From Massilia sp. UMI-21 (GTDB lineage: Bacteria > Pseudomonadota > Gammaproteobacteria > Burkholderiales > Burkholderiaceae_D), in the NCBI GenBank assembly GCA_015277795.1, contig CP063848.1, positions 4,960,001 through 5,024,000 of the forward strand: a stretch of DNA of 64,000 bases, given 5' to 3'. Within the stretch, counting starts at the first letter, position 1, and the number at the start of each line of letters is the position of its first letter. This document shows, one piece after another, positions 1 through 64,000 of this stretch. The notes under the pieces are model-generated. The model was not told the origin of the DNA. It made no database searches and saw nothing but the letters and a program-made list of their open reading frames with translations. Both the position numbers and the translations under genes were made by a program.

Positions 1-196
1 CGAACTCCACCCGCACCACCTCGGCATGACCGGTCGTGCCGGCGCACACTTGCTCGTACGTCGGCCGGTCGACCTGGCCGCCCATGTAGCCCGATTCCAC
101 GCGCGTCACGCCGCGCGCCTCGAGGTAGACCGCCTCCAGGCACCAGAAGCATCCGCCCCCCAGAATGGCTACCTCGCTCCCTGCTTGCTCGCTCAT
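1..196 (-). CDS. msrA: Peptide-methionine (S)-S-oxide reductase, 5' part only
   Basis: The first 65 residues of an MsrA run off the left edge of the window. The N-terminal half carries the family signature [12 protein letters not shown], in which the first Cys is the catalytic nucleophile, followed by the typical G-Y-M-G-G and [10 protein letters not shown] segments. The enzyme reduces S-methionine sulfoxide in free and protein-bound methionine using thioredoxin. The ATG at 196-194 starts right before the signature, as in cytoplasmic MsrA. It is divergent from the flavin reductase gene. The C-terminal part and any resolving cysteines lie outside the window. Confidence 0.93.
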
Positions 197-314
197 CGCA
201 CACCTTGTTTCGTCAGTTTCGATACTTCTTAATGTAACGCAAAGCGCGCTTTCATGCAGGGCGCTCGGGATGAGAAACCGGTCAAGCGTCCGACAGTGGC
301 ATAATGGCGATCCA

Positions 315-821
315 ATGAATACACGCTCTCCCCGCGCCACGACGCGCGGCTTCGATTCGGCGCATTTTCGCCATGCCCTGTCGCAATTCGCCACCGGTGT
401 CACCATCATCACCACGCGTCTTGCCGACGGCTCGTTCCGCGGGCTGACCGCCAGTTCCTTCAACTCGGTCTCGCTCGAGCCTCCGCTCGTCCTGTGGAGC
501 CTGGGCGCCGGCGCCAACAGCCTGCCCATTTTCAGCGGCAACTCGCACTACGTCATCAACGTGCTCGCCGCTGGCCAGCAGGAACTGGCCCTGCGCTTCT
601 CGCGCCGCAGCGTCGACAATCCCTTCGACGGCGTCGAGTACGAACTGTCGCGGACCGGCCTGCCGATCCTGAAAGGCGTCTCGGCCTGGTTCGAATGCCA
701 TAACCGCAGCCGCTATCCGGAAGGCGACCACGTCATCTTCGTCGGCGAAGTCGAGGAATGCGCGGTGCACCCGCAACCGGCGCTGCTGTTCCACGGCGGC
801 CGCTTCGGGGCGACCGGCTAG
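315..821 (+). CDS. Flavin reductase family protein (HpaC/RutF type)
   Basis: A 168-residue protein made of one flavin-reductase-like (FMN-binding split barrel) domain. Typical segments are [10 protein letters not shown] near residue 25, [16 protein letters not shown] near 45 and N-V-L-A in the middle. Such proteins reduce FMN or FAD with NAD(P)H and often feed a separate monooxygenase; no partner oxygenase is visible nearby. An in-frame start 150 bases upstream would add a low-complexity N-terminus unlike the family and overlap the divergent msrA, so the ATG at 315 is preferred. The substrate pathway cannot be told from the context. Confidence 0.85.
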
Positions 822-944
822 CACAGGCACCCGCTCTCGCTGCGGGAAGCATGCGGCTATTGTTGCCCGTAGAGACTTGCTTTGTACCGAGTAAAAATGA
901 AAATGCCTGTCGCAGTTTCAAAAGATACGGCGGCGCAGCATTCC

Positions 945-950
945 TATAAT
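945..950 (+). promoter_or_regulatory. Candidate -10 box ahead of gcdH
   Basis: A perfect TATAAT lies about 80 bases before the gcdH start in a locally A+T-richer stretch. I do not find a convincing -35 hexamer at 16-18 bases, so this is only a partial promoter call. Confidence 0.35.
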
Positions 951-1029
951 AATCAGGCTATGGCGTGCCCCAGGGACGGGCGCGCGCCTCCGTTATTGTG
1001 AGAAAAACCCCACCGAGACAGGAAGATCC

Positions 1030-2223
1030 ATGAGCCATTCCGATTCGCCCCGCAAAGCCGCTTTCCACTGGGATGACCCGCTGCTGCTGAACAGCCAGCT
1101 CACCGATGAAGAGCGGATGGTGCGCGACGCCGCCGCGAGCTACTGCCAGGACAAGCTGAAGCCGCGCATCCTCGAGGCCTTCCGCCACGAGCGCATGGAT
1201 ACCGCGATCTTCCGCGAAATGGGCGACCTCGGCCTGCTCGGCCCGACCATCCCGGAACAATACGGCGGCCCCGGCCTGAACTACGTCGCCTACGGCCTGA
1301 TCGCGCGCGAAGTCGAGCGCGTCGATTCCGGCTACCGCTCGATGATGAGCGTGCAGTCCTCGCTGGTGATGGTGCCGATCTTTGAATTCGGCAACGAAGA
1401 AACCAAACAAAAATACCTGCCGAAGCTGGCCACCGGCGAGTGGATCGGCTGCTTCGGCCTGACCGAACCGAACCATGGTTCCGACCCGGGCTCGATGGTC
1501 ACCCGCGCCCGCAAGGTCGAGGGCGGCTATTCGCTCAGCGGCTCGAAGATGTGGATCACCAACTCGCCGGTCGCCGACGTGTTCGTGGTCTGGGCCAAGG
1601 ACGACGAAGGCGCGATCCGCGGCTTCGTGCTGGAAAAGGGCTGGAAAGGCCTGAGCGCGCCGGCGATCCACGGCAAGTTCGGCCTGCGCGCCTCGGTTAC
1701 CGGCGAGATCGTCATGGACGAGGTGTTCTGCCCCGAAGAAAACGCCTTCCCGGACGTGCGCGGCCTGAAGGGTCCGTTCACCTGCCTGAACTCGGCGCGC
1801 TATGGCATCGCCTGGGGCGCGCTGGGCGCGGCCGAAGACTGCTGGCACACCGCGCGCCAGTACGTGCTGGACCGCAAGCAGTTCGGCAAGCCGCTCGCCG
1901 CCAACCAGCTGGTGCAGAAAAAGCTGGCCGACATGCAGACCGAAATCACCCTCGGCCTGCAGGGCTGCCTGCGCCTGGGCCGCATGAAGGATGAAGGCAC
2001 CGCCGCCGTCGAGATCACCTCGATCATGAAGCGCAATTCCTGCGGCAAGTCCCTGGATATTGCCCGCGTGGCACGTGACATGCTCGGTGGCAACGGCATT
2101 TCGGATGAATTCGGCATCGTGCGCCACATGGTCAACCTCGAAGTGGTCAACACTTATGAAGGCACCCACGACATCCACGCACTGATCCTCGGTCGCGCCC
2201 AGACCGGCATCGCCGCGTTCTGA
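1030..2223 (+). CDS. gcdH: Glutaryl-CoA dehydrogenase
   Basis: A 397-residue acyl-CoA dehydrogenase, the usual length for glutaryl-CoA dehydrogenase. The enzyme oxidatively decarboxylates glutaryl-CoA to crotonyl-CoA with FAD and passes electrons to ETF, in lysine and tryptophan breakdown. Visible signatures are [14 protein letters not shown] (residues about 140-153), the FAD-domain [10 protein letters not shown] and the C-terminal [10 protein letters not shown], which holds the catalytic Glu, followed by the G-R-A-Q-T-G tail typical of this subfamily. The start follows AGGAAG. It stands alone; a hairpin follows it. A generic acyl-CoA dehydrogenase is the only alternative and fits less well. 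Confidence 0.93.
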
Positions 2224-2232
2224 TCCCCTCCG

Positions 2233-2256
2233 GCGCGCCGCCGCCCGGCGGCGCGC
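2233..2256 (+). terminator. Hairpin after gcdH
   Basis: A perfect 10-bp stem (2233-2242 with 2247-2256) and a 4-base loop follow the gcdH stop by ten bases. The tail is TATTTCCT rather than a full T run, so it is a probable but not ideal intrinsic terminator. Confidence 0.6.
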
Positions 2257-2401
2257 TATTTCCTGTGGGCGCTGGCCCAGCTACAACATTCTTTTCCAAT
2301 TTCAATCGCGTTGCGTCAATATGCCGCTTTTTTGCGCTACCATGGCTAGCAGCAACGCATAAGTACATCGCCAGTATTCCCAGATCACTTCGAGAGGCCG
2401 C

Positions 2402-4516
2402 ATGAGCGCTCTTGACGGACCGCAATCGACAGCAGTGGACAATGCACATGGCGGCAACGCATATGGCTTGTCTCTTGAACTGTTGCTTCAGAATCTGCCG
2501 GGCGTCGCCTACCGCTGCCTGTGCGACGCCGAATGGACCATGGAATTCATCAGCGCGGGCGTCGAGAAGCTGACCGGCTACCCGCCCGCCGCCTTCCTGG
2601 CCCGACCGGGTCTGAACTTCGCCAGCCTGATCCACCCGGAAGATCGCGCCGCCACCGAACGCGGCGTCGCACTCGCGCTGCAGCAAAACAGGTCCTTCCA
2701 GCTGACCTATCGCATCCGCTGTGCCGACGGCGAGGTCAAATGGATCTATGAACAGGGCGGCGCGCCAGCGCAAGGGGGTGGACGGATCCTGGAAGGATTC
2801 ATGTTCAACTACACGCCGCTGCGCGAGGCCCACATGCTGGTGCATGAGCAGGCTTCCTACCTGCAGCAGGCACGCGATGCCATCATTGCGATGGACCTGA
2901 ACTCGCGCATCACCTACTGGAACAACGGCGCCGAACGGCTCTACGGCTGGAGCGCTTCCGAAGCGCGCGGCAAGAAGTTCTCCGACCTGCTGTGCGAGAA
3001 CCTGCCGGCCTACCACGGCGCCTACGAGAACACGCTTGCCAACGGCGAATGGAGCGGCGAACTGTCGCACCTGCGGCGCGACGGCGTCTGCATCGAGACC
3101 GACACCCGCTGGACGCTGATGGCCCCTGACGAGGAAACGGGCGCCCCGCAGAAGATCCTGGTGATCAGCACCGACATCAGCGAGCGCAAGCACAACGAAG
3201 CGAAGATCTACCGCCTCGCCTTCTTCGACGCGCTGACCGACCTGCCGAACCGCGCCAGCCTGCTCGACCACCTGCGCCGCTCCCTGCTGGGCAGCGCGCG
3301 CACGCGCAAGTGCGGCGCCCTCATGTTCTGCGACCTCGACAATTTCAAGTACCTCAACGATTCCCAGGGCCACGCCGCCGGCGACATGCTGCTGCAGGCG
3401 GTGGCGCGCCGCCTCGAGCATTGCGTGCGCGAGGCCGACATGGTGGCGCGCCTGGGCGGCGACGAATTCGTGATCCTGATCCAGCCGGTGGAAGACACAC
3501 CCGAAGGCGCGGCCTCGCAAGCCGAGACGGTGGCGGCCAAGGTGGTGGCCGCCATGGCGGCCCCGTTCCAGCTGGCCGATTCGATGTATTCGGTGTCGGT
3601 CAGCATCGGCGTGACCACGATGTGCGGCGCCGTGGACACGGTCGAATCGACGCTGCGCCAGGCCGACGCCGCGATGTACCAGGCCAAGGCCTGCGGGCGC
3701 AACACCTACCGCTTCCACGACCCGGCGGTGCAGGCCGCGTGGTCGGCCCGGGCCGAACTGGAAAGCGCGATGCGGCGCGCACTGCGCGACAAGGAATTCG
3801 TGCTCCACTACCAGCCGCAGCTGGACCGCAGCAGCCGGGTGATCGGCGCCGAGGCCCTGCTGCGCTGGCGCCTGCCGGACGGCCGGCTGCTTTATCCGGC
3901 CGAATTCATCCAGGCCGCCGAAGAGAGCGGCCTGATCGTCGACATCGGCCGCTGGGTGCTGCGCACCGCCTGCGCCGAACTGGCGCGCTGGCAGCGCTAT
4001 CCGGACACGGCCGGGCTGACGCTGTCGGTCAACGTCAGCGCCGGCCAGTTCATGGAGCCGGATTTCGTGCCGATGCTCCAGCAGATATTCGAGGAAACCG
4101 GGGTGCAGCCGTCCAGCCTCAAGCTCGAGCTGACCGAGAGCCTGATGGTGAGCGATTTCGTCCATACCGCGCGCACCATGGGCGTGCTCAAGCAGCGCGG
4201 GATCAGCTTCTCGCTGGACGATTTCGGCACCGGCTACTCGTCGCTGGCCTACCTGCGCAAACTCCCGCTCGACCAGCTCAAGATCGACCAGTCCTTCATG
4301 CGCGATGTGCTGACCGACCAGAACGACGCTTCCATCGTCCGTTCGATCATCGCGCTGGGCGACAGCCTGGGCTTGCAGGTGATCGCCGAAGGCGTGGAGA
4401 CGCCGGGCCAGCGCCAGTTCCTGTCGGACGCGGGCTGCTTCATCTACCAGGGATTCCTGTACCAGCACGCGCTGAGCGCCGAGCACTTCACGCAGTACGC
4501 GCGCACGGTGCATTGA
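2402..4516 (+). CDS. PAS-PAS-GGDEF-EAL cyclic-di-GMP signalling protein
   Basis: A 704-residue protein with no signal peptide or membrane segment, so probably cytoplasmic. Two PAS domains (about 24-140 and 145-265) precede a GGDEF domain (about 275-440) and an EAL domain (about 455-700). The GGDEF motif is intact (G-G-D-E-F near residue 352), as is E-A-L-L-R-W near 483. Other EAL catalytic segments, N-V-S-A, E-L-T-E-S, L-D-D-F-G-T-G-Y-S-S and A-E-G-V-E-T, are also present. Both diguanylate cyclase and phosphodiesterase activities are therefore possible; which dominates cannot be read from sequence. It is followed closely by the small gene at 4646. The PAS ligand is unknown. Confidence 0.93.
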   Translation: MSALDGPQSTAVDNAHGGNAYGLSLELLLQNLPGVAYRCLCDAEWTMEFISAGVEKLTGYPPAAFLARPGLNFASLIHPEDRAATERGVALALQQNRSFQLTYRIRCADGEVKWIYEQGGAPAQGGGRILEGFMFNYTPLREAHMLVHEQASYLQQARDAIIAMDLNSRITYWNNGAERLYGWSASEARGKKFSDLLCENLPAYHGAYENTLANGEWSGELSHLRRDGVCIETDTRWTLMAPDEETGAPQKILVISTDISERKHNEAKIYRLAFFDALTDLPNRASLLDHLRRSLLGSARTRKCGALMFCDLDNFKYLNDSQGHAAGDMLLQAVARRLEHCVREADMVARLGGDEFVILIQPVEDTPEGAASQAETVAAKVVAAMAAPFQLADSMYSVSVSIGVTTMCGAVDTVESTLRQADAAMYQAKACGRNTYRFHDPAVQAAWSARAELESAMRRALRDKEFVLHYQPQLDRSSRVIGAEALLRWRLPDGRLLYPAEFIQAAEESGLIVDIGRWVLRTACAELARWQRYPDTAGLTLSVNVSAGQFMEPDFVPMLQQIFEETGVQPSSLKLELTESLMVSDFVHTARTMGVLKQRGISFSLDDFGTGYSSLAYLRKLPLDQLKIDQSFMRDVLTDQNDASIVRSIIALGDSLGLQVIAEGVETPGQRQFLSDAGCFIYQGFLYQHALSAEHFTQYARTVH

Positions 4517-4645
4517 GCGGGCGTGACAGTCCGCGATGTTTCGGCCTGGGCGGCCTGCCATGCCGGGCGCAAGGGCCGGCTTCAGGCCCAACAGCAGCCA
4601 CCGTTGTCGTCACGCGCGCCAATCGATCTCCGCGAGGAATACACG

Positions 4646-4858
4646 ATGAAGTTCAACATCTACGGTCGCTTTCAGGTGGACGTCCGGCGTGAGAACGACG
4701 CCTGGGTCGTGTATCGCTTGGAACTGGGAAAACGGACACGGCTGAACGATGTGGCGATCCCGCCGAATTTGTTAGCGCAAGAACTGGCTACTTACCTCGA
4801 TGACATCTTTCATGAGTTCGCCAAGCACGGCGAACATGTCGAGCTCATGCCCGGCTGA
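4646..4858 (+). CDS. Small conserved protein of unknown function (70 aa)
   Basis: A 70-residue protein starting M-K-F-N-I-Y-G-R-F-Q and containing A-T-Y-L-D-D-I-F-H-E-F. The ATG at 4646 follows a GAGGA ribosome site; an upstream in-frame start would add a non-conserved leader. The pattern resembles a small single-domain family found beside other genes in proteobacteria, but I cannot name its function. No transmembrane segment or metal-binding motif is visible. It lies 129 bases after the GGDEF-EAL gene and could be cotranscribed with it. Confidence 0.65.
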   Translation: MKFNIYGRFQVDVRRENDAWVVYRLELGKRTRLNDVAIPPNLLAQELATYLDDIFHEFAKHGEHVELMPG

Positions 4859-4997
4859 GCATCGAGCGGCGCTGCGGCGCTGCGGCGGTCTGCGAGAAGA
4901 CCATGTTTTCTGCAAAGCCAGGAACGCCTACCAAAACGTTCGACATACCGCCAACAGATGCGTGAGCAGACCAGCGAATTTTCTCGTTCGCGCAATG

Positions 4998-7133
4998 TTA
5001 GCCGCGTGCCTCGACGATAGCGTGCATTCGGAAAGCAAGCGCTTGCATGTCGAAAGGTTTGCTCATCACATGCATGCCAGGCGTGACGTGGTCGTTGCCG
5101 ATCGCAGCATTTTCGGCATATCCAGTAATGAACAGCACTGGCAGGTCTGGACGGGACTGCCGGCCGGCGTCGGCCATTTCCCTACCGTTGAGGCCACCTG
5201 GCAAGCCGACGTCGGATACCAGCAAATCGATCGCAACGTCGGACTGCAGGATTTTCAAACCCGAGGCGCTGTCGCTGGCCTCCAAGGCGTTGTAGCCGAG
5301 GTCGTTGATCGTTTCGATGACGAGCATGCGAATCATGGGTTCGTCGTCGACCACCAGCACGTTGCGCGTTGTCGCTGGGGTCGGCGCGATGGCCGCGACG
5401 GCGTCGGGTGCGTCGTGATCGACTTCCCCCTCATGCCGCGGAAGGTAGATGGTGACGGTTGTGCCCATGCCCGGCTCGGAGTAGATGCGAACCTGTCCAC
5501 CCGATTGCTTGGCGAACCCGTAGACCATCGACAAGCCAAGTCCAGTCCCTTCGCCGATAGGCTTGGTGGTGAAGAACGGCTCAAAGACTTTCTCGAGAAT
5601 GTCCGGCGCGATGCCCACGCCCGAGTCGGTGACGCTCAGCGATAAATAGTGGCCTGGCGCCACGTCGCGCTGGCGGGCGGCGCGCTCGTCAAGCCAACGG
5701 TTGGTGGTTTCAATGGTGATCCGCCCGCCGTCGGGCATGGCGTCACGCGCGTTGATGCAGAGGTTCAAGAGCGCATTTTCAAGCTGTGAGGCGTCGACGA
5801 GCGCGTTCCACAAGCCGGCCGCCTTCACCACGTCGATGGAAATACGCGGGCCGACGGACCGCTGGATCAGCTCCTGCATGTCGTCGACGAGCCGATTCAC
5901 ATCGGCTGAACGAGGGCTGAGCGTCTGGCGTCGCGAAAACGCCAACAATCGATGGGTGAGCGAGGCGGCGCGCTTGACGCCGCTTTGAGCGGTGAGAATG
6001 TAGCGCTCGAAATCCTTGAATTGGCCGTTGCGCGCGCGCAGATGCATGAGCTGCAACGCACCCGAAATGCCAGCCAGGAGGTTGTTGAAGTCGTGCGCCA
6101 ATCCGCCGGTGAGCTGTCCGACCGCCTCCATTTTTTGGGACTGGCGCAACGCCTCTTGGGTTTCGAGCAGCGTGGAGGTGCGCTCGACCACCCGCCGCTC
6201 CAACGTCGCATTCAAATCGCGCAGCTCCGCGGCTACCCGATCACGCTCCGCTTCCAGAATTCGGCGCGCGGTGATGTCGATCAACACGCCAGGGAAGCGA
6301 TCAGGCTTTCCGGCGGCGTCGCGTTCGACGCGACCGTTGGCCTCCACCCAATAATAGATTTGATCGCGCCGCCGCACTCGGTATTGATGCAGGTAGGGGC
6401 CGCCGCGCTCCACCGCGTAGGCGATGGCGGCAGTCAGCCCGGACTTGTCGTCCGGGTGGACGGTGTCCATCACCCGCTCCAGACTGATGCCTTGACGACC
6501 CAATGCGGGATCCATGCCGAAGGTGTTGGCGAAGCCTTCGTCGATGGTGAACTGATCCGACTTGATGTCCCACACCCAGGTGCCGACGATGGCGCCGGCG
6601 GCCAAGGCGAGTTGAACGCGTTCGGCGTCGGCACGCGCCGCGACCGCGCTCAGGCGGATTTCCTCGTCCTTTTGTTTGCGCTTGGTGATGTCCACGGCGC
6701 TGCCTGAGAAGCGGACGGGGTTTCCCGTGGCGTCATGGATGAGCTTCCCCTTGCACTCCACCCAGCGGAGAGCCTGGCCAGGGATCACGAGACGATACTC
6801 CACCAGAAAATCCGCGCCGCGATCGAAGGTTTCGCGGATGTCCTTGCGCAGCTCCGCGAGATCGTCCACGACCACGAACTTCTGGTATTCCTCCATGGTC
6901 AAACCCGCGGCGGTAGCGTCGGGATCGAGGCCGTAGAGCCGAGCGAAATTGGCGTCGCCATGGAGCAGGTCGGTGCCGACCATCCAATCCCACAGCCCAA
7001 CGACGCCCGACGCGGATAGCGCCATGTCGAGACGCTCGATGTGCGCTCGAAGTTGTACCACCTCGTCGTCGATGTGGATAGCGGTCAATGGCTGGATGGA
7101 AACCGACGGCGTGGAGACGTGTTCGGACGTCAT
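4998..7133 (-). CDS. PAS-containing hybrid sensor histidine kinase with C-terminal receiver
   Basis: A 711-residue soluble hybrid kinase. Two PAS/PAC domains (about 27-152 and 170-295), a short coiled coil, a HisKA domain with the phospho-acceptor in L-A-H-D-F-N-N-L-L (His near 347), and an HATPase domain with [10 protein letters not shown] and [10 protein letters not shown] are followed by a receiver domain with V-V-D-D-E-P, the phosphorylatable Asp in L-L-V-S-D-V-G-L-P and the conserved Lys in M-S-K-P-F. A TTG at 7187 could add 18 residues; the ATG at 7133 begins closer to the first conserved part. No separate response regulator is adjacent. By eye the codon third positions are less G+C rich than in neighbours, which hints at a different history. 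Confidence 0.9.
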
Positions 7134-7276
7134 GAGGAAAGCATCGTGGACAAAGGCGTCTACTTTACACCGCGTGCAAGGTTTCAAGGTGAATTCGGAC
7201 GCGCTAGCGTTCGGAATCGATGCTTCCCGCGATTTTCGCGCAACATGTCGTGTTTACTTCCACCCGGGCCATTGCT

Positions 7277-8212
7277 TTAAGCCCCGCCCCACGCATGGCC
7301 TTGCACCGACGCATCGGCGCGCAGCGCCAGCGGCACCCCGCGCGCCCAACGGTTGGCGGATAGCGAAAACTCCAGTGCCCGTACCTGGTGGAACCAGCCG
7401 GCCGGCACATACAGCAGTTCGCCCGGCTCGACGGTGCACGCGACCGTGGCGGCGCCGCGCGCCAGCGGGTAGGCATCGAAGTCCGGCGCTTCCGGATCGA
7501 AGGGCGAACCGAACAGCACCGGGTTGGCTTCGTTCGCGTACAGGAAGGCGTCGTGGTGCGGCGGCGCCAGGAAGATGCGCTTGCGGCCCCAGAGTTGGGC
7601 GAAGATGTTGTCGTCGAAGTCGCAATGCAGGGGCGTCATGGTGCCGACCGGGCCGAGCCAGAAACGGGGCGGGCCCATCTTGCGGAACCAGGCGGGCCAG
7701 TGGCACAGGTGGTTCAGCTCGCGCAGTTCCATGTTGCCGACATACGGTGGCGGCTCGTCGGCGCCATGCATCCGCTCCGGCTCCAGGTCGAGGTAGTCGC
7801 GCAGCAGCATGTCGCGCATCGGGCGATCGGCCCGGAAGGGCTGGCGGATGTAGTCGCCGACCCGGGCCCGGACCGGCGTCTCGCCGTAGCGCGCGCGCAG
7901 TTCGTCCGGGGTGAGCCTGCACAGCGGCCAGCGGCCGACCACGCCGGTCAGGATGAAGGGAAGTCCCAGCACGGCACGCTCGGTGAACGCCGCGGCGTCG
8001 AGCCGCTTCAGGCGCGGCACCTCGGATAGCAGCGGCAGGCCGCGCGCATGGTCCTTGACCGCCTGGCGCATGGCCGCGATCGAGGCCACGCCGCGCACCG
8101 CCGCGTCGCGCGCTTCCTGCGCCAGCTTCCTGGCCGCCGCGTCTTCCGGCGTTGCCGCCAGGGTCGGCAGCGGCGGCAGCGGCCCTTTCGATTCTCTCTC
8201 CCTACCCTGCAT
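7277..8212 (-). CDS. Cupin-like JmjC-type oxygenase family protein
   Basis: A 311-residue protein of the cupin_8/JmjC-like class of Fe(II)- and 2-oxoglutarate-dependent oxygenases. The iron facial triad is visible as the H-x-D in T-P-L-H-C-D-F-D-D-N and the distal His in V-P-A-G-W-F-H-Q-V. The segments N-I-F-A-Q-L-W-G-R-K and L-F-G-S-P-F fit this family. The ATG at 8212 has GGAG ten bases upstream; a GTG at 8230 is the alternative start. It would hydroxylate a protein or small molecule of unknown identity. It precedes the lactonase gene on the same strand side but is separated from it, and nothing ties it to pectin metabolism. Confidence 0.8.
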   Translation of the reverse strand: MQGRERESKGPLPPLPTLAATPEDAAARKLAQEARDAAVRGVASIAAMRQAVKDHARGLPLLSEVPRLKRLDAAAFTERAVLGLPFILTGVVGRWPLCRLTPDELRARYGETPVRARVGDYIRQPFRADRPMRDMLLRDYLDLEPERMHGADEPPPYVGNMELRELNHLCHWPAWFRKMGPPRFWLGPVGTMTPLHCDFDDNIFAQLWGRKRIFLAPPHHDAFLYANEANPVLFGSPFDPEAPDFDAYPLARGAATVACTVEPGELLYVPAGWFHQVRALEFSLSANRWARGVPLALRADASVQGHAWGGA

Positions 8213-8272
8213 GCTTTGAATACTCCACACGAAACCGCGCTCAGGGTAGCGTGTGGAAGCAGAAAAGTCGAA

Positions 8273-9169
8273 TCAGGCGCGCGAGGTGACGAAGGGCGTC
8301 TCGGCCACGCCACTCACGCCCGGGCGCAGCAGCACGACCGCGCCGGCATCCCCGCCCGTGCCCGGATCGATCGAGGTCACCAGCAAGGTGTCGAGCGCCG
8401 GCCCGCCGAAGGCGCACATCGAGGGCTTGGCCATCGGCAGCGCGACCTCCCGGTCCAGTTTCCCGCCCGGGGTAAAACGCTGCAGCAGGCCGGCGTCGTT
8501 GGCGCAGCTCCAGTAGCAGCCATCGAGGTCGACGGCGGCGCCGTCCGGGCGGCCCTTCTGCCCGCCCAGGTCGAGGAACACGCGCTTGTTGTGCGGGATG
8601 CCCTGCTCGATGTCGTAGTCGAAGGCCCAGACCATGCGGCGCTGCGGATGCGAATCCGACAGGTACATGGTGCGCCCGTCGGGCGACCAGGCCAGGCCGT
8701 TCTGGGTGAGCAGCCCGCGCACGACCGGGCCGTGCAGGCCGTCGTCGCTGCTGTAGCGATACAGCCCGCCGACCGCGCGCGCCGCGCCCATGTCCATGAA
8801 CATGGTGCCGCTCCAGAAACGGCCCTGGCGGTCGCAGCGGCCGTCGTTGAAGCGCATGCCCGCGCCCAGCTCCGCCTCGCGCGGCGCGGCCAGGCAGCTC
8901 GCCTGGGCTTGGCCGTCGTCACCGAGTTGCAGGCGGAAGATGCCGCTTTCCATGCCGGCCACCAGGCTGCCGTCGTCGGCGGCGGCGACGCAGGCCACCA
9001 TCTCGGGCGCTTCCCAGTGGCGCAGCGCGCCGCTGGCGTGCATCATGCGCCAGACGCGGCGCGCCGGGATGTCCACCCAGTACCAGGCTTCCTCAGCCGC
9101 GTTCCAGGTGGGGCTTTCGCCGGTGGCGCAGTGCACCCCTTCGATACGCCGGAGGTCCATGCCCGCCAT
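8273..9169 (-). CDS. SMP-30/gluconolactonase-family lactonase, probably aldarolactonase
   Basis: A 298-residue six-bladed propeller of the SMP-30/LRE family. Metal-site segments are G-M-R-F-N-D-G-R-C-D-R-Q-G-R-F-W-S-G-T-M in the middle, N-G-L-A-W-S-P-D-G and L-S-D-S later, and Glu in C-A-T-G-E-S-P at the N-terminus. The family hydrolyses sugar lactones. In this cluster the likely substrate is the galactarolactone made by the uronate dehydrogenase at 32024, giving galactarate for GarD (inference from context, as described for UxuL-type lactonases). The start overlaps the stop of the transporter gene as T-A-A-T-G, which indicates translational coupling. Confidence 0.87.
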   Translation of the reverse strand: MAGMDLRRIEGVHCATGESPTWNAAEEAWYWVDIPARRVWRMMHASGALRHWEAPEMVACVAAADDGSLVAGMESGIFRLQLGDDGQAQASCLAAPREAELGAGMRFNDGRCDRQGRFWSGTMFMDMGAARAVGGLYRYSSDDGLHGPVVRGLLTQNGLAWSPDGRTMYLSDSHPQRRMVWAFDYDIEQGIPHNKRVFLDLGGQKGRPDGAAVDLDGCYWSCANDAGLLQRFTPGGKLDREVALPMAKPSMCAFGGPALDTLLVTSIDPGTGGDAGAVVLLRPGVSGVAETPFVTSRA

Positions 9170-10587
9170 TACAGGTCGGTGATCTCGCGGTGCGCCGGCA
9201 CCAGGGCCTTCATCACCAGCCAGGCGGTCAGGTAGGCCAGCGCGCAGATCGAGAACATGATCATGTAGCCGGTTTCCAGGTGGCCCAGGGCGCCGTAGTA
9301 GTCGAACAGCCAGCCACCCAGCTTGGTGATCAGGACGCCGCCCAGGCCGCCGGCCATGCCGCCGATGCCGACCACCGAACCGATGCTGTGTTTCGGGAAC
9401 ATGTCGGAGACGGTGGTGAACAGGTTGGCCGACCAGGCCTGGTGCGCCGAGGCGCCGATGCCGATCAGGATCACGGGGATCCAGAAGCCCAGGTAGCCGA
9501 GCGGCTGGGCCAGCAGCACCACCAGCGGGAACAGGGCAATGGTGAACATGGCGCGCATGCGGCCCTGGTAGATGCTATGGCCGCGGTTCAGGAACCAGGT
9601 CGGCAGCCAGCCGCCGCCGATCGACCCCACCATCGTCATGCTGTACAGGACCGCCAGCGGCACGACCATCTCCGGCCCGGTCAAGCCGTATTGGGCCGAC
9701 ATGTACTTGGGCAGCCAGAACAGGAAGAACCACCACACGCCGTCGGTCATGAACTTGCCGAACGCGAAGGCCCAGGTCTGGCGGTAGCCCAGCAGCTTGA
9801 ACCACGACGCTTTCGGCTTGGCGGCAGTTGGCGCGGCCTCGGCCGGAGCGCTGTCGCTGTTGATGTAGGCCAGCTCGCCCGCGCTCAGGCGCTTCTGGCG
9901 CTCCGGCGTGTCGTACAGCCAGATCCAGGCGCCCATCCAGATGAAACCGATGGCGCCGACCGCGATGAAGGCCGCCTGCCAGCCCCAGAATTCGGCGATC
10001 AGGGGCACCGTCAAGGGCGCCAGCACCGCGCCGATGTTGGCGCCGGAATTGAAGATGCCGGTGGCGAAGGAGCGCTCGCGCTTGGGGAAGTATTCGGCGG
10101 TGGCCTTGATCGCGGCCGGGAAGTTGCCCGCTTCGCCGATCGCCAGCACCGCGCGGCCGACCATGAAGCCGATGATCGACACCGGCACGGCGGCCAGGCC
10201 GAGGGTGGTGAACACGCTGTTGACCGCGGTGCCGATGCCGATCGCGTAGGCATGGGCGATGGCGCCCAGCGACCAGACCACGATCGCCAGCACGAAGGCG
10301 CGCTTGGTGCCCAGACGATCGATCACGCGGCCGGCGAACAGCATCGAGATCGCGTAGACGAACTGGAAGATCGCCGTAATGTTGGCGTAGTCCGTGTTCG
10401 ACCAGCCGAATTCCTTGGTGAGCAGCGGCGCGAGCAGGCTCAGGACCTGGCGGTCGAGGTAGTTGATGGTGGTGGCGAAGAACAGCAGGGCGCAGATGGT
10501 CCAGCGGTATTTGCCGACCGTGGAGGCGAGCTCCGGGGTGCGATCTGCGCGCTGCTCGGTATGGGCGCTCATGACTTGCTGATTCAT
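9169..10587 (-). CDS. MFS hexuronate transporter, ExuT/ACS family
   Basis: A 472-residue major facilitator protein with about 12 membrane segments. Features of the anion:cation symporter branch (ExuT, GudP, GarP) include T-I-N-Y-L-D-R-Q-V-L-S-L-L-A-P near the start, G-E-A-G-N-F-P-A-A-I-K in the middle of the first half, N-S-G-A-N-I-G-A and H-Q-A-W-S-A-N-L-F-T in the second half. Placed between the lactonase and the 2-ketoglutarate semialdehyde dehydrogenase, it most likely imports galacturonate or a related uronate across the inner membrane. A TTG six codons upstream is possible; the ATG at 10587 is preferred. A hairpin at 10655-10674 separates it from the upstream dehydrogenase gene. Confidence 0.88.
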   Translation of the reverse strand: MNQQVMSAHTEQRADRTPELASTVGKYRWTICALLFFATTINYLDRQVLSLLAPLLTKEFGWSNTDYANITAIFQFVYAISMLFAGRVIDRLGTKRAFVLAIVVWSLGAIAHAYAIGIGTAVNSVFTTLGLAAVPVSIIGFMVGRAVLAIGEAGNFPAAIKATAEYFPKRERSFATGIFNSGANIGAVLAPLTVPLIAEFWGWQAAFIAVGAIGFIWMGAWIWLYDTPERQKRLSAGELAYINSDSAPAEAAPTAAKPKASWFKLLGYRQTWAFAFGKFMTDGVWWFFLFWLPKYMSAQYGLTGPEMVVPLAVLYSMTMVGSIGGGWLPTWFLNRGHSIYQGRMRAMFTIALFPLVVLLAQPLGYLGFWIPVILIGIGASAHQAWSANLFTTVSDMFPKHSIGSVVGIGGMAGGLGGVLITKLGGWLFDYYGALGHLETGYMIMFSICALAYLTAWLVMKALVPAHREITDL

Positions 10588-10654
10588 GGGATCAGTTCTT
10601 TTCAAACGAAACAGCCGGCGTCTCCTCCAGCTGGTACATCAATCGAAACTGCAA

Positions 10655-10674
10655 AGGGGCGCACAGGCGCCCCT
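10655..10674 (-). terminator. Intercistronic hairpin between the dehydrogenase and transporter genes
   Basis: AGGGGCGC and GCGCCCCT form an 8-bp stem with a 4-base loop. On the minus strand it is followed by only a short TTT, so it may attenuate or process the kdgD-dehydrogenase-transporter-lactonase message rather than end it. Confidence 0.45.
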
Positions 10675-10694
10675 CCACATTTACCGGCGACGAA

Positions 10695-12275
10695 TTACGC
10701 TACCACCTTCAGGTCGCCATCCAGCACGCGTGCAAGGCGCAGTGGATTGTCGTCGCGAAGCGCCTCCGGCAGCAAGCCTTCGGGCACGTTCTGGTAGCAC
10801 ACCGGACGCAGGAAGCGGTCGATCGCGCTCGCGCCCACCGAGGTGCTGCGGCTGTCGCTGGTGGCCGGGAACGGACCGCCATGGACCATCGCGTGCGACA
10901 CCTCGACCCCGGTCGGGAAGCCGTTGAACAGCACGCGGCCGGCCTTGCGCTCCAGGATCGGCAGCAGGCGTGCGGCCAGCGGATGGTCGTTTGGCGCCAC
11001 ATGCACGGTGGCGGTCAGCTGGCCATGCAGCTGCTCGGCTGCCTGCAGCAGCAGCTCGGCGCTGTCGAAGCGCACGATCAGCGCGGCCGGGCCGAAGACC
11101 TCGTCCTGCAGGTCCGGGTTGGCCAGGAAGTCGGCCGCCTCGCACTGGTACAGCGCGGCCTGGGCGGCGCAGCCGATACCATCGACGCCGCCCTGCGCCA
11201 CGAGGCGCACGCCGCTGGCGCTTGTCATTCGTCCTATGCCGCTGTTATAGGCATCGTGGATGCCCGCGGTCAGCATGGTGCCGGCGCCCTTGCCTGCCAG
11301 CGCCGTGGTGGCCGCCGCGGTGAAGGCGTCCAGCGCCGCGCCCTTGACCGCGAACACCAGGCCCGGGTTGGTGCAGAACTGGCCGACGCCCAGGGTCAGC
11401 GAATCGACGAAGCCGTTCGCCAATGCGGCGCCGCCCTCTTCCAGCGCTGCCGGGAGCAGGAACATCGGATTCACGCTGCTCATCTCGGCGTAGACCGGGA
11501 TCGGTTCCGGGCGGCTTGCCGCGGTACGCATCAGCGCGGTGCCGCCGCCGCGCGAACCGGTGAAGCCGACCGCCTTGATGGCCGGGTGGCTGACCAGCTG
11601 CTGGCCGATGGTACGGCCATCGCCGAAGATCATCGAGAACACGCCTTCCGGCATGCCGCACTCGATGGCGGCGCGCTGGACGGCGCGGCCGACCAGTTCC
11701 GAGGTGCCGAGGTGGGCGCCGTGGGCCTTGACGATGACCGGGCAGCCTGCCGCCAGGCTGGATGCGGTGTCGCCGCCCGCGACCGAGAAGGCCAGCGGGA
11801 AGTTACTGGCGCCGAACACCACCACCGGGCCGAGGCCGATTTTGGCCAGGCGCAGGTCGGGACGCGGCGGGGTGCGCTCGGGCAGCGCGCTGTCGATGGT
11901 CGCGCCGAGGAAGCGGCCGTCGCGCACCACTTTGGCGAACAGGCGCAGCTGGTTCACGGTGCGCATGCGCTCGCCCTCGAGGCGGGCTTGCGGCAGGCCG
12001 GTTTCCTGCTGGGCGCGCTCGATGAGGACCGGACCGATGGCCAGCACCTGCTCGGCGATCGCTTCCAGGAAGCGCGCGCGCTGCTCCAGCGGCAGTGCGC
12101 GGTAGGGATCGAAGGCCTGCGCAGCGAGTGCGCAGGCACGTTCCACATCGGCACCCAGCGCCTGGCCGAAGCCTGGCCCGAACTCTTCGCGGGTGGACGG
12201 GTTGTAGGCCAGCACCTCGCCCGCGCTGCCGCGGACGAGTTGGCTGCCGATGATCATTTCGCCAGTGATCTGCAT
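10695..12275 (-). CDS. 2,5-dioxovalerate (alpha-ketoglutaric semialdehyde) dehydrogenase
   Basis: A 526-residue aldehyde dehydrogenase of the NADP-dependent 2-ketoglutarate semialdehyde class. The nucleophile is in G-Q-F-C-T-N-P-G, the general base Glu in [10 protein letters not shown] and the oxyanion Asn in [11 protein letters not shown]-x-S-S-V-N-P is typical of this subclass rather than of betaine or succinate semialdehyde dehydrogenases. It performs the last step of oxidative uronate degradation, making 2-oxoglutarate. Its ATG lies two bases after the KdgD stop; a GTG at 12281 overlapping that stop is the alternative start. Both features point to coupling with kdgD, whose product makes its substrate. 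Confidence 0.9.
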
Positions 12276-12277
12276 GT

Positions 12278-13195
12278 TCACACCGCGTTCTTCTGTTTCT
12301 GGATCAGGGCCAGCAGCATCTCGTCTTCCGCCGCGGTCAGGTCGGTCAGCGGCGGACGCACCGGACCGGCGCCATGGCCGACCAGGCGGGCGCCGGCCTT
12401 AATGATGCTGACGGCGTAGCCGGCCTTGCGGTTGCGGATCTCCAGGTAGGGCAGGAAGAACTCGTCGATCAGGCGGTTGGTGGTGGCGGTGTCGCCGGCG
12501 GCGGTGGCGTGGTAGAAGTCCATCGCCAGCTGCGGCACGAAGTTGAACACGGCCGACGAGTACACCGGGGTGCCCAGTGCCTTGTAGGCGCCGGCGTACA
12601 CTTCCGCGGTCGGCAGGCCGCCCAGGTAGCTGAAGCGGTCGCCCATCTTGCGCCAGATCGCGACCATCAGCTCGATGTCGCCGATGCCGTCCTTGAAGCC
12701 GATCAGGTTCGGGCAGCGGTCGGCCAGCTTGGCCAGCGAATCCGGGGTCAGGCGGCAGGCGGCGCGGTTGTAGACCACGACGCCGATCTTCACGGAGCGG
12801 CACACCGCTTCGACGTGGTCGATCAGGCCGTCCTGGCTGGCTTCGGTCAGGTAGTGCGGCAGCAGCAGCAGGCCCTGGGCGCCCTGGCGCTCGGCTTCCT
12901 GTGCGTGGGCGATGGCGGCGCGGGTCGGGCCGCCGCAGCCTGCCAGGATCGCAACGCCGGTGCCGGCGCAGGTGTCGACCGCGGTCTTGACGATCTGGCC
13001 GTATTCCTCGCCATGCAGCGAGAAGTATTCGCCGGTGCCGCCGGCGGCGAACAGCGCGGTCGCGCCGTAGGGAGCCAGCCACTCGAGGCGCTCGCGGTAG
13101 CCGGCCGGGTTGAATTCACCCTGGGCGTCGAAGTCGGTGATCGGGAAGGACAGCAGGCCGTGCGACAGGACTTTTTGTAGTTCGAGGGGTTGCAT
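12278..13195 (-). CDS. kdgD: 5-dehydro-4-deoxyglucarate dehydratase (decarboxylating)
   Basis: A 305-residue protein of the DapA/NanA (dihydrodipicolinate synthase) fold, the usual KdgD length. The Schiff-base Lys is in [10 protein letters not shown] and the catalytic Tyr in V-V-V-Y-N-R-A; the N-terminal F-P-I-T-D-F and [11 protein letters not shown] segments match KdgD closely. It converts 5-dehydro-4-deoxyglucarate to 2-ketoglutarate semialdehyde, CO2 and water, linking GarD to the downstream dehydrogenase. The ATG at 13195 has GGAG upstream. It is first in a minus-strand run with the dehydrogenase, transporter and lactonase, headed by the inverted repeat at 13287-13308. Confidence 0.92.
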
Positions 13196-13286
13196 TACGG
13201 GGTCTCCAGGACAGGGATAGTTGGGTTGCTCGTTGACAGACGCAAAGTGCGGCAAGTAAAAACCGCGGCAAATTAAAACCGTCTTA

Positions 13287-13308
13287 AGTTGTATGTCATC
13301 GTACAACT
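13287..13308. promoter_or_regulatory. Inverted repeat operator candidate upstream of kdgD
   Basis: AGTTGTA and TACAACT form a perfect 7-bp inverted repeat with an 8-base spacer (TGTCATCG) in the 150-base gap between kdgD and the first GntR gene. Its size and T-T-G-T...A-C-A-A form suit a GntR/FCD dimer. The adjacent regulator is the obvious candidate binder, by position only. Confidence 0.55.
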
Positions 13309-13345
13309 GAAATGAGGACCTCGCAAGCGCTATGTGCCGATTTTT

Positions 13346-14074
13346 TTAATTGATCATCGATTCGATCCGGCGCTGCGCCTGCACCAGCCGCTCGCGGCTG
13401 TTCGACAGGTGGGTGCGCATGGCCGCGCGTGCGGCCTCGGGATCGCGGCGCTCGATGGCGCGGAAGATGTCGTCGTGCTCGCGGCTGACGCGCTCGTTGA
13501 AATTGGCGGGCTTGTCCTGCTCCAGCGCCACCGTGTTCAGGCGCGCCCGCGGGATGATCGCGTTGCCGAGCTGGGTGAGGATGTCGACGAAATAGCGGTT
13601 GCCGGTGGCCTGGGCGATGAGCAGGTGGAAGCGCTTGTCGGCCTCGGCCGCCGACCTGCCGACCGCCATCGCCTCGTGCATCTCGCCCAGCGCCGCACCC
13701 AGCTCCTGCACCTGGTCGTCGCTGCGGCGCGCGGCGGCCAGGCCGGCGGTCTCGGTCTCGACGCCGATGCGCAGCTCCAGGATCGACAGCACGTCGCGCA
13801 GGGTCAGGATGCTTTCGGCATCGATCGCCAGCCCGGCCTGCGGGCGCTCCAGCACGAAGGTGCCGATGCCGTGGCGCGTCTGCACCAGCCCGGATGCCTG
13901 CAGGTGCGAAATGGCTTCCCGCACCACCGTGCGGCTGACCCCATGCTGGGCCATCATCGACGATTCGGTCGGCAGTTTTTCGCCGGGCTTGAGCAGTCCC
14001 TGGCGGATGCTGCCGCTGATCTGCTCGACGACGCCCTGCGCCAGGTTGCGGGGTTTGCGCTGCGAAGGGATCAT
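13346..14074 (-). CDS. GntR-family (FadR/FCD) transcriptional regulator
   Basis: A 242-residue regulator with an N-terminal winged helix-turn-helix (residues about 8-75: K-L-P-T-E-S-S-M-M-A-Q-H-G-V-S-R-T-V-V-R-E-A) and a C-terminal FCD ligand domain, where D-K-R-F-H-L-L-I-A-Q-A-T-G-N and H-D-D-I-F-R-A-I carry metal or ligand-binding positions. FCD regulators of hexuronate genes (UxuR, ExuR, KdgR-like) are usually repressors released by a uronate intermediate. A TATAAT on the minus strand at 14114-14109 would place the transcript start inside an upstream TTG-initiated extension, so the ATG at 14074 is chosen. It is divergent from the CE12 gene and lies next to kdgD. Confidence 0.9.
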   Translation of the reverse strand: MIPSQRKPRNLAQGVVEQISGSIRQGLLKPGEKLPTESSMMAQHGVSRTVVREAISHLQASGLVQTRHGIGTFVLERPQAGLAIDAESILTLRDVLSILELRIGVETETAGLAAARRSDDQVQELGAALGEMHEAMAVGRSAAEADKRFHLLIAQATGNRYFVDILTQLGNAIIPRARLNTVALEQDKPANFNERVSREHDDIFRAIERRDPEAARAAMRTHLSNSRERLVQAQRRIESMIN

Positions 14075-14108
14075 GGGGGTGCTTGGGCGTGAAAGGAGGA
14101 CGACACGA

Positions 14109-14152
14109 TTATATAGCAAGACAAGATGTCTGACGTCTTATGACAAGACAAG
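14109..14152. promoter_or_regulatory. Promoter and repeat cluster between gntR and the CE12 gene
   Basis: A minus-strand -10 TATAAT (14114-14109) serves gntR. Beside it the 9-mer CAAGACAAG occurs twice (14117-14125 and 14144-14152). AGACA-aga-TGTCT (14119-14131) and GTCTT-atgac-AAGAC (14135-14149) are perfect small inverted repeats. The density of repeats suggests regulator binding, perhaps autoregulation. Confidence 0.5.
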
Positions 14153-14190
14153 TATTCCGCCGTCCGATTGCAGATATCCGGACAGGCCAC

Positions 14191-14219
14191 TTGATAAATT
14201 GGTCAGTCCAAAATAGAAT
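14191..14219 (+). promoter_or_regulatory. Promoter with operator-like spacer for the CE12 gene
   Basis: TTGATA (14191-14196) and TAGAAT (14214-14219) are separated by exactly 17 bases. The spacer holds TTGGTCAGTCCA, a near palindrome also found, as a perfect or near-perfect palindrome, in the promoters at 19716 and 34601. The CE12 start codon follows 24 bases after the -10 box, with AGGAG as ribosome site. Confidence 0.72.
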
Positions 14220-14243
14220 CGGACGACATCCAGGAGCCCGCCC

Positions 14244-14963
14244 ATGCCAGCTATCAACCACCCCTTCGTCTGCGCCCTTCCCCTGCTGTTCGCCCTCCAG
14301 GCCAATGCGGCGCCCGCCCTGCCCGACCGCGTGATCCTGGTCGGCGACTCGACCATGGCCAGTACCACCGGCTACGGCGACGCCCTGTGCGCGCGCCTGA
14401 CGCCGGAAACCGCCTGCCACAACCTGGCGCGCGGCGGCCGCAGTTCGGGCAGCTTCCGCGCCGAGAAGCGCTGGGATGAAGTCATGGAATTGCTGCGCGA
14501 CGGCGCCGGTTTTCGCAAGACCTATGTGCTGATCCAGTTCGGGCACAACGACCAGCCGGGCAAGCCAGGACGCTCCACCGATTATGTCTCGGAATTCCCG
14601 GCCAACATGACACGCTACGTGCTCGATGCGCGTTCGCTCGGCGGCGTGCCGGTGCTGGTCACGCCCCTGACCCGCCGCAGCTTCAAGAATGGCTACGTGC
14701 ACAACGACCTCGCGCCCTGGGCCGGCACGGTGCGCGCGATCGCGCGCAGCACGAAAGCGCCGCTGGTCGACCTGAACGCACTGTCGCTGGCGGCGGTGCA
14801 AGCGCTGGGTCCCAAGGAGGCAGACAAGCTGGCGCGCGACGGGGCCAACTTCGATTACACCCACCTGGGCCCGTTGGGGGCCGAGCGCTTTTCAAGCATC
14901 GTGGCCAGCGAACTGGTGCGCCAGGTGCCGGCCCTGTCCGCGTCGATGCGGAGCGCGCGGTGA
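14244..14963 (+). CDS. Rhamnogalacturonan acetylesterase, CE12 (SGNH hydrolase)
   Basis: A 239-residue secreted esterase with a signal peptide ending near A-N-A-A at residues 20-23. The SGNH blocks are present in order: G-D-S-T-M-A (nucleophile Ser), G-R-S-S, Q-F-G-H-N-D (block III) and D-Y-T-H-L-G carrying the catalytic Asp and His. This set is typical of CE12 rhamnogalacturonan acetylesterases such as YesT and RhgT, which remove acetyl groups from pectin so lyases can act. Its stop overlaps the GTG start of the PL1-CE8 gene by four bases (G-T-G-A), so the two are probably translated together and secreted for the same task. Confidence 0.9.
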   Translation: MPAINHPFVCALPLLFALQANAAPALPDRVILVGDSTMASTTGYGDALCARLTPETACHNLARGGRSSGSFRAEKRWDEVMELLRDGAGFRKTYVLIQFGHNDQPGKPGRSTDYVSEFPANMTRYVLDARSLGGVPVLVTPLTRRSFKNGYVHNDLAPWAGTVRAIARSTKAPLVDLNALSLAAVQALGPKEADKLARDGANFDYTHLGPLGAERFSSIVASELVRQVPALSASMRSAR

Positions 14964-17900
14964 GCGCGCCGCTGGCGGCCATCGCGCTGGCACTGGCCGG
15001 CGCCGCCGCGACCTCTCCCGATACGCCGGTCGCCGCCCCTGCGGCCCATCCGTCCGCCACTCCGACAGCGGTGGCCCTGGCTGAACGCCAGCATGCCCCC
15101 TCCGACGGCTGGGCCGCGCAAGAAGGCGGCACCCGCGGCGGCGCCCTGGCTGCCCCGGACCACGTCTATACGGTACGCGACCGCACCCAGCTGCTGGCCG
15201 CCCTGCAAGCGCCGGCGCCGGCGCGCATCGTGCGCGTGGCAGCCAGCATCGACATGAGCGAAGGCCGCCCGTTCGACAGCAGCCAGGACCAGGCCCGGCG
15301 CGGCACGCTGCGCATTCCTTCGAACACCACCCTGATCGGCGTGGCGCCGGGCGCCGGTGTCGTCAACGGCAGCCTGGCGGTCGCGAAGGTCTCGCAGGTG
15401 GTCATCCGCAATCTCGCCTTGCGCAATCCCTGCGATGTCGCGCCGCGCTGGGATCCGCAAGACGGCGCCAGGGGCAACTGGAACGCGCTGTTCGACGCCA
15501 TCACGGTGTCGGGCTCGCACCACGTGTGGATCGACCACAACAGCTTCACCGACGCGCCGCAGACCGACGACCTGCAGCCGGTCGAAAACGGCATGCGCAA
15601 GCAATGCCACGACGGTGCGCTCGACATCAACGCGGGCGCGGACTTCGTCAGCGTCACTTATAACCACTTCGCGCTGCACGAGAAGAACATGCTGATCGGG
15701 TCGAGCGACCGCGCGAGCGGGGACGGGGGACACCTGCGCGTGACGCTCAAGGGCAACCTGTTCGAGCACGTGGCCGCGCGCGCCCCACGGGTGCGCTACG
15801 GCCAGGTCCACCTGCTGAACAATTACTACGTGGGCGAGCGCGGGCACCCGGTCTACGGCCACCACTACAGCATCGGCGCGGCCCATGCCTCGCACATCGT
15901 CTCGGATGCGAATGCGTTCGACATCGCGGGCGCCACGCGCTGCAATCAGCTCGTGCGCGATCCGGGCGCAAGCCCGGGTGTGTTCGCGGACACCGGTTCG
16001 CTGCTGAACGGCGCGCCGCTCGAGGATTGTCCCTTTGGCGCCGGGCGCGAGAATGCGGGGCGGCGCGTCCCGTACGGCTTCACCGCCCTGCCGGCGGCCG
16101 AGGTGGCGCGCCACGTGCGCGAGCACGCCGGCCCGCGCACCCTGCCGCAGCGGGCGGACGGCTATGCCGAGGCGCGCATCGTGCCTGCCGCAGGCAGCCC
16201 CTTCCAGCTGCGTGCGCGCCAGGATGCGAACGGCGACTGGCAAGGCGCCAGCCTGCAACTGAGCGAGGACGGCAACGTGATGATGGTGGAGCTGCTGGAG
16301 TCGCGCGGCGGCCAGGTCAAGCGCATCAAGCAGGTGCGCCGCAATGCGCCGCTGCCGGGTGCGCCGGTGGTGCTGCGCTACGCGGCCGAACAGGGCCCGC
16401 AGGGCCAGCTGCTCACCGTGTCGGTGGACGGCGACCGCGCCACCTGGCTGGTGGCACCGCCGCTGCCCGCGGTGCAGCCGGTGGCCTGGGATGCCGGCGC
16501 CGGCACGCTGCTCGACCTGCGCGGGGGCCCTGCCGGCGCGCCCGAACGCGTCACCGTGCACGTCGGCACGGCCCGGCTGGCGCTGCAGGCCGGCGACGCG
16601 CCCGAGCTCCTGCGCGTTGGCGGCGCGACCCGCCTGGGCGCCAGCGCCGCCGATCCGCGCATCGTCGCGGTCGAGGCGGCAGATGGCGGCGTACGGATAA
16701 GGGCGCATGCGCCCGGCCGCACCGCCGTGACCGTGCACAGTCTCGACGATCCATGGGCGCAGGCGATCTTCATGGTCGAGGTGGGCGCGCCCTTCGCCGG
16801 GCCAGGCAAGGCCACCCTTCCCGCCTCCGTCACCGCCTTTCCGGCCCAGGGCGAGCGCGGCGTTCCGCCGGATGCGCCGCTGCGCCTGGTCTTCGCCGAC
16901 CAACCGGTGTTGAGCGGCGAAGGCAGCGTGCGCGTCTACCGCAAGCGCGGCAAGGACCGGGACGCGGCGCTGGTCGCGGTGATCCGCCCCGGCGAGACGG
17001 TCACGGCGCTCGGCCCGCAGGGGCGCCGGCGCCTGGTGCGCCAGCATCCGATCCGGGTGATCGGCAAGGAACTGTACGTGCGGATGCCGCAGCCGCTGGA
17101 ACGCGGCGCCGACTACGAAGCGGTGATCGATTCCCGTCTGGTCCGGGCCCAGGACTTCCGGGGCGCGCGCTGGTCCTTCCGCACCACGCCCTACCTGCCG
17201 GTCGGCGACAGCGTGAGCGTCGACGACGACGGGCGCGCCGACTTCCGCACCGTGCAGGGCGCGCTGGACCACGCCATGTCCCTGCCGCGCGACCAGGCGA
17301 TCACCGTGAACGTGCGCGACGGCGTCTATCCCGAACTGCTGTACCTGCGCGACAAGGATAAGGTGATGCTGCGTGGCCAGAGTCGCGAAGCGACGATCGT
17401 CCGCGCCGCCAACAGCGAGACCCGCAACCCCGGTTCGGGCGCCGGCCAACCGGACGGTTCGGCCGGTGTGCTGGGCGGCCGCTCCCTGTTCCTGGCCCAG
17501 GATGTCGACATGCTGGAACTGCGCGACATCGCGCTGCACAACAGCACCCGCCGCAGCGACGGTCACTCGGCGCAGGCCGAGACCATCTTCTTCAGCAGCG
17601 ACCAGGGGCGCCTGATCGCCCGTAACGCCCGTTTCATCAGCGAGCAGGACACGCTGCAGCTGCATGGCTACGCCTGGTTCTACCAGTCGCTCATCGAAGG
17701 CAATGTCGATTTCGTGTGGGGGAACAACCGCACCGCCCTGTTCGAAGAGAGCGAACTGCGCACCGTCGGCGACAGCGCCAACCCCGACAGCGGCGGCTAC
17801 ATCGTGCAGGCGCGCACCGTGGGACCCGACGAACCGGGCTTCGTGTTCCTGCGCTCGCGCCTGACGCGCGGGCCCGGCCCGCTGGGGAACCTGCCGCCCG

Positions 17901-18178
17901 ATGGCGCCACCTACTTCGCGCGCTCGCCGGGCACCGCCAACACCTGGGACAAGGTCGCTTTCATCGAGTGCAGCGTCGGCCCGCACATCGCCCCGGACGC
18001 CTGGTACCGCAAGCCCTTGCCGAATCCCCTGCAGGGCGGCTGGAGCGAATACGGCAACAAGACCGAGGACCGGCAGCCGCGCAGCTACGGCGGTTACCAG
18101 CTCGACCGGGCGCAAGCCGCGCGCCTGTCCAGCCGCGCCGCGGTATTCGCGGGACGCGGCTGGAATCCCCGGCCCTGA
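14960..18178 (+). CDS. Multidomain pectate lyase (PL1) - pectinesterase (CE8) fusion
   Basis: A 1072-residue secreted protein with a short hydrophobic leader. Residues about 45-390 are a PL1 parallel beta helix: V-W-I-D-H-N-S-F-T-D, H-D-G-A-L-D-I and A-R-A-P-R-V-R-Y-G-Q-V-H match the calcium and catalytic Arg regions. About 390-750 looks like beta-sandwich or Ig-like linker domains with no known catalytic motif. From about 754 a CE8 pectin methylesterase follows, with D-F-R-T-V-Q-G-A-L, E-Q-D-T-L-Q-L (Asp near 894) and G-N-V-D-F-V-W-G-N (Asp near 915). Demethylation and lyase cleavage would thus be coupled in one chain. The PL1 part resembles the separate lyase at 22832. The GTG start overlaps the preceding stop. 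Confidence 0.9.
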   Translation: MSAPLAAIALALAGAAATSPDTPVAAPAAHPSATPTAVALAERQHAPSDGWAAQEGGTRGGALAAPDHVYTVRDRTQLLAALQAPAPARIVRVAASIDMSEGRPFDSSQDQARRGTLRIPSNTTLIGVAPGAGVVNGSLAVAKVSQVVIRNLALRNPCDVAPRWDPQDGARGNWNALFDAITVSGSHHVWIDHNSFTDAPQTDDLQPVENGMRKQCHDGALDINAGADFVSVTYNHFALHEKNMLIGSSDRASGDGGHLRVTLKGNLFEHVAARAPRVRYGQVHLLNNYYVGERGHPVYGHHYSIGAAHASHIVSDANAFDIAGATRCNQLVRDPGASPGVFADTGSLLNGAPLEDCPFGAGRENAGRRVPYGFTALPAAEVARHVREHAGPRTLPQRADGYAEARIVPAAGSPFQLRARQDANGDWQGASLQLSEDGNVMMVELLESRGGQVKRIKQVRRNAPLPGAPVVLRYAAEQGPQGQLLTVSVDGDRATWLVAPPLPAVQPVAWDAGAGTLLDLRGGPAGAPERVTVHVGTARLALQAGDAPELLRVGGATRLGASAADPRIVAVEAADGGVRIRAHAPGRTAVTVHSLDDPWAQAIFMVEVGAPFAGPGKATLPASVTAFPAQGERGVPPDAPLRLVFADQPVLSGEGSVRVYRKRGKDRDAALVAVIRPGETVTALGPQGRRRLVRQHPIRVIGKELYVRMPQPLERGADYEAVIDSRLVRAQDFRGARWSFRTTPYLPVGDSVSVDDDGRADFRTVQGALDHAMSLPRDQAITVNVRDGVYPELLYLRDKDKVMLRGQSREATIVRAANSETRNPGSGAGQPDGSAGVLGGRSLFLAQDVDMLELRDIALHNSTRRSDGHSAQAETIFFSSDQGRLIARNARFISEQDTLQLHGYAWFYQSLIEGNVDFVWGNNRTALFEESELRTVGDSANPDSGGYIVQARTVGPDEPGFVFLRSRLTRGPGPLGNLPPDGATYFARSPGTANTWDKVAFIECSVGPHIAPDAWYRKPLPNPLQGGWSEYGNKTEDRQPRSYGGYQLDRAQAARLSSRAAVFAGRGWNPRP

Positions 18179-18206
18179 CCCGGCGCGCATCAACGGCGTC
18201 CGGCGC

Positions 18207-18260
18207 TTGACAGCGTCATTTACAGCGGTAATCATTGATTCAGATTACAACTGTAAATGA
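18207..18260. promoter_or_regulatory. Nested inverted repeats and -35 box before the BlaI-type gene
   Basis: TTGACA at 18207-18212 is a perfect -35 box. TCATTTACAG (18216-18225) pairs perfectly with CTGTAAATGA (18251-18260), and inside it GTAATC (18228-18233) pairs with GATTAC (18243-18248). BlaI/MecI regulators bind TACA/TGTA dyads of this kind just upstream of their own gene, so autoregulation is likely. Confidence 0.65.
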
Positions 18261-18267
18261 TACTGTC

Positions 18268-18669
18268 ATGCCGAGTACTTCAGGAATCAACATCAGCGAG
18301 GCCGAGTCGCACGTCATGGAAGTGCTGTGGCGCGCGCCCGGCCCGGTCGTGGCCGAGCAGGTCGTGGTGGCGCTGCATGAAACCCAGCACTGGCAGACCG
18401 CCACCGTCAAGACCCTCCTCAATCGCCTGCTCAAGAAAGGCGCCATCGCCGCGCAGAAGGATGGGCGACGCTTTCTCTACCATGCCGTACTGCCGCGCGA
18501 CGCCTGGCTGGCGCGCGAAAGCGAAAGCCTGGTGCAGCGCCTGTTCGGTGGGCGCATCGCACCGCTGGTCGCGCACTTCGGCATGCAGGGCAAGCTGTCG
18601 CCATCGGACATCCTGGAGCTGCGCAAGCTGATCGACGAATTCGATGTCGGTACCGACGGCGGGCAATGA
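18268..18669 (+). CDS. BlaI/MecI/CopY-family transcriptional regulator
   Basis: A 133-residue winged-helix repressor of the penicillinase-repressor family. N-terminal I-S-E-A-E-S-H-V-M-E-V-L-W and T-A-T-V-K-T-L-L-N-R-L-L-K-K-G are the hallmark segments; the C-terminal third is the dimerisation region. Such proteins are usually paired with a BlaR1/M56 sensor protease, or in copper regulation with CopY partners. No sensor gene is adjacent here: the neighbours are the PL1-CE8 gene and a GntR regulator, so its target beyond itself is unknown. The ATG at 18268 directly follows the dyad at 18216-18260; further upstream in-frame starts fall inside that operator. Confidence 0.85.
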   Translation: MPSTSGINISEAESHVMEVLWRAPGPVVAEQVVVALHETQHWQTATVKTLLNRLLKKGAIAAQKDGRRFLYHAVLPRDAWLARESESLVQRLFGGRIAPLVAHFGMQGKLSPSDILELRKLIDEFDVGTDGGQ

Positions 18670-18723
18670 GCGGCAGAACCGAACAACGCGTCCAGCGGCG
18701 GCTTCGCCACACTGTTGGCATAT

Positions 18724-18767
18724 AAGTGGTTGGTCCACTTGCAACATTATCCGCACCAAACTAAGAT
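18724..18767 (+). promoter_or_regulatory. Promoter and dyad for the second GntR gene
   Basis: TTGCAA (18739-18744) and TAAGAT (18762-18767) are spaced by 17 bases and the spacer ends ACCAAAC. Upstream, AAGTGG-ttggt-CCACTT (18724-18740) is a perfect 6-bp inverted repeat overlapping the -35 box. The AGTGGnnnGTCCA core recurs at the same distance in the promoters at 19716 and 34601. Confidence 0.65.
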
Positions 18768-18812
18768 GCGCTGTTTGGCATCGGCCACCACTTTTCCACG
18801 ACGGACCCATCG

Positions 18813-19511
18813 ATGAAGAAAACCGCTGCGCTGAACGAAACCAGCGTTAACGAGCCACGGCTGTACCGGGTGGTATCAAGCAAGATCGAGGAGCTGATCC
18901 GCGCGGAGAACATCCGCCCGGGCGAGCGCTTGCCGGCAGAGCGCGAGCTGGCCACCAAGCTGGGCGTCAGCCGCACTTCGCTGCGCGAGGCCCTGATCGC
19001 CCTCGAACTGGGCGGCAAGGTCGAAGTGCGCGGCGGCTCGGGCGTCTACGTCAGCGAACAGGCCAAGCCGCAGGCCGAGGTGCCGAGCGCCGGCCCGGGG
19101 CCGTTCGAAGTGCTGGCGGCGCGCCGCCTGATCGAAGTCGAAGTCGCCGCGCTCGCCGCCAAGCACGCCAGCGATTCGGCCATCGACGCCATCTTGCGCG
19201 CCGTCGAAGAGATGGAGCAACACCACGAAGACCGCAGCGGCAACGAATCGGCCGACCGCAACTTCCACCTGGCGATCGCCCGCGCCACCGGCAACAGCGC
19301 GATGGTCGGCGTGATCGAATACCTGTGGAGCCAGCGCGGCTCGCTCTGGCACAAGCTGAAGGAGCATTTCCAGACCGAGGAACTGCGCCAACAGACCCTG
19401 ATCGACCACCGCAACATCTTCGCCGCCATCGCGTCGCACGACGTGGCCGGCGCCCGTTCGGCGATGCGCGCCCACCTCGACCGCGTGACCCGCACCTTCT
19501 CGCGCGGCTGA
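18813..19511 (+). CDS. GntR-family (FadR/FCD) transcriptional regulator, second copy
   Basis: A 232-residue FCD regulator. The winged helix spans residues about 17-84 (R-L-P-A-E-R-E-L-A-T-K-L-G-V-S-R-T-S-L-R-E-A); the FCD domain carries D-R-N-F-H-L-A-I-A-R-A-T-G-N and D-H-R-N-I-F-A-A-I. It is diverged from the regulator at 13346. It lies just upstream of the TonB receptor and lyase genes and its own promoter shares sequence boxes with theirs, so it is the best candidate for the regulator of that promoter set (inference). The inducer would be a pectin breakdown product. The gap before it is 143 bases and holds its promoter. Confidence 0.9.
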   Translation: MKKTAALNETSVNEPRLYRVVSSKIEELIRAENIRPGERLPAERELATKLGVSRTSLREALIALELGGKVEVRGGSGVYVSEQAKPQAEVPSAGPGPFEVLAARRLIEVEVAALAAKHASDSAIDAILRAVEEMEQHHEDRSGNESADRNFHLAIARATGNSAMVGVIEYLWSQRGSLWHKLKEHFQTEELRQQTLIDHRNIFAAIASHDVAGARSAMRAHLDRVTRTFSRG

Positions 19512-19590
19512 TTCCCCTGGGCCAGGGCCGGATTCTCCGGTCCGGCGGCCCGACTCCCCTCCCAGTACACCACGCGCACCGGCCCCGCGC

Positions 19591-19630
19591 CGAATCGCGC
19601 CGAATCGCGCCGAACCGCGCCAGGCCGCGC
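19591..19630. repeat. Short tandem repeat, 10-base unit
   Basis: CGAATCGCGC occurs twice in tandem, followed by CGAACCGCGC and CAGGCCGCGC. It lies in the 371-base gap between the second GntR gene and the TonB receptor gene. It is too short and degenerate to assign a role. Confidence 0.5.
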
Positions 19631-19700
19631 GGTCTCCCAGCAATATTAGTCCTTCGCCAATTGGTTCAACCGCATTTACGCCTGTACAGGCCAGAAAATA

Positions 19701-19744
19701 AGTGGCAAGTCCAGATTGCGAAAGCGGTCAGACCAAAGTAGAAT
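19701..19744 (+). promoter_or_regulatory. Promoter with operator palindrome for the TonB receptor gene
   Basis: TTGCGA (19716-19721) and TAGAAT (19739-19744) are 17 bases apart. The spacer contains the perfect palindrome GGTCAGACC (19726-19734). An AGTGGCAAGTCCA box sits at 19701-19713. It aligns without gaps over 44 bases with the promoter at 34586. It leaves a leader of about 130 bases before the GTG start at 19883. Confidence 0.72.
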
Positions 19745-19882
19745 CTCCAAGACCAATCCGCTGAATATCCTTCATGGCGCCGCTGAATGACTCGACTGGC
19801 CCCGAACGATAGGACGGAACATTGATACGGGCGATCCAGGAACAGACCGGACGCACTCGACGACCAAAGCAGGAGACATGCA

Positions 19883-22729
19883 GTGAAAAATCAACGAATT
19901 ACCGGGCCACGCATGGCCGAGGCACGCCGTACCGAACCGCGCTTCCTTCTGTCGGCAGTCACTGCCGCAGTGCTCACCATGATGAACACCGCAGCGGCGC
20001 AGGAAGCGCCGATGCAGCGTGTCGAAGTCACCGGTTCCTCGATCAAGCGCCTCGCCACTGAAAATGCCCTCCCCCTCACCACGATCAAGGCCGAAGAGCT
20101 GACCAACCGCGGCCTGACCACGATGTCGGAAGTCGCCGTGGCCCTGACCGTCGCCTCGACCAACGAGCCGGTGGGCGGCGGCGGCAGCGGCACCATGATC
20201 AACATGCGCGGCCTGAATACCAACCGTACCCTGGTCCTGCTCAACGGCCGCCGCCTGGCCAATGAAGCCCTGGGCGACAGCTCGGTCAACGTCGACGTCA
20301 TCCCGATGGCCGCCATCGAGCGCGTCGAAGTGCTGCGCGACGGCGCCTCGGCCCTGTACGGCACCGATGCGATCGCCGGCGTGGTCAACTTCATCACCAA
20401 GAAATCGATCACCGGCGTGAAGCTCAGCGCCAGCACCGTGCAGCCGGAAGCCTCGGGCGGCGGCGCCCAGCGCCGCGCCGGCTTCGTGGCCGGCAAGGGC
20501 GACCTGGCCACCGACGGCTGGAACGTCTACACCGCCTTCGATATCCAGCGCCGCGATTCGCTGCTGCAGCGCGATCGCCCCGACATCACCGACCCGGCCA
20601 AGATCGCCCAGCTCGGCGGCACCCCGTTCTCCCCGAACACCTCGGGCGGCGCGGCCTCGCCGGCGAACTTCACCATCTACCGCAACGGCAAGTCGGCCGG
20701 CATCACCGGCAATCCGTATTTCGCGGCCGGCTGCGTGACCCCGTACGCGATCCAGACCACGATCCCGTCGACCCGCACCAGCGCCAATGGCGGCAAGACC
20801 TGCATCACCGACCCGACCTACTATCCCGAGCTGCTGCCGGAAGCCCAGCAGGCCACCCTGCATACCCGCGCCACCATCGCGCACGGCGAAGGCAAGCTGC
20901 TGAGCGTCGAACTGAACCTGTCCAAGTCCTACATCGACGCCTCGGACGCGCCGCAACCCTTCGGCGCCAACGTGAACTACGACCGCTTGACCGCCTCGCG
21001 CGTGCCCTTGATGATCACCAGGGCCAGCAAATGGTATCCGGGCGGCAGCGGCGGCGTGCCGGCCGTGGCCGGCCTGAACGGCGAAGACCTGGCCCTGACC
21101 TGGAGCCTGGACGAACTCGGCCCGGTCACCAGCCACGACGAGCAGCAGAACCACCGCCTGGTGGTCCAGGACGAAGGCCAGCTCAATGCATTCGGCAGCT
21201 GGGATTACCGGGTCGGCGCGTCCTACGCCTACAGCAAGCGCGACGTCGGCTTCCGCGACAACTTCGTGCGCACGCCGGGCCTGTACGCCGGCGTCGCCAA
21301 CGGCACCCTGAACCCGTTCGGCCCGCAGGACGCGACCGGCCTGGCCTACCTCGAGAGCATCTCGGCCGACGGCATGGATTACCGGAATGCCGACGTGCGC
21401 TACTACGGCGCCGACCTGAACCTGTCGCGCACCCTGATGGACCTCGGCGGCGGCGCCCTGGGCCTGGCGGTGGGCGCGGACTGGCACCGCGAGACCTTCG
21501 AAGAGAACGCGAACATGCTGGGCGACGAAGTCGTCTACAAGGTATCGGGCAGCCCGGGCCGCAACCCGAGCGGCGCGCGCAGCGTGGCCGGCATGTATGC
21601 CGAACTCGATGCGCCGGTCACCAAGGCACTGAACCTGAACTTCGCGGTACGCGCCGACCATTTCAGCGACTTCGGCAACACCGTCAACCCGAAGGCCAGC
21701 GTCCGCTACCAGCCGATGAAGCAGCTGATGCTGCGCGGTACGGTGAGCAAGGGCTTCCGCGCGCCGACGCTGCCGGAACTGTACGGCGCGGAGCGTACGC
21801 TGACGCCGTCGTCGTCGAACTGGGATGATCCGCTGCTGTGCCCGAGCGCGACGCCCGGCGTGACCGGCACCGGCACCCCGAGCACCGACCCGCGCTACGC
21901 CGGCCTGAACCTCGATCCGACCACCGTCTGCAACACGCGTCTGACCACCCTGACCGGCGCCAACCCGGACCTGCAACCGGAGAAATCGAAGACCTATACC
22001 GTCGGTCTCGTGCTCGAGCCGTTCAAGAACTTCGTCGCCACCGTCGACTTCTGGAAGATCGACATGACGGGGACGATTGCCCAGGTATCGGAAGACACGA
22101 TCTTCAACAACATCGCGAAGTACCAGGACCTGTTCGTACGTAATCCGGACGGCACGCTGCAGTACATCACGAAAACGCGCCTGAACATGGGCGGCCTGCG
22201 TACCCAGGGCGTGGACATCGGCCTGAACTACATGGTCCCGACCGCGCACTGGGGCCGCTTCGGCTTCTCGATGGACGGCAGCTACACCGACAAGTACGAA
22301 GGCCAGGACGAGGAAGGCGGTGAATGGTTCGACAGCGTCGGCAAGAACGGCGCCCTGTCTACCGGCGCCACCTCTTCGAACACCTACGTGTTCAAGTGGA
22401 AGCACCAGGCCCGCGCAAACTGGAGCTACGGCCCGTTCTTCGTCCAGCTGACGCAGCAGTATGCGTCGAGCTACGAAGACACCAACGCCCTGACGACCCA
22501 GAAACCGGGCCAGCCCTTCTTCAACCGCATCGCGCCCTACCGCGTCTACAACCTGTCGAGCAGCTGGAAGGTCAACAAGCAGCTGAAGGTCGGCGCCGGC
22601 GTGAACAACCTGTTCGACGTGGATCCGCCGCTGTCGAACCAGCGCCTGAGCTCGCGCGTCGTGTTCGCACGTAACGTCGCCAAGCCGATCGGCCGCACCT
22701 TCACGGTGCGTGCGGACTACGCGTTCTAA
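19883..22729 (+). CDS. TonB-dependent outer membrane receptor, probable pectin-oligomer uptake
   Basis: A 948-residue receptor with a signal peptide (cleavage near A-A-A-Q at residues 37-40). The plug begins with V-E-V-T-G-S-S-I-K-R and contains M-R-G-L-N-T-N-R-T-L-V-L-L-N-G-R-R and V-E-V-L-R-D-G-A-S-A-L-Y-G-T-D. The rest is a 22-strand barrel ending in a C-terminal Phe (A-D-Y-A-F), the outer membrane insertion signal. The GTG at 19883 follows AGGAGA. It heads a plus-strand run with the PL1 lyase and GH28 genes, so oligogalacturonides are the likely cargo, energised by TonB-ExbBD; the substrate is inference from context. N-terminal extension typical of sigma-regulator transducers is absent. 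Confidence 0.9.
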   Translation: MKNQRITGPRMAEARRTEPRFLLSAVTAAVLTMMNTAAAQEAPMQRVEVTGSSIKRLATENALPLTTIKAEELTNRGLTTMSEVAVALTVASTNEPVGGGGSGTMINMRGLNTNRTLVLLNGRRLANEALGDSSVNVDVIPMAAIERVEVLRDGASALYGTDAIAGVVNFITKKSITGVKLSASTVQPEASGGGAQRRAGFVAGKGDLATDGWNVYTAFDIQRRDSLLQRDRPDITDPAKIAQLGGTPFSPNTSGGAASPANFTIYRNGKSAGITGNPYFAAGCVTPYAIQTTIPSTRTSANGGKTCITDPTYYPELLPEAQQATLHTRATIAHGEGKLLSVELNLSKSYIDASDAPQPFGANVNYDRLTASRVPLMITRASKWYPGGSGGVPAVAGLNGEDLALTWSLDELGPVTSHDEQQNHRLVVQDEGQLNAFGSWDYRVGASYAYSKRDVGFRDNFVRTPGLYAGVANGTLNPFGPQDATGLAYLESISADGMDYRNADVRYYGADLNLSRTLMDLGGGALGLAVGADWHRETFEENANMLGDEVVYKVSGSPGRNPSGARSVAGMYAELDAPVTKALNLNFAVRADHFSDFGNTVNPKASVRYQPMKQLMLRGTVSKGFRAPTLPELYGAERTLTPSSSNWDDPLLCPSATPGVTGTGTPSTDPRYAGLNLDPTTVCNTRLTTLTGANPDLQPEKSKTYTVGLVLEPFKNFVATVDFWKIDMTGTIAQVSEDTIFNNIAKYQDLFVRNPDGTLQYITKTRLNMGGLRTQGVDIGLNYMVPTAHWGRFGFSMDGSYTDKYEGQDEEGGEWFDSVGKNGALSTGATSSNTYVFKWKHQARANWSYGPFFVQLTQQYASSYEDTNALTTQKPGQPFFNRIAPYRVYNLSSSWKVNKQLKVGAGVNNLFDVDPPLSNQRLSSRVVFARNVAKPIGRTFTVRADYAF

Positions 22730-22738
22730 ACCGCGTCC

Positions 22739-22769
22739 CCGCCCTGCGCAGGGCGGATGGAAACATCCG
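22739..22769 (+). other. Intercistronic hairpins between the receptor and PL1 genes
   Basis: CCGCCCTGCGCAGGGCGG (22739-22756) is a perfect 18-base palindrome, and CGGATG-gaaa-CATCCG (22754-22769) overlaps it with a GNRA-type loop. There is no T run, so mRNA stabilisation or partial attenuation is more likely than termination. Confidence 0.5.
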
Positions 22770-22831
22770 TCCTGCGTCTTCACTTCCTACTCCACGCGGT
22801 GCGCCGGCGTACCGCCCACGCAAGCGAGCCT

Positions 22832-23983
22832 ATGAAGCAGTTCCCCTTCGCCCCCATTCCCTTGCTCGCGCTGTCGGCCTGCGCGGCCGTGGCTCCCGCT
22901 CCCGCGGATGTCTCGATTCGCCAGGCAGCCCCGCCCGACGGCTGGGCCGCGCTCGAAGGCGGCACCCGAGGCGGCGCGGATGCGCCGGCCGCCAATGTCC
23001 TCACCGTCAGCAACGCCGCGCAACTACGCAACGCGCTCGGCAAGACCGTGCAGGGCCCGCGCATCGTGCAGGTGAACGGGGTGATCGACATGAGCGAAGG
23101 CCATCCCTATGCCAGCAACGCCGACCAGGCCAGGCGCGGCAAGGTCGCCCTGCCGGCCCGGACCACCCTGGTCGGCCTCGGCGCCGGGTCGGGCTTCGTC
23201 AACGCGCACCTGGTGGTGGCGAAGGTGTCGCAGGTCGTCATCCGCAACCTGAACCTGCGCAACCCCTGCGATGTCGAACCGCGCTGGGACCCGGAGGACG
23301 GCCGGGACGGCAACTGGAACGCGGACTTCGACGCCATCTCGATCGTCGGCGCGCACCACGTCTGGGTCGACCACAACAGCTTCACCGATGCGCCGCTGAC
23401 CGACGATACCCTGCCGCGCGCGAACGGCAAGCACAAGCAGTGCCATGACGGCGCGCTCGACATCCGCGACGCCAGCGACCTGGTGACCGTGTCGTACAAC
23501 CACTTCGCCCTGCACGAGAAAAACATGCTGATCGGCGCGAGCGACAAGGCCCCGGGGGACGCCGGCCGCCTGCGCGTCACCATCAGCAACAACCTGTTCG
23601 AGTACATCGCCAGCCGTTCGCCGCGCGTGCGTTTCGGCCAGGTCCACCTTTTCAACAACTACCACGTCGGCGACCGCCGCCATCCGGTCTATCGCCACGG
23701 GTATAGTGTCGGCGTGGCCAAGCAGGCGCGCATCGTCTCGCACGCGAACGCCTTCGAGATCGCCGGCGCGCGCAGCTGCGCCGATGCCATCCGCAGCTTT
23801 GCCGGTACGGACGCCGGTACGTTCGCCGACACCGGCTCGCTGCTGAACGGGGCGCCGCTCGCACCTTGCGGTACGCAGGACGATGCAAGGCACGCGGCGT
23901 GGGCCGTGCCCTACCCCTTCGCACCGCTCCCGGCCCACGCCGTGCCTGCCCACGTACGCGCCCATGCCGGCGCCGGCAGGTAG
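22832..23983 (+). CDS. Pectate lyase, PL1, predicted lipoprotein
   Basis: A 383-residue PL1 lyase. The leader ends L-A-L-S-A-C, a good lipobox, so the protein is probably lipid-anchored after cleavage before Cys. The beta helix shows V-W-V-D-H-N-S-F-T-D, H-D-G-A-L-D-I and S-R-S-P-R-V-R-F-G-Q-V-H, the calcium ligand and catalytic Arg regions of pectate lyases. It cleaves polygalacturonate by beta elimination. It closely resembles the PL1 part of the fusion at 14960, including D-G-W-A-A-x-E-G-G-T-R-G-G near the N-terminus, so they look like paralogs. It lies between the TonB receptor and GH28 genes. The ATG at 22832 begins the signal sequence; an upstream start does not. Confidence 0.88.
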   Translation: MKQFPFAPIPLLALSACAAVAPAPADVSIRQAAPPDGWAALEGGTRGGADAPAANVLTVSNAAQLRNALGKTVQGPRIVQVNGVIDMSEGHPYASNADQARRGKVALPARTTLVGLGAGSGFVNAHLVVAKVSQVVIRNLNLRNPCDVEPRWDPEDGRDGNWNADFDAISIVGAHHVWVDHNSFTDAPLTDDTLPRANGKHKQCHDGALDIRDASDLVTVSYNHFALHEKNMLIGASDKAPGDAGRLRVTISNNLFEYIASRSPRVRFGQVHLFNNYHVGDRRHPVYRHGYSVGVAKQARIVSHANAFEIAGARSCADAIRSFAGTDAGTFADTGSLLNGAPLAPCGTQDDARHAAWAVPYPFAPLPAHAVPAHVRAHAGAGR

Positions 23984-24028
23984 CCCTGCCGCTGCACCAC
24001 CGATTGCCCGACCATCAAGGAAAACGAC

Positions 24029-25846
24029 ATGAAAACGAGACAGATCAATTCGCAACGCCGCTCGCTGCTGTGCGCCGCCTCGGCATCGGTGGCCGGCCTG
24101 ACGGTCGCCGGCCCGGCACTCGCCGCCACGGGCGGGAACGATCCGTGGGCGCGCGCCCAGGGCATCATCGACCAGTTCAGGAAACCCCTGGTCTTCCCGA
24201 AGCGCGATTTCCCGATCACCGCCTACGGCGCCGAAGCCTGCGAAGCGATCATGGTGACCGGCTATGTCGCCCACCACGAAGAGGGCAAGCTCAGCACGCC
24301 GGCGCCGGGCGCCAAGGACTGCTACGCGGCGATCGCGGCCGCCATCGCCGCCTGCAACGCCGCCGGCGGCGGGCGGGTCGTGATCCCGGCCGGTAACTGG
24401 CTGGTGAAGGGACCGATCGTCCTGAAGTCGAACGTCAACGTGCACCTGGCCAAGGGCGCCCACGTCTATTTCAGCAACGATCCGGACGACTTCGCCAAGT
24501 ACGGCGACTACGACTGCGGCCCGAACGGCAAGCTGGTGATCTCGCGCTGGCAGAGCAACGACGTCCTGAACTACTCGCCGCTGGTCTATGCCTTCGGCCA
24601 GACCAATATCGCCCTGACCGGCGAAGACTGGACCAGCATCCTGGACGGCCAGGGCGGCGTGCCGCAGGCCAATGGGGACACCTGGTGGGACTGGAAGGGC
24701 AAGCGCAAGGCCGGCCCGCGCCAGCACGAGGCCCAGACCGCGGTCAACCCGGCCAACCCGACCTCGATCAGGCAGGTCGCACCGCATCTCGGCCCGGCGC
24801 AGGTCGCGCTCATGGAAGGCAAGGACGACAAATGGCGCACCGACGAAGCCTACCTGCCGACCCTGTCGGAAGCGGGCGTGCCGGTCGCCCGGCGCATCTT
24901 CGGGCGCGGCCACTACCTGCGCCCGTGCATGGTCGAATTCATCGGCTGCACCAACGTGCTGCTGCAGGGTTACCAGCTGAACCAGTCGCCGTTCTGGCAG
25001 CACCACCCGGTCAATTGCAGCAAGCTGGAGATCCGCGGCGTCCACATGGACAGCATGGGCCCGAACAGCGATGGCTTCGACCCGGAGGCCTGCGACACCG
25101 TGCTGGTGCAGGACTGCACCTTCAACAGCGGCGACGACTGCATCGCGATCAAGGCCGGCAAGAACCGCGACACCCAGTTCGGCCCGACCCAGAACGTGGT
25201 GATCCAGAAGTGCGTCATGAACAGCGGCCACGGCGGCGTGACCCTGGGCAGCGAAATGTCGGGCGGGATCCAGCACGTGTACGCGCAGGACATCGAGTTC
25301 CGCAACGAGCACTGGGCCACCGACCCGCTCAACACCGCGATCCGCATGAAGACCAACATGAACCGCGGCGGCTTCCTGCGCCACTTCTATGTGCGCAACG
25401 TGAGCATGCCGAACGGCGTGAACCTCAAGCCCCAGGTCTACAACCCGCTGCCCGGCTCACCGATCCCGCCGAAGAGCGTGGGGTCCTCGGCCGGCGCCGT
25501 GGTGACCATCGACTGCGACTACGCCCCCACCGCCGACAATGTGCGCACCCGCCCGCCGATCGTGGAAAACATCCATATTTCCGGGGTCAGGGTCGGCAAT
25601 GTCGCCACGCCGGACGGCCCGCGGTCTTGTTACCAGGCCTTGCTGCTGCTGGGTCCGGTCGCCTTCGACTACAACGGCGCGCAGCCGGCAGAGATCCTGC
25701 CGATCCGCGACGTGACCATCACCGACTGCGACTTCGGCACCCCGGTGAACGCAGCCCAGCCATGGTTCGTCTACAACGTCCGCAACGTCAAGCTGCGCAA
25801 TGTAAAAATCGCCGGCAAGGTCTACAACACGACGCTGCAGGCGTGA
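24029..25846 (+). CDS. Polygalacturonase-type glycoside hydrolase, GH28, Tat-exported
   Basis: A 605-residue GH28 beta-helix enzyme. The leader has a twin arginine (Q-R-R-S-L-L-C-A-A-S) and a hydrophobic stretch ending A-L-A-A, a Tat signal. The family motifs are N-S-D-G-F-D-P-E-A-C (about 346), G-D-D-C-I-A-I-K-A-G (about 367), G-H-G-G-V-T-L-G-S-E (about 400) and R-M-K-T (about 438), supplying the three Asp, the His and the Lys used by these hydrolases. It is long for the family; the extra 200 residues are mainly before the core. Exo-action on (unsaturated) oligogalacturonides in the periplasm is likely but not provable here. It starts 45 bases after the PL1 stop, with AAGGA as ribosome site. 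Confidence 0.9.
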   Translation: MKTRQINSQRRSLLCAASASVAGLTVAGPALAATGGNDPWARAQGIIDQFRKPLVFPKRDFPITAYGAEACEAIMVTGYVAHHEEGKLSTPAPGAKDCYAAIAAAIAACNAAGGGRVVIPAGNWLVKGPIVLKSNVNVHLAKGAHVYFSNDPDDFAKYGDYDCGPNGKLVISRWQSNDVLNYSPLVYAFGQTNIALTGEDWTSILDGQGGVPQANGDTWWDWKGKRKAGPRQHEAQTAVNPANPTSIRQVAPHLGPAQVALMEGKDDKWRTDEAYLPTLSEAGVPVARRIFGRGHYLRPCMVEFIGCTNVLLQGYQLNQSPFWQHHPVNCSKLEIRGVHMDSMGPNSDGFDPEACDTVLVQDCTFNSGDDCIAIKAGKNRDTQFGPTQNVVIQKCVMNSGHGGVTLGSEMSGGIQHVYAQDIEFRNEHWATDPLNTAIRMKTNMNRGGFLRHFYVRNVSMPNGVNLKPQVYNPLPGSPIPPKSVGSSAGAVVTIDCDYAPTADNVRTRPPIVENIHISGVRVGNVATPDGPRSCYQALLLLGPVAFDYNGAQPAEILPIRDVTITDCDFGTPVNAAQPWFVYNVRNVKLRNVKIAGKVYNTTLQA

Positions 25847-26016
25847 ACCGCCCGCACGGCGTATGAAGGCCAGGTCTGGCGTACATCGAAGCCCATGCGT
25901 TCCTGTACGTGCGCCCGCCATGCATCACCGGTGGTAGCCTGAGGCCAGCGTCGCGCGGTCTGCCGCGCCGTCCGCAACCCGGACGCAAGCTGGACTCGTT
26001 ACAGGAGGAAACCATC

Positions 26017-26487
26017 ATGGTCTTGCCCCGCTCATGGCACGCCGCCTGCGTACTATGCATATCGACCCTGGCGATCGCTCCCGCGTGGGGCCAGTCGCAC
26101 GAGGTGACATCCGGCGCGTACACGCTGCGCGCCAGCACGGTCGCGTCGAACATGCTGGCGCCCGGCACCGCGCGCGAACACGGCATCGAACGCGCGCCCA
26201 CGCGCGGCGTCCTGAACGTCACGCTCATGAAAGACCGGCAGACCGTCGCTGCCGAGGTCGAGGTTTCCGCGCGCAGCCTGACCGGGAAAAGCAGGCCGGT
26301 CACGCTCGCTCCCACCACCGTCAACGGTTACGTTTCCTATACCGGCGCGTATGACTTCGTGCATGGAGAAGTGCTCGACTTCACGATCCAGGCGACCCCA
26401 CAGGGCGCCGGCGAGCCCTTGATCCTGACGTTCCGCGAGCGCATGTGGGGACGTGGCGACCTGCCTGACGAGCGCCAGGTGCAATGA
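26017..26487 (+). CDS. DUF4426-type exported protein
   Basis: A 156-residue protein with a clear signal peptide ending W-G-Q-S-H at residues 25-29. The pattern H-E-V-T-S-G-A-Y-T-L-R, then G-V-L-N-V-T-L-M-K and L-T-F-R-E-R-M-W-G resembles the DUF4426 family of periplasmic proteins of unknown role. The start at 26017 follows AGGAGG at ideal spacing. It lies 170 bases after the GH28 stop, with no sign of functional linkage to pectin use; convergent with the membrane protein gene that follows. Family assignment is from memory of the pattern. Confidence 0.65.
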   Translation: MVLPRSWHAACVLCISTLAIAPAWGQSHEVTSGAYTLRASTVASNMLAPGTAREHGIERAPTRGVLNVTLMKDRQTVAAEVEVSARSLTGKSRPVTLAPTTVNGYVSYTGAYDFVHGEVLDFTIQATPQGAGEPLILTFRERMWGRGDLPDERQVQ

Positions 26488-26515
26488 AGCTTCGGCACCG
26501 ATTCGCTGCCCCGCG

Positions 26516-27016
26516 TCACCCCATGGCGCGCGACTCGGCGCGGCGCCAGCGCAGCAGTCCGCCTGCGTAGACCAGGTAATACGCCGCCACCACGCCCATG
26601 ATGCCCATCGAGAGCGGACTGGCGCCGAACGATGGCGCCTGCTGCGCCCCCAGGGTGAGCATGTCGACGACGCGGTACAGGACGCGCGCGATGAACACCA
26701 TCGCCACCACCAGTCCGATCGGGGCATACGGCGTATAGAAGTAGTCGCCGCCGCGACGTTCGAAGCCGGTGCGGCGCAAGGCGGCGACGGCGAGCATGCC
26801 GCCCGCCGCGACGCCACCGCATAGACTTGCCAACACGACAGGTTTCGCCAGCAGCATGAATCCCATCGCCAGCAAGGCGACGGGCAGGAAAGTCACGCCG
26901 AACCAGTGGCGCCACAAACGCGACTGCTGCCGCAATGTCAGGCGCTGCACCCGCTTGTAGACGCGCCACATGATCAGCGGAGACACTGCGAGCAAGATGA
27001 TGTTCGACTGCGTCAT
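26516..27016 (-). CDS. Membrane protein of unknown function
   Basis: A 166-residue protein with four to five membrane segments (about 2-17, 38-57, 58-80, 99-117, 132-152), a basic stretch after the first (W-R-V-Y-K-R-V-Q-R) and the motif Y-T-P-Y-A-P-I-G-L-V-V-A. It resembles small CcdC/DUF1453-like membrane proteins, but I am not sure of the family. It is divergent from the DUF218 gene and convergent with the DUF4426 gene. No catalytic residue pattern is visible. Confidence 0.6.
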   Translation of the reverse strand: MTQSNIILLAVSPLIMWRVYKRVQRLTLRQQSRLWRHWFGVTFLPVALLAMGFMLLAKPVVLASLCGGVAAGGMLAVAALRRTGFERRGGDYFYTPYAPIGLVVAMVFIARVLYRVVDMLTLGAQQAPSFGASPLSMGIMGVVAAYYLVYAGGLLRWRRAESRAMG

Positions 27017-27145
27017 GGCGGCCTTTCCTGTGCTCGTGGGGAGTTGTATGCTAAAAGACGTTGATGATGGTCAACTGGACATGCATGACTATGCCCGTTT
27101 CCATTCCCCCTTGCAATCACACGACCGACAAACCGCCCGACACCC

Positions 27146-27955
27146 ATGCTTGAGCTGCTCAATGCGCTACCGCGCGACCTGATCCTTCCGCCGGCCAACC
27201 TGTTCCTCGTGATCGTCATCGGCCTGGCGATCTGGCGCCGCTGGCCACGGATGGGGCGCGTGCTGGCCGGCGCCGGGCTGGCGGCGCTCGCCCTGCTGTC
27301 CACCACCGCGGTCGCGGACTGGTTCGTCACGCCGCTGGAGCGCATGACCGCGCCGCTCCAGGCGCCCGAACGCAGCGGCGCGCAGGCGATCGTGGTGCTG
27401 GCCGCCGGGCAGCTGCGCAATGCGCCGGAATACGGCGGACGCGACATCCCCGACTATGTCGCGCTGGCGCGCCTGCGCTATGCGGCGCACCTGCAGCGGC
27501 GCACCGGACTGCCGATCCTGGTCAGCGGCGGCAGCGCCGGCGAGCGCGGCGGCAGCGAGCCTGGCTATACCTTCGGCGACGCGATGGCGACGGCACTGCG
27601 CGAAGACTTCGGCGTGCCGGTGCGGTGGATCGAGGGACGTTCGCGCGACACCGCGCAAAACGCGGCCTTCAGCGCCGCCATGCTGCGGGCGGACGGCGTG
27701 CGCCGCGTCCTGCTGGTGACCACGGCGATGCACATGGCGCGCGCGCGCGCCGCCTTCGAGCGCGCCGGACTCGAGGTCGTCGAGGCGCCCACCATGTTCT
27801 TCGGCGGACAGGCCCGCAGCCTGCACGCCTGGGTGCCCAGCGCCGAGGGCATGCGCCGCTCCTGGTACGCCCTGTATGAACTGATCGGGCTCGCGTGGTA
27901 CCGGGTGCGCGAGGGCGGCAAGGAGCGGGCGGCGCTCAAGGCGCCAGGCGCGTGA
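27146..27955 (+). CDS. DUF218 (YdcF/ElyC/SanA-like) membrane-anchored protein
   Basis: A 269-residue protein with two N-terminal membrane segments (about 13-30 and 38-56) followed by a DUF218 domain: A-Q-A-I-V-V-L-A-A-G at the start, L-V-S-G-G-S-A-G-E near residue 120, S-R-D-T-A-Q-N-A and V-L-L-V-T-T-A-M-H-M-A-R-A. ElyC and SanA relatives act in envelope biogenesis. The layout matches ElyC-type proteins, but the exact role is unknown. The stop region overlaps the end of the small membrane protein gene on the other strand (27936-27955). Confidence 0.8.
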   Translation: MLELLNALPRDLILPPANLFLVIVIGLAIWRRWPRMGRVLAGAGLAALALLSTTAVADWFVTPLERMTAPLQAPERSGAQAIVVLAAGQLRNAPEYGGRDIPDYVALARLRYAAHLQRRTGLPILVSGGSAGERGGSEPGYTFGDAMATALREDFGVPVRWIEGRSRDTAQNAAFSAAMLRADGVRRVLLVTTAMHMARARAAFERAGLEVVEAPTMFFGGQARSLHAWVPSAEGMRRSWYALYELIGLAWYRVREGGKERAALKAPGA

Positions 27956-28238
27956 CGCCGGCGGCGATCCAGACCACCGCGATCAGCACCGCAATGATGC
28001 TCGGAAAGAGCAGCGGCACCGCCAGTTCCGGCCGCATCTCGACGATCCAGGCGCATGCGAGGAACACGATCACGGGAAGCAGCAGCCTGGCCGCGGCATA
28101 GCGATTGATCCGGACCGCCTGCTCGGCAGAGTCGTAGTGGACGATATTCAGGATCTTCAGCCGCGGCGCGAGGTAGAGCACCGCGGCGACGCACGACAGG
28201 AACAGCGCGATGAACAGAAAGAGTCCGGTCACGATCAT
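27936..28238 (-). CDS. Small membrane protein (100 aa)
   Basis: A 100-residue protein with three predicted membrane segments (about 3-22, 52-70 and 76-94). Its ATG overlaps the stop of the upstream cupin gene as A-T-G-A, showing translational coupling with it. A longer reading from upstream would add a non-hydrophobic leader inside the cupin gene and is rejected. No family recognised. Its 3' end overlaps the convergent DUF218 gene by about 20 bases. Confidence 0.6.
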   Translation of the reverse strand: MIVTGLFLFIALFLSCVAAVLYLAPRLKILNIVHYDSAEQAVRINRYAAARLLLPVIVFLACAWIVEMRPELAVPLLFPSIIAVLIAVVWIAAGVTRLAP

Positions 28239-28630
28239 CCCCCCGGTTCCGGCCGGACCGGCCTGTGCAGGGTACCCTCGCCACGCGTTACGTGCAGCAT
28301 GCGGCTCGGCGCGCGCACCTTGGCGGTATGCCATACGCCGCGCGGCACCACGACGGCGCCCGAAGCTTCCAACACGATTTTCTCCACTTCTGCGCCCCGA
28401 TCGAGCTGCAGCTCGACGGCGCCGGACAGCAGATACACGAATTCGTCGCCTTGCGGATGCATCTCCCAGTTCGGCCAGTCTTGCGTGAAAGCGAACTCAG
28501 AAATCAGCCAGCCTTGCGCGTAGCGCGCGAGTTCGGATGGCGGCATTTGCCAGAAGGATGCGCCTGGCAGGTCCCGGGCGCCGCCATCGTCGGCAAGGTA
28601 CACATAGGTATGCTGCGGGTCGAGGACCAT
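28235..28630 (-). CDS. Cupin-domain protein
   Basis: A 131-residue single-domain cupin. The two conserved blocks are visible: W-E-M-H-P-Q-G-D-E-F-V-Y-L-L-S-G (His and Glu metal ligands) and V-V-V-P-R-G-V-W-H-T-A (second His). Such proteins bind a divalent metal and may be isomerases, dioxygenases or sugar-binding proteins. It is translationally coupled to the small membrane protein gene. It lies just downstream of the esterase-GH43 gene with a 57-base gap, so a role in sugar metabolism is possible but unproven. Confidence 0.75.
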   Translation of the reverse strand: MVLDPQHTYVYLADDGGARDLPGASFWQMPPSELARYAQGWLISEFAFTQDWPNWEMHPQGDEFVYLLSGAVELQLDRGAEVEKIVLEASGAVVVPRGVWHTAKVRAPSRMLHVTRGEGTLHRPVRPEPGG

Positions 28631-28687
28631 GGCGGCTCCGGTGCTAGGGTGCGGAATACCCCCAAGTCTATCACCGACCGAATTCCT

Positions 28688-31141
28688 TCAGGGCGTGACG
28701 CGCAGGTAGTCGATGTCGGCAAAGGCGCCCTCTGCGCCGGTGGCGAACAGGCCGACCTGGGCGCCGACCCAGCGGCCCATGCTGGCCTCGAAGGGCTGGC
28801 CGAGCTGGGTATAGCGCAGCCCATCGGCGCTGTACCAGAACGACGCAAAGGCGCCGGCAGTGACCTGCATGCGCAGGTGCGCCGCAAAGCCCGGCAACAC
28901 CTCGCCCAGCGCTTCGACGCACTTGCCGTCCTGGCCGCAGCTGACCCTCAGCACGCGCGGCTGGCCCTCGACGCGGCGCAGGCCGAACCAGTGACTTGCC
29001 AGGCCCAGCGTGCCGAGTCCTACCTGGTCGCCGTCACGCCGTGCGTTCAGCGCCACTTTGGCGGTGACGCCGAAGGCCGGCGCCGGGAACTTCTGGGTCA
29101 GCACCGACGCCAGACTGCGCACCGGCGCCTCCGGCTGGGCGAACAGGCGCAGCACGCCAGGGCGCGCATCGAGCGCGTACCAGCGCCGGTCTGGATTCGC
29201 CGCCCATTGCCACTGCGGGCCCAGCACCTTGCCGTCGAATTCGTCGCCCGTCGCGGGAACCCGCTGCGCGACGCTGCCCGCCACCGGCTTGGCGTGTTCC
29301 AGCACCGGTTGGCCGGTCCCGGGCGTGTTTGAAGGCTCGCCGATCAGCGGCCAGCCATCTTCCCAGCGCATCGGCTGCAGGTGGACCACGCGTCCGTAGG
29401 CGCGCTTGTCCTGGAAATGGAAGAACCAGTCCGTGCCCTGCGGCGTCGTCACCCAGGCGCCCTGGTGCGGCCCGTTGACCGGGGTGGCGCCCTGGTGCAT
29501 CACGATGCGCGATTCGTAGGGTCCGTCGATACTGCGCGAGCGAAATACCGACTGCCAGCCCTCCTCGACGCCGCCCGCCGGCGCGAACACGTAATACCAG
29601 CCGTTCGCCTTGTACAGCTTGGGCCCTTCCAGCGTGCGGTAGCCGGGCAGCTTGTCGCCGTCGATCACGACCGTGCCTTCGCTGTCCAGCAGGCGGCGCC
29701 CGCTGGGGTCCATCCTGCGCAGCGTGAGCACGTTGTTGAAGCCGGCCCGGCTCCTGGCCCAGGCGTGAATCAGATACGCCTTGCCGTCATCGTCCCACAG
29801 CGGGGCCGGATCGATGATGCCCTTGCCCGCCAGGAGCAGGTGCGGCGCGCTCCACGGGCCGTCGAAGCTGGCGGCCGTGGTGACGTACACGCCCTGGTCC
29901 GGGTCCGGGTAGAAGATCCAGAATGTGTCGTCGTGGTAGCGCAGGGATGGCGCCCAGACGCCCTTGCCATGCTGCGGCGCGACGAACTGCGCGCCCGGCG
30001 TCAGCTGCGGCAAGGCGTGGCCCCTCAGCTCCCAGTTGACCATGTCCTGCGAGGACAGCAGCGGCAGGCCCGGCGCGTTCGCGAAGCTGGAGGCCACCAT
30101 GTAGTAGGTGTCGCCGACACGGATCGCATCGGGATCGGAATAGTCGGCGTGCAGGATCGGGTTGCGATAGCGGCCGTCGCCCAGGTCGGGCGACCATGGT
30201 GCGCGCGCCTCTGTCGTGCCAGCCCCGGGCCCGAGCGTGCGCGCCAGGAAGGCGGCCATTGCATCGACGGTCGGCGACACCCACGGGTCGAACAGCCAGA
30301 ACGCATGCGGGGTACCGGACAGCGCCACGGTATCGGTGTGGATGCCGTGCGACGCCAGCCTGGCCGCCATCGCTTCGCGGCCCACCGAGAAGCGCGGCAC
30401 GCCGCTGACGATGAACAGCACCGGCGGGCTCCCCTTGCCGGCATGGGTAAGCGGCGAAGCGTCGCGCCACAGCGCTTCCTTCTCGGCGTAGCGGCCGCCG
30501 AACCAGGCGCCGGCGGCGGAGGGATTCTTGGCCGGGTCGTCCTCGTACCTGCGCGCCTGCTCCGAGGTGAAGTCGGACAGGCCGTCGATGCTCACCACGG
30601 CGCGGATCGCCTGCGGCGCGAGCATGCCGACCAGCGAGGCGATCTGGCCGCCGGCCGAACCCCCGGCGATCGCGACGCGCGCCGGGTCGATGCCGAAGCC
30701 TTCCGCGCCGCTGCGCAACCAGCGCACGGCTTGCGTCACGTCGTCAATGGCGGCCGGGTAGCGCGCCTGGCCCGACAGGCGATAGCTGACGGTGGCGGCC
30801 GCGTAGCCACGCGCGGCCAGCCGCGCCGCCAGCGGCGCCATGTTGGCGCGTTGGCCGCTGCCCCAGCCGCCGCCATGCACCAGCACCACCAGCGGCGCAG
30901 GCCCGGCGCCCGGTCCGGGCAGGTAGAGGTCGAGGCGAAGGGCCAGCTCGCCGCGCTGCGCATAGACGAGGTCCTTGCGCACTTGCACCGGCGCCGGCGC
31001 CTCGGCGCTGGCGATACGGATGAACGGATAGTCGCGCACCAGCTTGCGGTAGGTGGTGTCGGCGTTGAACGGGGCCTGGGCCTGCGCCGCACACGGCGCC
31101 ATGGCGAGGGCCAGCAGAAGCGCAGCGGGCAGACGCTTCAT
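28688..31141 (-). CDS. Carbohydrate esterase - GH43 fusion enzyme
   Basis: An 817-residue exported protein with a signal peptide ending A-A-Q-A-Q-A near residue 23. Residues about 45-305 are an alpha/beta hydrolase with V-H-G-G-G-W-G-S-G (about 89), A-G-G-S-A-G-G (Ser about 160) and G-T-P-H-A-F (His about 279). From about 325 a GH43 five-bladed propeller follows: R-N-P-I-L-H-A-D-Y-S-D-P-D-A-I-R (base Asp), and Y-R-T-L-E-G-P-K-L-Y (acid Glu). The last 200 residues are a beta-sandwich like the XynB C-terminal domain. It may remove acetyl groups and arabinose or xylose from pectin side chains. The ATG overlaps the epimerase stop; an apparent 200-residue N-terminal extension is a shadow of the epimerase gene. 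Confidence 0.88.
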   Translation of the reverse strand: MKRLPAALLLALAMAPCAAQAQAPFNADTTYRKLVRDYPFIRIASAEAPAPVQVRKDLVYAQRGELALRLDLYLPGPGAGPAPLVVLVHGGGWGSGQRANMAPLAARLAARGYAAATVSYRLSGQARYPAAIDDVTQAVRWLRSGAEGFGIDPARVAIAGGSAGGQIASLVGMLAPQAIRAVVSIDGLSDFTSEQARRYEDDPAKNPSAAGAWFGGRYAEKEALWRDASPLTHAGKGSPPVLFIVSGVPRFSVGREAMAARLASHGIHTDTVALSGTPHAFWLFDPWVSPTVDAMAAFLARTLGPGAGTTEARAPWSPDLGDGRYRNPILHADYSDPDAIRVGDTYYMVASSFANAPGLPLLSSQDMVNWELRGHALPQLTPGAQFVAPQHGKGVWAPSLRYHDDTFWIFYPDPDQGVYVTTAASFDGPWSAPHLLLAGKGIIDPAPLWDDDGKAYLIHAWARSRAGFNNVLTLRRMDPSGRRLLDSEGTVVIDGDKLPGYRTLEGPKLYKANGWYYVFAPAGGVEEGWQSVFRSRSIDGPYESRIVMHQGATPVNGPHQGAWVTTPQGTDWFFHFQDKRAYGRVVHLQPMRWEDGWPLIGEPSNTPGTGQPVLEHAKPVAGSVAQRVPATGDEFDGKVLGPQWQWAANPDRRWYALDARPGVLRLFAQPEAPVRSLASVLTQKFPAPAFGVTAKVALNARRDGDQVGLGTLGLASHWFGLRRVEGQPRVLRVSCGQDGKCVEALGEVLPGFAAHLRMQVTAGAFASFWYSADGLRYTQLGQPFEASMGRWVGAQVGLFATGAEGAFADIDYLRVTP

Positions 31142-32019
31142 AGCGCCGCCCCGCGGAAGGCGCAACGACGGCGCAGCGTCGCGCCCGGTGCAAGCACCGT
31201 CAAGCCCGGGTAGCCCGGCAGGTTGTGCGCATTGATCGGGTGGTCCACCGGCTCGAAGCAGAACACGTCGCGTCCCGGCGGAGCGTAGAGGATGAAATAA
31301 TCCATGTCGGCCTGTAGCTCCAGTGCGACACGGCGTGCCGGCCAGGCGATGCGGGCGGTCCCGTGCCAGCCTTCGAAGACGTTGTCCACGCCGTCCTGCG
31401 GCAGGGGCGCCGGATGAGCGAAGCGCCAATGCGAAGGAATGTCCTGGCGGATCACCGGCAGTTTGTCGGGGCCGGCCATCCAGACGCTGTTGGCGCCGGC
31501 CTGGAGCAGCGCGCCGCTCGGGTCGGGCATCCAGGGATGCAGGCCGATCCCGAAGGGCAGCGCCCTGCGGCCGGCGTTGCATACGCTCAGTTCCAGCACC
31601 AGCGCATCGTCGACCAGGGTGTAGTGCAGCTCGGCCGTGTAGGCGAAGGGCTGCGCGTCCCGGCGGTCCAGCGTCAGGGTCAAGGAAGTGTCGACATGCG
31701 CCGCCACGCGCCAGGGCTGCTGCCAGGCGTCGCCGTGGATCGGGCAAGGCTCGCCCGCACGGTTGGGGGCGGGTGTGTGGCGCGTCCCCTCGAAGGCGAA
31801 GCCGGACGGCGCCATCCGGTTCGACCAGGGCAATAGCGGAAAACAGGCCAGCTGCCCCGGCAGCGGCATGGCCGTCACGTCGGACGGCAGCGGGCGCAGC
31901 AGCGCTCGCGGCGGCGCGCCATCGCCGCCCAGCCAGTCCAGCCGCGCGAGGCCGCCGCCCGCCTGGGGCACGACCTCCGCCAGCAGGCGGGCGTTGCGCA
32001 GGGTGAGCCGGTCGAGCAT
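31138..32019 (-). CDS. Aldose 1-epimerase family protein
   Basis: A 293-residue galactose-mutarotase-fold protein. It shows S-N-R-M (substrate Arg region), P-I-H-G-D-A-W (His), and I-G-L-H-P-W-M (second His), with E-P-V-D-H-P-I-N-A-H near the C-terminus carrying the catalytic Glu region. It would interconvert sugar anomers. In this setting, between the uronate dehydrogenase and the esterase-GH43, it probably supplies the right anomer of galacturonate or a released neutral sugar. The start lies 4 bases after the Udh stop and its stop overlaps the next start (A-T-G-A), so the three genes form one unit. Confidence 0.85.
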   Translation of the reverse strand: MLDRLTLRNARLLAEVVPQAGGGLARLDWLGGDGAPPRALLRPLPSDVTAMPLPGQLACFPLLPWSNRMAPSGFAFEGTRHTPAPNRAGEPCPIHGDAWQQPWRVAAHVDTSLTLTLDRRDAQPFAYTAELHYTLVDDALVLELSVCNAGRRALPFGIGLHPWMPDPSGALLQAGANSVWMAGPDKLPVIRQDIPSHWRFAHPAPLPQDGVDNVFEGWHGTARIAWPARRVALELQADMDYFILYAPPGRDVFCFEPVDHPINAHNLPGYPGLTVLAPGATLRRRCAFRGAAL

Positions 32020-32023
32020 CGGA

Positions 32024-32842
32024 TCAGTATTGCGGCCCGTCGAGCAAAAACTTGCCGCCCTGGTAGGTTGTGGTGACGTCGTCGCTGGCCGGGAACTCGG
32101 CGGTATCCGGGAACAGGTGGGCGAATCGCGACGAGCTGTCCTTCGGTTTGTAGCCGAGGTGCGAGGCCAGGCGGTTGTCCCACCATACGCTGTCGTTGTC
32201 CGAGACGCCGTACACGATGGTGTGGCCGACACGCGGCGCGAACAGCGAGCAGCGCAGCATCTCGACCAGGTCGTCGTAGGAGAACCAGGTGCTCATCATG
32301 CGCTTGTTGGCCGGTTCCGGGAAGCTCGAGCCGATGCGGATGCACACGGTCTCGATGCCGAAGCGGTCGTAGTAGTAGCGCGCGATCTGCTCGCCGAAGA
32401 CCTTCGACAGGCCGTAGTAGCTGTCGGGGCGGGTCGGCGAGTTCGCGTCCAGCACCGTGTTGACGTGGTGGTAGCCGATCGCGTGGTTGGAGCTGGCGAA
32501 GATCACCCGGCGGGTGCCGGCCTTGTGCAGCGCCTCGTACAAATTGGCCACGCCCAGGATGTTGGCCTGCATGATCGGCTCGAAGGGCTTTTCGGTGGAG
32601 ATGCCGCCGAAGTGCAGCACCGCGTCCACGCCGTCGAGCAGCGCGAGCACCGCCTGTTTATCGGCCAGGTCGCACTGGACGATTTCCTCGCCCTCGCGCG
32701 CCTCGCCCATGTCGGCGACGTCGGACAGGCGCACGACGTCCGCCCATGGCTTGATGCGCTCGCGCAGCACCTTGCCCAGGCCGCCGGCGGCGCCGGTCAG
32801 CAGGATGCGTTTGAAGGGTTTGCCTGTTGCAGTGTCGGTCAT
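32024..32842 (-). CDS. udh: Uronate dehydrogenase
   Basis: A 272-residue short-chain (epimerase-type) dehydrogenase. The Rossmann motif is L-L-T-G-A-A-G-G-L-G-K, the catalytic Tyr and Lys are in S-Y-Y-G-L-S-K, and S-S-N-H-A-I-G-Y is characteristic of Udh. The enzyme oxidises galacturonate or glucuronate with NAD to the aldarolactone, the first step of the oxidative pathway. The ATG at 32842 has AAGGAG upstream. The gene follows garD after a 148-base gap that contains a dispersed repeat. Length and motifs match known bacterial Udh (265-275 residues). Confidence 0.93.
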   Translation of the reverse strand: MTDTATGKPFKRILLTGAAGGLGKVLRERIKPWADVVRLSDVADMGEAREGEEIVQCDLADKQAVLALLDGVDAVLHFGGISTEKPFEPIMQANILGVANLYEALHKAGTRRVIFASSNHAIGYHHVNTVLDANSPTRPDSYYGLSKVFGEQIARYYYDRFGIETVCIRIGSSFPEPANKRMMSTWFSYDDLVEMLRCSLFAPRVGHTIVYGVSDNDSVWWDNRLASHLGYKPKDSSSRFAHLFPDTAEFPASDDVTTTYQGGKFLLDGPQY

Positions 32843-32894
32843 TCCAAGACTCCTTGATATTCGTGGCGTTGCCATGAACGCTTGCGGGCTTTTC

Positions 32895-32928
32895 GTAGGG
32901 TGGGCGGCTCTGCCGCCCACGCGTTCAA
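32895..32928. repeat. Dispersed GTAGGGTGGGCGGC repeat, short form
   Basis: The stretch starts GTAGGGTGGGCGGC, then GCCGCCCACGCGTTCAA, forming a GGGCGGC...GCCGCCC hairpin. The same two blocks occur in the longer element at 53212-53375. It sits in the garD-udh gap. Confidence 0.7.
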
Positions 32929-32990
32929 ATCCCCGTAGCGGACAATGGACGCAAATATTCGTGCAGCGGCAACAACGCCCAATTCGTTGT

Positions 32991-34532
32991 TCAGGTCACC
33001 GGCGCCGGATTGAACAGCGCCAGTGCATTATGCAGTTTCCAGTGTTCGGCCCAGGTCTTGCGCCCGCTGGCCACGTCGAGGATCAGGCGGAACAGTTCCC
33101 AGCCCACGTCCTCGATCGTCGCTTCTCCGCTGGCGATGCGGCCGGCGTTCACGTCCATCAGGTCGTGCCAGCGCGTCGCCAGCTCGGTGCGGGTGGCCAC
33201 CTTGATGACCGGGACCGCCGCCAGGCCATACGGCGTGCCGCGGCCGGTGGTGAAAATGTGCACGTTCATGCCGGCGGCCATCTGCAGGGTGCCGCAGATG
33301 AAATCGCTGGCCGGGGTGGCGGCGTAGATCAGGCCCTTCTGCTGCAGCTTCTCGCCCGGCGACAGCACGCCGGTGATCGCCGTGGTGCCCGACTTGACGA
33401 TCGAGCCCATGGCCTTTTCCACGATGTTCGACAGGCCGCCCTTCTTGTTGCCGGGCGTGGTATTCGCGCTGCGGTCGACGCCGCCGCGCACCAGGTAATC
33501 GTCGTACCATTGCATCTCGCGCACCATCGCCTGGGCGACTTCGGGGGTGGCGGCGCGCGCGGTGAGCTGGTCGATGCCGTCGCGGACTTCGGTAATCTCG
33601 GAGAACATCACGGCGGCGCCGGCGCGCACCAGCAGGTCGGTGGCGAAGCCCACCGCCGGGTTGGCGGTCACGCCCGAAAAAGCGTCGCTGCCGCCGCACT
33701 GCACGCCGACCACCAGGTCGGCAGCCGGGCAGGTCTCGCGCCGGCGCGCGTTGAGCAGCTCCAGGTGCTGCTCGGCGGTCCGCATCAGATTGTCGATCAT
33801 CGACATGAAGCCGACGTGCTGCTGGTCCTGCAGGGTGACGACCGAGGGTTCGGCGTTGCCGATCGGGATCGCCCCGGCCGGGAACAGGCGCGCCGGCGGC
33901 AGCTTCTCGCAGCCCAGGCTGACGACCATGACGTGGTCGCCGAAGTTCGGGTTGCGCGACAGGTTGCGGATGGTCTTGATCGGGATGTCGGCGCCTGGCG
34001 CGTCGATTGCGACACCGCAACCGTACACGTGCTCGAGCGCGACCACGTCCTCGACGTTCGGGTAGCGCGGCAGCAGTTCTTCCTTGATGCGCTTGACCGC
34101 GTAGTCGATCACCCCGGAAACGCACTGCACGGTGCTGGTGATGGCCATGATGTTGCGGGTACCAACCGAGCCGTCCCGGTTGCGGTAGCCTTCGAAGGTA
34201 TGGCCTTCGAGTGCCGGGCCGGCGGCCACCGCACGCGTCCCGATGGGCAGGTCTTCGAGCGAACGTGCTTCCGGCATGCGCAGCACACGCTCCGATACCC
34301 AGCTGCCGCGCGGGATCGCGCCGCTGGCATAGCCGATCGTCACGCCGTAGCGGGTCACGGCATCGCCATCCGCCAGGTCGGCCAGCGCCACCTTGTGGCC
34401 TTGCGGGACCGCTTCAATCAGGGTCAGGCCGTCCGGAAAGACGGTGCCCGCGGGCAGTCCGCCGTCGTTGACGACGATGGCGACGTTGTCGCTGGCCTGC
34501 ATGCGGATCGTGCGCGGAACTTGGGTGCTCAT
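32991..34532 (-). CDS. garD: Galactarate dehydratase (UxaA/GarD family)
   Basis: A 513-residue protein with an N-terminal SAF domain (residues about 10-90) and the large C-terminal catalytic part. [20 protein letters not shown] and [17 protein letters not shown] are shared by the family; the last fits GarD. It removes water from galactarate to give 5-dehydro-4-deoxyglucarate, the KdgD substrate. Altronate dehydratase UxaA is the closest alternative, but no isomerase or reductase partner is in the window while Udh and KdgD are. Divergent from the GH105 gene with a 166-base shared promoter region. Confidence 0.88.
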
Positions 34533-34565
34533 GATGTGTTGCCTTGGTCGGTAGGTTCTTTTTCA

Positions 34566-34576
34566 GTATGCCATAC
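34566..34576. promoter_or_regulatory. Small palindrome between garD and GH105
   Basis: GTATG-C-CATAC is a perfect 5-1-5 palindrome 34 bases upstream of the garD start on the minus strand. It may be an operator for garD; no regulator is assigned. Confidence 0.4.
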
Positions 34577-34585
34577 ACTCCGCGC

Positions 34586-34641
34586 AGTGGCTAGTCCACC
34601 TTGCGATTTTGGTCGGACCAAATTAGAATGGACTGACCAAA
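34586..34641 (+). promoter_or_regulatory. Promoter with two operator-like sites for the GH105 gene
   Basis: TTGCGA (34601-34606) and TAGAAT (34624-34629) are spaced by 17 bases. The spacer contains TTTGGTCGGACCAAA (34608-34622), a perfect 15-base palindrome. A second related site, TGGACTGACCAAA (34629-34641), overlaps and follows the -10 box and is the reverse complement of the CE12 operator core. AGTGGCTAGTCCA lies upstream at 34586-34598. Being between divergent genes, it may also control garD. Confidence 0.78.
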
Positions 34642-34698
34642 TACGCGTTTAACAATGAGTCGGACGAACGACCCGAACAATTCTTCGACTGGAGACAT

Positions 34699-36111
34699 AT
34701 GAAGACGACCGCGCTGGCAGCCTCGCTTGCCTTCCTTGCAGGCTGCACCTTCGCCTGCGCCCCCGCCCTGGCCCAGGGTGGCAAGTACCGCAACACCGAC
34801 AACAAGAAGCTCGAAGACCCGGCCGAGGGTACGTATCCGGTGCCGTACAAGAAGCCGGCGGTGGCGGAAGTGACGGCCCAGCTCGAATCGATCCGCGCCT
34901 ACCTGGACGGCGCCACGCCGACCCGCATCATCAGCAAGAAGACCGGCCAGCCGATCACCGATCTGAAGACCCCGGTCGCCGACGCCATCTTCGCGCCCAG
35001 CGCGGGCGACTACGGCATCCAGGTCTACGAGATGGGCGTGGTCCATTCCGGCCTGCTGAAAGCTGCCGAAGCCACCGGCGACCCGAGCTTCATGGCGATG
35101 ACCCGGCGCCACTTCCAGTTCTTCGACCAGACCCTCCCCTACTTCCGCGCCCAGGAACGGCGCTTCCACCTCGAACGGGCCAACAGTTTCTCGCGCTTCC
35201 TCGACCCGCGCTCGCTGGACGATGCCGGCTCGATGTGCGCCGCCCTGATCCGCGCGCGCCTGGCCAGGGTCGGTCCGGACCTGCAAACCATGATCGACAC
35301 CTGCAGCGACTGGGTGGCCAACAAGCAGTTCCGCCTGGAAGACGGCACCATGGCGCGCAAGCGTCCGCAGGAAGTCTCGCTGTGGGCCGACGACATGTAC
35401 ATGAGCATCCCGGCGCTGGCCGAGATGGGCCGCCTGACCGGCAAGCGCAAGCACTTCGACGACGCCGTCGACAATGTGACGGGCATGACCAGGCGCCTGT
35501 TCAACCCGCAGCTCGGCCTGTACACCCACGGCTGGCACGCCAACCACCCGGACGCGCCGCGTTTCTACTGGGCGCGCGCCAACGGCTGGGCGGTGCTGGC
35601 CATGTCCGACCTGCTCGACGTGCTGCCGAAGGACCACCCGGGTTACCCGCAGGTGCTGAACCAGCTGCGCGCCGCGATCAAGGGCATCGCCGAACTGCAG
35701 TCGGGCACCGGCCTGTGGCACCAGATGTTGGACCGCAACGACTCCTACCTCGAAACCTCGGCCAGCGCCATCTTCACCTACGTGATTGCACACGCGGTCA
35801 ACCAGGGCTGGGTCAGCCCCACCACCTACGGCTCGATCGCACAGGCCGGCTGGGCGGGCCTGTCGACCCGCATCAATGCCAAGGGCCAGGTGGAAGGCAC
35901 CTGCGTCGGCACGACGCTGGCCGGCGACATGGTCTATTACTACAACCGCCCGACCAGCGTGCACGCGCTGCACGGCTACGGCCCGATGCTGCTGGCCGGC
36001 GCCGAGATCATCAAGCTGATCAACAACCCGGCCTTCGAGATCCAGCACAAGGTGCGCACCTACCATTACCTGCCCAAGGGCGGCAAGACCGATTACCGCG
36101 AACACCACTGA
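34699..36111 (+). CDS. Unsaturated rhamnogalacturonyl hydrolase, GH105 (YteR-like)
   Basis: A 470-residue (alpha/alpha)6-barrel protein with an export signal. The leader holds F-L-A-G-C, a possible lipobox, followed by a second cleavable-looking A-L-A-Q, so lipoprotein or free periplasmic forms are both possible. Family marks are L-W-A-D-D-M-Y-M (the catalytic Asp), W-A-R-A-N-G-W-A, G-L-W-H-Q-M-L-D and Y-L-E-T-S-A-S-A. It removes the unsaturated galacturonyl end that lyases create on oligomers. It is preceded by the operator-rich promoter at 34586 and followed 17 bases later by the DUF4861 gene. Confidence 0.88.
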   Translation: MKTTALAASLAFLAGCTFACAPALAQGGKYRNTDNKKLEDPAEGTYPVPYKKPAVAEVTAQLESIRAYLDGATPTRIISKKTGQPITDLKTPVADAIFAPSAGDYGIQVYEMGVVHSGLLKAAEATGDPSFMAMTRRHFQFFDQTLPYFRAQERRFHLERANSFSRFLDPRSLDDAGSMCAALIRARLARVGPDLQTMIDTCSDWVANKQFRLEDGTMARKRPQEVSLWADDMYMSIPALAEMGRLTGKRKHFDDAVDNVTGMTRRLFNPQLGLYTHGWHANHPDAPRFYWARANGWAVLAMSDLLDVLPKDHPGYPQVLNQLRAAIKGIAELQSGTGLWHQMLDRNDSYLETSASAIFTYVIAHAVNQGWVSPTTYGSIAQAGWAGLSTRINAKGQVEGTCVGTTLAGDMVYYYNRPTSVHALHGYGPMLLAGAEIIKLINNPAFEIQHKVRTYHYLPKGGKTDYREHH

Positions 36112-36128
36112 ACGAGGACCACCGAACC

Positions 36129-37331
36129 ATGAAACGACTGATCCTTGCAGCAGCCCTGGCTGCGGCGCTGGACGCCGGCGCCGCTGAAAAGCTGGCCGTC
36201 ACCGTCCGGCACGACCTGTCCATCGCGCGTCCGTCCGAGACGATCTCGATTCCGTGGAGCGACGTGAATGCCGCGCTGCCGGGCGCCCTGGTCCAGAAGA
36301 TCGCGGTCAAGGATGCCAAGGGGCGCGTGCTGCCCTACCAGGTGACCAACGTCGCGCCGCTGTCGAAGGATCCGCACAACGCGGGCATCGCCTACGGCGA
36401 ACTGCTGTTCCAGCACAGCTTCGCCCCGGGCGAACAGCGCGCCGCCTTCACCGTCGAGAAGATCGACACGGTGGCGCCGGTGTTCGCCCCCAAGGCCTTT
36501 GCGCGCTACGTGCCGGAGCGCCTCGACGACTTCGCCTGGGAAAACGACAAGATCGCGCACCGTACCTACGGTCCGGCCCTGGCCGCCCCCTCGCCGGCGG
36601 GCATGAACAAGGAGGTACTGGTCACGAGCGGACTGGACCTGTGGTTCAAGCGGGTGCCCTACCCGATCGTCGACCGCTGGTACAACAAGGGCCATGACCA
36701 CTACCACCACGACGAGGGTGAGGGCATGGACATGTACAACGTCGGCAAGTCGCGCGGCACGGGCGGCACCGGCGTGTGGGACGGCAAGCAGCTTCACACC
36801 AGCGTCAACTACGCGTCGTGGAAGGTACTGGCCAACGGCCCGGTGCGCGCGGTGTTCGAGCTGCATTACGCCGCCTGGGATGCGGCCGGCAGGCAAGTCA
36901 GCGAGATCAAGCGCTTCACCGTCGACGCCGGCCACCAGCTGGACCGCATCGACAGCAGCTTCCAGTACGATGGGAACGAACCGATCACCGTCGCCGTGGG
37001 CCTGAACAAGACCCCGAGCGACAAGGGACAGAACCCGGTGATCACGGTCAAGCGCGACGGTCCGGTGCTGCTGCAGTGGGTCGAGCAGGACAGCAACGGC
37101 GCCTTCGGCACGGCGGTGGTGCTGCCGAACGCGGAAGGCTTCACCCAGGACGCCCTGAACGAACTGATCCTGGCCAAGGCCAGCTCCGGCAAGCCGCTGC
37201 GCTACTACGCCGGTGGCGCCTGGAGCCGCGCCGGCGAGATCACCACGGCGCAACAATGGCAGCGGCTGGCGCAGGACACCGCGGCGCGCGCCGGCAATCC
37301 GGTGCGGGTGACGCTCGCGCGCCAGCGCTAA
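36129..37331 (+). CDS. DUF4861-type exported protein of pectin cluster
   Basis: A 400-residue exported protein with a signal peptide ending near A-G-A-A-E at residues 16-20. The body contains H-D-H-Y-H-H-D-E-G-E-G-M-D-M-Y-N-V-G, a His and acid-rich stretch that could bind metal, and N-Y-A-S-W-K-V-L-A-N-G-P-V-R. This resembles the DUF4861 family that accompanies GH105 enzymes in pectin loci; the activity is not established in what I can recall. It directly follows the GH105 gene and must be cotranscribed, then an intrinsic terminator ends the unit. Probable periplasmic enzyme or binding protein for unsaturated rhamnogalacturonan oligomers. Confidence 0.78.
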   Translation: MKRLILAAALAAALDAGAAEKLAVTVRHDLSIARPSETISIPWSDVNAALPGALVQKIAVKDAKGRVLPYQVTNVAPLSKDPHNAGIAYGELLFQHSFAPGEQRAAFTVEKIDTVAPVFAPKAFARYVPERLDDFAWENDKIAHRTYGPALAAPSPAGMNKEVLVTSGLDLWFKRVPYPIVDRWYNKGHDHYHHDEGEGMDMYNVGKSRGTGGTGVWDGKQLHTSVNYASWKVLANGPVRAVFELHYAAWDAAGRQVSEIKRFTVDAGHQLDRIDSSFQYDGNEPITVAVGLNKTPSDKGQNPVITVKRDGPVLLQWVEQDSNGAFGTAVVLPNAEGFTQDALNELILAKASSGKPLRYYAGGAWSRAGEITTAQQWQRLAQDTAARAGNPVRVTLARQR

Positions 37332-37411
37332 GCCGCCAGGCATCCGCGTGGCGCGGCTGCGCTGCACGTTCCGACGCTCGAGGTTCCAGGCATCTCCTGC
37401 AGTGCTTTTCG

Positions 37412-37435
37412 GCCCGCCCTCGCGCGGGCTTTTTT
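37412..37435 (+). terminator. Intrinsic terminator after the GH105-DUF4861 unit
   Basis: GCCCGC (37412-37417) pairs with GCGGGC (37424-37429) across a 6-base loop and is followed by six T. It closes the plus-strand pectin unit before the lysR gene. Confidence 0.85.
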
Positions 37436-37520
37436 CCTTGCGCCCCGTCGTTCTTGTCATGCGGCCCGCCATATGGAAAGATGAGCTGGCAGCATCTTTC
37501 ACCGGCATCATAGGAAGTCC

Positions 37521-38453
37521 ATGGACCGATTCGCCGAACTCAAGACCTTCTGCACCGTCGCCGCCTGCGGCGGCTTCTCGAAAGCCGCGCGCCAGCTCGG
37601 CGTGGCGACGTCGTCGGTCACGCGTGTGGTCGACGCGCTCGAGGCGCGTCTCGGCGTGGCCCTGCTGAACCGTTCGACCCGCAGCGTCACGCTCACCGAA
37701 GCAGGCCGCGGCTACCACGAGGATGCGCTGCGCATCCTCGCGCAGCTCGATGCCGCCGACGACGCCGCCAGCGGCAGCGCCACGGGTGTCGCCGGCCTGC
37801 TGCGGGTCGCGGCCCCGGTCAGCTTCGCCGCGCTGCACATCGCGCCGATCCTGCCCGCGCTGCGCGCGCGCCATCCGCGCTTGCAGCTCGACCTGCGCCT
37901 GAGCGACACCGCAATCAGCCTGGTCGACGAATCGGTCGACGTGGCGATCCGCATCGGCAGCCTCGACCCGCAGGCCAGGCTGGTGGCGCGCCGCCTGGCC
38001 GGACACAGCCGGGTGCTGTGCGCCAGCCCTGCCTACCTGCGGCGCCGCGGCCTGCCCCTGCTTCCTGCCGATCTCGCGCGGCACGACTGCCTGCCGTTCA
38101 GCTTTGCCGACCATCGGCGCGGCTGGCGCCTGCGCCGCAAGGACGGCGGCCCCGATGCGCCGGTCGAAGAGATCGCGTTCCAGGGCGTGGTCCAGGCCGA
38201 TAACGCGGAAGTGCTGCGCCAGGCCGCCGTCGCCGGCCTGGGCGTGGCGATGCTGGCGCGCTGGCTGGTGCATGAGGACCTGCGCAGCGGGCGCCTGGTA
38301 CAGGTCCTGGCAGACTTCGACGTCAATCCGGGCCCGATGGACGTGGCGCTGTATGCGCTCTACGGCAGCAACCGGCGCGGCTCGGAAAAGATCCGCAGCT
38401 TCGTCGACCTGCTGGCCGAACATCTGGCGCAGTCAGGTGTTCCCCTCGACTGA
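37521..38453 (+). CDS. LysR-family transcriptional regulator
   Basis: A 310-residue LTTR. Helix-turn-helix at residues about 3-60 (G-F-S-K-A-A-R-Q-L-G-V-A-T-S-S-V-T-R-V) and a periplasmic-binding-like effector domain, with the V-A-I-R-I-G segment typical of the group that regulates neighbouring permeases. It is convergent with the MFS gene and overlaps its 3' end by 21 bases, so it is not a standard divergent LTTR pair; the MFS gene could still be the target. Effector unknown. Confidence 0.88.
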   Translation: MDRFAELKTFCTVAACGGFSKAARQLGVATSSVTRVVDALEARLGVALLNRSTRSVTLTEAGRGYHEDALRILAQLDAADDAASGSATGVAGLLRVAAPVSFAALHIAPILPALRARHPRLQLDLRLSDTAISLVDESVDVAIRIGSLDPQARLVARRLAGHSRVLCASPAYLRRRGLPLLPADLARHDCLPFSFADHRRGWRLRRKDGGPDAPVEEIAFQGVVQADNAEVLRQAAVAGLGVAMLARWLVHEDLRSGRLVQVLADFDVNPGPMDVALYALYGSNRRGSEKIRSFVDLLAEHLAQSGVPLD

Positions 38454-39656
38454 GGTTTGCGCCGGCTTGCCGGCCGGCGCCAGCTCGGCGCACCAGTAAA
38501 CCAGGGCCGCCAGCGGGAAGGCCATTCCGGTCCACAGTGCCGCATCCCAGCCGTGATGCGCATACACCCAGGCGCCCGCCGCCGACCCGAGCGCGCCGCC
38601 GCCGAAGAACAGCGCGAAGTAGATGCCGTTCAGGCGGCTGCGCACCTCGGCGCCGAGCGCGAAGATGGCGCGCTGGCCCAGCACCAGATTGGCGGCCACC
38701 GCCATGTCCAGCACGATCGAGGCCACCACCAGCACGCCGATGGCCAGCGCGCGCGAGGCGGGCTGGTACAGGGGCAGCGCGAAACCGAGGATGCCGAGCA
38801 CCAGGGCGGCCGCGGTGGCAGGCAGGGTGTAGCCGCGGTCGGCCAGGCGCCCGGCGATCGGCGACGCGATGGCGCCGGCCATGCCGACCAGGGCGAACAC
38901 CGCGATCCCGGTCTGCGTCAGGTGAAAGCGCGGGCTTTCCAGCACCATCGGCGTGACGGTCCAGAACAGGCTGAAGGCTCCGAACAGGCCGGCGTGATAG
39001 GCGGCGCGGCGGCGCAGCAGGGGCGTCGTCGCCAGCAGCGTCCACAGCGAACCGATCAGTTGTCGGTATCCGAGCCGATGCGCCGGCTGGCGCAGCGGCA
39101 GCTTGCGGCGCAGGACGAAGGCCAGCACCAGGATCAGCAGCGCGGCAATGCCGAACACCAGGTGCCAGCCGCCATGGTCGGCCACCAGGCTGGCGGCCGG
39201 CCTGGCCAGCATGATCCCGAGCAGCAGGCCGCTGACCACCTTGCCGACCGCCTGTCCGCGCGTCGCTTCGTGCGACAGGTGGGCGGCGAAGGGCACCAGT
39301 ACCTGCGCCGCGACCGAGCCCAGGCCGATGCCGAGCGAGGCGGCAAGGAAGGTCCAGGCGCTGGTGCTGGAGGCGGCCAGCGCAAGGGCCGCGCTGGTGG
39401 CCAGCAGCGCCACGAACACCAGCCTGCGGTTTTCCAGCAGGTCGCCGAGCGGGACGATGAAGAGCAGGCCAAGGGCGTAGCCGACCTGGGTCAGCGTGAC
39501 GATCAGCCCGGCGGCCTGCGCAGACAGGCCGGTGGCGGCGCTGATCGGGCCGACCAGGGTCTGGGCGTAATACAGGTTGGCGACGATCAGGCCTGCCGAG
39601 ACGGCCAACAGGCGCAGCATGCCGGGCGATATGTCGGGGGCGCAGGGGTGGTTCAT
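38433..39656 (-). CDS. MFS transporter (YnfM-like)
   Basis: A 407-residue major facilitator protein with 12 membrane segments. The first part A-N-L-Y-Y-A-Q-T-L-V-G-P-I, then T-Q-V-G-Y-A-L-G-L-L-F-I-V-P-L-G-D and the second-half G-R-L-A-D-R-G match the predicted arabinose/drug efflux branch (YnfM and relatives). Substrate not predictable. Convergent with the LysR gene. A typical drug or metabolite efflux role is the simplest reading. Confidence 0.82.
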   Translation of the reverse strand: MNHPCAPDISPGMLRLLAVSAGLIVANLYYAQTLVGPISAATGLSAQAAGLIVTLTQVGYALGLLFIVPLGDLLENRRLVFVALLATSAALALAASSTSAWTFLAASLGIGLGSVAAQVLVPFAAHLSHEATRGQAVGKVVSGLLLGIMLARPAASLVADHGGWHLVFGIAALLILVLAFVLRRKLPLRQPAHRLGYRQLIGSLWTLLATTPLLRRRAAYHAGLFGAFSLFWTVTPMVLESPRFHLTQTGIAVFALVGMAGAIASPIAGRLADRGYTLPATAAALVLGILGFALPLYQPASRALAIGVLVVASIVLDMAVAANLVLGQRAIFALGAEVRSRLNGIYFALFFGGGALGSAAGAWVYAHHGWDAALWTGMAFPLAALVYWCAELAPAGKPAQTSVEGNT

Positions 39657-39806
39657 GGGGTGCTCCTAGCGGTGTGGATAGGCCAGCCGGACAGCGGACC
39701 GGACCGGATGCGTTGGGAGCATTGTAGGTTCGCCCGGCCCATCGATTGACAGCGTGCCGCGCAACACTGTTTTCGACCGCCGGCAGCTTGCGCTGCCTGC
39801 ACCATG

Positions 39807-39832
39807 AAAAAGGCCCGCACGCGGCGGGCCTT
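39807..39832 (-). terminator. Intrinsic terminator after ompW
   Basis: AAGGCCCGC (39810-39818) pairs with GCGGGCCTT (39824-39832); on the minus strand a T5 tail follows. It lies 20 bases beyond the ompW stop. Confidence 0.85.
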
Positions 39833-39852
39833 GAGGCAACGGGAAACGCAGC

Positions 39853-40536
39853 CTAGAACTTGTAGCCGACCGCCAGCACCACCGCCACCGGATCCAGTTT
39901 CATGTACTGGGTCTGGCCGGTCGAGAAGTGCACATCGGTACGCAGGCGGGCCTTGTTGACGGTCACGTCGGCAAACCACTTCGCGTTGAAGTTCACCGCC
40001 ATGCCGATCTGGGCAGTGTAGGTGAACTTGTTGTCGATGCTGAAGGTGGTCGGCACGCCCATGCCCGGGTTGGTGATCGCGGTCATCTTGGCCGAACCAC
40101 GTTCCTTCATGAAGTAGGCATAGGTGGCGCCGATGCCGACGAAGGGACGGAACATCGCGTCCGGGGCGCCGAAGCGGTATTGCGCGAACAGGGTCGCCGG
40201 CAGTGCCTGCACGGTGCCCAGCTCGCCGGTGCCGGCGATCGCGCCGGCACCGTAGATCTTGTGCTTGTATGGCGTGCCCAGGGCGGTTTCGAGCGAAATA
40301 TTGTCCGTCAGGCCGTACGCAAGGACCAGCACCGGCTGGGTATCCTTCTCGACATCGGCCTTGGTGCCCGGCAGGGCCGGCGCGCTAATGTCGCCGCTCT
40401 CGACCTTCGGGGTCAGCTGGTTGACGCCGATCTTGGCGGTGAACTGGCCGGCCGACTGGGCCGATGCGGTCGAAGCACAGGCCAGCGCGGCGGCCACGCC
40501 CAGCACTTTGACGACGCTGTTGAAACGTACTTTCAT
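39853..40536 (-). CDS. ompW: OmpW-family outer membrane protein
   Basis: A 227-residue protein with a signal peptide ending A-S-A-Q near residues 24-27 and an eight-strand barrel ending in V-G-Y-K-F. Family segments are G-L-T-D-N-I-S-L-E, L-P-A-T-L-F-A-Q-Y-R-F-G, F-R-P-F-V-G-I-G-A-T-Y and W-F-A-D-V-T-V-N-K-A-R-L-R-T-D. OmpW forms a narrow hydrophobic pore and is linked to stress or small hydrophobic compound passage. Alone on its strand here, with a strong terminator after it. Confidence 0.92.
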   Translation of the reverse strand: MKVRFNSVVKVLGVAAALACASTASAQSAGQFTAKIGVNQLTPKVESGDISAPALPGTKADVEKDTQPVLVLAYGLTDNISLETALGTPYKHKIYGAGAIAGTGELGTVQALPATLFAQYRFGAPDAMFRPFVGIGATYAYFMKERGSAKMTAITNPGMGVPTTFSIDNKFTYTAQIGMAVNFNAKWFADVTVNKARLRTDVHFSTGQTQYMKLDPVAVVLAVGYKF

Positions 40537-40593
40537 TTTTTCTCCTGAATGTTTATAGAGGCCCGCCGTTCCCGGCAGGCCTCGCAGCAGTGC

Positions 40594-41964
40594 TTACAGC
40601 CAGCCCTTGATGGCCATATCCTTGAGGACATAGCGCGCCACCAGGTTGTTCTCGAACGGGGTCGGGTGGATCTCGTCGGCGAACATGTAGTGGCTGACGT
40701 CACCGGCCACCGTGTTGGCGTTGGTGCAGATCAGGGAAGTGGTGCCCAGCGCGTTCGGGCCGCAGGCCGGGGTCGTGGTGTTGGTCAGCCCGTACGGCGC
40801 CGGATTCTTCACCTGGTCGTTGCTGACGGTGTACAGGTCGACATACAGGATGCGCGGATCGTCGGCGCCCAGGCCGTTCTTCAGCTGGGTGTTGAAGGCG
40901 TTGACCATGGCGGCGGTCAGTTGCTGGATGTCGGCGGTCTTCGACTTGGCGGCCGGGGTGCTGGCCACGTCCGGCAGGTTGGCGACCACGACGTACTTGG
41001 CGCCCTTGCCGACGATCTCGTTCTTGACCAGTGCGGCCATCTGCGCGCCGGCGGCGCCCAGTTCCTGGACCAGCTTCGGACCGTTGGCGGTAGCGTAGTC
41101 GGCGCCGGCCTTGGCGCCGGCCGCGGCCGCGTCGGCCTGGGCCTTGGCCACCATCGGGCCGTAGACGGAGACCTGGGCGACGGCGGCATTGCCCGGCTGG
41201 ACCGCGGCAGCGCCCACGGCGGCGCCGACGATGGTCTGGGAAGTGGAGCCGGGGCGCGCGCTTTCGGCCATGATGGCCGCGCCGATCGCCTGGGCGGCGG
41301 TCTGCGGGTTGGTGGCGCCGGCGGCCAGTTGGGCGGTCAGCGAGGTGGCAAAGGTCTGCGCGCCGGCGGCGGTGCCGGCGGCGGTCGCCGCAGCCGACAG
41401 CGTGGCCAGCTGCATCAGCACATCGTTGCCGCCCGACAGGACGGTGACCAGCTCGGTACCGCTGAACTTGTTGCCGTTGCGGGACAGGTGGTTGGCGACC
41501 TGGGTCACCAGCGGCACCGTCATCTCGCCGATCGGCGAACCGGTGGACGGGTTGCCCGGGCCAATCGGGTTGGTCACGCGCGAGCCGCCTTGGGCGTAGT
41601 TGAAGCAATTCAGGTTGTTCGTCACGGGCACCGAGAAGCCCAGCGCGGGGTCGCCCAGCAGGCCGGTCTGGGCCGGGCACGGCGCCGGCAGTTTCAGCTC
41701 GGCGGCCAGGAAGTCGACCCAGATCTTGCCGTTCAGCTCAGGGCTCTTCGCGGTGCCGTCGCCATTGATGGTGAACTTGCCGCCGCCGGCCTGCTTGACC
41801 GCGCCAACGGCATAGGTGCCCACGTCGGACAGGCTGTCGCCGAAGGAGACCTGCTGGGTGAAGGTGAGTGCTTGCGTTTGGTCGCCGCCGCTTGGGCTGG
41901 TTCCGCCGCAGGCCGCCAGCACCGCTGCAGTCAGCAGGGTCAGCGCGAGTTTGGTGTGACGCAT
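40594..41964 (-). CDS. GDSL/SGNH esterase lipoprotein
   Basis: A 456-residue protein whose leader ends V-L-A-A-C-G-G, a good lipobox. The SGNH blocks are V-S-F-G-D-S-L-S-D-V-G (Ser), A-Q-G-G-S-R (Gly), L-S-G-G-N-D (Asn) and D-E-I-H-P-T near the C-terminus (Asp and His). Residues about 200-320 are an Ala-rich, repetitive insertion of low complexity between block III and the rest, which is unusual for the core fold and may be a helical cap or surface stalk. It likely hydrolyses esters of lipids or small molecules at the outer membrane. Neighbours give no further clue. Confidence 0.87.
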   Translation of the reverse strand: MRHTKLALTLLTAAVLAACGGTSPSGGDQTQALTFTQQVSFGDSLSDVGTYAVGAVKQAGGGKFTINGDGTAKSPELNGKIWVDFLAAELKLPAPCPAQTGLLGDPALGFSVPVTNNLNCFNYAQGGSRVTNPIGPGNPSTGSPIGEMTVPLVTQVANHLSRNGNKFSGTELVTVLSGGNDVLMQLATLSAAATAAGTAAGAQTFATSLTAQLAAGATNPQTAAQAIGAAIMAESARPGSTSQTIVGAAVGAAAVQPGNAAVAQVSVYGPMVAKAQADAAAAGAKAGADYATANGPKLVQELGAAGAQMAALVKNEIVGKGAKYVVVANLPDVASTPAAKSKTADIQQLTAAMVNAFNTQLKNGLGADDPRILYVDLYTVSNDQVKNPAPYGLTNTTTPACGPNALGTTSLICTNANTVAGDVSHYMFADEIHPTPFENNLVARYVLKDMAIKGWL

Positions 41965-42099
41965 TGTGTCTCCTAAGATGGTTTATTCTGAAACGAACGG
42001 GCGTGCTATTCGCATCACAATAATATGCCAGTGTTCAACTTGCTTGTATAGGGAAATGCTTGTCCATACGTCAGTTTTTGGTGACAAGAGCAAACAGAT

Positions 42100-42124
42100 C
42101 GGGAGGGCGATTATAGCCCTCCCG
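42100..42124. other. Hairpin in the GDSL-tsaC gap
   Basis: CGGGAGGGC and GCCCTCCCG form a perfect 9-bp stem with a 7-base loop. Neither side has a strong T run, although the minus side is moderately T-rich. Confidence 0.45.
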
Positions 42125-42171
42125 TCGAGCCCGCAAGAAGTGCTTTCTCGAGGGGGTGTGGTTTTGAAGAA

Positions 42172-42189
42172 CGCCCGTACGTACGGGCG
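42172..42189 (-). terminator. 18-base palindrome downstream of tsaC
   Basis: CGCCCGTACGTACGGGCG is a perfect palindrome 20 bases past the tsaC stop; on the minus strand it is followed by TTCTTC. It may act as a weak terminator of the pur-tsaC unit. Confidence 0.5.
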
Positions 42190-42208
42190 CTCTACCCGAT
42201 CAGGGTAC

Positions 42209-43267
42209 TCAGGCGAGGGGGGACCGCGGGGTGACTTGATTGAGCAGGCCGTGCACGATGCCGGTCGAGCCGTGAGCGGCGCGGCGCAGGCGGTCGTTGA
42301 CGCCCAGCCAGGCTCCGCCTTGCGGCGGCGCCTCGACCAGGATCACGTCGGCGCCGTGGTTGTCCATCGCGCGCAGCGCGGCGTACAGGGCGTGGGCGAA
42401 GCCATCCGGCGTGGCCGGCAGGCGCAGGGCCGCATGCGTCGGCGGCGTGTCCGTCAGCGGCAGCTCCGAGTAATGGATCAGTGCGACCTTGCGGCCGGCC
42501 GCGGCGAATTCACGCAGGGTCTGGCGCAACTGCGCGCCGTCTTGCATCGCCACCGGCGTGTGCGGCGCGTAGTGCGATTCGAGCGTGCCCGAAGCGCGCG
42601 GTGCTGCGGCATCCGGCGCGGCCGGCACCTGGTCGATCACGGCGGCGATGGCGTCGGCGCTGATATGGCCCGGACGCAGCAGCACCGGACCGTGGGTGGC
42701 CAGGCGTGACAGGTCGACGATGGTCGATTCGATGCCGACCTGTGATGCACCGCCGTCCAGCACCATGGCCAGGCTGCCGTCCTGCCCGAACTCGTCGCGC
42801 ACGTGTTCGGCCAGCGTCGGACTGACCGCGCCGAACTTGTTGGCCGAGGGCGCGGCCACGCCGCCGCGGCCGCCCTTGAAGGCGCGCAGCAGCGCGATCG
42901 CCACCGGGTGCGAGGGGCAGCGCAGGCCGACCGTGTCCTGGCCGCCGCTGACGGCGTCCGGGATGTTCGGCGCGCGCTTGAGGATCATGGTCAGCGGGCC
43001 CGGCCAGAACGCCGCGGCCAGCGCATGGGCCTCGGCCGGAATGTCGGCAGCCCAGTAGTCGAGCGGCGCATCCGGCGCCAGGTGCACGATCACCGGATGA
43101 TCCTGCGGGCGGCCCTTGGCGGCATAGATGGCGGCCACCGCGGCCGGGTTCTCGGCATCCGCCCCGAGACCGTACACGGTCTCGGTCGGGAAGGCGACCA
43201 GCGCGCCGTCTTCGAGCGCGCGTGCGGCGGCGTCGATCGCAGCCTGGTCGAGATTCTCGCTTGCCAT
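42209..43267 (-). CDS. tsaC: L-threonylcarbamoyladenylate synthase (TsaC/Sua5)
   Basis: A 352-residue Sua5-type protein: a YrdC domain (P-T-E-T-V-Y-G-L-G near residue 25, K-G-R-P-Q-D-H-P, S-A-N near 140) followed by a linker and a C-terminal Sua5 domain (H-Y-A-P-H-T-P). It makes threonylcarbamoyl-AMP for t6A37 tRNA modification. The start at 43267 lies two bases after the PurK stop; a GTG overlapping that stop is the alternative. It ends the minus-strand purC-purE-purK unit. Confidence 0.92.
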   Translation of the reverse strand: MASENLDQAAIDAAARALEDGALVAFPTETVYGLGADAENPAAVAAIYAAKGRPQDHPVIVHLAPDAPLDYWAADIPAEAHALAAAFWPGPLTMILKRAPNIPDAVSGGQDTVGLRCPSHPVAIALLRAFKGGRGGVAAPSANKFGAVSPTLAEHVRDEFGQDGSLAMVLDGGASQVGIESTIVDLSRLATHGPVLLRPGHISADAIAAVIDQVPAAPDAAAPRASGTLESHYAPHTPVAMQDGAQLRQTLREFAAAGRKVALIHYSELPLTDTPPTHAALRLPATPDGFAHALYAALRAMDNHGADVILVEAPPQGGAWLGVNDRLRRAAHGSTGIVHGLLNQVTPRSPLA

Positions 43268-43269
43268 GC

Positions 43270-44481
43270 TCACTCCGGGATGCCGAGGATGGCGCAGGCC
43301 TGGCGCAGGCTGGCCTGCGCCTGCTCCAGGGTGGGCGCCACGAAAGTGACATGTCCCATCTTGCGCGCGCGGCGCGGGTCGTCCTTGCCGTACAGGTGCA
43401 GGTTGGCGCCCGGCAGCGCCAGCACGCGGTCCCAGGCGGGTTCGCGTGCCGCACTTGCGTCACCTTCGCTGTCGCCCTCGAACCAGACGTCACCCAGGAT
43501 GTTCAGCATGACGGCCGGCGAATGCTGGCGCACGTCGCCCAGCGGCAGGCGCGCCATCGCGCGCACCTGCTGCGCGAACTGGCTGGTGACGCAGGCGTCG
43601 ATGGTGTAGTGGCCGCTGTTGTGCGGGCGCGGCGCCATCTCGTTGACCACCAGCGTGCCGTCCTGGAGCACGAAGAACTCGATGCACAGCACGCCCACAT
43701 AACCCAGCTGGGCCACGATGGCGCGCGCCGCATCCTGCGCCTGCCTGGCGCACGCCTCCGACACGTTCGGTCCGGGCACGGTGGTGGTGAACAGGATGCC
43801 GTCGCGGTGCACGTTCTCGGCGATCGGATACACCACCGAGGCGCCGTCGATGCCGCGCGCGGTGAGCACCGAGACCTCGTAGGCCAGCGGCAGCATCTTC
43901 TCCAGCAGGCAGGTCACGCCGTCCATGGCATCGAAGGCGGCGCGCACGTCCTCGCGGGTGCGCACGCGCACCTGGCCCTTGCCATCGTAGCCCATGCGCA
44001 CGGTCTTCAGGATCCCCGGCAGCAGGTCGTCATCGATGGCGTCGATGTCGGCATGCGAGGCGATGGTCTTGTGCGGCGCCGGCATCACGCCGGAGCGCGG
44101 TGCGCACTCCACGAAGAAGCGCTTCTCCGCAATGCGGTCCTGGGCGATCGACACGCAGGATGCGCTGGGCGCGACAAAGCTGCGCTCGCCCAGCCAGGCC
44201 ATGCTGTCGGCCGGGACGTTTTCGAATTCGGTGGTGACCGCCACGCAGGTACGCGCCAGCTCGGCCAGGCCCGCGGCGTCGAGATAGCTTGCGTTGATCA
44301 GGCGCTCGGCGACCTGCCCTGCCGGGCAGTCCATGCCTGGTTCGAGCACGGCCACCTTGAAGCCCATCGCCTGGGCGGCATGGGCGAACATGCGGCCAAG
44401 CTGGCCGCCGCCCATCACGCCGAGCCAGGCCGACGGATTGGCGGCCGGGAGCAATGCTCCCTTGGATGCGACGTCACTCAT
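43270..44481 (-). CDS. purK: N5-carboxyaminoimidazole ribonucleotide synthase
   Basis: A 403-residue ATP-grasp enzyme. M-G-G-G-Q-L-G-R-M opens the N-terminal domain, M-G-Y-D-G-K-G-Q carries the ATP lid and [22 protein letters not shown] is the metal site. It carboxylates AIR with bicarbonate and ATP in purine synthesis; PurE then rearranges the product. It overlaps purE by eight bases and is translationally coupled to it. Confidence 0.95.
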
Positions 44482-44983
44482 GCGTCAGTACGGGAAGGGT
44501 CATGGCCTGGGCGGCCGCGGTCTGCTCGGCGCGGAAGGCCAGGAGCTTGTGCGCCAGCGCCTCGTCGGTGGCGGCCAGGATGGCGACCGCGGTCAGGGCC
44601 GCGTTGGCGGCGCCGGCTTCGCCGATGGCGAAGGTCGACACCGGCACGCCTTTCGGCATCTGCACGATCGACAGCAGCGAATCCTCGCCGCGCAGGTACT
44701 TCGAGGGCACCGGCACGCCCAGCACCGGCACGATGGTCTTGGCGGCCACCATGCCCGGCAGGTGGGCGGCGCCCCCTGCCCCGGCGATGATCGCGCGCAG
44801 GCCGCGCGCGCGCGCGGTTTCGGCATAGGTGAACATCTCGTCGGGCATGCGGTGCGCCGAGATCACCTGGGCTTCGAAGGGCACGCCGAACTGCTTCAGG
44901 ACGTCCACCGCGTTCTTCATCACGTCCCAGTCGGACGAGGAACCCATGATGACGCCAACGACAGCTTTTGCTTGATCAGTCAT
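44474..44983 (-). CDS. purE: N5-CAIR mutase
   Basis: A 169-residue class I PurE. G-S-S-S-D-W at the start, S-A-H-R-M-P with the catalytic His and [10 protein letters not shown] are diagnostic. It moves the carboxyl group of N5-CAIR to C4. It sits between purC (gap of four bases) and purK (overlap of eight), the usual beta-proteobacterial order. Confidence 0.95.
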
Positions 44984-44987
44984 CTGC

Positions 44988-45884
44988 TTATGCCTTCAGC
45001 TTCTCGCCGGTGAGGCGTTCGATGGCTTCGAAATACTTGGCCTGGGTTTTCTCGATGACGTCCTGCGGCAGGTTCGGCGCCGGCGCGGTCTTGCCCCAGT
45101 CGGTCAGGGTTTCCAGGTAGTCGCGCACGAACTGCTTGTCGAAGGAAGGCGGCGACATGCCCGGCGCGTACGAGTCGGCCGGCCAGAAGCGCGAGGAGTC
45201 GGCGGTCAGCACTTCGTCCATCAGGTGCAGGGTACCGTTGTCGTCCAGGCCGAATTCGAACTTGGTGTCGGCGATGATGATGCCGCGGGTGGCGGCGTAT
45301 TCGGCGGCGGCGGTGTAGAGCTGGATGCTGATGTCGCGCATCTTGGCGGCCAGTTCCTTGCCGATGCGGTTTTCCATTTCCTCGAACGAGATGTTCTCGT
45401 CGTGTTCGCCGATGTCGGCCTTGGCGGCCGGGGTGAACAGCGGCTGCGGCAGCTTGTCGGCCTGGCGCAGGCCGGCGGGCAGCTCGATGCCGCAGATGGC
45501 GCCGCTTTCCTGGTAGTCCTTCCAGCCCGAGCCGATAATGTAGCCGCGCACGACGGCTTCGACCATGATCGGCTTGAGGCGCTTGGCCACGACCGCGCGG
45601 CCGCGCACCTGCTCCACCTCGTTCGGGGCGACGACCGATTCCGGGGCGACGCCGGTCAGGTGGTTCGGCACGATGTGGCCGAGCTTCTCGAACCAGAAGT
45701 CGCTCATCTGGTTCAGCACCATGCCCTTGGCCGGGATCGGCTCGTTCATGACCACGTCGAAGGCCGACAGGCGGTCGGTAGTGACGATCAGGATCTTGTC
45801 GTCGCCGACAGCGTAGTTGTCGCGTACCTTGCCGCGACCGAGCAGTGGCAGGGACTGGATGGTGGATTGGTAGAGGCTGTTCAT
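44988..45884 (-). CDS. purC: SAICAR synthetase
   Basis: A 298-residue PurC of the long type. G-R-G-K-V-R-D-N-Y at the N-terminus, [11 protein letters not shown] and [10 protein letters not shown] are the family signatures. It joins aspartate to CAIR with ATP. First gene of the purC-purE-purK-tsaC unit; its upstream gap holds an inverted dispersed repeat. Confidence 0.95.
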
Positions 45885-45988
45885 AGATGGGATATCAGGG
45901 AAACGGGGCCGGGATGGTGCCGGTCGAGTGGGTCAGGTCTGGGGGAGTGGCCTGGGCCAGCGCGTAATTTTACGTCAATTTGCACTCC

Positions 45989-46090
45989 GTCGTCCCGGCG
46001 GAGGCCGGGACCCAAGTTTGCTCGCGTACCAACTGCAATACCGCTGTCGACTGCGCGGAGGAATTGGGTCCCGGCCTGCGCCGGGATGAC
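45989..46090. repeat. Dispersed inverted repeat with GTCCCGG arms
   Basis: Two arms of 27 bases (45989-46015 and 46064-46090) are near-perfect reverse complements, built on CCCGGC-x-x-x-GCCGGGACCCAA. About 48 bases lie between. This resembles a common intergenic repeat of proteobacteria; it falls in the fba-purC gap and could fold into a large hairpin after fba. Confidence 0.7.
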
Positions 46091-46159
46091 GTTGATAAAG
46101 GCTGAGGATGAAGCTGGCTGCGCGGCTCCTGCAACGCAGCCTGGCTTCACTTACGACAT

Positions 46160-47224
46160 TTACTTCACGATCTGGGACAGCTCGCCGGCCTTGTAGCGCT
46201 CGGCCATCTTGTCCAGCGGCAGCGGCTTGATCTTGCCCGCCATGCCTTCGCAGCCGAAGGACAGGTAACGCGCCTTGCACACCTCGGTGGCGGCTTCGCG
46301 GGCCGGCTTCAGGTAGTCGCGCGGGTCGAACTTCGACGGGTTCTGGAACATGTACTTGCGGATCGCAGCGGTCATGGCCAGGCGGATGTCGGTGTCGATG
46401 TTGATCTTGCGAACGCCGTGCTTGATGCCTTCCTGGATCTCCTCGACCGGCACGCCGTAGGTCTCTTTCATGTCGCCGCCGAATTCGCGGATGATCGCCA
46501 GCAGTTCCTGCGGCACCGACGACGAGCCGTGCATCACCAGGTGGGTGTTCGGGATGCGGGTGTGGATTTCCTTGATGCGGTCGATCGCCAGGATGTCGCC
46601 GGTCGGCTTGCGGGTGAATTTATAGGCGCCGTGCGAGGTGCCGATGGCGATCGCCAGGGCGTCGCACTGGGTCTTGGCGACGAAGTCGGCGGCCTGGGCC
46701 ACGTCGGTCAGCAGCTGCTCGCGGGTCATGGTGCCGTCGGCGCCGTGGCCGTCTTCCTTGTCGCCCTTCATGGTCTCGAGCGAACCGAGCACGCCCAGTT
46801 CGGCTTCGACCGTCACGCCGATCGAGTGCGCGAATTTCACGACTTCTTTGGACACTTCGACGTTGTATTCATACGAAGCCACGCTCTTGCCGTCGGCCTC
46901 CAAGGAACCGTCCATCATCACCGAAGTGAAGCCCGAACGGATCGCGGCCATGCAGACCGCCGGCGACTGGCCGTGGTCCTGGTGCATGACGACCGGGATG
47001 TGCGGATAGGCTTCGACGGCGGCGTCGATCAGGTGGCGCAGGAAGGCTTCGCCGGCGTACTTGCGGGCGCCGGCCGAGGCTTGCATGATCACCGGAGCGT
47101 TGACGGCGTCGGCGGCGGCCATGATGGCCTGCACTTGCTCAAGATTGTTGACGTTGAATGCCGGCAGGCCGTAGCCGTGTTCGGCGGCATGGTCCAGCAG
47201 TTGACGCATCGATACGAGTGCCAT
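46160..47224 (-). CDS. fba: Fructose-bisphosphate aldolase, class II
   Basis: A 354-residue zinc aldolase of the CbbA/class IIA-B type. The metal-site segments are [23 protein letters not shown] and V-M-H-G-S-S-S, with G-I-x-K-x-N-I-D-T-D-like [10 protein letters not shown] near the C-terminus. It interconverts fructose 1,6-bisphosphate and the triose phosphates. Only 19 bases follow the pyk stop, so pyk and fba are probably cotranscribed. Confidence 0.95.
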
Positions 47225-47243
47225 GGTTGATTACTCCAAACAA

Positions 47244-48722
47244 TTAAGAAACTATTTCGTCCAGCTCGCCCACGCGCACGATCTTGAGCGCGTTGGTGCC
47301 GCCGGCCTGGCCCATCGGCGAGCCCCAGGTCACGACGATCATGTCGCCCTTGCGCACCATGCCTTCGCGAATCAGGACCTCTTCCGCACGGCGCAGCACC
47401 GCGTGGCTGCCACCTTCCTGCAGGAGGTGGAATGCTCGCACGTTCCGGTACAGCGACGCCTTGCGCTGCGTCGTTTGCAGCGGGGTCAGGGCGAAGATCG
47501 GGGTGTCGATCGAGTGGCGGCTCATCCACAGCGCGGTCGAGCCCGATTCGGTCAGCGCCACGATCGCCTTCACCTTCAGGTGATGGGCCGTGAACAGGGT
47601 GCCGTAGGCGATCGACTGGTCGATGCGGGTGAACTGGACATTCAGGAAATCTGCGTCCTGCTTGTTGTATTCGGATTGTTCCGCTTCCAGGCAAATAGCG
47701 GCCATCATCTCGACGGTTTCGACCGGATACTTGCCCGATGCGGTTTCGGCCGAGGTCATCACGGCATCGGTGCCGTCCAGCACCGCGTTCGCCACGTCCG
47801 ACACTTCGGCGCGGGTCGGCACCGCGTTGACGATCATCGACTCCATCATCTGGGTCGCGGTGATGGCCAGCTTGTTGGAAGCGCGCGCCATCTTGATCAT
47901 GCGCTTCTGCAGCGCCGGCACGGCCGCGTTGCCCACTTCCACCGCCAGGTCGCCGCGGGCGACCATAATGCCGTCGGAAGCGTCGAGGATTTCCTGTAGC
48001 ACGGGAATCGCTTCGGCGCGCTCGATCTTGGCGATCATCATCGGCTTGTGGCCGTAGGCTTCGCCGGCGATGTTGGCCAGCTGGCGCGCCATTTCCATGT
48101 CGGTGGCATTCTTCGGGAACGAGATCGCCAGGTAGTCGGCCTGGAAGCTCATCGCGGTCTTGATGTCTTCCATGTCTTTCGAGGTCAGCGCCGGCGCGGT
48201 CAGGCCGCCGCCCTGGCGGTTAATGCCCTTGTTGTTCGACAGCTCGCCGCCGACCTTGACCGTGGTGCAGATTTCCTGGCCGACCACCTTGTCGACGACC
48301 AGCACGATCAGGCCGTCGTTGAGCAGCAGCTTGTCGCCCGGCTTGACGTCGCGCGGCAGCGCCTTGTAGTCGAGGCCGACGCGTTCCTGGTTGCCCAGTT
48401 CGCCGTTCTCGCCCCACCGCGCGTCGAGAATGAACTTGTCGCCATTGTTCAGGAAGATCTTGCCCTCTTCAAACTTGCCGACGCGGATCTTGGGGCCCTG
48501 CATGTCGGCCATGATCGCCACTTCGACCCCGCATTCGGCGGCGGCGCGGCGCACCAGCGTGGCGCGGTCGATGTGATCCTGTGCCTTGCCGTGCGAGAAG
48601 TTCAGGCGCACGACGTCGACGCCGGCCCGGATCATCTTGACGAGGATGTCGAAATCGGTCGATGCAGGACCGATGGTGGCAACGATCTTGGTGGCGTTGT
48701 ACAGGGGGCGCGCAGCTTGCAT
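47244..48722 (-). CDS. pyk: Pyruvate kinase
   Basis: A 492-residue pyruvate kinase. T-K-I-V-A-T-I-G-P-A-S, R-L-N-F-S-H-G, M-I-A-K-I-E-R (catalytic Lys region) and V-A-R-G-D-L-A-V-E are diagnostic, and the C-terminal domain contains the usual T-E-S-G-S-T-A. It makes pyruvate and ATP from phosphoenolpyruvate. It lies between pgk and fba on the minus strand, a common betaproteobacterial arrangement. Confidence 0.95.
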   Translation of the reverse strand: MQAARPLYNATKIVATIGPASTDFDILVKMIRAGVDVVRLNFSHGKAQDHIDRATLVRRAAAECGVEVAIMADMQGPKIRVGKFEEGKIFLNNGDKFILDARWGENGELGNQERVGLDYKALPRDVKPGDKLLLNDGLIVLVVDKVVGQEICTTVKVGGELSNNKGINRQGGGLTAPALTSKDMEDIKTAMSFQADYLAISFPKNATDMEMARQLANIAGEAYGHKPMMIAKIERAEAIPVLQEILDASDGIMVARGDLAVEVGNAAVPALQKRMIKMARASNKLAITATQMMESMIVNAVPTRAEVSDVANAVLDGTDAVMTSAETASGKYPVETVEMMAAICLEAEQSEYNKQDADFLNVQFTRIDQSIAYGTLFTAHHLKVKAIVALTESGSTALWMSRHSIDTPIFALTPLQTTQRKASLYRNVRAFHLLQEGGSHAVLRRAEEVLIREGMVRKGDMIVVTWGSPMGQAGGTNALKIVRVGELDEIVS

Positions 48723-48740
48723 GTGATGGCTTTCCTTGAT

Positions 48741-48775
48741 TCTGAAAAGAGAAGCGCAGCCCCCGGGGCTGCGCT
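48741..48775 (-). terminator. Hairpin between pgk and pyk
   Basis: AGCGCAGCCCC (48753-48763) pairs with GGGGCTGCGCT (48765-48775), and on the minus strand TTCTCTTTTCAG follows. It may end or attenuate the pgk message. Confidence 0.65.
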
Positions 48776-48789
48776 GGTACTGTGTGGTC

Positions 48790-49995
<1,206 letters not shown>

Positions 49996-50036
49996 GGGCT
50001 AGTCAACAGTGAATAGTGAAAAAACGTCATTGTACA

Positions 50037-50381
50037 TTAGCGCAGGGGCTCGAAAACCTGCAATACGCGCAACAGTGTAAAGGCTCCCATGCCGAACATA
50101 ATGGTCATCAGCATGTTGCGGCGCCAGAGATAAAAGCCGAGTGCGGCCAGGCCGGCGATCAGCTTCGGGTTGGCCAGGGTGAACTGCGCCTGGCCTTGCG
50201 GATCGATCAGCAGGTCGGGCCCGATGATCGCCGCCAGCGCACAGGCCGGCGCATAGCGCAGCATTTCCTGCACCCGCGGCGGAATCGTCACGCGGTGGCC
50301 GATCAGCCAGAACGAGCTGCGGGTGGCGGCGGTGGCGACGCACAGCACGCCGATGGTGGCCCAGATTTCCCAGTCAGACAT
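50037..50381 (-). CDS. azlD: AzlD-family branched-chain amino acid export subunit
   Basis: A 114-residue membrane protein with three to four helices, the usual AzlD size. A-A-T-R-S-S-F-W, L-R-Y-A-P-A-C-A-L-A-A-I-I-G-P-D and G-L-A-A-L-G-F-Y-L-W match the family. It partners with AzlC to export branched-chain amino acids. Its start overlaps the azlC stop by eight bases. Confidence 0.9.
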   Translation of the reverse strand: MSDWEIWATIGVLCVATAATRSSFWLIGHRVTIPPRVQEMLRYAPACALAAIIGPDLLIDPQGQAQFTLANPKLIAGLAALGFYLWRRNMLMTIMFGMGAFTLLRVLQVFEPLR

Positions 50382-51147
50382 GCTTGGCCTTTCGCTTGGC
50401 AGTGCGCTTGAGCAAGGTTTCCTCGACGGTCATGGCAGTGAGCATGCCGACCAGGACCGCCAGCAGCAGGCCGAGCTTGTACGGCAGGCCGTAGGCCAGC
50501 ACCGACACCGCGAGCGCGACCACGACGCCGCACAGCGCCGCATTGTTGATGATGAGCGGAACCATGATGCACAGGATCGCCAGGGTGCCGGCAAATCCCA
50601 GGCCCCATTCGCTCGGGATGGCGCTGCCGAGGAAGATCCCGATCAGCGAGCCGGCCTGCCAGGAGAACCAGTTCGGGTACATCAGGCCCTTCAGGTAAGA
50701 GAGCTTGCCGGCGACACGCTCGGCGGTCGGATAGCGCTGCAGGAACATCGCGACGGTCAGGTCGCCAGAGACATAGCCGAGCAGGAAACGCTGCTTCCAG
50801 GGCAGGTGCGCAAAATGCGGCCCAAGCAAGGCGGAGAAGATGACGAAGCGCAGGTTGACCACCAGCGCGGTGGCGAAAATGACCCAGATCGGCGCAGCGG
50901 CCGCGATCAGGGGAAGTGAAGCAAGCTGGGCGGAACCGGCAAAGACCAGCAGGGTCATGCCGACCGCCTGCACGGCGCTCAGGCCGCTCTTGACCATCGC
51001 GATGCCGACCACCAGGCCCCAGGCGCCGATGCCGAACAGGGTGGGCAGGCCGGTCTTGAAACCTGCGCGCCAGGCAGTGGGATCATGGGCTTCGGCGGAT
51101 TCCACGGCGGCAGCGTGGTCCCGGCCTGGCGGCTGGGCCGGGCTCAT
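50374..51147 (-). CDS. azlC: AzlC-family branched-chain amino acid permease
   Basis: A 257-residue membrane protein. G-L-P-T-L-F-G-I-G-A-W-G-L-V-V-G and N-L-R-F-V-I-F-S-A-L-L-G-P-H are AzlC hallmarks. It forms the large subunit of the exporter. An in-frame TTG at 51162 exists; the ATG at 51147 has AGGAA upstream and is preferred. Coupled to azlD. Confidence 0.9.
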   Translation of the reverse strand: MSPAQPPGRDHAAAVESAEAHDPTAWRAGFKTGLPTLFGIGAWGLVVGIAMVKSGLSAVQAVGMTLLVFAGSAQLASLPLIAAAAPIWVIFATALVVNLRFVIFSALLGPHFAHLPWKQRFLLGYVSGDLTVAMFLQRYPTAERVAGKLSYLKGLMYPNWFSWQAGSLIGIFLGSAIPSEWGLGFAGTLAILCIMVPLIINNAALCGVVVALAVSVLAYGLPYKLGLLLAVLVGMLTAMTVEETLLKRTAKRKAKHV

Positions 51148-51393
51148 GTGGTTTTCCTGCAACTGCCGTCATGGGCGGGGGCGGTGACGGGCTTGAAACG
51201 ATCGGGCATGAAACGTCTGTAAAGGTGCGGCGCCGGGCTGGCAACGGATGGGCAAAGCATTGGCAACGCATTGGCAAATACAGCGCCCGGGCTCTATGAT
51301 GATCAGCTTGATATTCTACCGATCATTTCGATATGCAGGTTGAATCGGATAGAATCGTATTTTTGTCCAAATCCCCTTGTCGGAGAAAACCAG

Positions 51394-51588
51394 ATGAACC
51401 AAAAGACGATGCCTGTGGTGGAACTCGAGGCCAAAGACCTGCCGGCGCATTGCCCGAATCCGGCAATGCCGCTGTGGTCCTCGCACCCGCGCGTCTTCCT
51501 CGATTTCGACCACCACGGCGACGCCAAGTGCCCGTATTGCGGCACCCAGTACCGCCTGGCCCCGGGCGTCGAGTTCAAGCACCACTGA
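51394..51588 (+). CDS. Zinc-finger domain protein (zf-CHCC type)
   Basis: A 64-residue protein with H-C-P-N-P near residue 19, H-P-R-V-F-L-D-F and C-P-Y-C-G-T-Q-Y-R at the C-terminal half, matching the small zinc-finger family related to mitochondrial NDUFS6 (zf-CHCC). Zinc would be held by the Cys and His residues. Function in bacteria is not established. The ATG at 51394 begins M-N-Q-K; a longer upstream frame is non-conserved. It is followed 48 bases later by the hydrolase gene. Confidence 0.8.
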   Translation: MNQKTMPVVELEAKDLPAHCPNPAMPLWSSHPRVFLDFDHHGDAKCPYCGTQYRLAPGVEFKHH

Positions 51589-51636
51589 TCTTCTGGTGCG
51601 GCCCACCGCCGCACCCCGATACCCGTCGTCTCCTCC

Positions 51637-52623
51637 ATGTCCTACCGTGCGCCCGCATGGCTGCCTGGCGGCCACCTCCAGACCATCTATCCGGCGACCT
51701 GCACGCCGAAGCCGCCCGTCGATTACCGGCGCGAACGCTGGACGAGCAGCGACGGCGACTTCATCGACGTCGATTTCGTCGATGGCCAGCCGGGCCAGCC
51801 GCTGGTGGTGCTGTTCCACGGCCTGGAAGGCTCTTCCGACAGTCACTATGCACGCGCGCTGATGGCCGCGCTGCGCGAGCGTGGCTGGTCCGGCGCGGTG
51901 CCGCATTTCCGCGGCTGCTCGGGCGAGGCCAACCTGATGCCGCGCTTCTACCATTCCGGCGACGCCCTCGAGGTGGACTGGATCGTGCGCAAGCTGCACG
52001 CACGTGCCCCAGGCCCGCTGTTCGTGGCCGGCGTTTCGCTGGGCGGCAACGCGCTGCTGCGCTGGCTGGGCGAATCGGGACACGGGGCGGAGATCGTCGA
52101 CGCCGCCTGCGCGGTATCGGCCCCGCTCGACCTGGCGCGCGGCGGCGAGGCGCTGTCGTCCGGCCTCAACCTGCTGTACACCCGCATGTTCCTGCAGACG
52201 CTCAAACCCAAGTGCCTGGCCAAGCTGGAACGCTATCCCGGCCTGTTCGACCGCGCCGCCTTGATGCAGGCGCGCGACCTCCACGCTTTTGACAACGTGG
52301 TCACGGCGCCGCTGCACGGCTACAAGGACACCGACGACTACTGGCACCGCGCCAGCGCGCGCCACGTGCTGCACGCGATCACGGTGCCGACCCTGGTGCT
52401 GAACGCCCGCAACGATCCCTTCCTGCCGGGCCGCTATTTGCCCCAGTCCGCCGCGCAGGCGGTGACGCTGGAGTATCCTGAGCAAGGAGGGCACGTCGGT
52501 TTTCCCGTGGGGCCATTTCCCGGGCGGATAGACTGGCTGCCGCGGCGCATCCTCGACTTCTTCGACAGCGCCGTGCCCCATCCGAGCCGCGCGCCGGGCG
52601 CGCACGAACCATGCGAAGCTTGA
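51637..52623 (+). CDS. YheT-family alpha/beta hydrolase
   Basis: A 328-residue hydrolase. W-L-P-G-G-H-L-Q-T-I-Y-P at the N-terminus, L-F-H-G-L-E-G-S-S-D-S-H-Y, G-V-S-L-G-G-N-A-L-L-R (nucleophile Ser near 136), a later D-P-F-L-P and G-G-H-V-G-F (catalytic His) mark the YheT/ABHD group. The physiological ester is unknown; YheT relatives act on membrane-associated lipids or small esters. It lies 4 bases before the next gene, so the two are cotranscribed. Confidence 0.88.
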   Translation: MSYRAPAWLPGGHLQTIYPATCTPKPPVDYRRERWTSSDGDFIDVDFVDGQPGQPLVVLFHGLEGSSDSHYARALMAALRERGWSGAVPHFRGCSGEANLMPRFYHSGDALEVDWIVRKLHARAPGPLFVAGVSLGGNALLRWLGESGHGAEIVDAACAVSAPLDLARGGEALSSGLNLLYTRMFLQTLKPKCLAKLERYPGLFDRAALMQARDLHAFDNVVTAPLHGYKDTDDYWHRASARHVLHAITVPTLVLNARNDPFLPGRYLPQSAAQAVTLEYPEQGGHVGFPVGPFPGRIDWLPRRILDFFDSAVPHPSRAPGAHEPCEA

Positions 52624-52627
52624 GACT

Positions 52628-53215
52628 ATGGACGACATCGTAAAACAGGCAATGGCCAGATGGCCGAACGTGCCCCACTGCTACGGCTGGCTGGCGCTGG
52701 ATGCGCGCGGCAACTGGCGCATGCGCGACGAGGCGGCGCAGCGCGCCAATGCGCCGGGGGACAAACTGAGCAATGCGGCGCTGCTCGGTTTCATCAACCG
52801 CAACTACGCCCACGACGACCAGGGCCGCTGGTTTTTCCAGAACGGCCCGCAGCGCGTGTACGTGAACCTGGAAGCGACGCCCTTCATCGCGCGCACCGAC
52901 CCCAGCCAGGGCTTCGTGCTGCAGACCGGGCAGGCGCTGGCCCGGCCGGAGTCGGCGTTCATGACCGACGCCGGCGCCCTGATCCTGCAGGCGGGCGAGA
53001 TCGTCGCCCAGCTCGACGACCGCGACGTGGCCCAGGTGCTGGCACGCATGGAGCTCGATGGCCGTCCGGCCTCGGTCGAAGCGATCATGGCCTGGCTCGA
53101 GGACGACACGGCCGAACTGGCGCTGGTGACGGACGCGGGCCGGGTGCGGGTGGAACGGCTGTCGGCGGAAGCCCTGCAGCGCCGCTTCGGCTACGTGCAG
53201 GCGCCCGGGATGTAG
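52628..53215 (+). CDS. Conserved protein of unknown function (195 aa)
   Basis: A 195-residue soluble protein. It begins M-D-D-I-V-K-Q-A-M-A-R-W-P-N-V-P-H-C-Y-G-W-L and contains I-N-R-N-Y-A-H-D-D-Q-G-R-W and V-Y-V-N-L-E-A-T-P-F-I. The pattern is a conserved hypothetical family of betaproteobacteria usually placed beside the YheT-type hydrolase gene, as here. I do not know a function. The stop codon overlaps the start of the dispersed repeat at 53212. Confidence 0.65.
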   Translation: MDDIVKQAMARWPNVPHCYGWLALDARGNWRMRDEAAQRANAPGDKLSNAALLGFINRNYAHDDQGRWFFQNGPQRVYVNLEATPFIARTDPSQGFVLQTGQALARPESAFMTDAGALILQAGEIVAQLDDRDVAQVLARMELDGRPASVEAIMAWLEDDTAELALVTDAGRVRVERLSAEALQRRFGYVQAPGM

Positions 53216-53375
53216 GGTGGGCGGCTCCACCCCGAACTCGACGCTGACTGTACCTCTCACGCCGCCCACGCGTTCAGCGCACGGACGCGTTGTGGCATAC
53301 ATGTACCGGTTGAACGCGCGGGCGGCACCGACGCCACCGGCCGGGCAAGCCGCCGGGTGGCGCCGCCCACCCTAC
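53212..53375. repeat. Dispersed element with GTAGGGTGGGCGGC terminal inverted repeats
   Basis: GTAGGGTGGGCGGC (53212-53225) and GCCGCCCACCCTAC (53362-53375) are perfect 14-bp terminal inverted repeats around 136 bases that include CCGCCCACGCGTTCA and TTGAACGCGCGGGCGG, an inner inverted pair. The short copy at 32895 shares the same blocks. It has no open frame; a REP- or MITE-like element is the best description. It lies between the DUF gene and the protease gene. Confidence 0.75.
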
Positions 53376-53397
53376 GCTTAGCGGGTAACTTTCCGCG

Positions 53398-54987
53398 TCA
53401 CCTTTCCTTGTCTTCTTCCTTCTCGGCCTTCTGGCGCGCCTTCAGCGCGCGTTCGCGCGCATCGATGACGGCCTGGTCATAGAACGACACATCGCCCGCC
53501 TTGCGCGCCAGCTCGAGCTGCGCCACCGCCGCCGGCAGTGCGCCGGAGATCGCATACGATTCCGCCAGCGCCATGTGCTGCAAGGCGATCTTGCCCTGCT
53601 TCGAATAGGCGCGTGCCAGCATGTCATGCAGCTTGCCGTCTTCGCGGTAGAGCTGGGTCTGCTCACGCAGGTAACGGGTGGCCTCGTCGTATTTCGCGGT
53701 GGCGATCAAGGCCTCGCCATACTGGTGGGCGATGGCGCGCGACAGCGGAAAGCGCTGGCGCGCCGCATCGGCCTCTTTCAGCGCCTCCTGGGCGGCCGCC
53801 GGCGGCTGGCCCGGGGCCAGCTTGATCTCGATGGACATGCCGGCGAACATCGCCGCGCCGTCGCCCGCGGTGGACGCCACCGACAGCACGCCCTCCTTCG
53901 GCTTCACGGTGGCGCGCGCCTTGTCGAGCCAGTCCTGCGCCTGGGCGAGCTTCCCTTCGCGCAGCGCCAGCACGGCCAGGCCGTACTGCGCGCCGGCCTG
54001 CAGCTGGCGATGCGACTCCTTCAATTGGGTCTCGAGCGCGGTCCGGGTGTCGCGGCGCCCGCTGACGCTCTCGTCCTGCAGCACGCGGGCACGCGCGCGC
54101 ACCAGCTGGAAGTCGAGGTTGTCCACCCGCGCTTTCTTGGGAATCGCGCGGATACGCGCCTGCATGTCGACCAGGCGCTCGGCCGTCAGCGGGTGGCTGC
54201 TCAGGTGGGCCAGGTGGGCGGGAATATCGCCGGCCAGCTTGCTGGCGCTTTGCAGGCGCTTGAAGAAGCCCACCATGCCGGTCACGTCGTAGCCGCCGGC
54301 GCCCATGATCTGGAAACCGACGCGGTCGGCCTCGCGCTCGGCGTCGCGGCTGAAATTGAGCTGGCGCTGCACGGCCAGGCCCTGGCCGCCCATCAGCACG
54401 CCCATCGCGGCATCCGGGCTCGACTTGGCGGCTAGCGCGGCCAGGATCATCGCCGCCAGCGGCAACAGCACATCCTGCTTCTGCTGCCCCAGCATGCGGG
54501 CGATATGGCGCTGCGATACGTGGCCGATCTCGTGCGCCATCACGCCGGCCAGCTCGGACTCGTTCTGCGCCGCCACGATCAGGCCCGTATGCGCCGCAAT
54601 GAAGCCGCCCGGCAGCGCGAACGCGTTCAGGGCGGTATCGCGCATGGCGAAGAAGGAAAAATCGGCATTGGTCTCGCCGCGCGCACCCGGCGCGGCCGCG
54701 ACCAGCGCATTGCCGAGATTGTTCAGGTATTCGATGATCGGATCGTCGTCGAGGTAGGCGGGATCGCGCCGGACGTCGAGCATGATCTCCTCGCCGAGCT
54801 TGCGCTCGAGCACGGGCGACAAGTCCTGGCGTGCGCTGTCGCCGAGCGTGGGCAAGCGGAAATTGTCTGGCTTCTGCAGGGGCTCGGCGGGTGCGGCAAT
54901 GGCAAAAGCGGCCGCCGTGCACAAGGCCAGGGCGGTCAACGCAGGGCGCCAGCGGCGCGCCGATGCTGGGCTGGGAGCGTATTTCAC
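53398..54987 (-). CDS. M48-family metalloprotease with TPR region (BepA-like)
   Basis: A 529-residue exported protein. After a signal peptide (cleavage near A-I-A-A-P) comes an M48 domain with H-E-I-G-H (about 152) and the third zinc-ligand Glu in A-E-R-E-A-D-R-V-G-F; the C-terminal half consists of helical TPR-like repeats. This layout matches BepA/YfgC, a periplasmic protease-chaperone for outer membrane assembly. The GTG at 54987 starts directly before the signal peptide, whereas an upstream ATG would add a hydrophilic leader overlapping the moaC promoter. Divergent from moaC. Confidence 0.85.
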   Translation of the reverse strand: MKYAPSPASARRWRPALTALALCTAAAFAIAAPAEPLQKPDNFRLPTLGDSARQDLSPVLERKLGEEIMLDVRRDPAYLDDDPIIEYLNNLGNALVAAAPGARGETNADFSFFAMRDTALNAFALPGGFIAAHTGLIVAAQNESELAGVMAHEIGHVSQRHIARMLGQQKQDVLLPLAAMILAALAAKSSPDAAMGVLMGGQGLAVQRQLNFSRDAEREADRVGFQIMGAGGYDVTGMVGFFKRLQSASKLAGDIPAHLAHLSSHPLTAERLVDMQARIRAIPKKARVDNLDFQLVRARARVLQDESVSGRRDTRTALETQLKESHRQLQAGAQYGLAVLALREGKLAQAQDWLDKARATVKPKEGVLSVASTAGDGAAMFAGMSIEIKLAPGQPPAAAQEALKEADAARQRFPLSRAIAHQYGEALIATAKYDEATRYLREQTQLYREDGKLHDMLARAYSKQGKIALQHMALAESYAISGALPAAVAQLELARKAGDVSFYDQAVIDARERALKARQKAEKEEDKER

Positions 54988-55057
54988 AATGCTATGATAC
55001 CCCCATCCGCCGCCGCGTTGCGGCCGGCGGCATACTTTGTTCCTCAACCTTGACACC

Positions 55058-55570
55058 ATGGCAATGAGCACTTCCCACCCGAGCACAGATCAGCTGACCC
55101 ACTTCGATGCCACCGGCCAGGCCCACATGGTCGACGTCGGCGCCAAGCAGGACACCCACCGCATCGCCGTCGCGGCCGGCACCATCCGCATGAAGCCGGA
55201 AACCCTGGCGCTGATCCAGTCCGGCAATGCGAAAAAGGGCGACGTCATCGGGATCGCCCGCATCGCCGCGATCATGGCCTCGAAGCGCACCGGCGACCTG
55301 GTGCCGCTATGCCACCCGCTGCCGATCACGCGGGTGGCGGTGGATTTCGAAGTGGATGCGGCTGCTTCCAGCGTACATTGCCGGGCGCAGGTCGAGACCA
55401 TCGGCAAGACCGGGGTGGAAATGGAAGCGCTGACCGCCGTGCAGGTCGGACTGCTGACCATCTACGACATGTGCAAGGCGGTGGACCGCGGCATGGTGAT
55501 GACCAATGTGCGGGTGCTGGAGAAGCACGGCGGCAAGTCCGGGGACTGGACTGCGCAAGCCGACCGCTGA
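55058..55570 (+). CDS. moaC: Cyclic pyranopterin monophosphate synthase
   Basis: A 170-residue Moa[35 protein letters not shown] and [16 protein letters not shown] are the family blocks, including the catalytic Lys and His. It makes cyclic pyranopterin monophosphate in molybdenum cofactor synthesis. The ATG at 55058 is one of three closely spaced starts (55037, 55058, 55064). No other moa gene is in the window. Confidence 0.93.
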
Positions 55571-55619
55571 CGGCCAGCTGCGCTGCGCCGGCCTGTTCAG
55601 TTACCTGGAGCGCTCAAGC

Positions 55620-56024
55620 TCATGGGGCGGTCAGCCTCAGCTTGCGGCCAACGTGCAATTCCTTGGGATCGTTGACGTTATTCCATTTCGCCAGGTCGCC
55701 ATGGTTGATCGCGTTTTTCTCCGCGATGCTCCACAGCGTGTCGCCCTTTTCCACCATGTACATGCCGTCGCCGCTGCCTTCCGTCGCGCCGGCAACCGAT
55801 GAGCCCGACGAGCCCGATGCAGGTGCGGGTTCAGGCATGCTTGTCGCTGCCGGCGCGGCCTCCGTCTCCATCGTGGCAGGCGGCATGCTTGCTGGCGGGG
55901 TAGTCGTGGTCGTCTCGGCAGGTGTTACCACGACAGGTTCCGGTGCCACCGGCACAGGTTCGTCTTTTTTACAGGCGGCCAGCAAAGGAATGCAAGCGAG
56001 TGCGGTGAGTAGTGTTGTTTTCAT
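55620..56024 (-). CDS. LysM-domain lipoprotein
   Basis: A 134-residue protein whose leader ends P-L-L-A-A-C-K-K, a lipobox. A Pro/Thr/Ala-rich spacer (residues about 25-85) leads to a C-terminal LysM domain: Y-M-V-E-K-G-D-T-L-W-S-I-A-E-K and L-H-V-G-R-K-L-R-L. It would anchor in a membrane and bind peptidoglycan. The ATG at 56024 has GGAGG upstream. Convergent with moaC. Confidence 0.88.
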   Translation of the reverse strand: MKTTLLTALACIPLLAACKKDEPVPVAPEPVVVTPAETTTTTPPASMPPATMETEAAPAATSMPEPAPASGSSGSSVAGATEGSGDGMYMVEKGDTLWSIAEKNAINHGDLAKWNNVNDPKELHVGRKLRLTAP

Positions 56025-56318
56025 ATCGACCTCCATCAGTTAATTGAAAGGAGCTGCCGTCACATGACAGCAATGCGCCGCCGGCTCGACCATGCCAGGC
56101 GGCACCGGATAACGCCCATACGTATGACAGTATGCGCCGTGACTAAAAAATCAAGAACCATTCTGCTAATTTTCTTCGATCTTCATGCATCTTTCGTTAA
56201 AAACTTCGAATGCTCGAGATCGGCACTTGTGCGCGAACGGGCAGGCTGCAGGCGCCGCTCGAATTCCCTTCAATATTCACCATGATAATGGGGGCGTTGA
56301 GGAACCAAATAAACTGAT

Positions 56319-57035
56319 ATGATGCCGCCTTTTGCCCTGCCGAGGGCGAGCCAGACTCAGCATCAAATGATCACCGCACCGACACGGGAACTCACGCCGC
56401 AGGATGTCGAGTTCGAGACGATGAACCTGCAGGTCGGCGTTCGCCTGCAGGTGACGGCCTACCGCCACCTGAAGCCCGCCCAGTATTTCTCGACCCTGAT
56501 CGGCTACGCCAAGGACGAGTACCTCATCATCAAGATCCCCACCGAGAATGGGGCGCCGATCGCCATGACGGAAGGCGACCCGCTGACGATCCGGGTGTTC
56601 TCGGGGGTGAACGTGTGCTCGTTCGCATGCTCGGTCGAGCGGGTGTTTCCGCGGCCGCTGAACTACGTCCACCTGTCCTTCCCGACGGCGATCCAGGGCA
56701 CCAGCCTGCGCGGCGCGATGCGGGTCAAGGCCGAGATTCCGGCACGCGCGGCCAGGGTCGGAGACGATGGCTCGCTACTTGCCTGCATGCTGACCAACGT
56801 GTCGGTGACGGGAGCGCGGATCGAATCCGCCTATCCGCTGCCGCCCGGCAGCGAGCTCCTGACGCTGGCCTTCACGCTGGCGACCCCGCCTGCGAACGAG
56901 GGCGTGCCGGTCGAGACCCGGGCTGCGGTCAGGAACATGACGGTCGCCCGGCCGGCGCCGGACCAGCCCGACGTCTACACCTATGGCGTCCAGTTCGTCG
57001 ACCTCGATCCCATGCACTATGAGATAGCCCCCTGA
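56319..57035 (+). CDS. PilZ-domain flagellar-brake-like protein, 3' end replaced by IS
   Basis: A 238-residue protein as it stands. The N-terminal half resembles the YcgR-N (PilZN) domain, and a PilZ domain follows with R-G-A-M-R (RxxxR box) and L-T-N-V-S-V-T-G-A-R-I (D/NxSxxG box), the c-di-GMP sites. Residues up to Tyr 234 are native; E-I-A-P and the TGA come from an IS2-like element inserted at 57020. Joining across the IS at the 4-base duplication restores 19 further codons ending at 58450, giving about 253 residues. The c-di-GMP boxes are untouched, so binding may persist without the tail. Confidence 0.88.
   Translation: MMPPFALPRASQTQHQMITAPTRELTPQDVEFETMNLQVGVRLQVTAYRHLKPAQYFSTLIGYAKDEYLIIKIPTENGAPIAMTEGDPLTIRVFSGVNVCSFACSVERVFPRPLNYVHLSFPTAIQGTSLRGAMRVKAEIPARAARVGDDGSLLACMLTNVSVTGARIESAYPLPPGSELLTLAFTLATPPANEGVPVETRAAVRNMTVARPAPDQPDVYTYGVQFVDLDPMHYEIAP
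57016..57019. repeat. IS target-site duplication, left copy
   Basis: ACTA here and at 58386-58389 flank the element exactly, as expected of a recent IS2-group insertion. Removing one copy and the IS restores the PilZ reading frame. Confidence 0.8.
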
Positions 57036-57083
57036 TTCACCAGACACGGTCGGTGCGGTATCCTTACGGATAGGAATACGACT

Positions 57084-57479
57084 GTGAATATGACTAGGAA
57101 CAACCAAACCATCGAAGTAGTGACAGTGTCCGAGGAGCGGCGCCGTCGCTGGTCAGTGCAGGAGAAAGCTGCACTGGTCAAGGAAACGTACGAGCTGGGG
57201 ATGAGCGTATCGCTGGTCGCTCGCAAGCACGGCATCAGTGCCAGCCAGCTGTTCAATTGGCGCAAGCTGGAACGCGCGGGCGCCCTGGTGGCCGTCCAGT
57301 CAGGCGAGTCGGTGGTGCCGGCAAGCGAACTGGCTGCCGCGCGCGCCCAGATCGCACAACTGCAGCGCATGCTCGGCAAGAAGACGATGGAGGCGGAAAT
57401 CCTGCGCGAAGCGGTCGAGGTAGCGCGCGAAAAAAAGTGGATTGCGCGCTCACCCTTATTGGACAAGGACGGCCAGTGA
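57084..57479 (+). CDS. IS2-group transposase OrfA (HTH)
   Basis: A 131-residue OrfA with an N-terminal helix-turn-helix ([26 protein letters not shown]) and a C-terminal leucine-zipper-like stretch. The GTG at 57084 has AGGAA seven bases away; an ATG at 57090 is possible. Near its end seven A (57430-57436) form a slippery site for the -1 shift into OrfB. Confidence 0.88.
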
Positions 57480-58348
57480 AGCCGGTCTGCGCTGTCCTTG
57501 GTGTAGCGCGCTCGAACGTGATTGATCGCCTTGCGCGTCCTGCGGACTGGATCGACGGTCGCACCTTGATCAGGCTTAACCCGGTTGCTGACGCGATGAT
57601 TGCGGACGCCGTACGTGCCGAGATCACGGCATTGCCGACTTACGGCTATCGCCGCGCCGGCGCCCTGGTGAACCGCACGCGCAGCCTGATGGGCCTGCGG
57701 CCCGTCAATCACAAGCGCATGTACCGTGTGATGAAAGCAGAGGGTTTGCTGCTGCCAAAGTCGCCCAAGCGCCGGGACAGCGGCCGCGCTCATGATGGCA
57801 AGGTAGCCGTCGAGGAATCGAACCAGCGCTGGTGTTCGGACGGCTTCGAGATCGCCTGCGACAACGGCGATGTCGTGACGGGCGTATTCATGAAGGATTG
57901 CTGTGACCGCGAGATCATCGCCTGGCGTGCCTGGATTGGCCGCGGCCTGCCAGGAGAACCGGTGCGCGACATGATGATCGAGGCGGTAGAGGCACGCTTC
58001 GGAAGCACAAACGAGCGGGCGATTACGCTTGAATTCTTGAGCGACAACGGCGGCGCTTTCCGGGCAATTGAAACGCACGCCTTGGCACATGAACTGGGCA
58101 TCAAGCCGGTGCACACGCCTGTCAACAGCCCGCAATCGAACGGCATGGCCGAGAGCTTCGTGAACACGTTTAAACGCGATTACGTCGGCGACATGGACCG
58201 GCGTGACGGCGCCGTCGTGCTGGCCCAGCTGCCCGACGCCTTCAGGCATTTCAACGAGGTGCATCCTCACTCGGCGCTGCGCTATAAATCGCCGCGCATG
58301 TTTAGAAAAGAGCGACCGCGTCAGGCTCTGGAAACTGACGCTAACTAA
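57476..58348 (+). CDS. IS2-group transposase OrfB (DDE integrase domain)
   Basis: A 290-residue DDE domain in the -1 frame relative to OrfA. The triad positions are visible: Asp in W-C-S-D-G-F-E, Asp in F-L-S-D-N-G-G-A-F and Glu in [14 protein letters not shown]. An upstream helix-turn-helix-like I-N-K-R-like K-R-M-Y-R-V-M segment is also typical. It can start at the GTG at 57476, which overlaps the OrfA stop, or be made as an OrfAB fusion through the A7 slip at 57430. No internal stop is seen, so it looks functional. Confidence 0.88.
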
Positions 58349-58385
58349 GCATCAGGCTGTGTCCGGGAATAGCGGGGCAAGATCA

Positions 58386-58450
58386 ACTACACGCTGCTCC
58401 AGAACATGACCTACGAGGCATTGCTGGCAGACCGGCTCAAGATCGTCTAG
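58386..58450 (+). pseudogene. Displaced 3' end of the PilZ gene
   Basis: After the right ACTA copy (58386-58389) the frame T-L-L-Q-N-M-T-Y-E-A-L-L-A-D-R-L-K-I-V and TAG continues the PilZ reading exactly. It has no start of its own. It is the clearest evidence that the IS moved in after the gene was intact. Confidence 0.82.
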
Positions 58451-58603
58451 CCGCCCCCCCGCCGGAACGGGACCGTGGCATCCAGTCGTCCTGGAGAGCC
58501 TGGCGGCGGCGCCTGTCAGCGCGGGCAAGTCGGGCTTGAACCGGCAATCCAGGCCGCTCGAGCATTCGACAGTCTCGCGGAACACGCTATCCGGCCCGGG
58601 AGT

Positions 58604-58619
58604 TTTACCTCATGGTAAA
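58604..58619. promoter_or_regulatory. TTTACC-GGTAAA dyad before the S9 peptidase gene
   Basis: TTTACC-tcat-GGTAAA is a perfect 6-bp inverted repeat in the 227-base gap 5' of the peptidase gene. It could be an operator; nothing else is recognisable in that gap. Confidence 0.35.
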
Positions 58620-58677
58620 TTGCTGGCCTGCGTGCACGGCGTCCTGCCGCGCACCGTGACGACTACAAGGATGGAGC

Positions 58678-60783
58678 ATGAATCTTCGTTTGCCGAGTTT
58701 ACTGCCGGGATGCCGGATCAGCTTACTACCGGTCGCGGCAGCGACCCTGGCCGCCACCAGCGCAATGGCCGCGCCACGCGGCTTTACCGTGGAAGACCTG
58801 GTTAACATGGAACGGGTGGGCAGCCCGGCCGTGTCGCCCGACGCCAGTCGCGTCGTCTACACCGTGCGCAGCACGGACATCAAGAAGAACCGCGGCCACA
58901 CCGAGCTGTGGATGGTCGACCTGGGCGCCGCCAATCCGGCGCCGCAGCGCCTGACCGAGCACAGCGCGAGCAGCACCGAACCGGAATGGTCGGCCTCCGG
59001 CGACGCCGTGTATTTCCTGTCGACCCGCTCGGGCTCGTCGCAGGTGTGGCGACTCCCGATTGCAGGCGGCAAGGCCGGCAAGCCGGTGAAGGTGACCGAC
59101 TTGCCGCTCGACGTCGAGAGCTTCCGCGTGGCGCCGAGCGGCGACCGCGTGGCGATGAGCCTGTCGGTATTCCGCGATTGCGCCGACCTGGCCTGCACCA
59201 AACAGCGCCTCGATGCGGAAGAAAAAGACAAGGCTAGCGGCAAGCTGTACGACCGCCTGTTCGTGCGCCACTGGGACACCTGGCGCGATGGCCGCAACAA
59301 CGTGCTGTTCTCGGCGCCGCTCGACCGTAGCGGCAAGCTCGGCGGCGCCCCGGTGAGCCTGTCCGGCGCGCTCGATGGCGACGTGCCCTCGAAGCCTTTC
59401 GGCGACCGCGAGGAATTCCGCTTCAGCCCGGACGGCAAGAGCCTCGTGTTCGCAGCCCGCATCGCCGGCAAGACCGAAGCCTGGTCGACCAACTTCGACC
59501 TGTACACCGTGCCGGCCGCGGGCGGCGCCGCGCCGCGCAACCTGACGCCGGACAACCCGGCCTGGGATACCAAGGGCGTGTACTCGCCCGATGGCGGCAC
59601 GCTCGCCTACCTGGCGATGGCCCGTCCCGGCTTCGAGGCCGACCGCTACCAGATCATGCTGATGGACGTGGCCAGCGGCCAGAAGCGCAAGCTGGCCGCC
59701 GACTGGGACCGTTCGGCCGGCAGCCTGCAGTGGCGCGCCGACGGCAAGGCCCTGATCGTCGATGCCGAAGACCTGGGCCAGCACCGCCTGTTCTCGATTG
59801 ACGTCGCCAGCGGCAAGGTCACCGCGTTGACCGGCAAGGGCGCGGTGGGCGGCTTCGATGTGCGCGGCGATACCGTCGCCTACACCCAGGCCAACCTGGC
59901 CTCGGGCGCGCAGCTGTTCACGATGAAACTGGGCGGCCAGCCCACGCAGCCCACGCAGTTGACCAAGCTGAACGCCGAACGCCTGGCCGACGTGCGCTGG
60001 GGCCAGTACGAGCAGTTCAGCTTTGCCGGCGCCAACGGCGATACCGTCCATGGCTACGTGATGAAACCCTGGAATGCCGAGCCGGGCAAGAAATACCCGG
60101 TGGCCTTCCTGGTGCACGGCGGCCCGCAGGGCAGCTTCGGCAACGGCTGGAGCTACCGCTGGAATCCGCAGGTATATGCGGGCGCCGGCTATGCCACCGT
60201 GTTCATCGACTTCCACGGCTCGACCGGCTACGGCCAGAAGTTCACCGACTCGATCAGCGGCGACTGGGGCGGCAAGCCGCTCGAGGACCTCCAGAAGGGC
60301 CTGGCTGCGGCGGTGCAAAAGTACCCATGGCTCGACCGCGAGCGCAGCTGTGCGCTGGGCGCGTCCTATGGCGGCTACATGATGAACTGGATCGCCGGCA
60401 ACTGGAACGACGGCTTCCGCTGCCTGGTGAACCACGACGGCGTGTTCGACAGCCGCGGCATGGCCTACTCGACCGAGGAACAATGGTTCACCGACTGGGA
60501 AAACGGCGGCGCCTATTTCGCAGTGCCGGACAATCACGAGCGCTTCAATCCGGTGCTCCACGTGAACAAGTGGAAAACGCCGATGCTGGTGATCCAGGGC
60601 GACCTCGATTTCCGCATTCCCACCGCGCAGGCCCTGTCGACCTTCACCGCGCTGCAACGCAAGGGCATCGACAGCCAGTTGCTGGTGTTCCCGGACGAGA
60701 ACCACTGGGTGCTCAAGCCGGCGAACTCGCTGCAGTGGCATCACACGGTGGTGAACTGGCTGGATCGTTATTTGAAACGGTAA
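58678..60783 (+). CDS. S9-family peptidase (prolyl oligopeptidase/acylaminoacyl type)
   Basis: A 701-residue exported peptidase with a signal peptide ending S-A-M-A-A. A beta-propeller region (about 40-440) precedes the alpha/beta hydrolase domain with L-V-H-G-G-P-Q, the nucleophile in G-A-S-Y-G-G-Y-M (about 563), Asp in I-Q-G-D-L-D-F-R (about 642) and His in P-D-E-N-H-W (about 674). It probably releases dipeptides or acylated residues in the periplasm. Ribosome site GGAG. A terminator follows. Confidence 0.92.
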   Translation: MNLRLPSLLPGCRISLLPVAAATLAATSAMAAPRGFTVEDLVNMERVGSPAVSPDASRVVYTVRSTDIKKNRGHTELWMVDLGAANPAPQRLTEHSASSTEPEWSASGDAVYFLSTRSGSSQVWRLPIAGGKAGKPVKVTDLPLDVESFRVAPSGDRVAMSLSVFRDCADLACTKQRLDAEEKDKASGKLYDRLFVRHWDTWRDGRNNVLFSAPLDRSGKLGGAPVSLSGALDGDVPSKPFGDREEFRFSPDGKSLVFAARIAGKTEAWSTNFDLYTVPAAGGAAPRNLTPDNPAWDTKGVYSPDGGTLAYLAMARPGFEADRYQIMLMDVASGQKRKLAADWDRSAGSLQWRADGKALIVDAEDLGQHRLFSIDVASGKVTALTGKGAVGGFDVRGDTVAYTQANLASGAQLFTMKLGGQPTQPTQLTKLNAERLADVRWGQYEQFSFAGANGDTVHGYVMKPWNAEPGKKYPVAFLVHGGPQGSFGNGWSYRWNPQVYAGAGYATVFIDFHGSTGYGQKFTDSISGDWGGKPLEDLQKGLAAAVQKYPWLDRERSCALGASYGGYMMNWIAGNWNDGFRCLVNHDGVFDSRGMAYSTEEQWFTDWENGGAYFAVPDNHERFNPVLHVNKWKTPMLVIQGDLDFRIPTAQALSTFTALQRKGIDSQLLVFPDENHWVLKPANSLQWHHTVVNWLDRYLKR

Positions 60784-60789
60784 GCGGGG

Positions 60790-60810
60790 TGCTGCCGCGG
60801 CAGCATTTTT
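60790..60810 (+). terminator. Intrinsic terminator of the S9 peptidase gene
   Basis: TGCTGCC (60790-60796) pairs with GGCAGCA (60799-60805), followed by TTTTT. It directly abuts the 3' end of the group II intron on the other strand. Confidence 0.85.
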
Positions 60811-60823
60811 CACTGTAATCGGC

Positions 60824-62415
60824 ATAGGGGCGGTCAGATAGTCTGACCGGTCCCCTGCCACACCACCCGGCATGCGGGTCCGCACCGGGCGGTTCGAGTA
60901 GTTGAGGTTAAGTGAGGCGAGGCATGCCAAGACGGTCCAAGTAGGCAATCGTCAGCACGTTGTTCAAGGCAAGCTTGCTGTTGTGCCACCAGCGGCGGCC
61001 ATTCCTGGCCATCAGCAGAGCAACATTGGGTCTCGCCCCTAGTTTCAGCAGCTCGCGGTAAATCGTCGTTCCACGCTTCCAATGCTTGAGGTGGATTGCA
61101 CGCAGTCGATGACGCATCCATTCGTCCAGCCTGTTCAAGACCTTCGGAGTCTACGCCAGACCGAAGTAGCCCTTCCATCCCAGCACGTAAGAACGCAGTC
61201 CTTCAATCACCTGTTCGATGCTCCGCCCGCCCGATCGGCGGGTAAGCTGCCTGATCTTTTGCCGAAACGCCTCCTGCGCCTTCTTCGACACCGCGCGTTT
61301 CACCTCGCCTTTCGGGGCCATCCATAGTTCATAGCCAAGAAATTTGCGGCCAAACGCTTTGGTCACTGCACTTTTCGATTCGTTGATCTTCAGGTGCAGC
61401 TTGTCGTATCGGCGCTTGAGCAGGGCCATCACCCGTTCGCCCGCCTTCTGGCTGCGTACGTACACGTTGCAGTCGTCGGCATAGCGGGCAAAGCGATGCC
61501 CCTGTCGTTCCAGCATACGATCCACCTCGTCGAGAAGCACGTTGGCCAACAGCGGCGAAAGCGGTCCGCCTTGCGGCGTTCCTTCTCCCCGTTCGACCAC
61601 CACACCACCATCCATGATGCCCGCGTTCAGATAAGCGCGCACCAGCCGGATCACTCCAGCGTCGTTCACGCGTTTCCTCAGGCGGTCGATCAGGATGTCG
61701 TGGTTGACCCGATCAAAGAACTTCGACAGATCGACGTCGACCACGGTGCGGTAGCCATCTTGCACGTACTGCTGCGCTACTAGCACGGCATCACGCGCAC
61801 GCCGGCCGGGCCGGAACCCGTGGCTGTGTTCACTAAAGGTGGGATCGATCAGCGGTTGCAGCACCTGTAGTAGTGCCTGCTGGATCAGACGGTCGGTCAC
61901 GGTGGGTATCCCCAGTTCACGCTCGCTTCCATCCGGCTTCGGAATGCCGACGCGCCTTACCGGCATGGGCCGGTACGTGCCATTCATCAGTTGCTGTCTG
62001 ATGAGAGGCCAAGCGTGCTTCAAATGCTGTCCGGTCCGGGCAATGTCCAGACCATCGACGCCTGCGGCTCCCTTGTTCACCTTCACGCGTTTCCACGCGC
62101 GTTGCATGTTATCCCTCGCGAGCGCTTGCGTGAGCAAGTCTCGCCCTGTGCCTGTCATGTCCTGTCGCGGGAGCCGTGTTTCATCGCTGGTCACTTTGGA
62201 CGAGGCTTCACCCCGCCTTACTGCGACCCGCCCCGCTGTTGCGGGCATCTGATGCTGTACACGATTCATCGACAAGTTGTTCGACACTCCTACTCGTTCG
62301 GCCCTTCGCTAAAAAAAAACTCAGCTACTACGGCCTCTGCTGACTTCTCGCTCCGATTTTTTTTCATCGTCGCCCTTTTAGGCATGAGGCGAGATCTCCC
62401 CAGGTAAGAACGCAC
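60824..62415 (-). mobile_element. Group II intron (class C-like), about 1.6 kb
   Basis: On the minus strand the element begins GTGCGTTCTTACCTGGGGAG at 62415, the GUGCG group II 5' end. Near the 3' end the stretch CCGCCCGGTGCGGACCCGC is a domain V-like hairpin (about 60858-60895), followed by a domain VI-like stem CGGTCAGA-cta-TCTGACCG, and the element ends CCCCTAT, an AY 3' end, at about 60824. It encodes a reverse transcriptase without a visible endonuclease domain, as in class C introns. The exact 3' end is inferred by motif only. Confidence 0.75.
60908..62287 (-). pseudogene. Intron-encoded reverse transcriptase/maturase, split by in-frame amber stop
   Basis: Residues 1-378 contain the RT blocks, with Y-A-D-D at 269-272, E-G-T-P-Q-G-G-P-L-S-P-L and V-D-L-S-K-F-F-D-R-V-N-H. 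At codon 379 a TAG (61153-61151) interrupts Y-F-G-L-A and T-P-K-V-L-N-R-L-D-E-W; the frame continues for 80 residues (R-H-R-L-R-A-I-H-L-K-H-W-K-R-G-T-T-I-Y-R-E-L) to TAA at 60908. In homologs a Gln normally stands there, so CAG to TAG is the likely change. The lost part is the maturase (X) and DNA-binding region. The GTG at 62287 or the ATG at 62269 may start the frame. Confidence 0.88.
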
Positions 62416-62665
62416 TCCTTCACTGCACAACCGCCGGATCTACGCCACTTCGCCTTGACCACAAGAGCTTCGCGGTTTTTGGCCCGCTCGCCCTGCTCGG
62501 CAGCGCCTTGTATCCGATTCTTGTTCATCGGCTCGCAGATTCGCTCCACGCTTCCTCCCCACGCTTGGTCGCCCTTACGCAGTTGCGCTTCGCTTCGCTC
62601 GCTGTGGTCAGCTTGCGGCGGGACTTGCACCCGCAAGAGTGCGCCCATGCTGGGCGCACCAAAAA
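62416..62665. other. Gene-free tract between the intron and the pilA terminator
   Basis: No convincing gene is seen. It contains a short CGCTTCGCTT run and two hairpins: CTTGCGG...CCGCAAG (62612-62637) and GTGCGCCCA-tgc-TGGGCGCAC (62639-62659), the latter ending in CACCA without any tRNA fold. An open frame on the minus strand is not conserved in style. It may be the intron target area or remnant DNA. Confidence 0.5.
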
Positions 62666-62668
62666 CAA

Positions 62669-62694
62669 AGAGACCGCCGAGGCGGTCTCTTTTT
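62669..62694. terminator. Bidirectional terminator downstream of pilA
   Basis: AGAGACCGCC (62669-62678) pairs with GGCGGTCTCT (62681-62690), with TTTT on the plus side and TTTGTTTTT on the minus side. It ends pilA on the minus strand. Confidence 0.8.
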
Positions 62695-62711
62695 ACTTAG
62701 ATACAGCTTAA

Positions 62712-63173
62712 TTACTGTGCCTGGGTGCAGCCGGCCGGGACGAACTTTTCATCCGCGAGACCCGTTGCCACGCAGTGGTAGGTACCTGCGGTAGTGCGGT
62801 GCAGGGCGATGGTCGGGGTTGCACCCTCGGCAGCCAGACGGCCCGGGTTCTTGACGGTGCAGGTCAGCACTGCGGTGTCATCGCCCGGGGCAACAGCGGC
62901 GTTCTCGCAGTTGGTGGTGTCCTCGCCCAGACCCGACTTAGCAAGGTACTCTTCTTCAGTGGAAGCGGTTCCTTCCACAACAGCCAGCTCGTAGCCAGTT
63001 TTGCCGGCAGCAACCTCACCGTAAGCGGCACCTGCTTTGGTCTTGGCGATGTAGTCCTGGTATGCCGGAATTGCCACAGCAGCCAGGATACCGATGATCG
63101 CGACGACGATCATCAGCTCGATCAGGGTGAAACCGCCTTCAGCTTTCTTGGTTTGCATTTGCTTGATGTTCAT
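62712..63173 (-). CDS. pilA: Type IV major pilin (PilA-like)
   Basis: A 153-residue type IVa pilin. The prepilin leader ends E-G-G before [14 protein letters not shown], with Glu5 of the mature form present and the cleavage site after Gly. The C-terminal half has two Cys pairs (T-N-C...L-T-C and Y-H-C...A-G-C), unlike the single D-loop disulfide of many pilins; which pair up cannot be told. The start at 63173 has GGAGAGA upstream; an ATG at 63155 is a less likely alternative. Driven by the sigma-54 promoter at 63237-63252. Confidence 0.93.
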
Positions 63174-63236
63174 TTCTATCTCTCCAGGTGGTGTTTCAGG
63201 TAATTGGGTTACTGCTTGTTGCCACGCTTTCTTATA

Positions 63237-63252
63237 TGCAATCGGCGTGCCA
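63237..63252 (-). promoter_or_regulatory. Sigma-54 promoter of pilA
   Basis: On the minus strand TGGCACGccgaTTGCA matches the -24/-12 consensus with correct spacing. It lies about 64 bases 5' of the pilA start. Such promoters need an enhancer-binding protein such as PilR. Confidence 0.85.
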
Positions 63253-63324
63253 GCCCAAAAAATGCTGATTTTATTAGCACCGAGATAAGGAAACCCCGTG
63301 CCAGGACAAGTTTTGGCTTGATGA

Positions 63325-63393
63325 GTGACAAATTTTGTCACCTGAGGCCAGCAATTTTTGTCAGTTGGATAGTTTACGTTACGCAATTTGTCA
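63325..63393. promoter_or_regulatory. TTTGTCA repeats upstream of the pilA promoter
   Basis: GTGACAAATTTTGTCAC (63325-63341) is a perfect 17-base palindrome, and TTTGTCA recurs at 63334-63340, 63357-63363 and 63387-63393. They lie 75-140 bases upstream of the sigma-54 promoter, where enhancer sites are expected. Confidence 0.65.
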
Positions 63394-63446
63394 TGCCGGA
63401 CGCGATCTGGCTGGCACGGGTGATGGCGACGCACGGACATGGAGGC

Positions 63447-63476
63447 AAAAAAAAACGGGGAGCCTCGGCTCCCCGT
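63447..63476 (-). terminator. Intrinsic terminator after sucD
   Basis: ACGGGGAGCC (63455-63464) pairs with GGCTCCCCGT (63467-63476) and the minus strand continues with nine T. It closes sucD. Confidence 0.9.
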
Positions 63477-63501
63477 CTTCGTCGACCGTGAGGTCGTCAG
63501 A

Positions 63502-64000
63502 TTACAGCATGGCCTTCAGCAGGCGCGCCATTTCCGACGGGTTCTTGGTGACGGTGATGCCGCAGGCTTCCATGATTTCCAGCTTGGCTTGCGCGGTATC
63601 GGCGCCGCCCGAGATCAGCGCGCCGGCGTGGCCCATGCGCTTGCCCGGAGGCGCGGTGACGCCGGCGATGAAGCCGACGACCGGCTTCTTCATGTTGTCC
63701 TTGATCCATTGAGCAGCGTTCGCCTCGTCCGGGCCGCCGATCTCGCCGATCATGATCACTGCATCGGTATCCGGATCGTCGTTGAACATGCGCATCACGT
63801 CGATGTGCTTCAGACCGTTGATCGGGTCGCCGCCGATGCCGACTGCCGACGACTGGCCCAGGCCCAGTGCGGTCAGCTGACCGACTGCTTCATAGGTCAG
63901 GGTGCCCGAGCGCGACACGACGCCGATGCGGCCCTTCTTGTGGATGTGACCCGGCATGATGCCGATCTTGATTTCGTCCGGGGTGATCAGGCCTGGGCAG
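63502..64000 (-). CDS. sucD: Succinyl-CoA ligase alpha subunit, 3' part only
   Basis: The last 165 residues of SucD; the 5' part is outside the window. [19 protein letters not shown] and the phospho-His region [11 protein letters not shown] are diagnostic. It forms succinyl-CoA synthetase with SucB in the citric acid cycle. Translation visible from 64000 inward is open, so an ATG at 63957 is internal, not the real start. Confidence 0.95.

Follow-up and report, generated by a model that had tools for sequence, protein, structure and literature searches.

The half-sites of the FadR subfamily of regulators follow the consensus TKGT/ACMA with a 3-nt gap (PMC4494728). The consensus given for FadR itself is AACTGGTCNGACCAGTT (PMC3626644), and the box of Escherichia coli LldR is AAnTGGTCnGACCAnTT, two boxes being present in all the LldR-binding regions of the study that described it (PMC10272880). 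Extra weaker boxes near palindromic sites of the subfamily have also been reported (Suvorova et al. 2015, PMC4494728). UxuR and ExuR are described as hexuronate autorepressors (PMC9369180). E. coli NanR is a GntR-type repressor with a (GGTATA)3 operator, the three units of which serve three cooperative dimers (PMC8012715).

Here, four promoters of a pectin locus of Massilia sp. UMI-21 are compared with these systems. They lie in a window of 64,000 nucleotides, which is the whole stretch of DNA analysed. Their shared sites most likely let a single sugar-acid-sensing protein switch pectin use on and off. Among the open-access papers listed in literature searches, no title or start of abstract describes this regulon.

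Promoter anatomy and predicted operators

Each of the four promoters (P1–P4, Table 1) has a -35 box beginning with TTG and a -10 box reading TAGAAT or TAAGAT, always 17 bp apart, as read in an initial annotation of the window. The spacer motif that this annotation placed in three promoters, CCAAAnTAGAAT, has no occurrence in the window outside P1, P3 and P4, and the half that it saw kept before gntR2 is found, as CCAAAnTARRAT, at P1–P4 only. A pattern search of the window confirmed that the combination is present nowhere else. GGTCnGWCC alone has further occurrences at 35268 (+) and 42819 (-), neither surrounded by such a promoter as judged by eye, and at 34630 (-), inside the third operator copy of P4. 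The pattern of P1–P4 is confirmed as genuine and locus-specific. The gene names CE12 and GH105 are those of the initial annotation, Pfam giving GDSL lipase for the former and glycosyl hydrolase family 88 for the latter; UxaA is the name used here for the altronate/galactarate dehydratase family.

Table 1. Promoters, predicted operators and genes of the pectin locus (positions in the window)
Feature	Position	Strand	Remarks
gntR1, second FCD/GntR regulator	13346..14119	-	divergent from CE12; start codon probably further in
Palindrome AAGATGTCTGACGTCTT	14123..14139	.	proposed gntR1 operator, unlike the array
P1 upstream operator copy CGGACAGGCCA	14179..14189	+	21 bp from P1 spacer copy
P1 core promoter, CE12 / PL1-CE8 genes	14191..14219	+	TTGATA-17-TAGAAT
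P1 spacer operator TGGTCAGTCCA	14200..14210	+	several relatives read TGGTCAGGCCA
GDSL esterase (CE12)	14244..14963	+	
Pectate lyase and pectinesterase fusion (PL1-CE8)	14960..18178	+	
P2 upstream operator TGGTTGGTCCA	18727..18737	+	some relatives read TGGTCTGACCA or TGGTCCGACCA
P2 core promoter, gntR2	18739..18767	+	TTGCAA-17-TAAGAT
P2 degenerate spacer operator TATCCGCACCA	18748..18758	+	half-site ACCA
gntR2, FCD/GntR regulator, UxuR/ExuR-like	18813..19511	+	proposed binder
P3 upstream operator TGGCAAGTCCA	19703..19713	+	22 bp from P3 spacer copy
P3 core promoter, TonB receptor / PL1 / GH28 genes	19716..19744	+	TTGCGA-17-TAGAAT
P3 spacer operator CGGTCAGACCA	19725..19735	+	
TonB-dependent receptor	19883..22729	+	
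Altronate/galactarate dehydratase family (uxaA-like)	32991..34532	-	divergent from P4
Candidate divergent uxaA promoter	34565..34593	-	TAGCCA-17-CATACT, inference
P4 upstream operator TGGCTAGTCCA	34588..34598	+	
P4 core promoter, GH105 / DUF4861 genes	34601..34629	+	TTGCGA-17-TAGAAT
P4 spacer operator TGGTCGGACCA	34610..34620	+	perfect FadR/LldR-type core
P4 third operator TGGACTGACCA	34629..34639	+	last T of the -10 box in common
Glycosyl hydrolase family 88 (Pfam), = GH105	34699..36111	+	

The spacer copy of P4 obeys exactly the FCD (FadR) operator rule (TKGT/ACMA, 3 nt between GT and AC), and those of P1 and P3 each have one mismatch from TGGT-N3-ACCA. At P2 the spacer copy is degenerate, with 4 of 10 positions mismatched, and the upstream copy is the fuller operator. 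An upstream element had been assigned to P2, P3 and P4 at the same distance. Its sequence AGTGGnnnGTCCA is indeed found in the window only there, at 18725, 19701 and 34586, but the distance from its start to the -35 box is 14 bp at P2 and 15 bp at the other two. Its restriction to three promoters does not hold, as P1 carries a copy too, for which relatives have TGGCCTGACCG or CGGCCTGACCG. The upstream motif probably repeats the FadR/FCD-type operator of the spacer in degenerate form, 21–22 bp upstream of it. A third copy at P4 had been overlooked; it lies 19 bp downstream of the spacer copy. Three units are seen at P4 and in relatives, and only two at P1–P3. With the upstream, spacer and third copies read as operators, two or three operators would be interleaved with the core promoter. 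The weak -35 box of the candidate uxaA promoter sits inside the upstream operator of P4.

Of 110 unique promoters, 96 have an upstream copy that matches TGGNNNGNCCA with at most two mismatches; at a control position 11 bp further up, 1 does. The 19-bp spacing is sharp (47 of the 54 pairs within 60 bp), and when the operator was scrambled, no match within three mismatches was obtained at its place in 80 loci and the window. It is nevertheless conceivable, though rather unlikely, that two proteins are involved, with GntR2 on the spacer (and third) site and another factor, an activator or second repressor, on the upstream AGTGG/TGGCTAGTCCA element. This element is placed like an activator site, and it is regularly off-consensus: TGGCTAGTCCA or CGGCTAGTCC stands at the upstream position in many arrays among the matches listed. 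However, relatives hold perfect operators there, namely TGGTCTGACCA or TGGTCCGACCA before gntR2 (in L044, L045 and L047) and TGGCCTGACCG before CE12, and the TGG...CCA ends are conserved in a nearly fixed phase of 21 or 22 bp. The divergent -35 box was rejected as the sole cause of the constant TGGCTAGTCCA, as this sequence or its near copies CGGCTAGTCCA, CGGCTAGTCCG and TGGCTAGTCCG are also present in loci without an adjoining uxaA by tblastn (for example L078–L080 and L084–L093).

Specificity in the genome

The genome was searched with mismatch-tolerant patterns against reversed-pattern controls. With up to three mismatches, the spacer and -10 pattern TGGTCNGNCCAAANTAGAAT gave 6 matches in the whole 5.30 Mb, versus 3 for the control; at 0–1 mismatch the matches are exactly P1, P3 and P4. 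The motif could have been equally frequent before unrelated genes, a possibility raised with the initial annotation; at 0–1 mismatch it is confined to the pectin locus. Genome-wide, no enrichment was found for the 12-bp operator TTGGTCNGACCA alone with at most one mismatch (38 matches versus 69 in the control), nor for AGTGGNNNGTCCANNTTG alone with at most two (101 versus 180). Specificity lies only in the combination, not in the operator alone. An operator-only scan was discarded as a means of finding the regulon, since its matches do not exceed those of the reversed control.

One off-locus match, with three mismatches, is on the minus strand at genome position 3620953. Two ORFs of that strand flank it, one with a TonB plug domain, 136 bp downstream, and one with a TonB barrel, upstream. 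TATAAT stands in register with its operator, but TTGCAA would have to be 2 bp closer to give a 17-bp spacer. As this site precedes a TonB-receptor-like ORF, the regulon may extend beyond the locus, or similar sites may serve another FCD protein.

Conservation among relatives

The 51-bp triple form was found with at most three mismatches in 126 of 392 sampled genomes of the family, representing 8 of 44 genera, and the reversed control in none. In 80 named loci, 117 promoters carry the operator at two mismatches or fewer. They precede gntR2 (48), GH105 (22), CE12 (21), the TonB receptor (20) and PL1-CE8 (1), with 5 unassigned; 112 of 117 stand before genes of these five kinds. GH105 is preceded by such a promoter in 22 of 22 loci. 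Genus-wide, the motif is not spread over unrelated genes, 104 of 118 matches (at most two mismatches) lying within 36 kb of gntR2. The third unit is also present in the promoter of gntR2 in Duganella (17 of 19 loci) and Undibacterium (7 of 16 loci). Many GntR2 homologues are encoded beside uxaA, and one (L209) beside uxaC.

A chance likeness of four A+T-rich promoters, or the recent duplication of one of them, could be imagined in place of a shared regulator, as the window holds just four cases and duplication could have produced the copies originally. This is extremely improbable given the frequency of the array in the family and the empty control; moreover, the operators are kept while spacers and flanks vary between genes.

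Candidate regulator and possible autoregulation

GntR2 matches PF00392 (1.1e-19) and PF07729 (1.1e-25), both above the cut-off, as a member of the FCD (FadR) subfamily does. Its best NCBIfam matches are UxuR (154.4 bits, cut-off 442) and ExuR (137.7 bits, cut-off 396), scores so far under the curated cut-offs that GntR2 is no orthologue by that test. In the genus, the motif is found in 42 of 45 genomes having gntR2 and 1 of 17 without (Fisher 5.7e-11), and in 42 of 50 having gntR1 and 1 of 12 without (Fisher 1.5e-6); as the genomes are related, these values overstate independence. The motif tracks gntR2 better than gntR1. The three gntR2 genomes that lack the 20-mer at two mismatches or fewer are G032, which has the triple form at two mismatches, G024, the locus of which has one array (L076), and G083.

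Binding of the arrays by GntR1 in place of GntR2 is very unlikely. GntR1 is also an FCD/GntR protein, its gene adjoins P1 and correlates with the motif too, and both proteins have the recognition-helix arginine in common. The remainder of its DNA-binding segment is unlike that of GntR2, however, and a palindrome of another kind, AAGAYGTCNGACRTCTT, lies upstream of gntR1. This palindrome is exact in the window and has at most two mismatches in 11 of 22 gntR1 upstream regions, window included, and 3–6 in the other 11. Of the six genomes with gntR1 only, a single one (G075) has a motif match, by eye with no TTG -35 box in place, whereas the motif is present in G006 (83% complete), the only genome in which gntR2 but not gntR1 was matched. 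GntR1 was set aside as an unlikely array binder for its own palindrome and the weaker co-occurrence. The proposal of GntR2 as candidate regulator is supported by its being an FCD protein, the gene of which goes with the motif.

Autoregulation of gntR2, as initially suggested, is favoured by the operator-promoter found upstream of its homologues in 47 of 79 loci at two mismatches or fewer, and 63 at four or fewer (not counting L108, for which the upstream sequence covers 294 bases). In this genome it is the weakest part of the proposal; with the P2 spacer copy degenerate, it would rest on the upstream copy. Sixteen loci have no array at four mismatches or fewer. Ten of these (L059, L061, L063, L064, L066, L068, L073, L075, L076, L083) retain the TTGCAA/-10 frame, their spacer operators having 5–8 mismatches, so that the spacer copy before gntR2 is often poor in Massilia. 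L114 has a one-mismatch operator with an odd -35 box, and no recognisable array was found before gntR2 in L094, L098, L099, L102 and L104.

Proposed mechanism

It is highly probable that P1–P4 form one local pectin regulon, which GntR2 represses by occluding the polymerase until released by a galacturonate intermediate. Dimeric FCD-type GntR2 would bind 11-bp operators of the TGGT-N3-ACCA type, interleaved with the sigma-70 core promoter. One would lie immediately before the -35 box, another within the 17-bp spacer and, for GH105, a third just past the -10 box. Bound dimers would cover the -35 box, spacer and start region and thereby exclude the polymerase. An intermediate of galacturonate breakdown would free the dimers from the DNA. 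In Massilia, the weakened spacer operator of gntR2 would make autoregulation, acting mainly via the upstream copy, less tight than control of the targets.

That the regulator is instead an activator, or dual-acting, is distinctly unlikely. Some FCD regulators act both ways, and nothing in the sequence fixes the sign; against this, the operators cover the -35/-10 spacer and start region of promoters in which the 17-bp spacing is optimal, a position at which a bound dimer would collide with the polymerase. UxuR and ExuR are, in addition, described as autorepressors (PMC9369180).

Within the preferred scheme of occlusion by GntR2, a more elaborate arrangement is put forward tentatively. Three FCD dimers could assemble cooperatively on a promoter-fixed lattice, the register of which would be set by the promoter itself (-35 box, spacer, just past the -10 box). 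The upstream unit would also cover the -35 box of divergent uxaA, one array gating both directions. Tuning of the units might grade the order of induction across the pectin regulon, gntR2 having a weak spacer copy, GH105 three units, and CE12 and the TonB receptor two each.

Comparison with known systems

For pectin use in Massilia, Duganella, Undibacterium and their relatives, the locus offers a regulon that can be tested, together with its likely regulator. Natural variants of the operator, all in fixed register, are available by the dozen and make a good series for relating operator number and strength in one promoter to repression and induction order. Known mechanisms are not overturned.

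GntR2 resembles UxuR and ExuR by its best NCBIfam matches and by homologues often encoded beside uxaA, but the targets here include depolymerases and a TonB receptor. The GT-AC gap is 2 nt in UxuR sites, and 3 nt in ExuR sites and here, going by the sites given in PMC4494728. In NanR, as outlined in PMC8012715, the repeated units form a single block, downstream of the site of the polymerase, and cooperativity depends on a 32-residue N-terminal extension; here, palindromes TGGNCNGNCCA are spread through the promoter and the GntR domain match of GntR2 begins at residue 17. The NanR hallmarks, GGTATA repeats and a long N-terminal extension, are not seen. The extra half-sites noted by Suvorova et al. 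(2015) are 7–12 nt from the site centre, whereas full-length copies are found here at 19 and 21–22 bp. The likeness to FadR and LldR is in the operator, their core TGGTCNGACCA being that of the P4 spacer operator. The genes concerned here are pectin genes, GntR2 scores nearer to UxuR/ExuR than to LldR, and the copies, up to three, are locked in fixed register with the -35 and -10 boxes. The regulator family is a known one and the operator core is that of textbook FadR/LldR; the interleaving with the promoter is the new part.

Promoter architecture in the genome

The initial annotation had proposed that four promoters, those of CE12 (P1), the second gntR gene (gntR2; P2), the TonB receptor (P3) and GH105 (P4), share one architecture. 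This was borne out: the −35 boxes TTGATA, TTGCAA, TTGCGA and TTGCGA are followed by 17 bp and then by TAGAAT or TAAGAT, and a pattern search of the 64-kb window found the combination nowhere else. In the whole genome (5,302,561 bases), a 20-base pattern comprising the spacer operator and the −10 box matched only P1, P3 and P4 at 0-1 mismatch. Three extra matches appeared at 3 mismatches, one being P4 itself read in reverse; the reversed control gave three matches altogether. Genome-wide matches to the operator by itself, or to the upstream element by itself, were not above control. The specific signal is the combination of elements, not the single elements. The proposal was correct overall, and the actual arrangement is richer than it described.

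Features of the pectin locus, with positions in the window
Feature	Position	Strand	Remark
gntR1 (first gntR)	13346-14119	-	beside P1
Perfect 17-bp palindrome AAGATGTCTGACGTCTT	14123-14139		upstream of gntR1
P1	14191-14219		CE12 promoter
Small penicillinase-repressor-family ORF	18235-18669		BlaI/MecI type, PF03965 4.8e-33; between PL1-CE8 gene and gntR2
P2	18739-18767		gntR2 promoter
Inverted repeat	18768-18800		just past P2; degenerate in the window
gntR2	18813-19511	+	
Short G+C-rich tandem repeat CGCGCCGAAT	19586-19621		3.6 copies; between gntR2 and P3
P3	19716-19744		TonB-receptor promoter
uxaA-like gene	32991-34532	-	divergent from P4
P4	34601-34629		GH105 promoter
Third operator copy of P4	34629-34639		begins at final base of −10

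The spacer element is TGGT-N3-ACCA, which PMC4494728 gives as the FadR-subfamily consensus. Its core, TGGTCNGACCA, is shared with the E. coli LldR box (excerpt of PMC10272880) and with the FadR consensus (excerpt of PMC3626644). In our reading, the upstream AGTGGnnnGTCCA would be a second copy of this operator, because perfect copies (TGGTCTGACCA or TGGTCCGACCA) occupy the upstream position before gntR2 in at least three genus genomes (loci L044, L045 and L047), relatives' CE12 promoters have TGGCCTGACCG or CGGCCTGACCG there, and the position matches TGGNNNGNCCA with ≤2 mismatches in 96 of 110 unique promoters (best of two offsets), versus 1 of 110 for a control position further upstream. At P3 and P4 the upstream and spacer copies are 22 bp apart; at P1 and P2, 21 bp. 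The commonest spacing of strong operators is 19 bp, seen in 47 of the 54 pairs within 60 bp.

Outside the locus, one site with 3 mismatches, at genome position 3620953, stands in register with a TATAAT and 136 bp ahead of a TonB plug-domain ORF; it could represent an additional target or be used by another FCD protein. The stretch before a TonB plug-domain ORF at L005:1380-1520 of this genome (~3620.8-3621.0 kb) contains GAATTGATATGACC twice and the FCD-like palindromes TGGCCGGACCA and TGGCCTGGCCA, which are separated by 97 bp; one of the palindromes is in register with TATAAT. This region is possibly a further target or another FCD system.

Conservation and probable target genes

Genome contigs of relatives were scanned with the gntR2 protein, and the best 80 of 117 loci were retained, from Massilia, Duganella, Undibacterium, Pseudoduganella, Rugamonas and unclassified relatives. 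These 80 loci and the window contain 120 promoters with a TTGC-like −35, an operator at ≤2 mismatches and TANNAT; a scrambled operator in the identical setting scored 4 mismatches at best. Of the 392 family genomes sampled, 126 have a 51-bp triple array at ≤3 mismatches; they come from 8 of 44 genera, and the reversed control had no match in the 392. Fourteen triple-array stretches (10 loci and 4 more) were inspected, making 13 distinct arrays, as L203 lies inside L209. All 13 precede a gntR2 or GH105 homologue; at L209, a gntR2 homologue (62% identical) is followed by a UxaC-family gene.

Each promoter was assigned to the nearest homologue within 400 bp. With the window excluded, 117 promoters precede gntR2 (48), GH105 (22), CE12 (21), the TonB receptor (20) and PL1-CE8 (1), with 5 unassigned. 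Among loci covering the gene start and the 350 bases before it, the operator-promoter was present for GH105 in 22/22, CE12 in 21/58 and the TonB receptor in 20/52; it was absent before gntR1 (0/21), GH28 (0/49) and uxaA (0/34). Many loci have CE12 and the TonB receptor gene downstream of gntR2 and oriented like it, which may account for their lower share. The third operator (≤1 mismatch) was found in 19/19 unique GH105 promoters, 25/44 of gntR2, 1/20 of the TonB receptor and 0/21 of CE12; grouped by genus label, 17/19 Duganella and 7/16 Undibacterium loci carry it in the gntR2 promoter. The BlaI/MecI-type ORF was found in 9 named loci counted.

In line with the proposed autoregulation of gntR2, an operator-promoter at ≤2 mismatches precedes the gene in 47 of 79 loci (63 at ≤4 mismatches; L108 was excluded for its short upstream stretch). 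The spacer copy of P2 is degenerate, with 4 mismatches. This copy is frequently poor before gntR2: in ten further loci the promoter frame is retained while the spacer operator has 5-8 mismatches, and five homologues (L094, L098, L099, L102 and L104; 73-75% identical) have no recognisable array in their own promoters. As the spacer copy is often poor in Massilia, the predicted autoregulation there would rest on the upstream copy. In several Massilia relatives (e.g. L068), an inverted repeat like TTGGCA-N5-TGCCAA lies just past the gntR2 promoter.

The probable regulator

The gntR2 product is a GntR and FCD protein whose best NCBIfam matches, UxuR and ExuR, are both well below cut-off. Co-occurrence was examined in 62 genus genomes (motif at ≤2 mismatches; gntR2 at E≤1e-60, gntR1 at E≤1e-30). 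The motif occurs in 42 of 45 genomes with gntR2 versus 1 of 17 without (Fisher 5.7e-11), and in 42 of 50 with gntR1 versus 1 of 12 without (1.5e-6), both values being inflated by phylogenetic relatedness. In G075, the sole motif-positive genome lacking gntR2, inspection by eye showed no properly placed −35 or upstream copy. Among the three gntR2 genomes in which the motif was missed, G032 has the triple form at 2 mismatches, G024 has one array in its locus L076, and no array was seen in G083. Of the 118 genus motif matches, 104 are no more than 36 kb from a gntR2 gene; the other 14 are elsewhere, including those of G010 and G006, where gntR2 is on short contigs (24.9 and 4.9 kb) and distance cannot be judged.

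Of the 22 gntR1 upstream regions examined, that of the window and 6 others contain the palindrome AAGAYGTCNGACRTCTT exactly; it is present at ≤2 mismatches in 11 of the 22 and at 3-6 in the other 11. AAGATGTCTGACGTCTT probably serves as operator for a distinct regulon made up of gntR1, DHDPS-family and aldehyde dehydrogenase genes.

Proposed mechanism

Polymerase would be shut out by a dimer bound to the spacer operator, whether alone or together with neighbours covering the −35 box and start region. A 17-bp spacing is optimal for a promoter, and a MerR-like twisting activator is therefore unlikely. Hexuronate-pathway neighbours, namely the uxaA-like gene divergent from P4 and uxaA divergent from gntR2 (17 of 19 loci titled Duganella), point to a galacturonate-derived compound as the predicted inducer. 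The divergent uxaA may come under the array's control too, as in 26 of 37 uxaA upstream regions, window included, TAGCCA or TAGCCG lies within the upstream operator with CATACT further on towards uxaA (gap of 17 bp in 19 cases and 18 bp in 7); the searched string is absent from the other 11.

Comparison with known systems

The kind of system, an FCD repressor with multiple operators, is already known. No interlocked pectin-promoter system is described in the titles and abstract openings listed from an open-access library. NanR is a solved precedent, with three cooperative GntR-type dimers (PMC8012715), although both its operator layout and its N-terminal extension are different. What is new is the interlocked two- or three-operator promoter for pectin genes, carried across part of the family.
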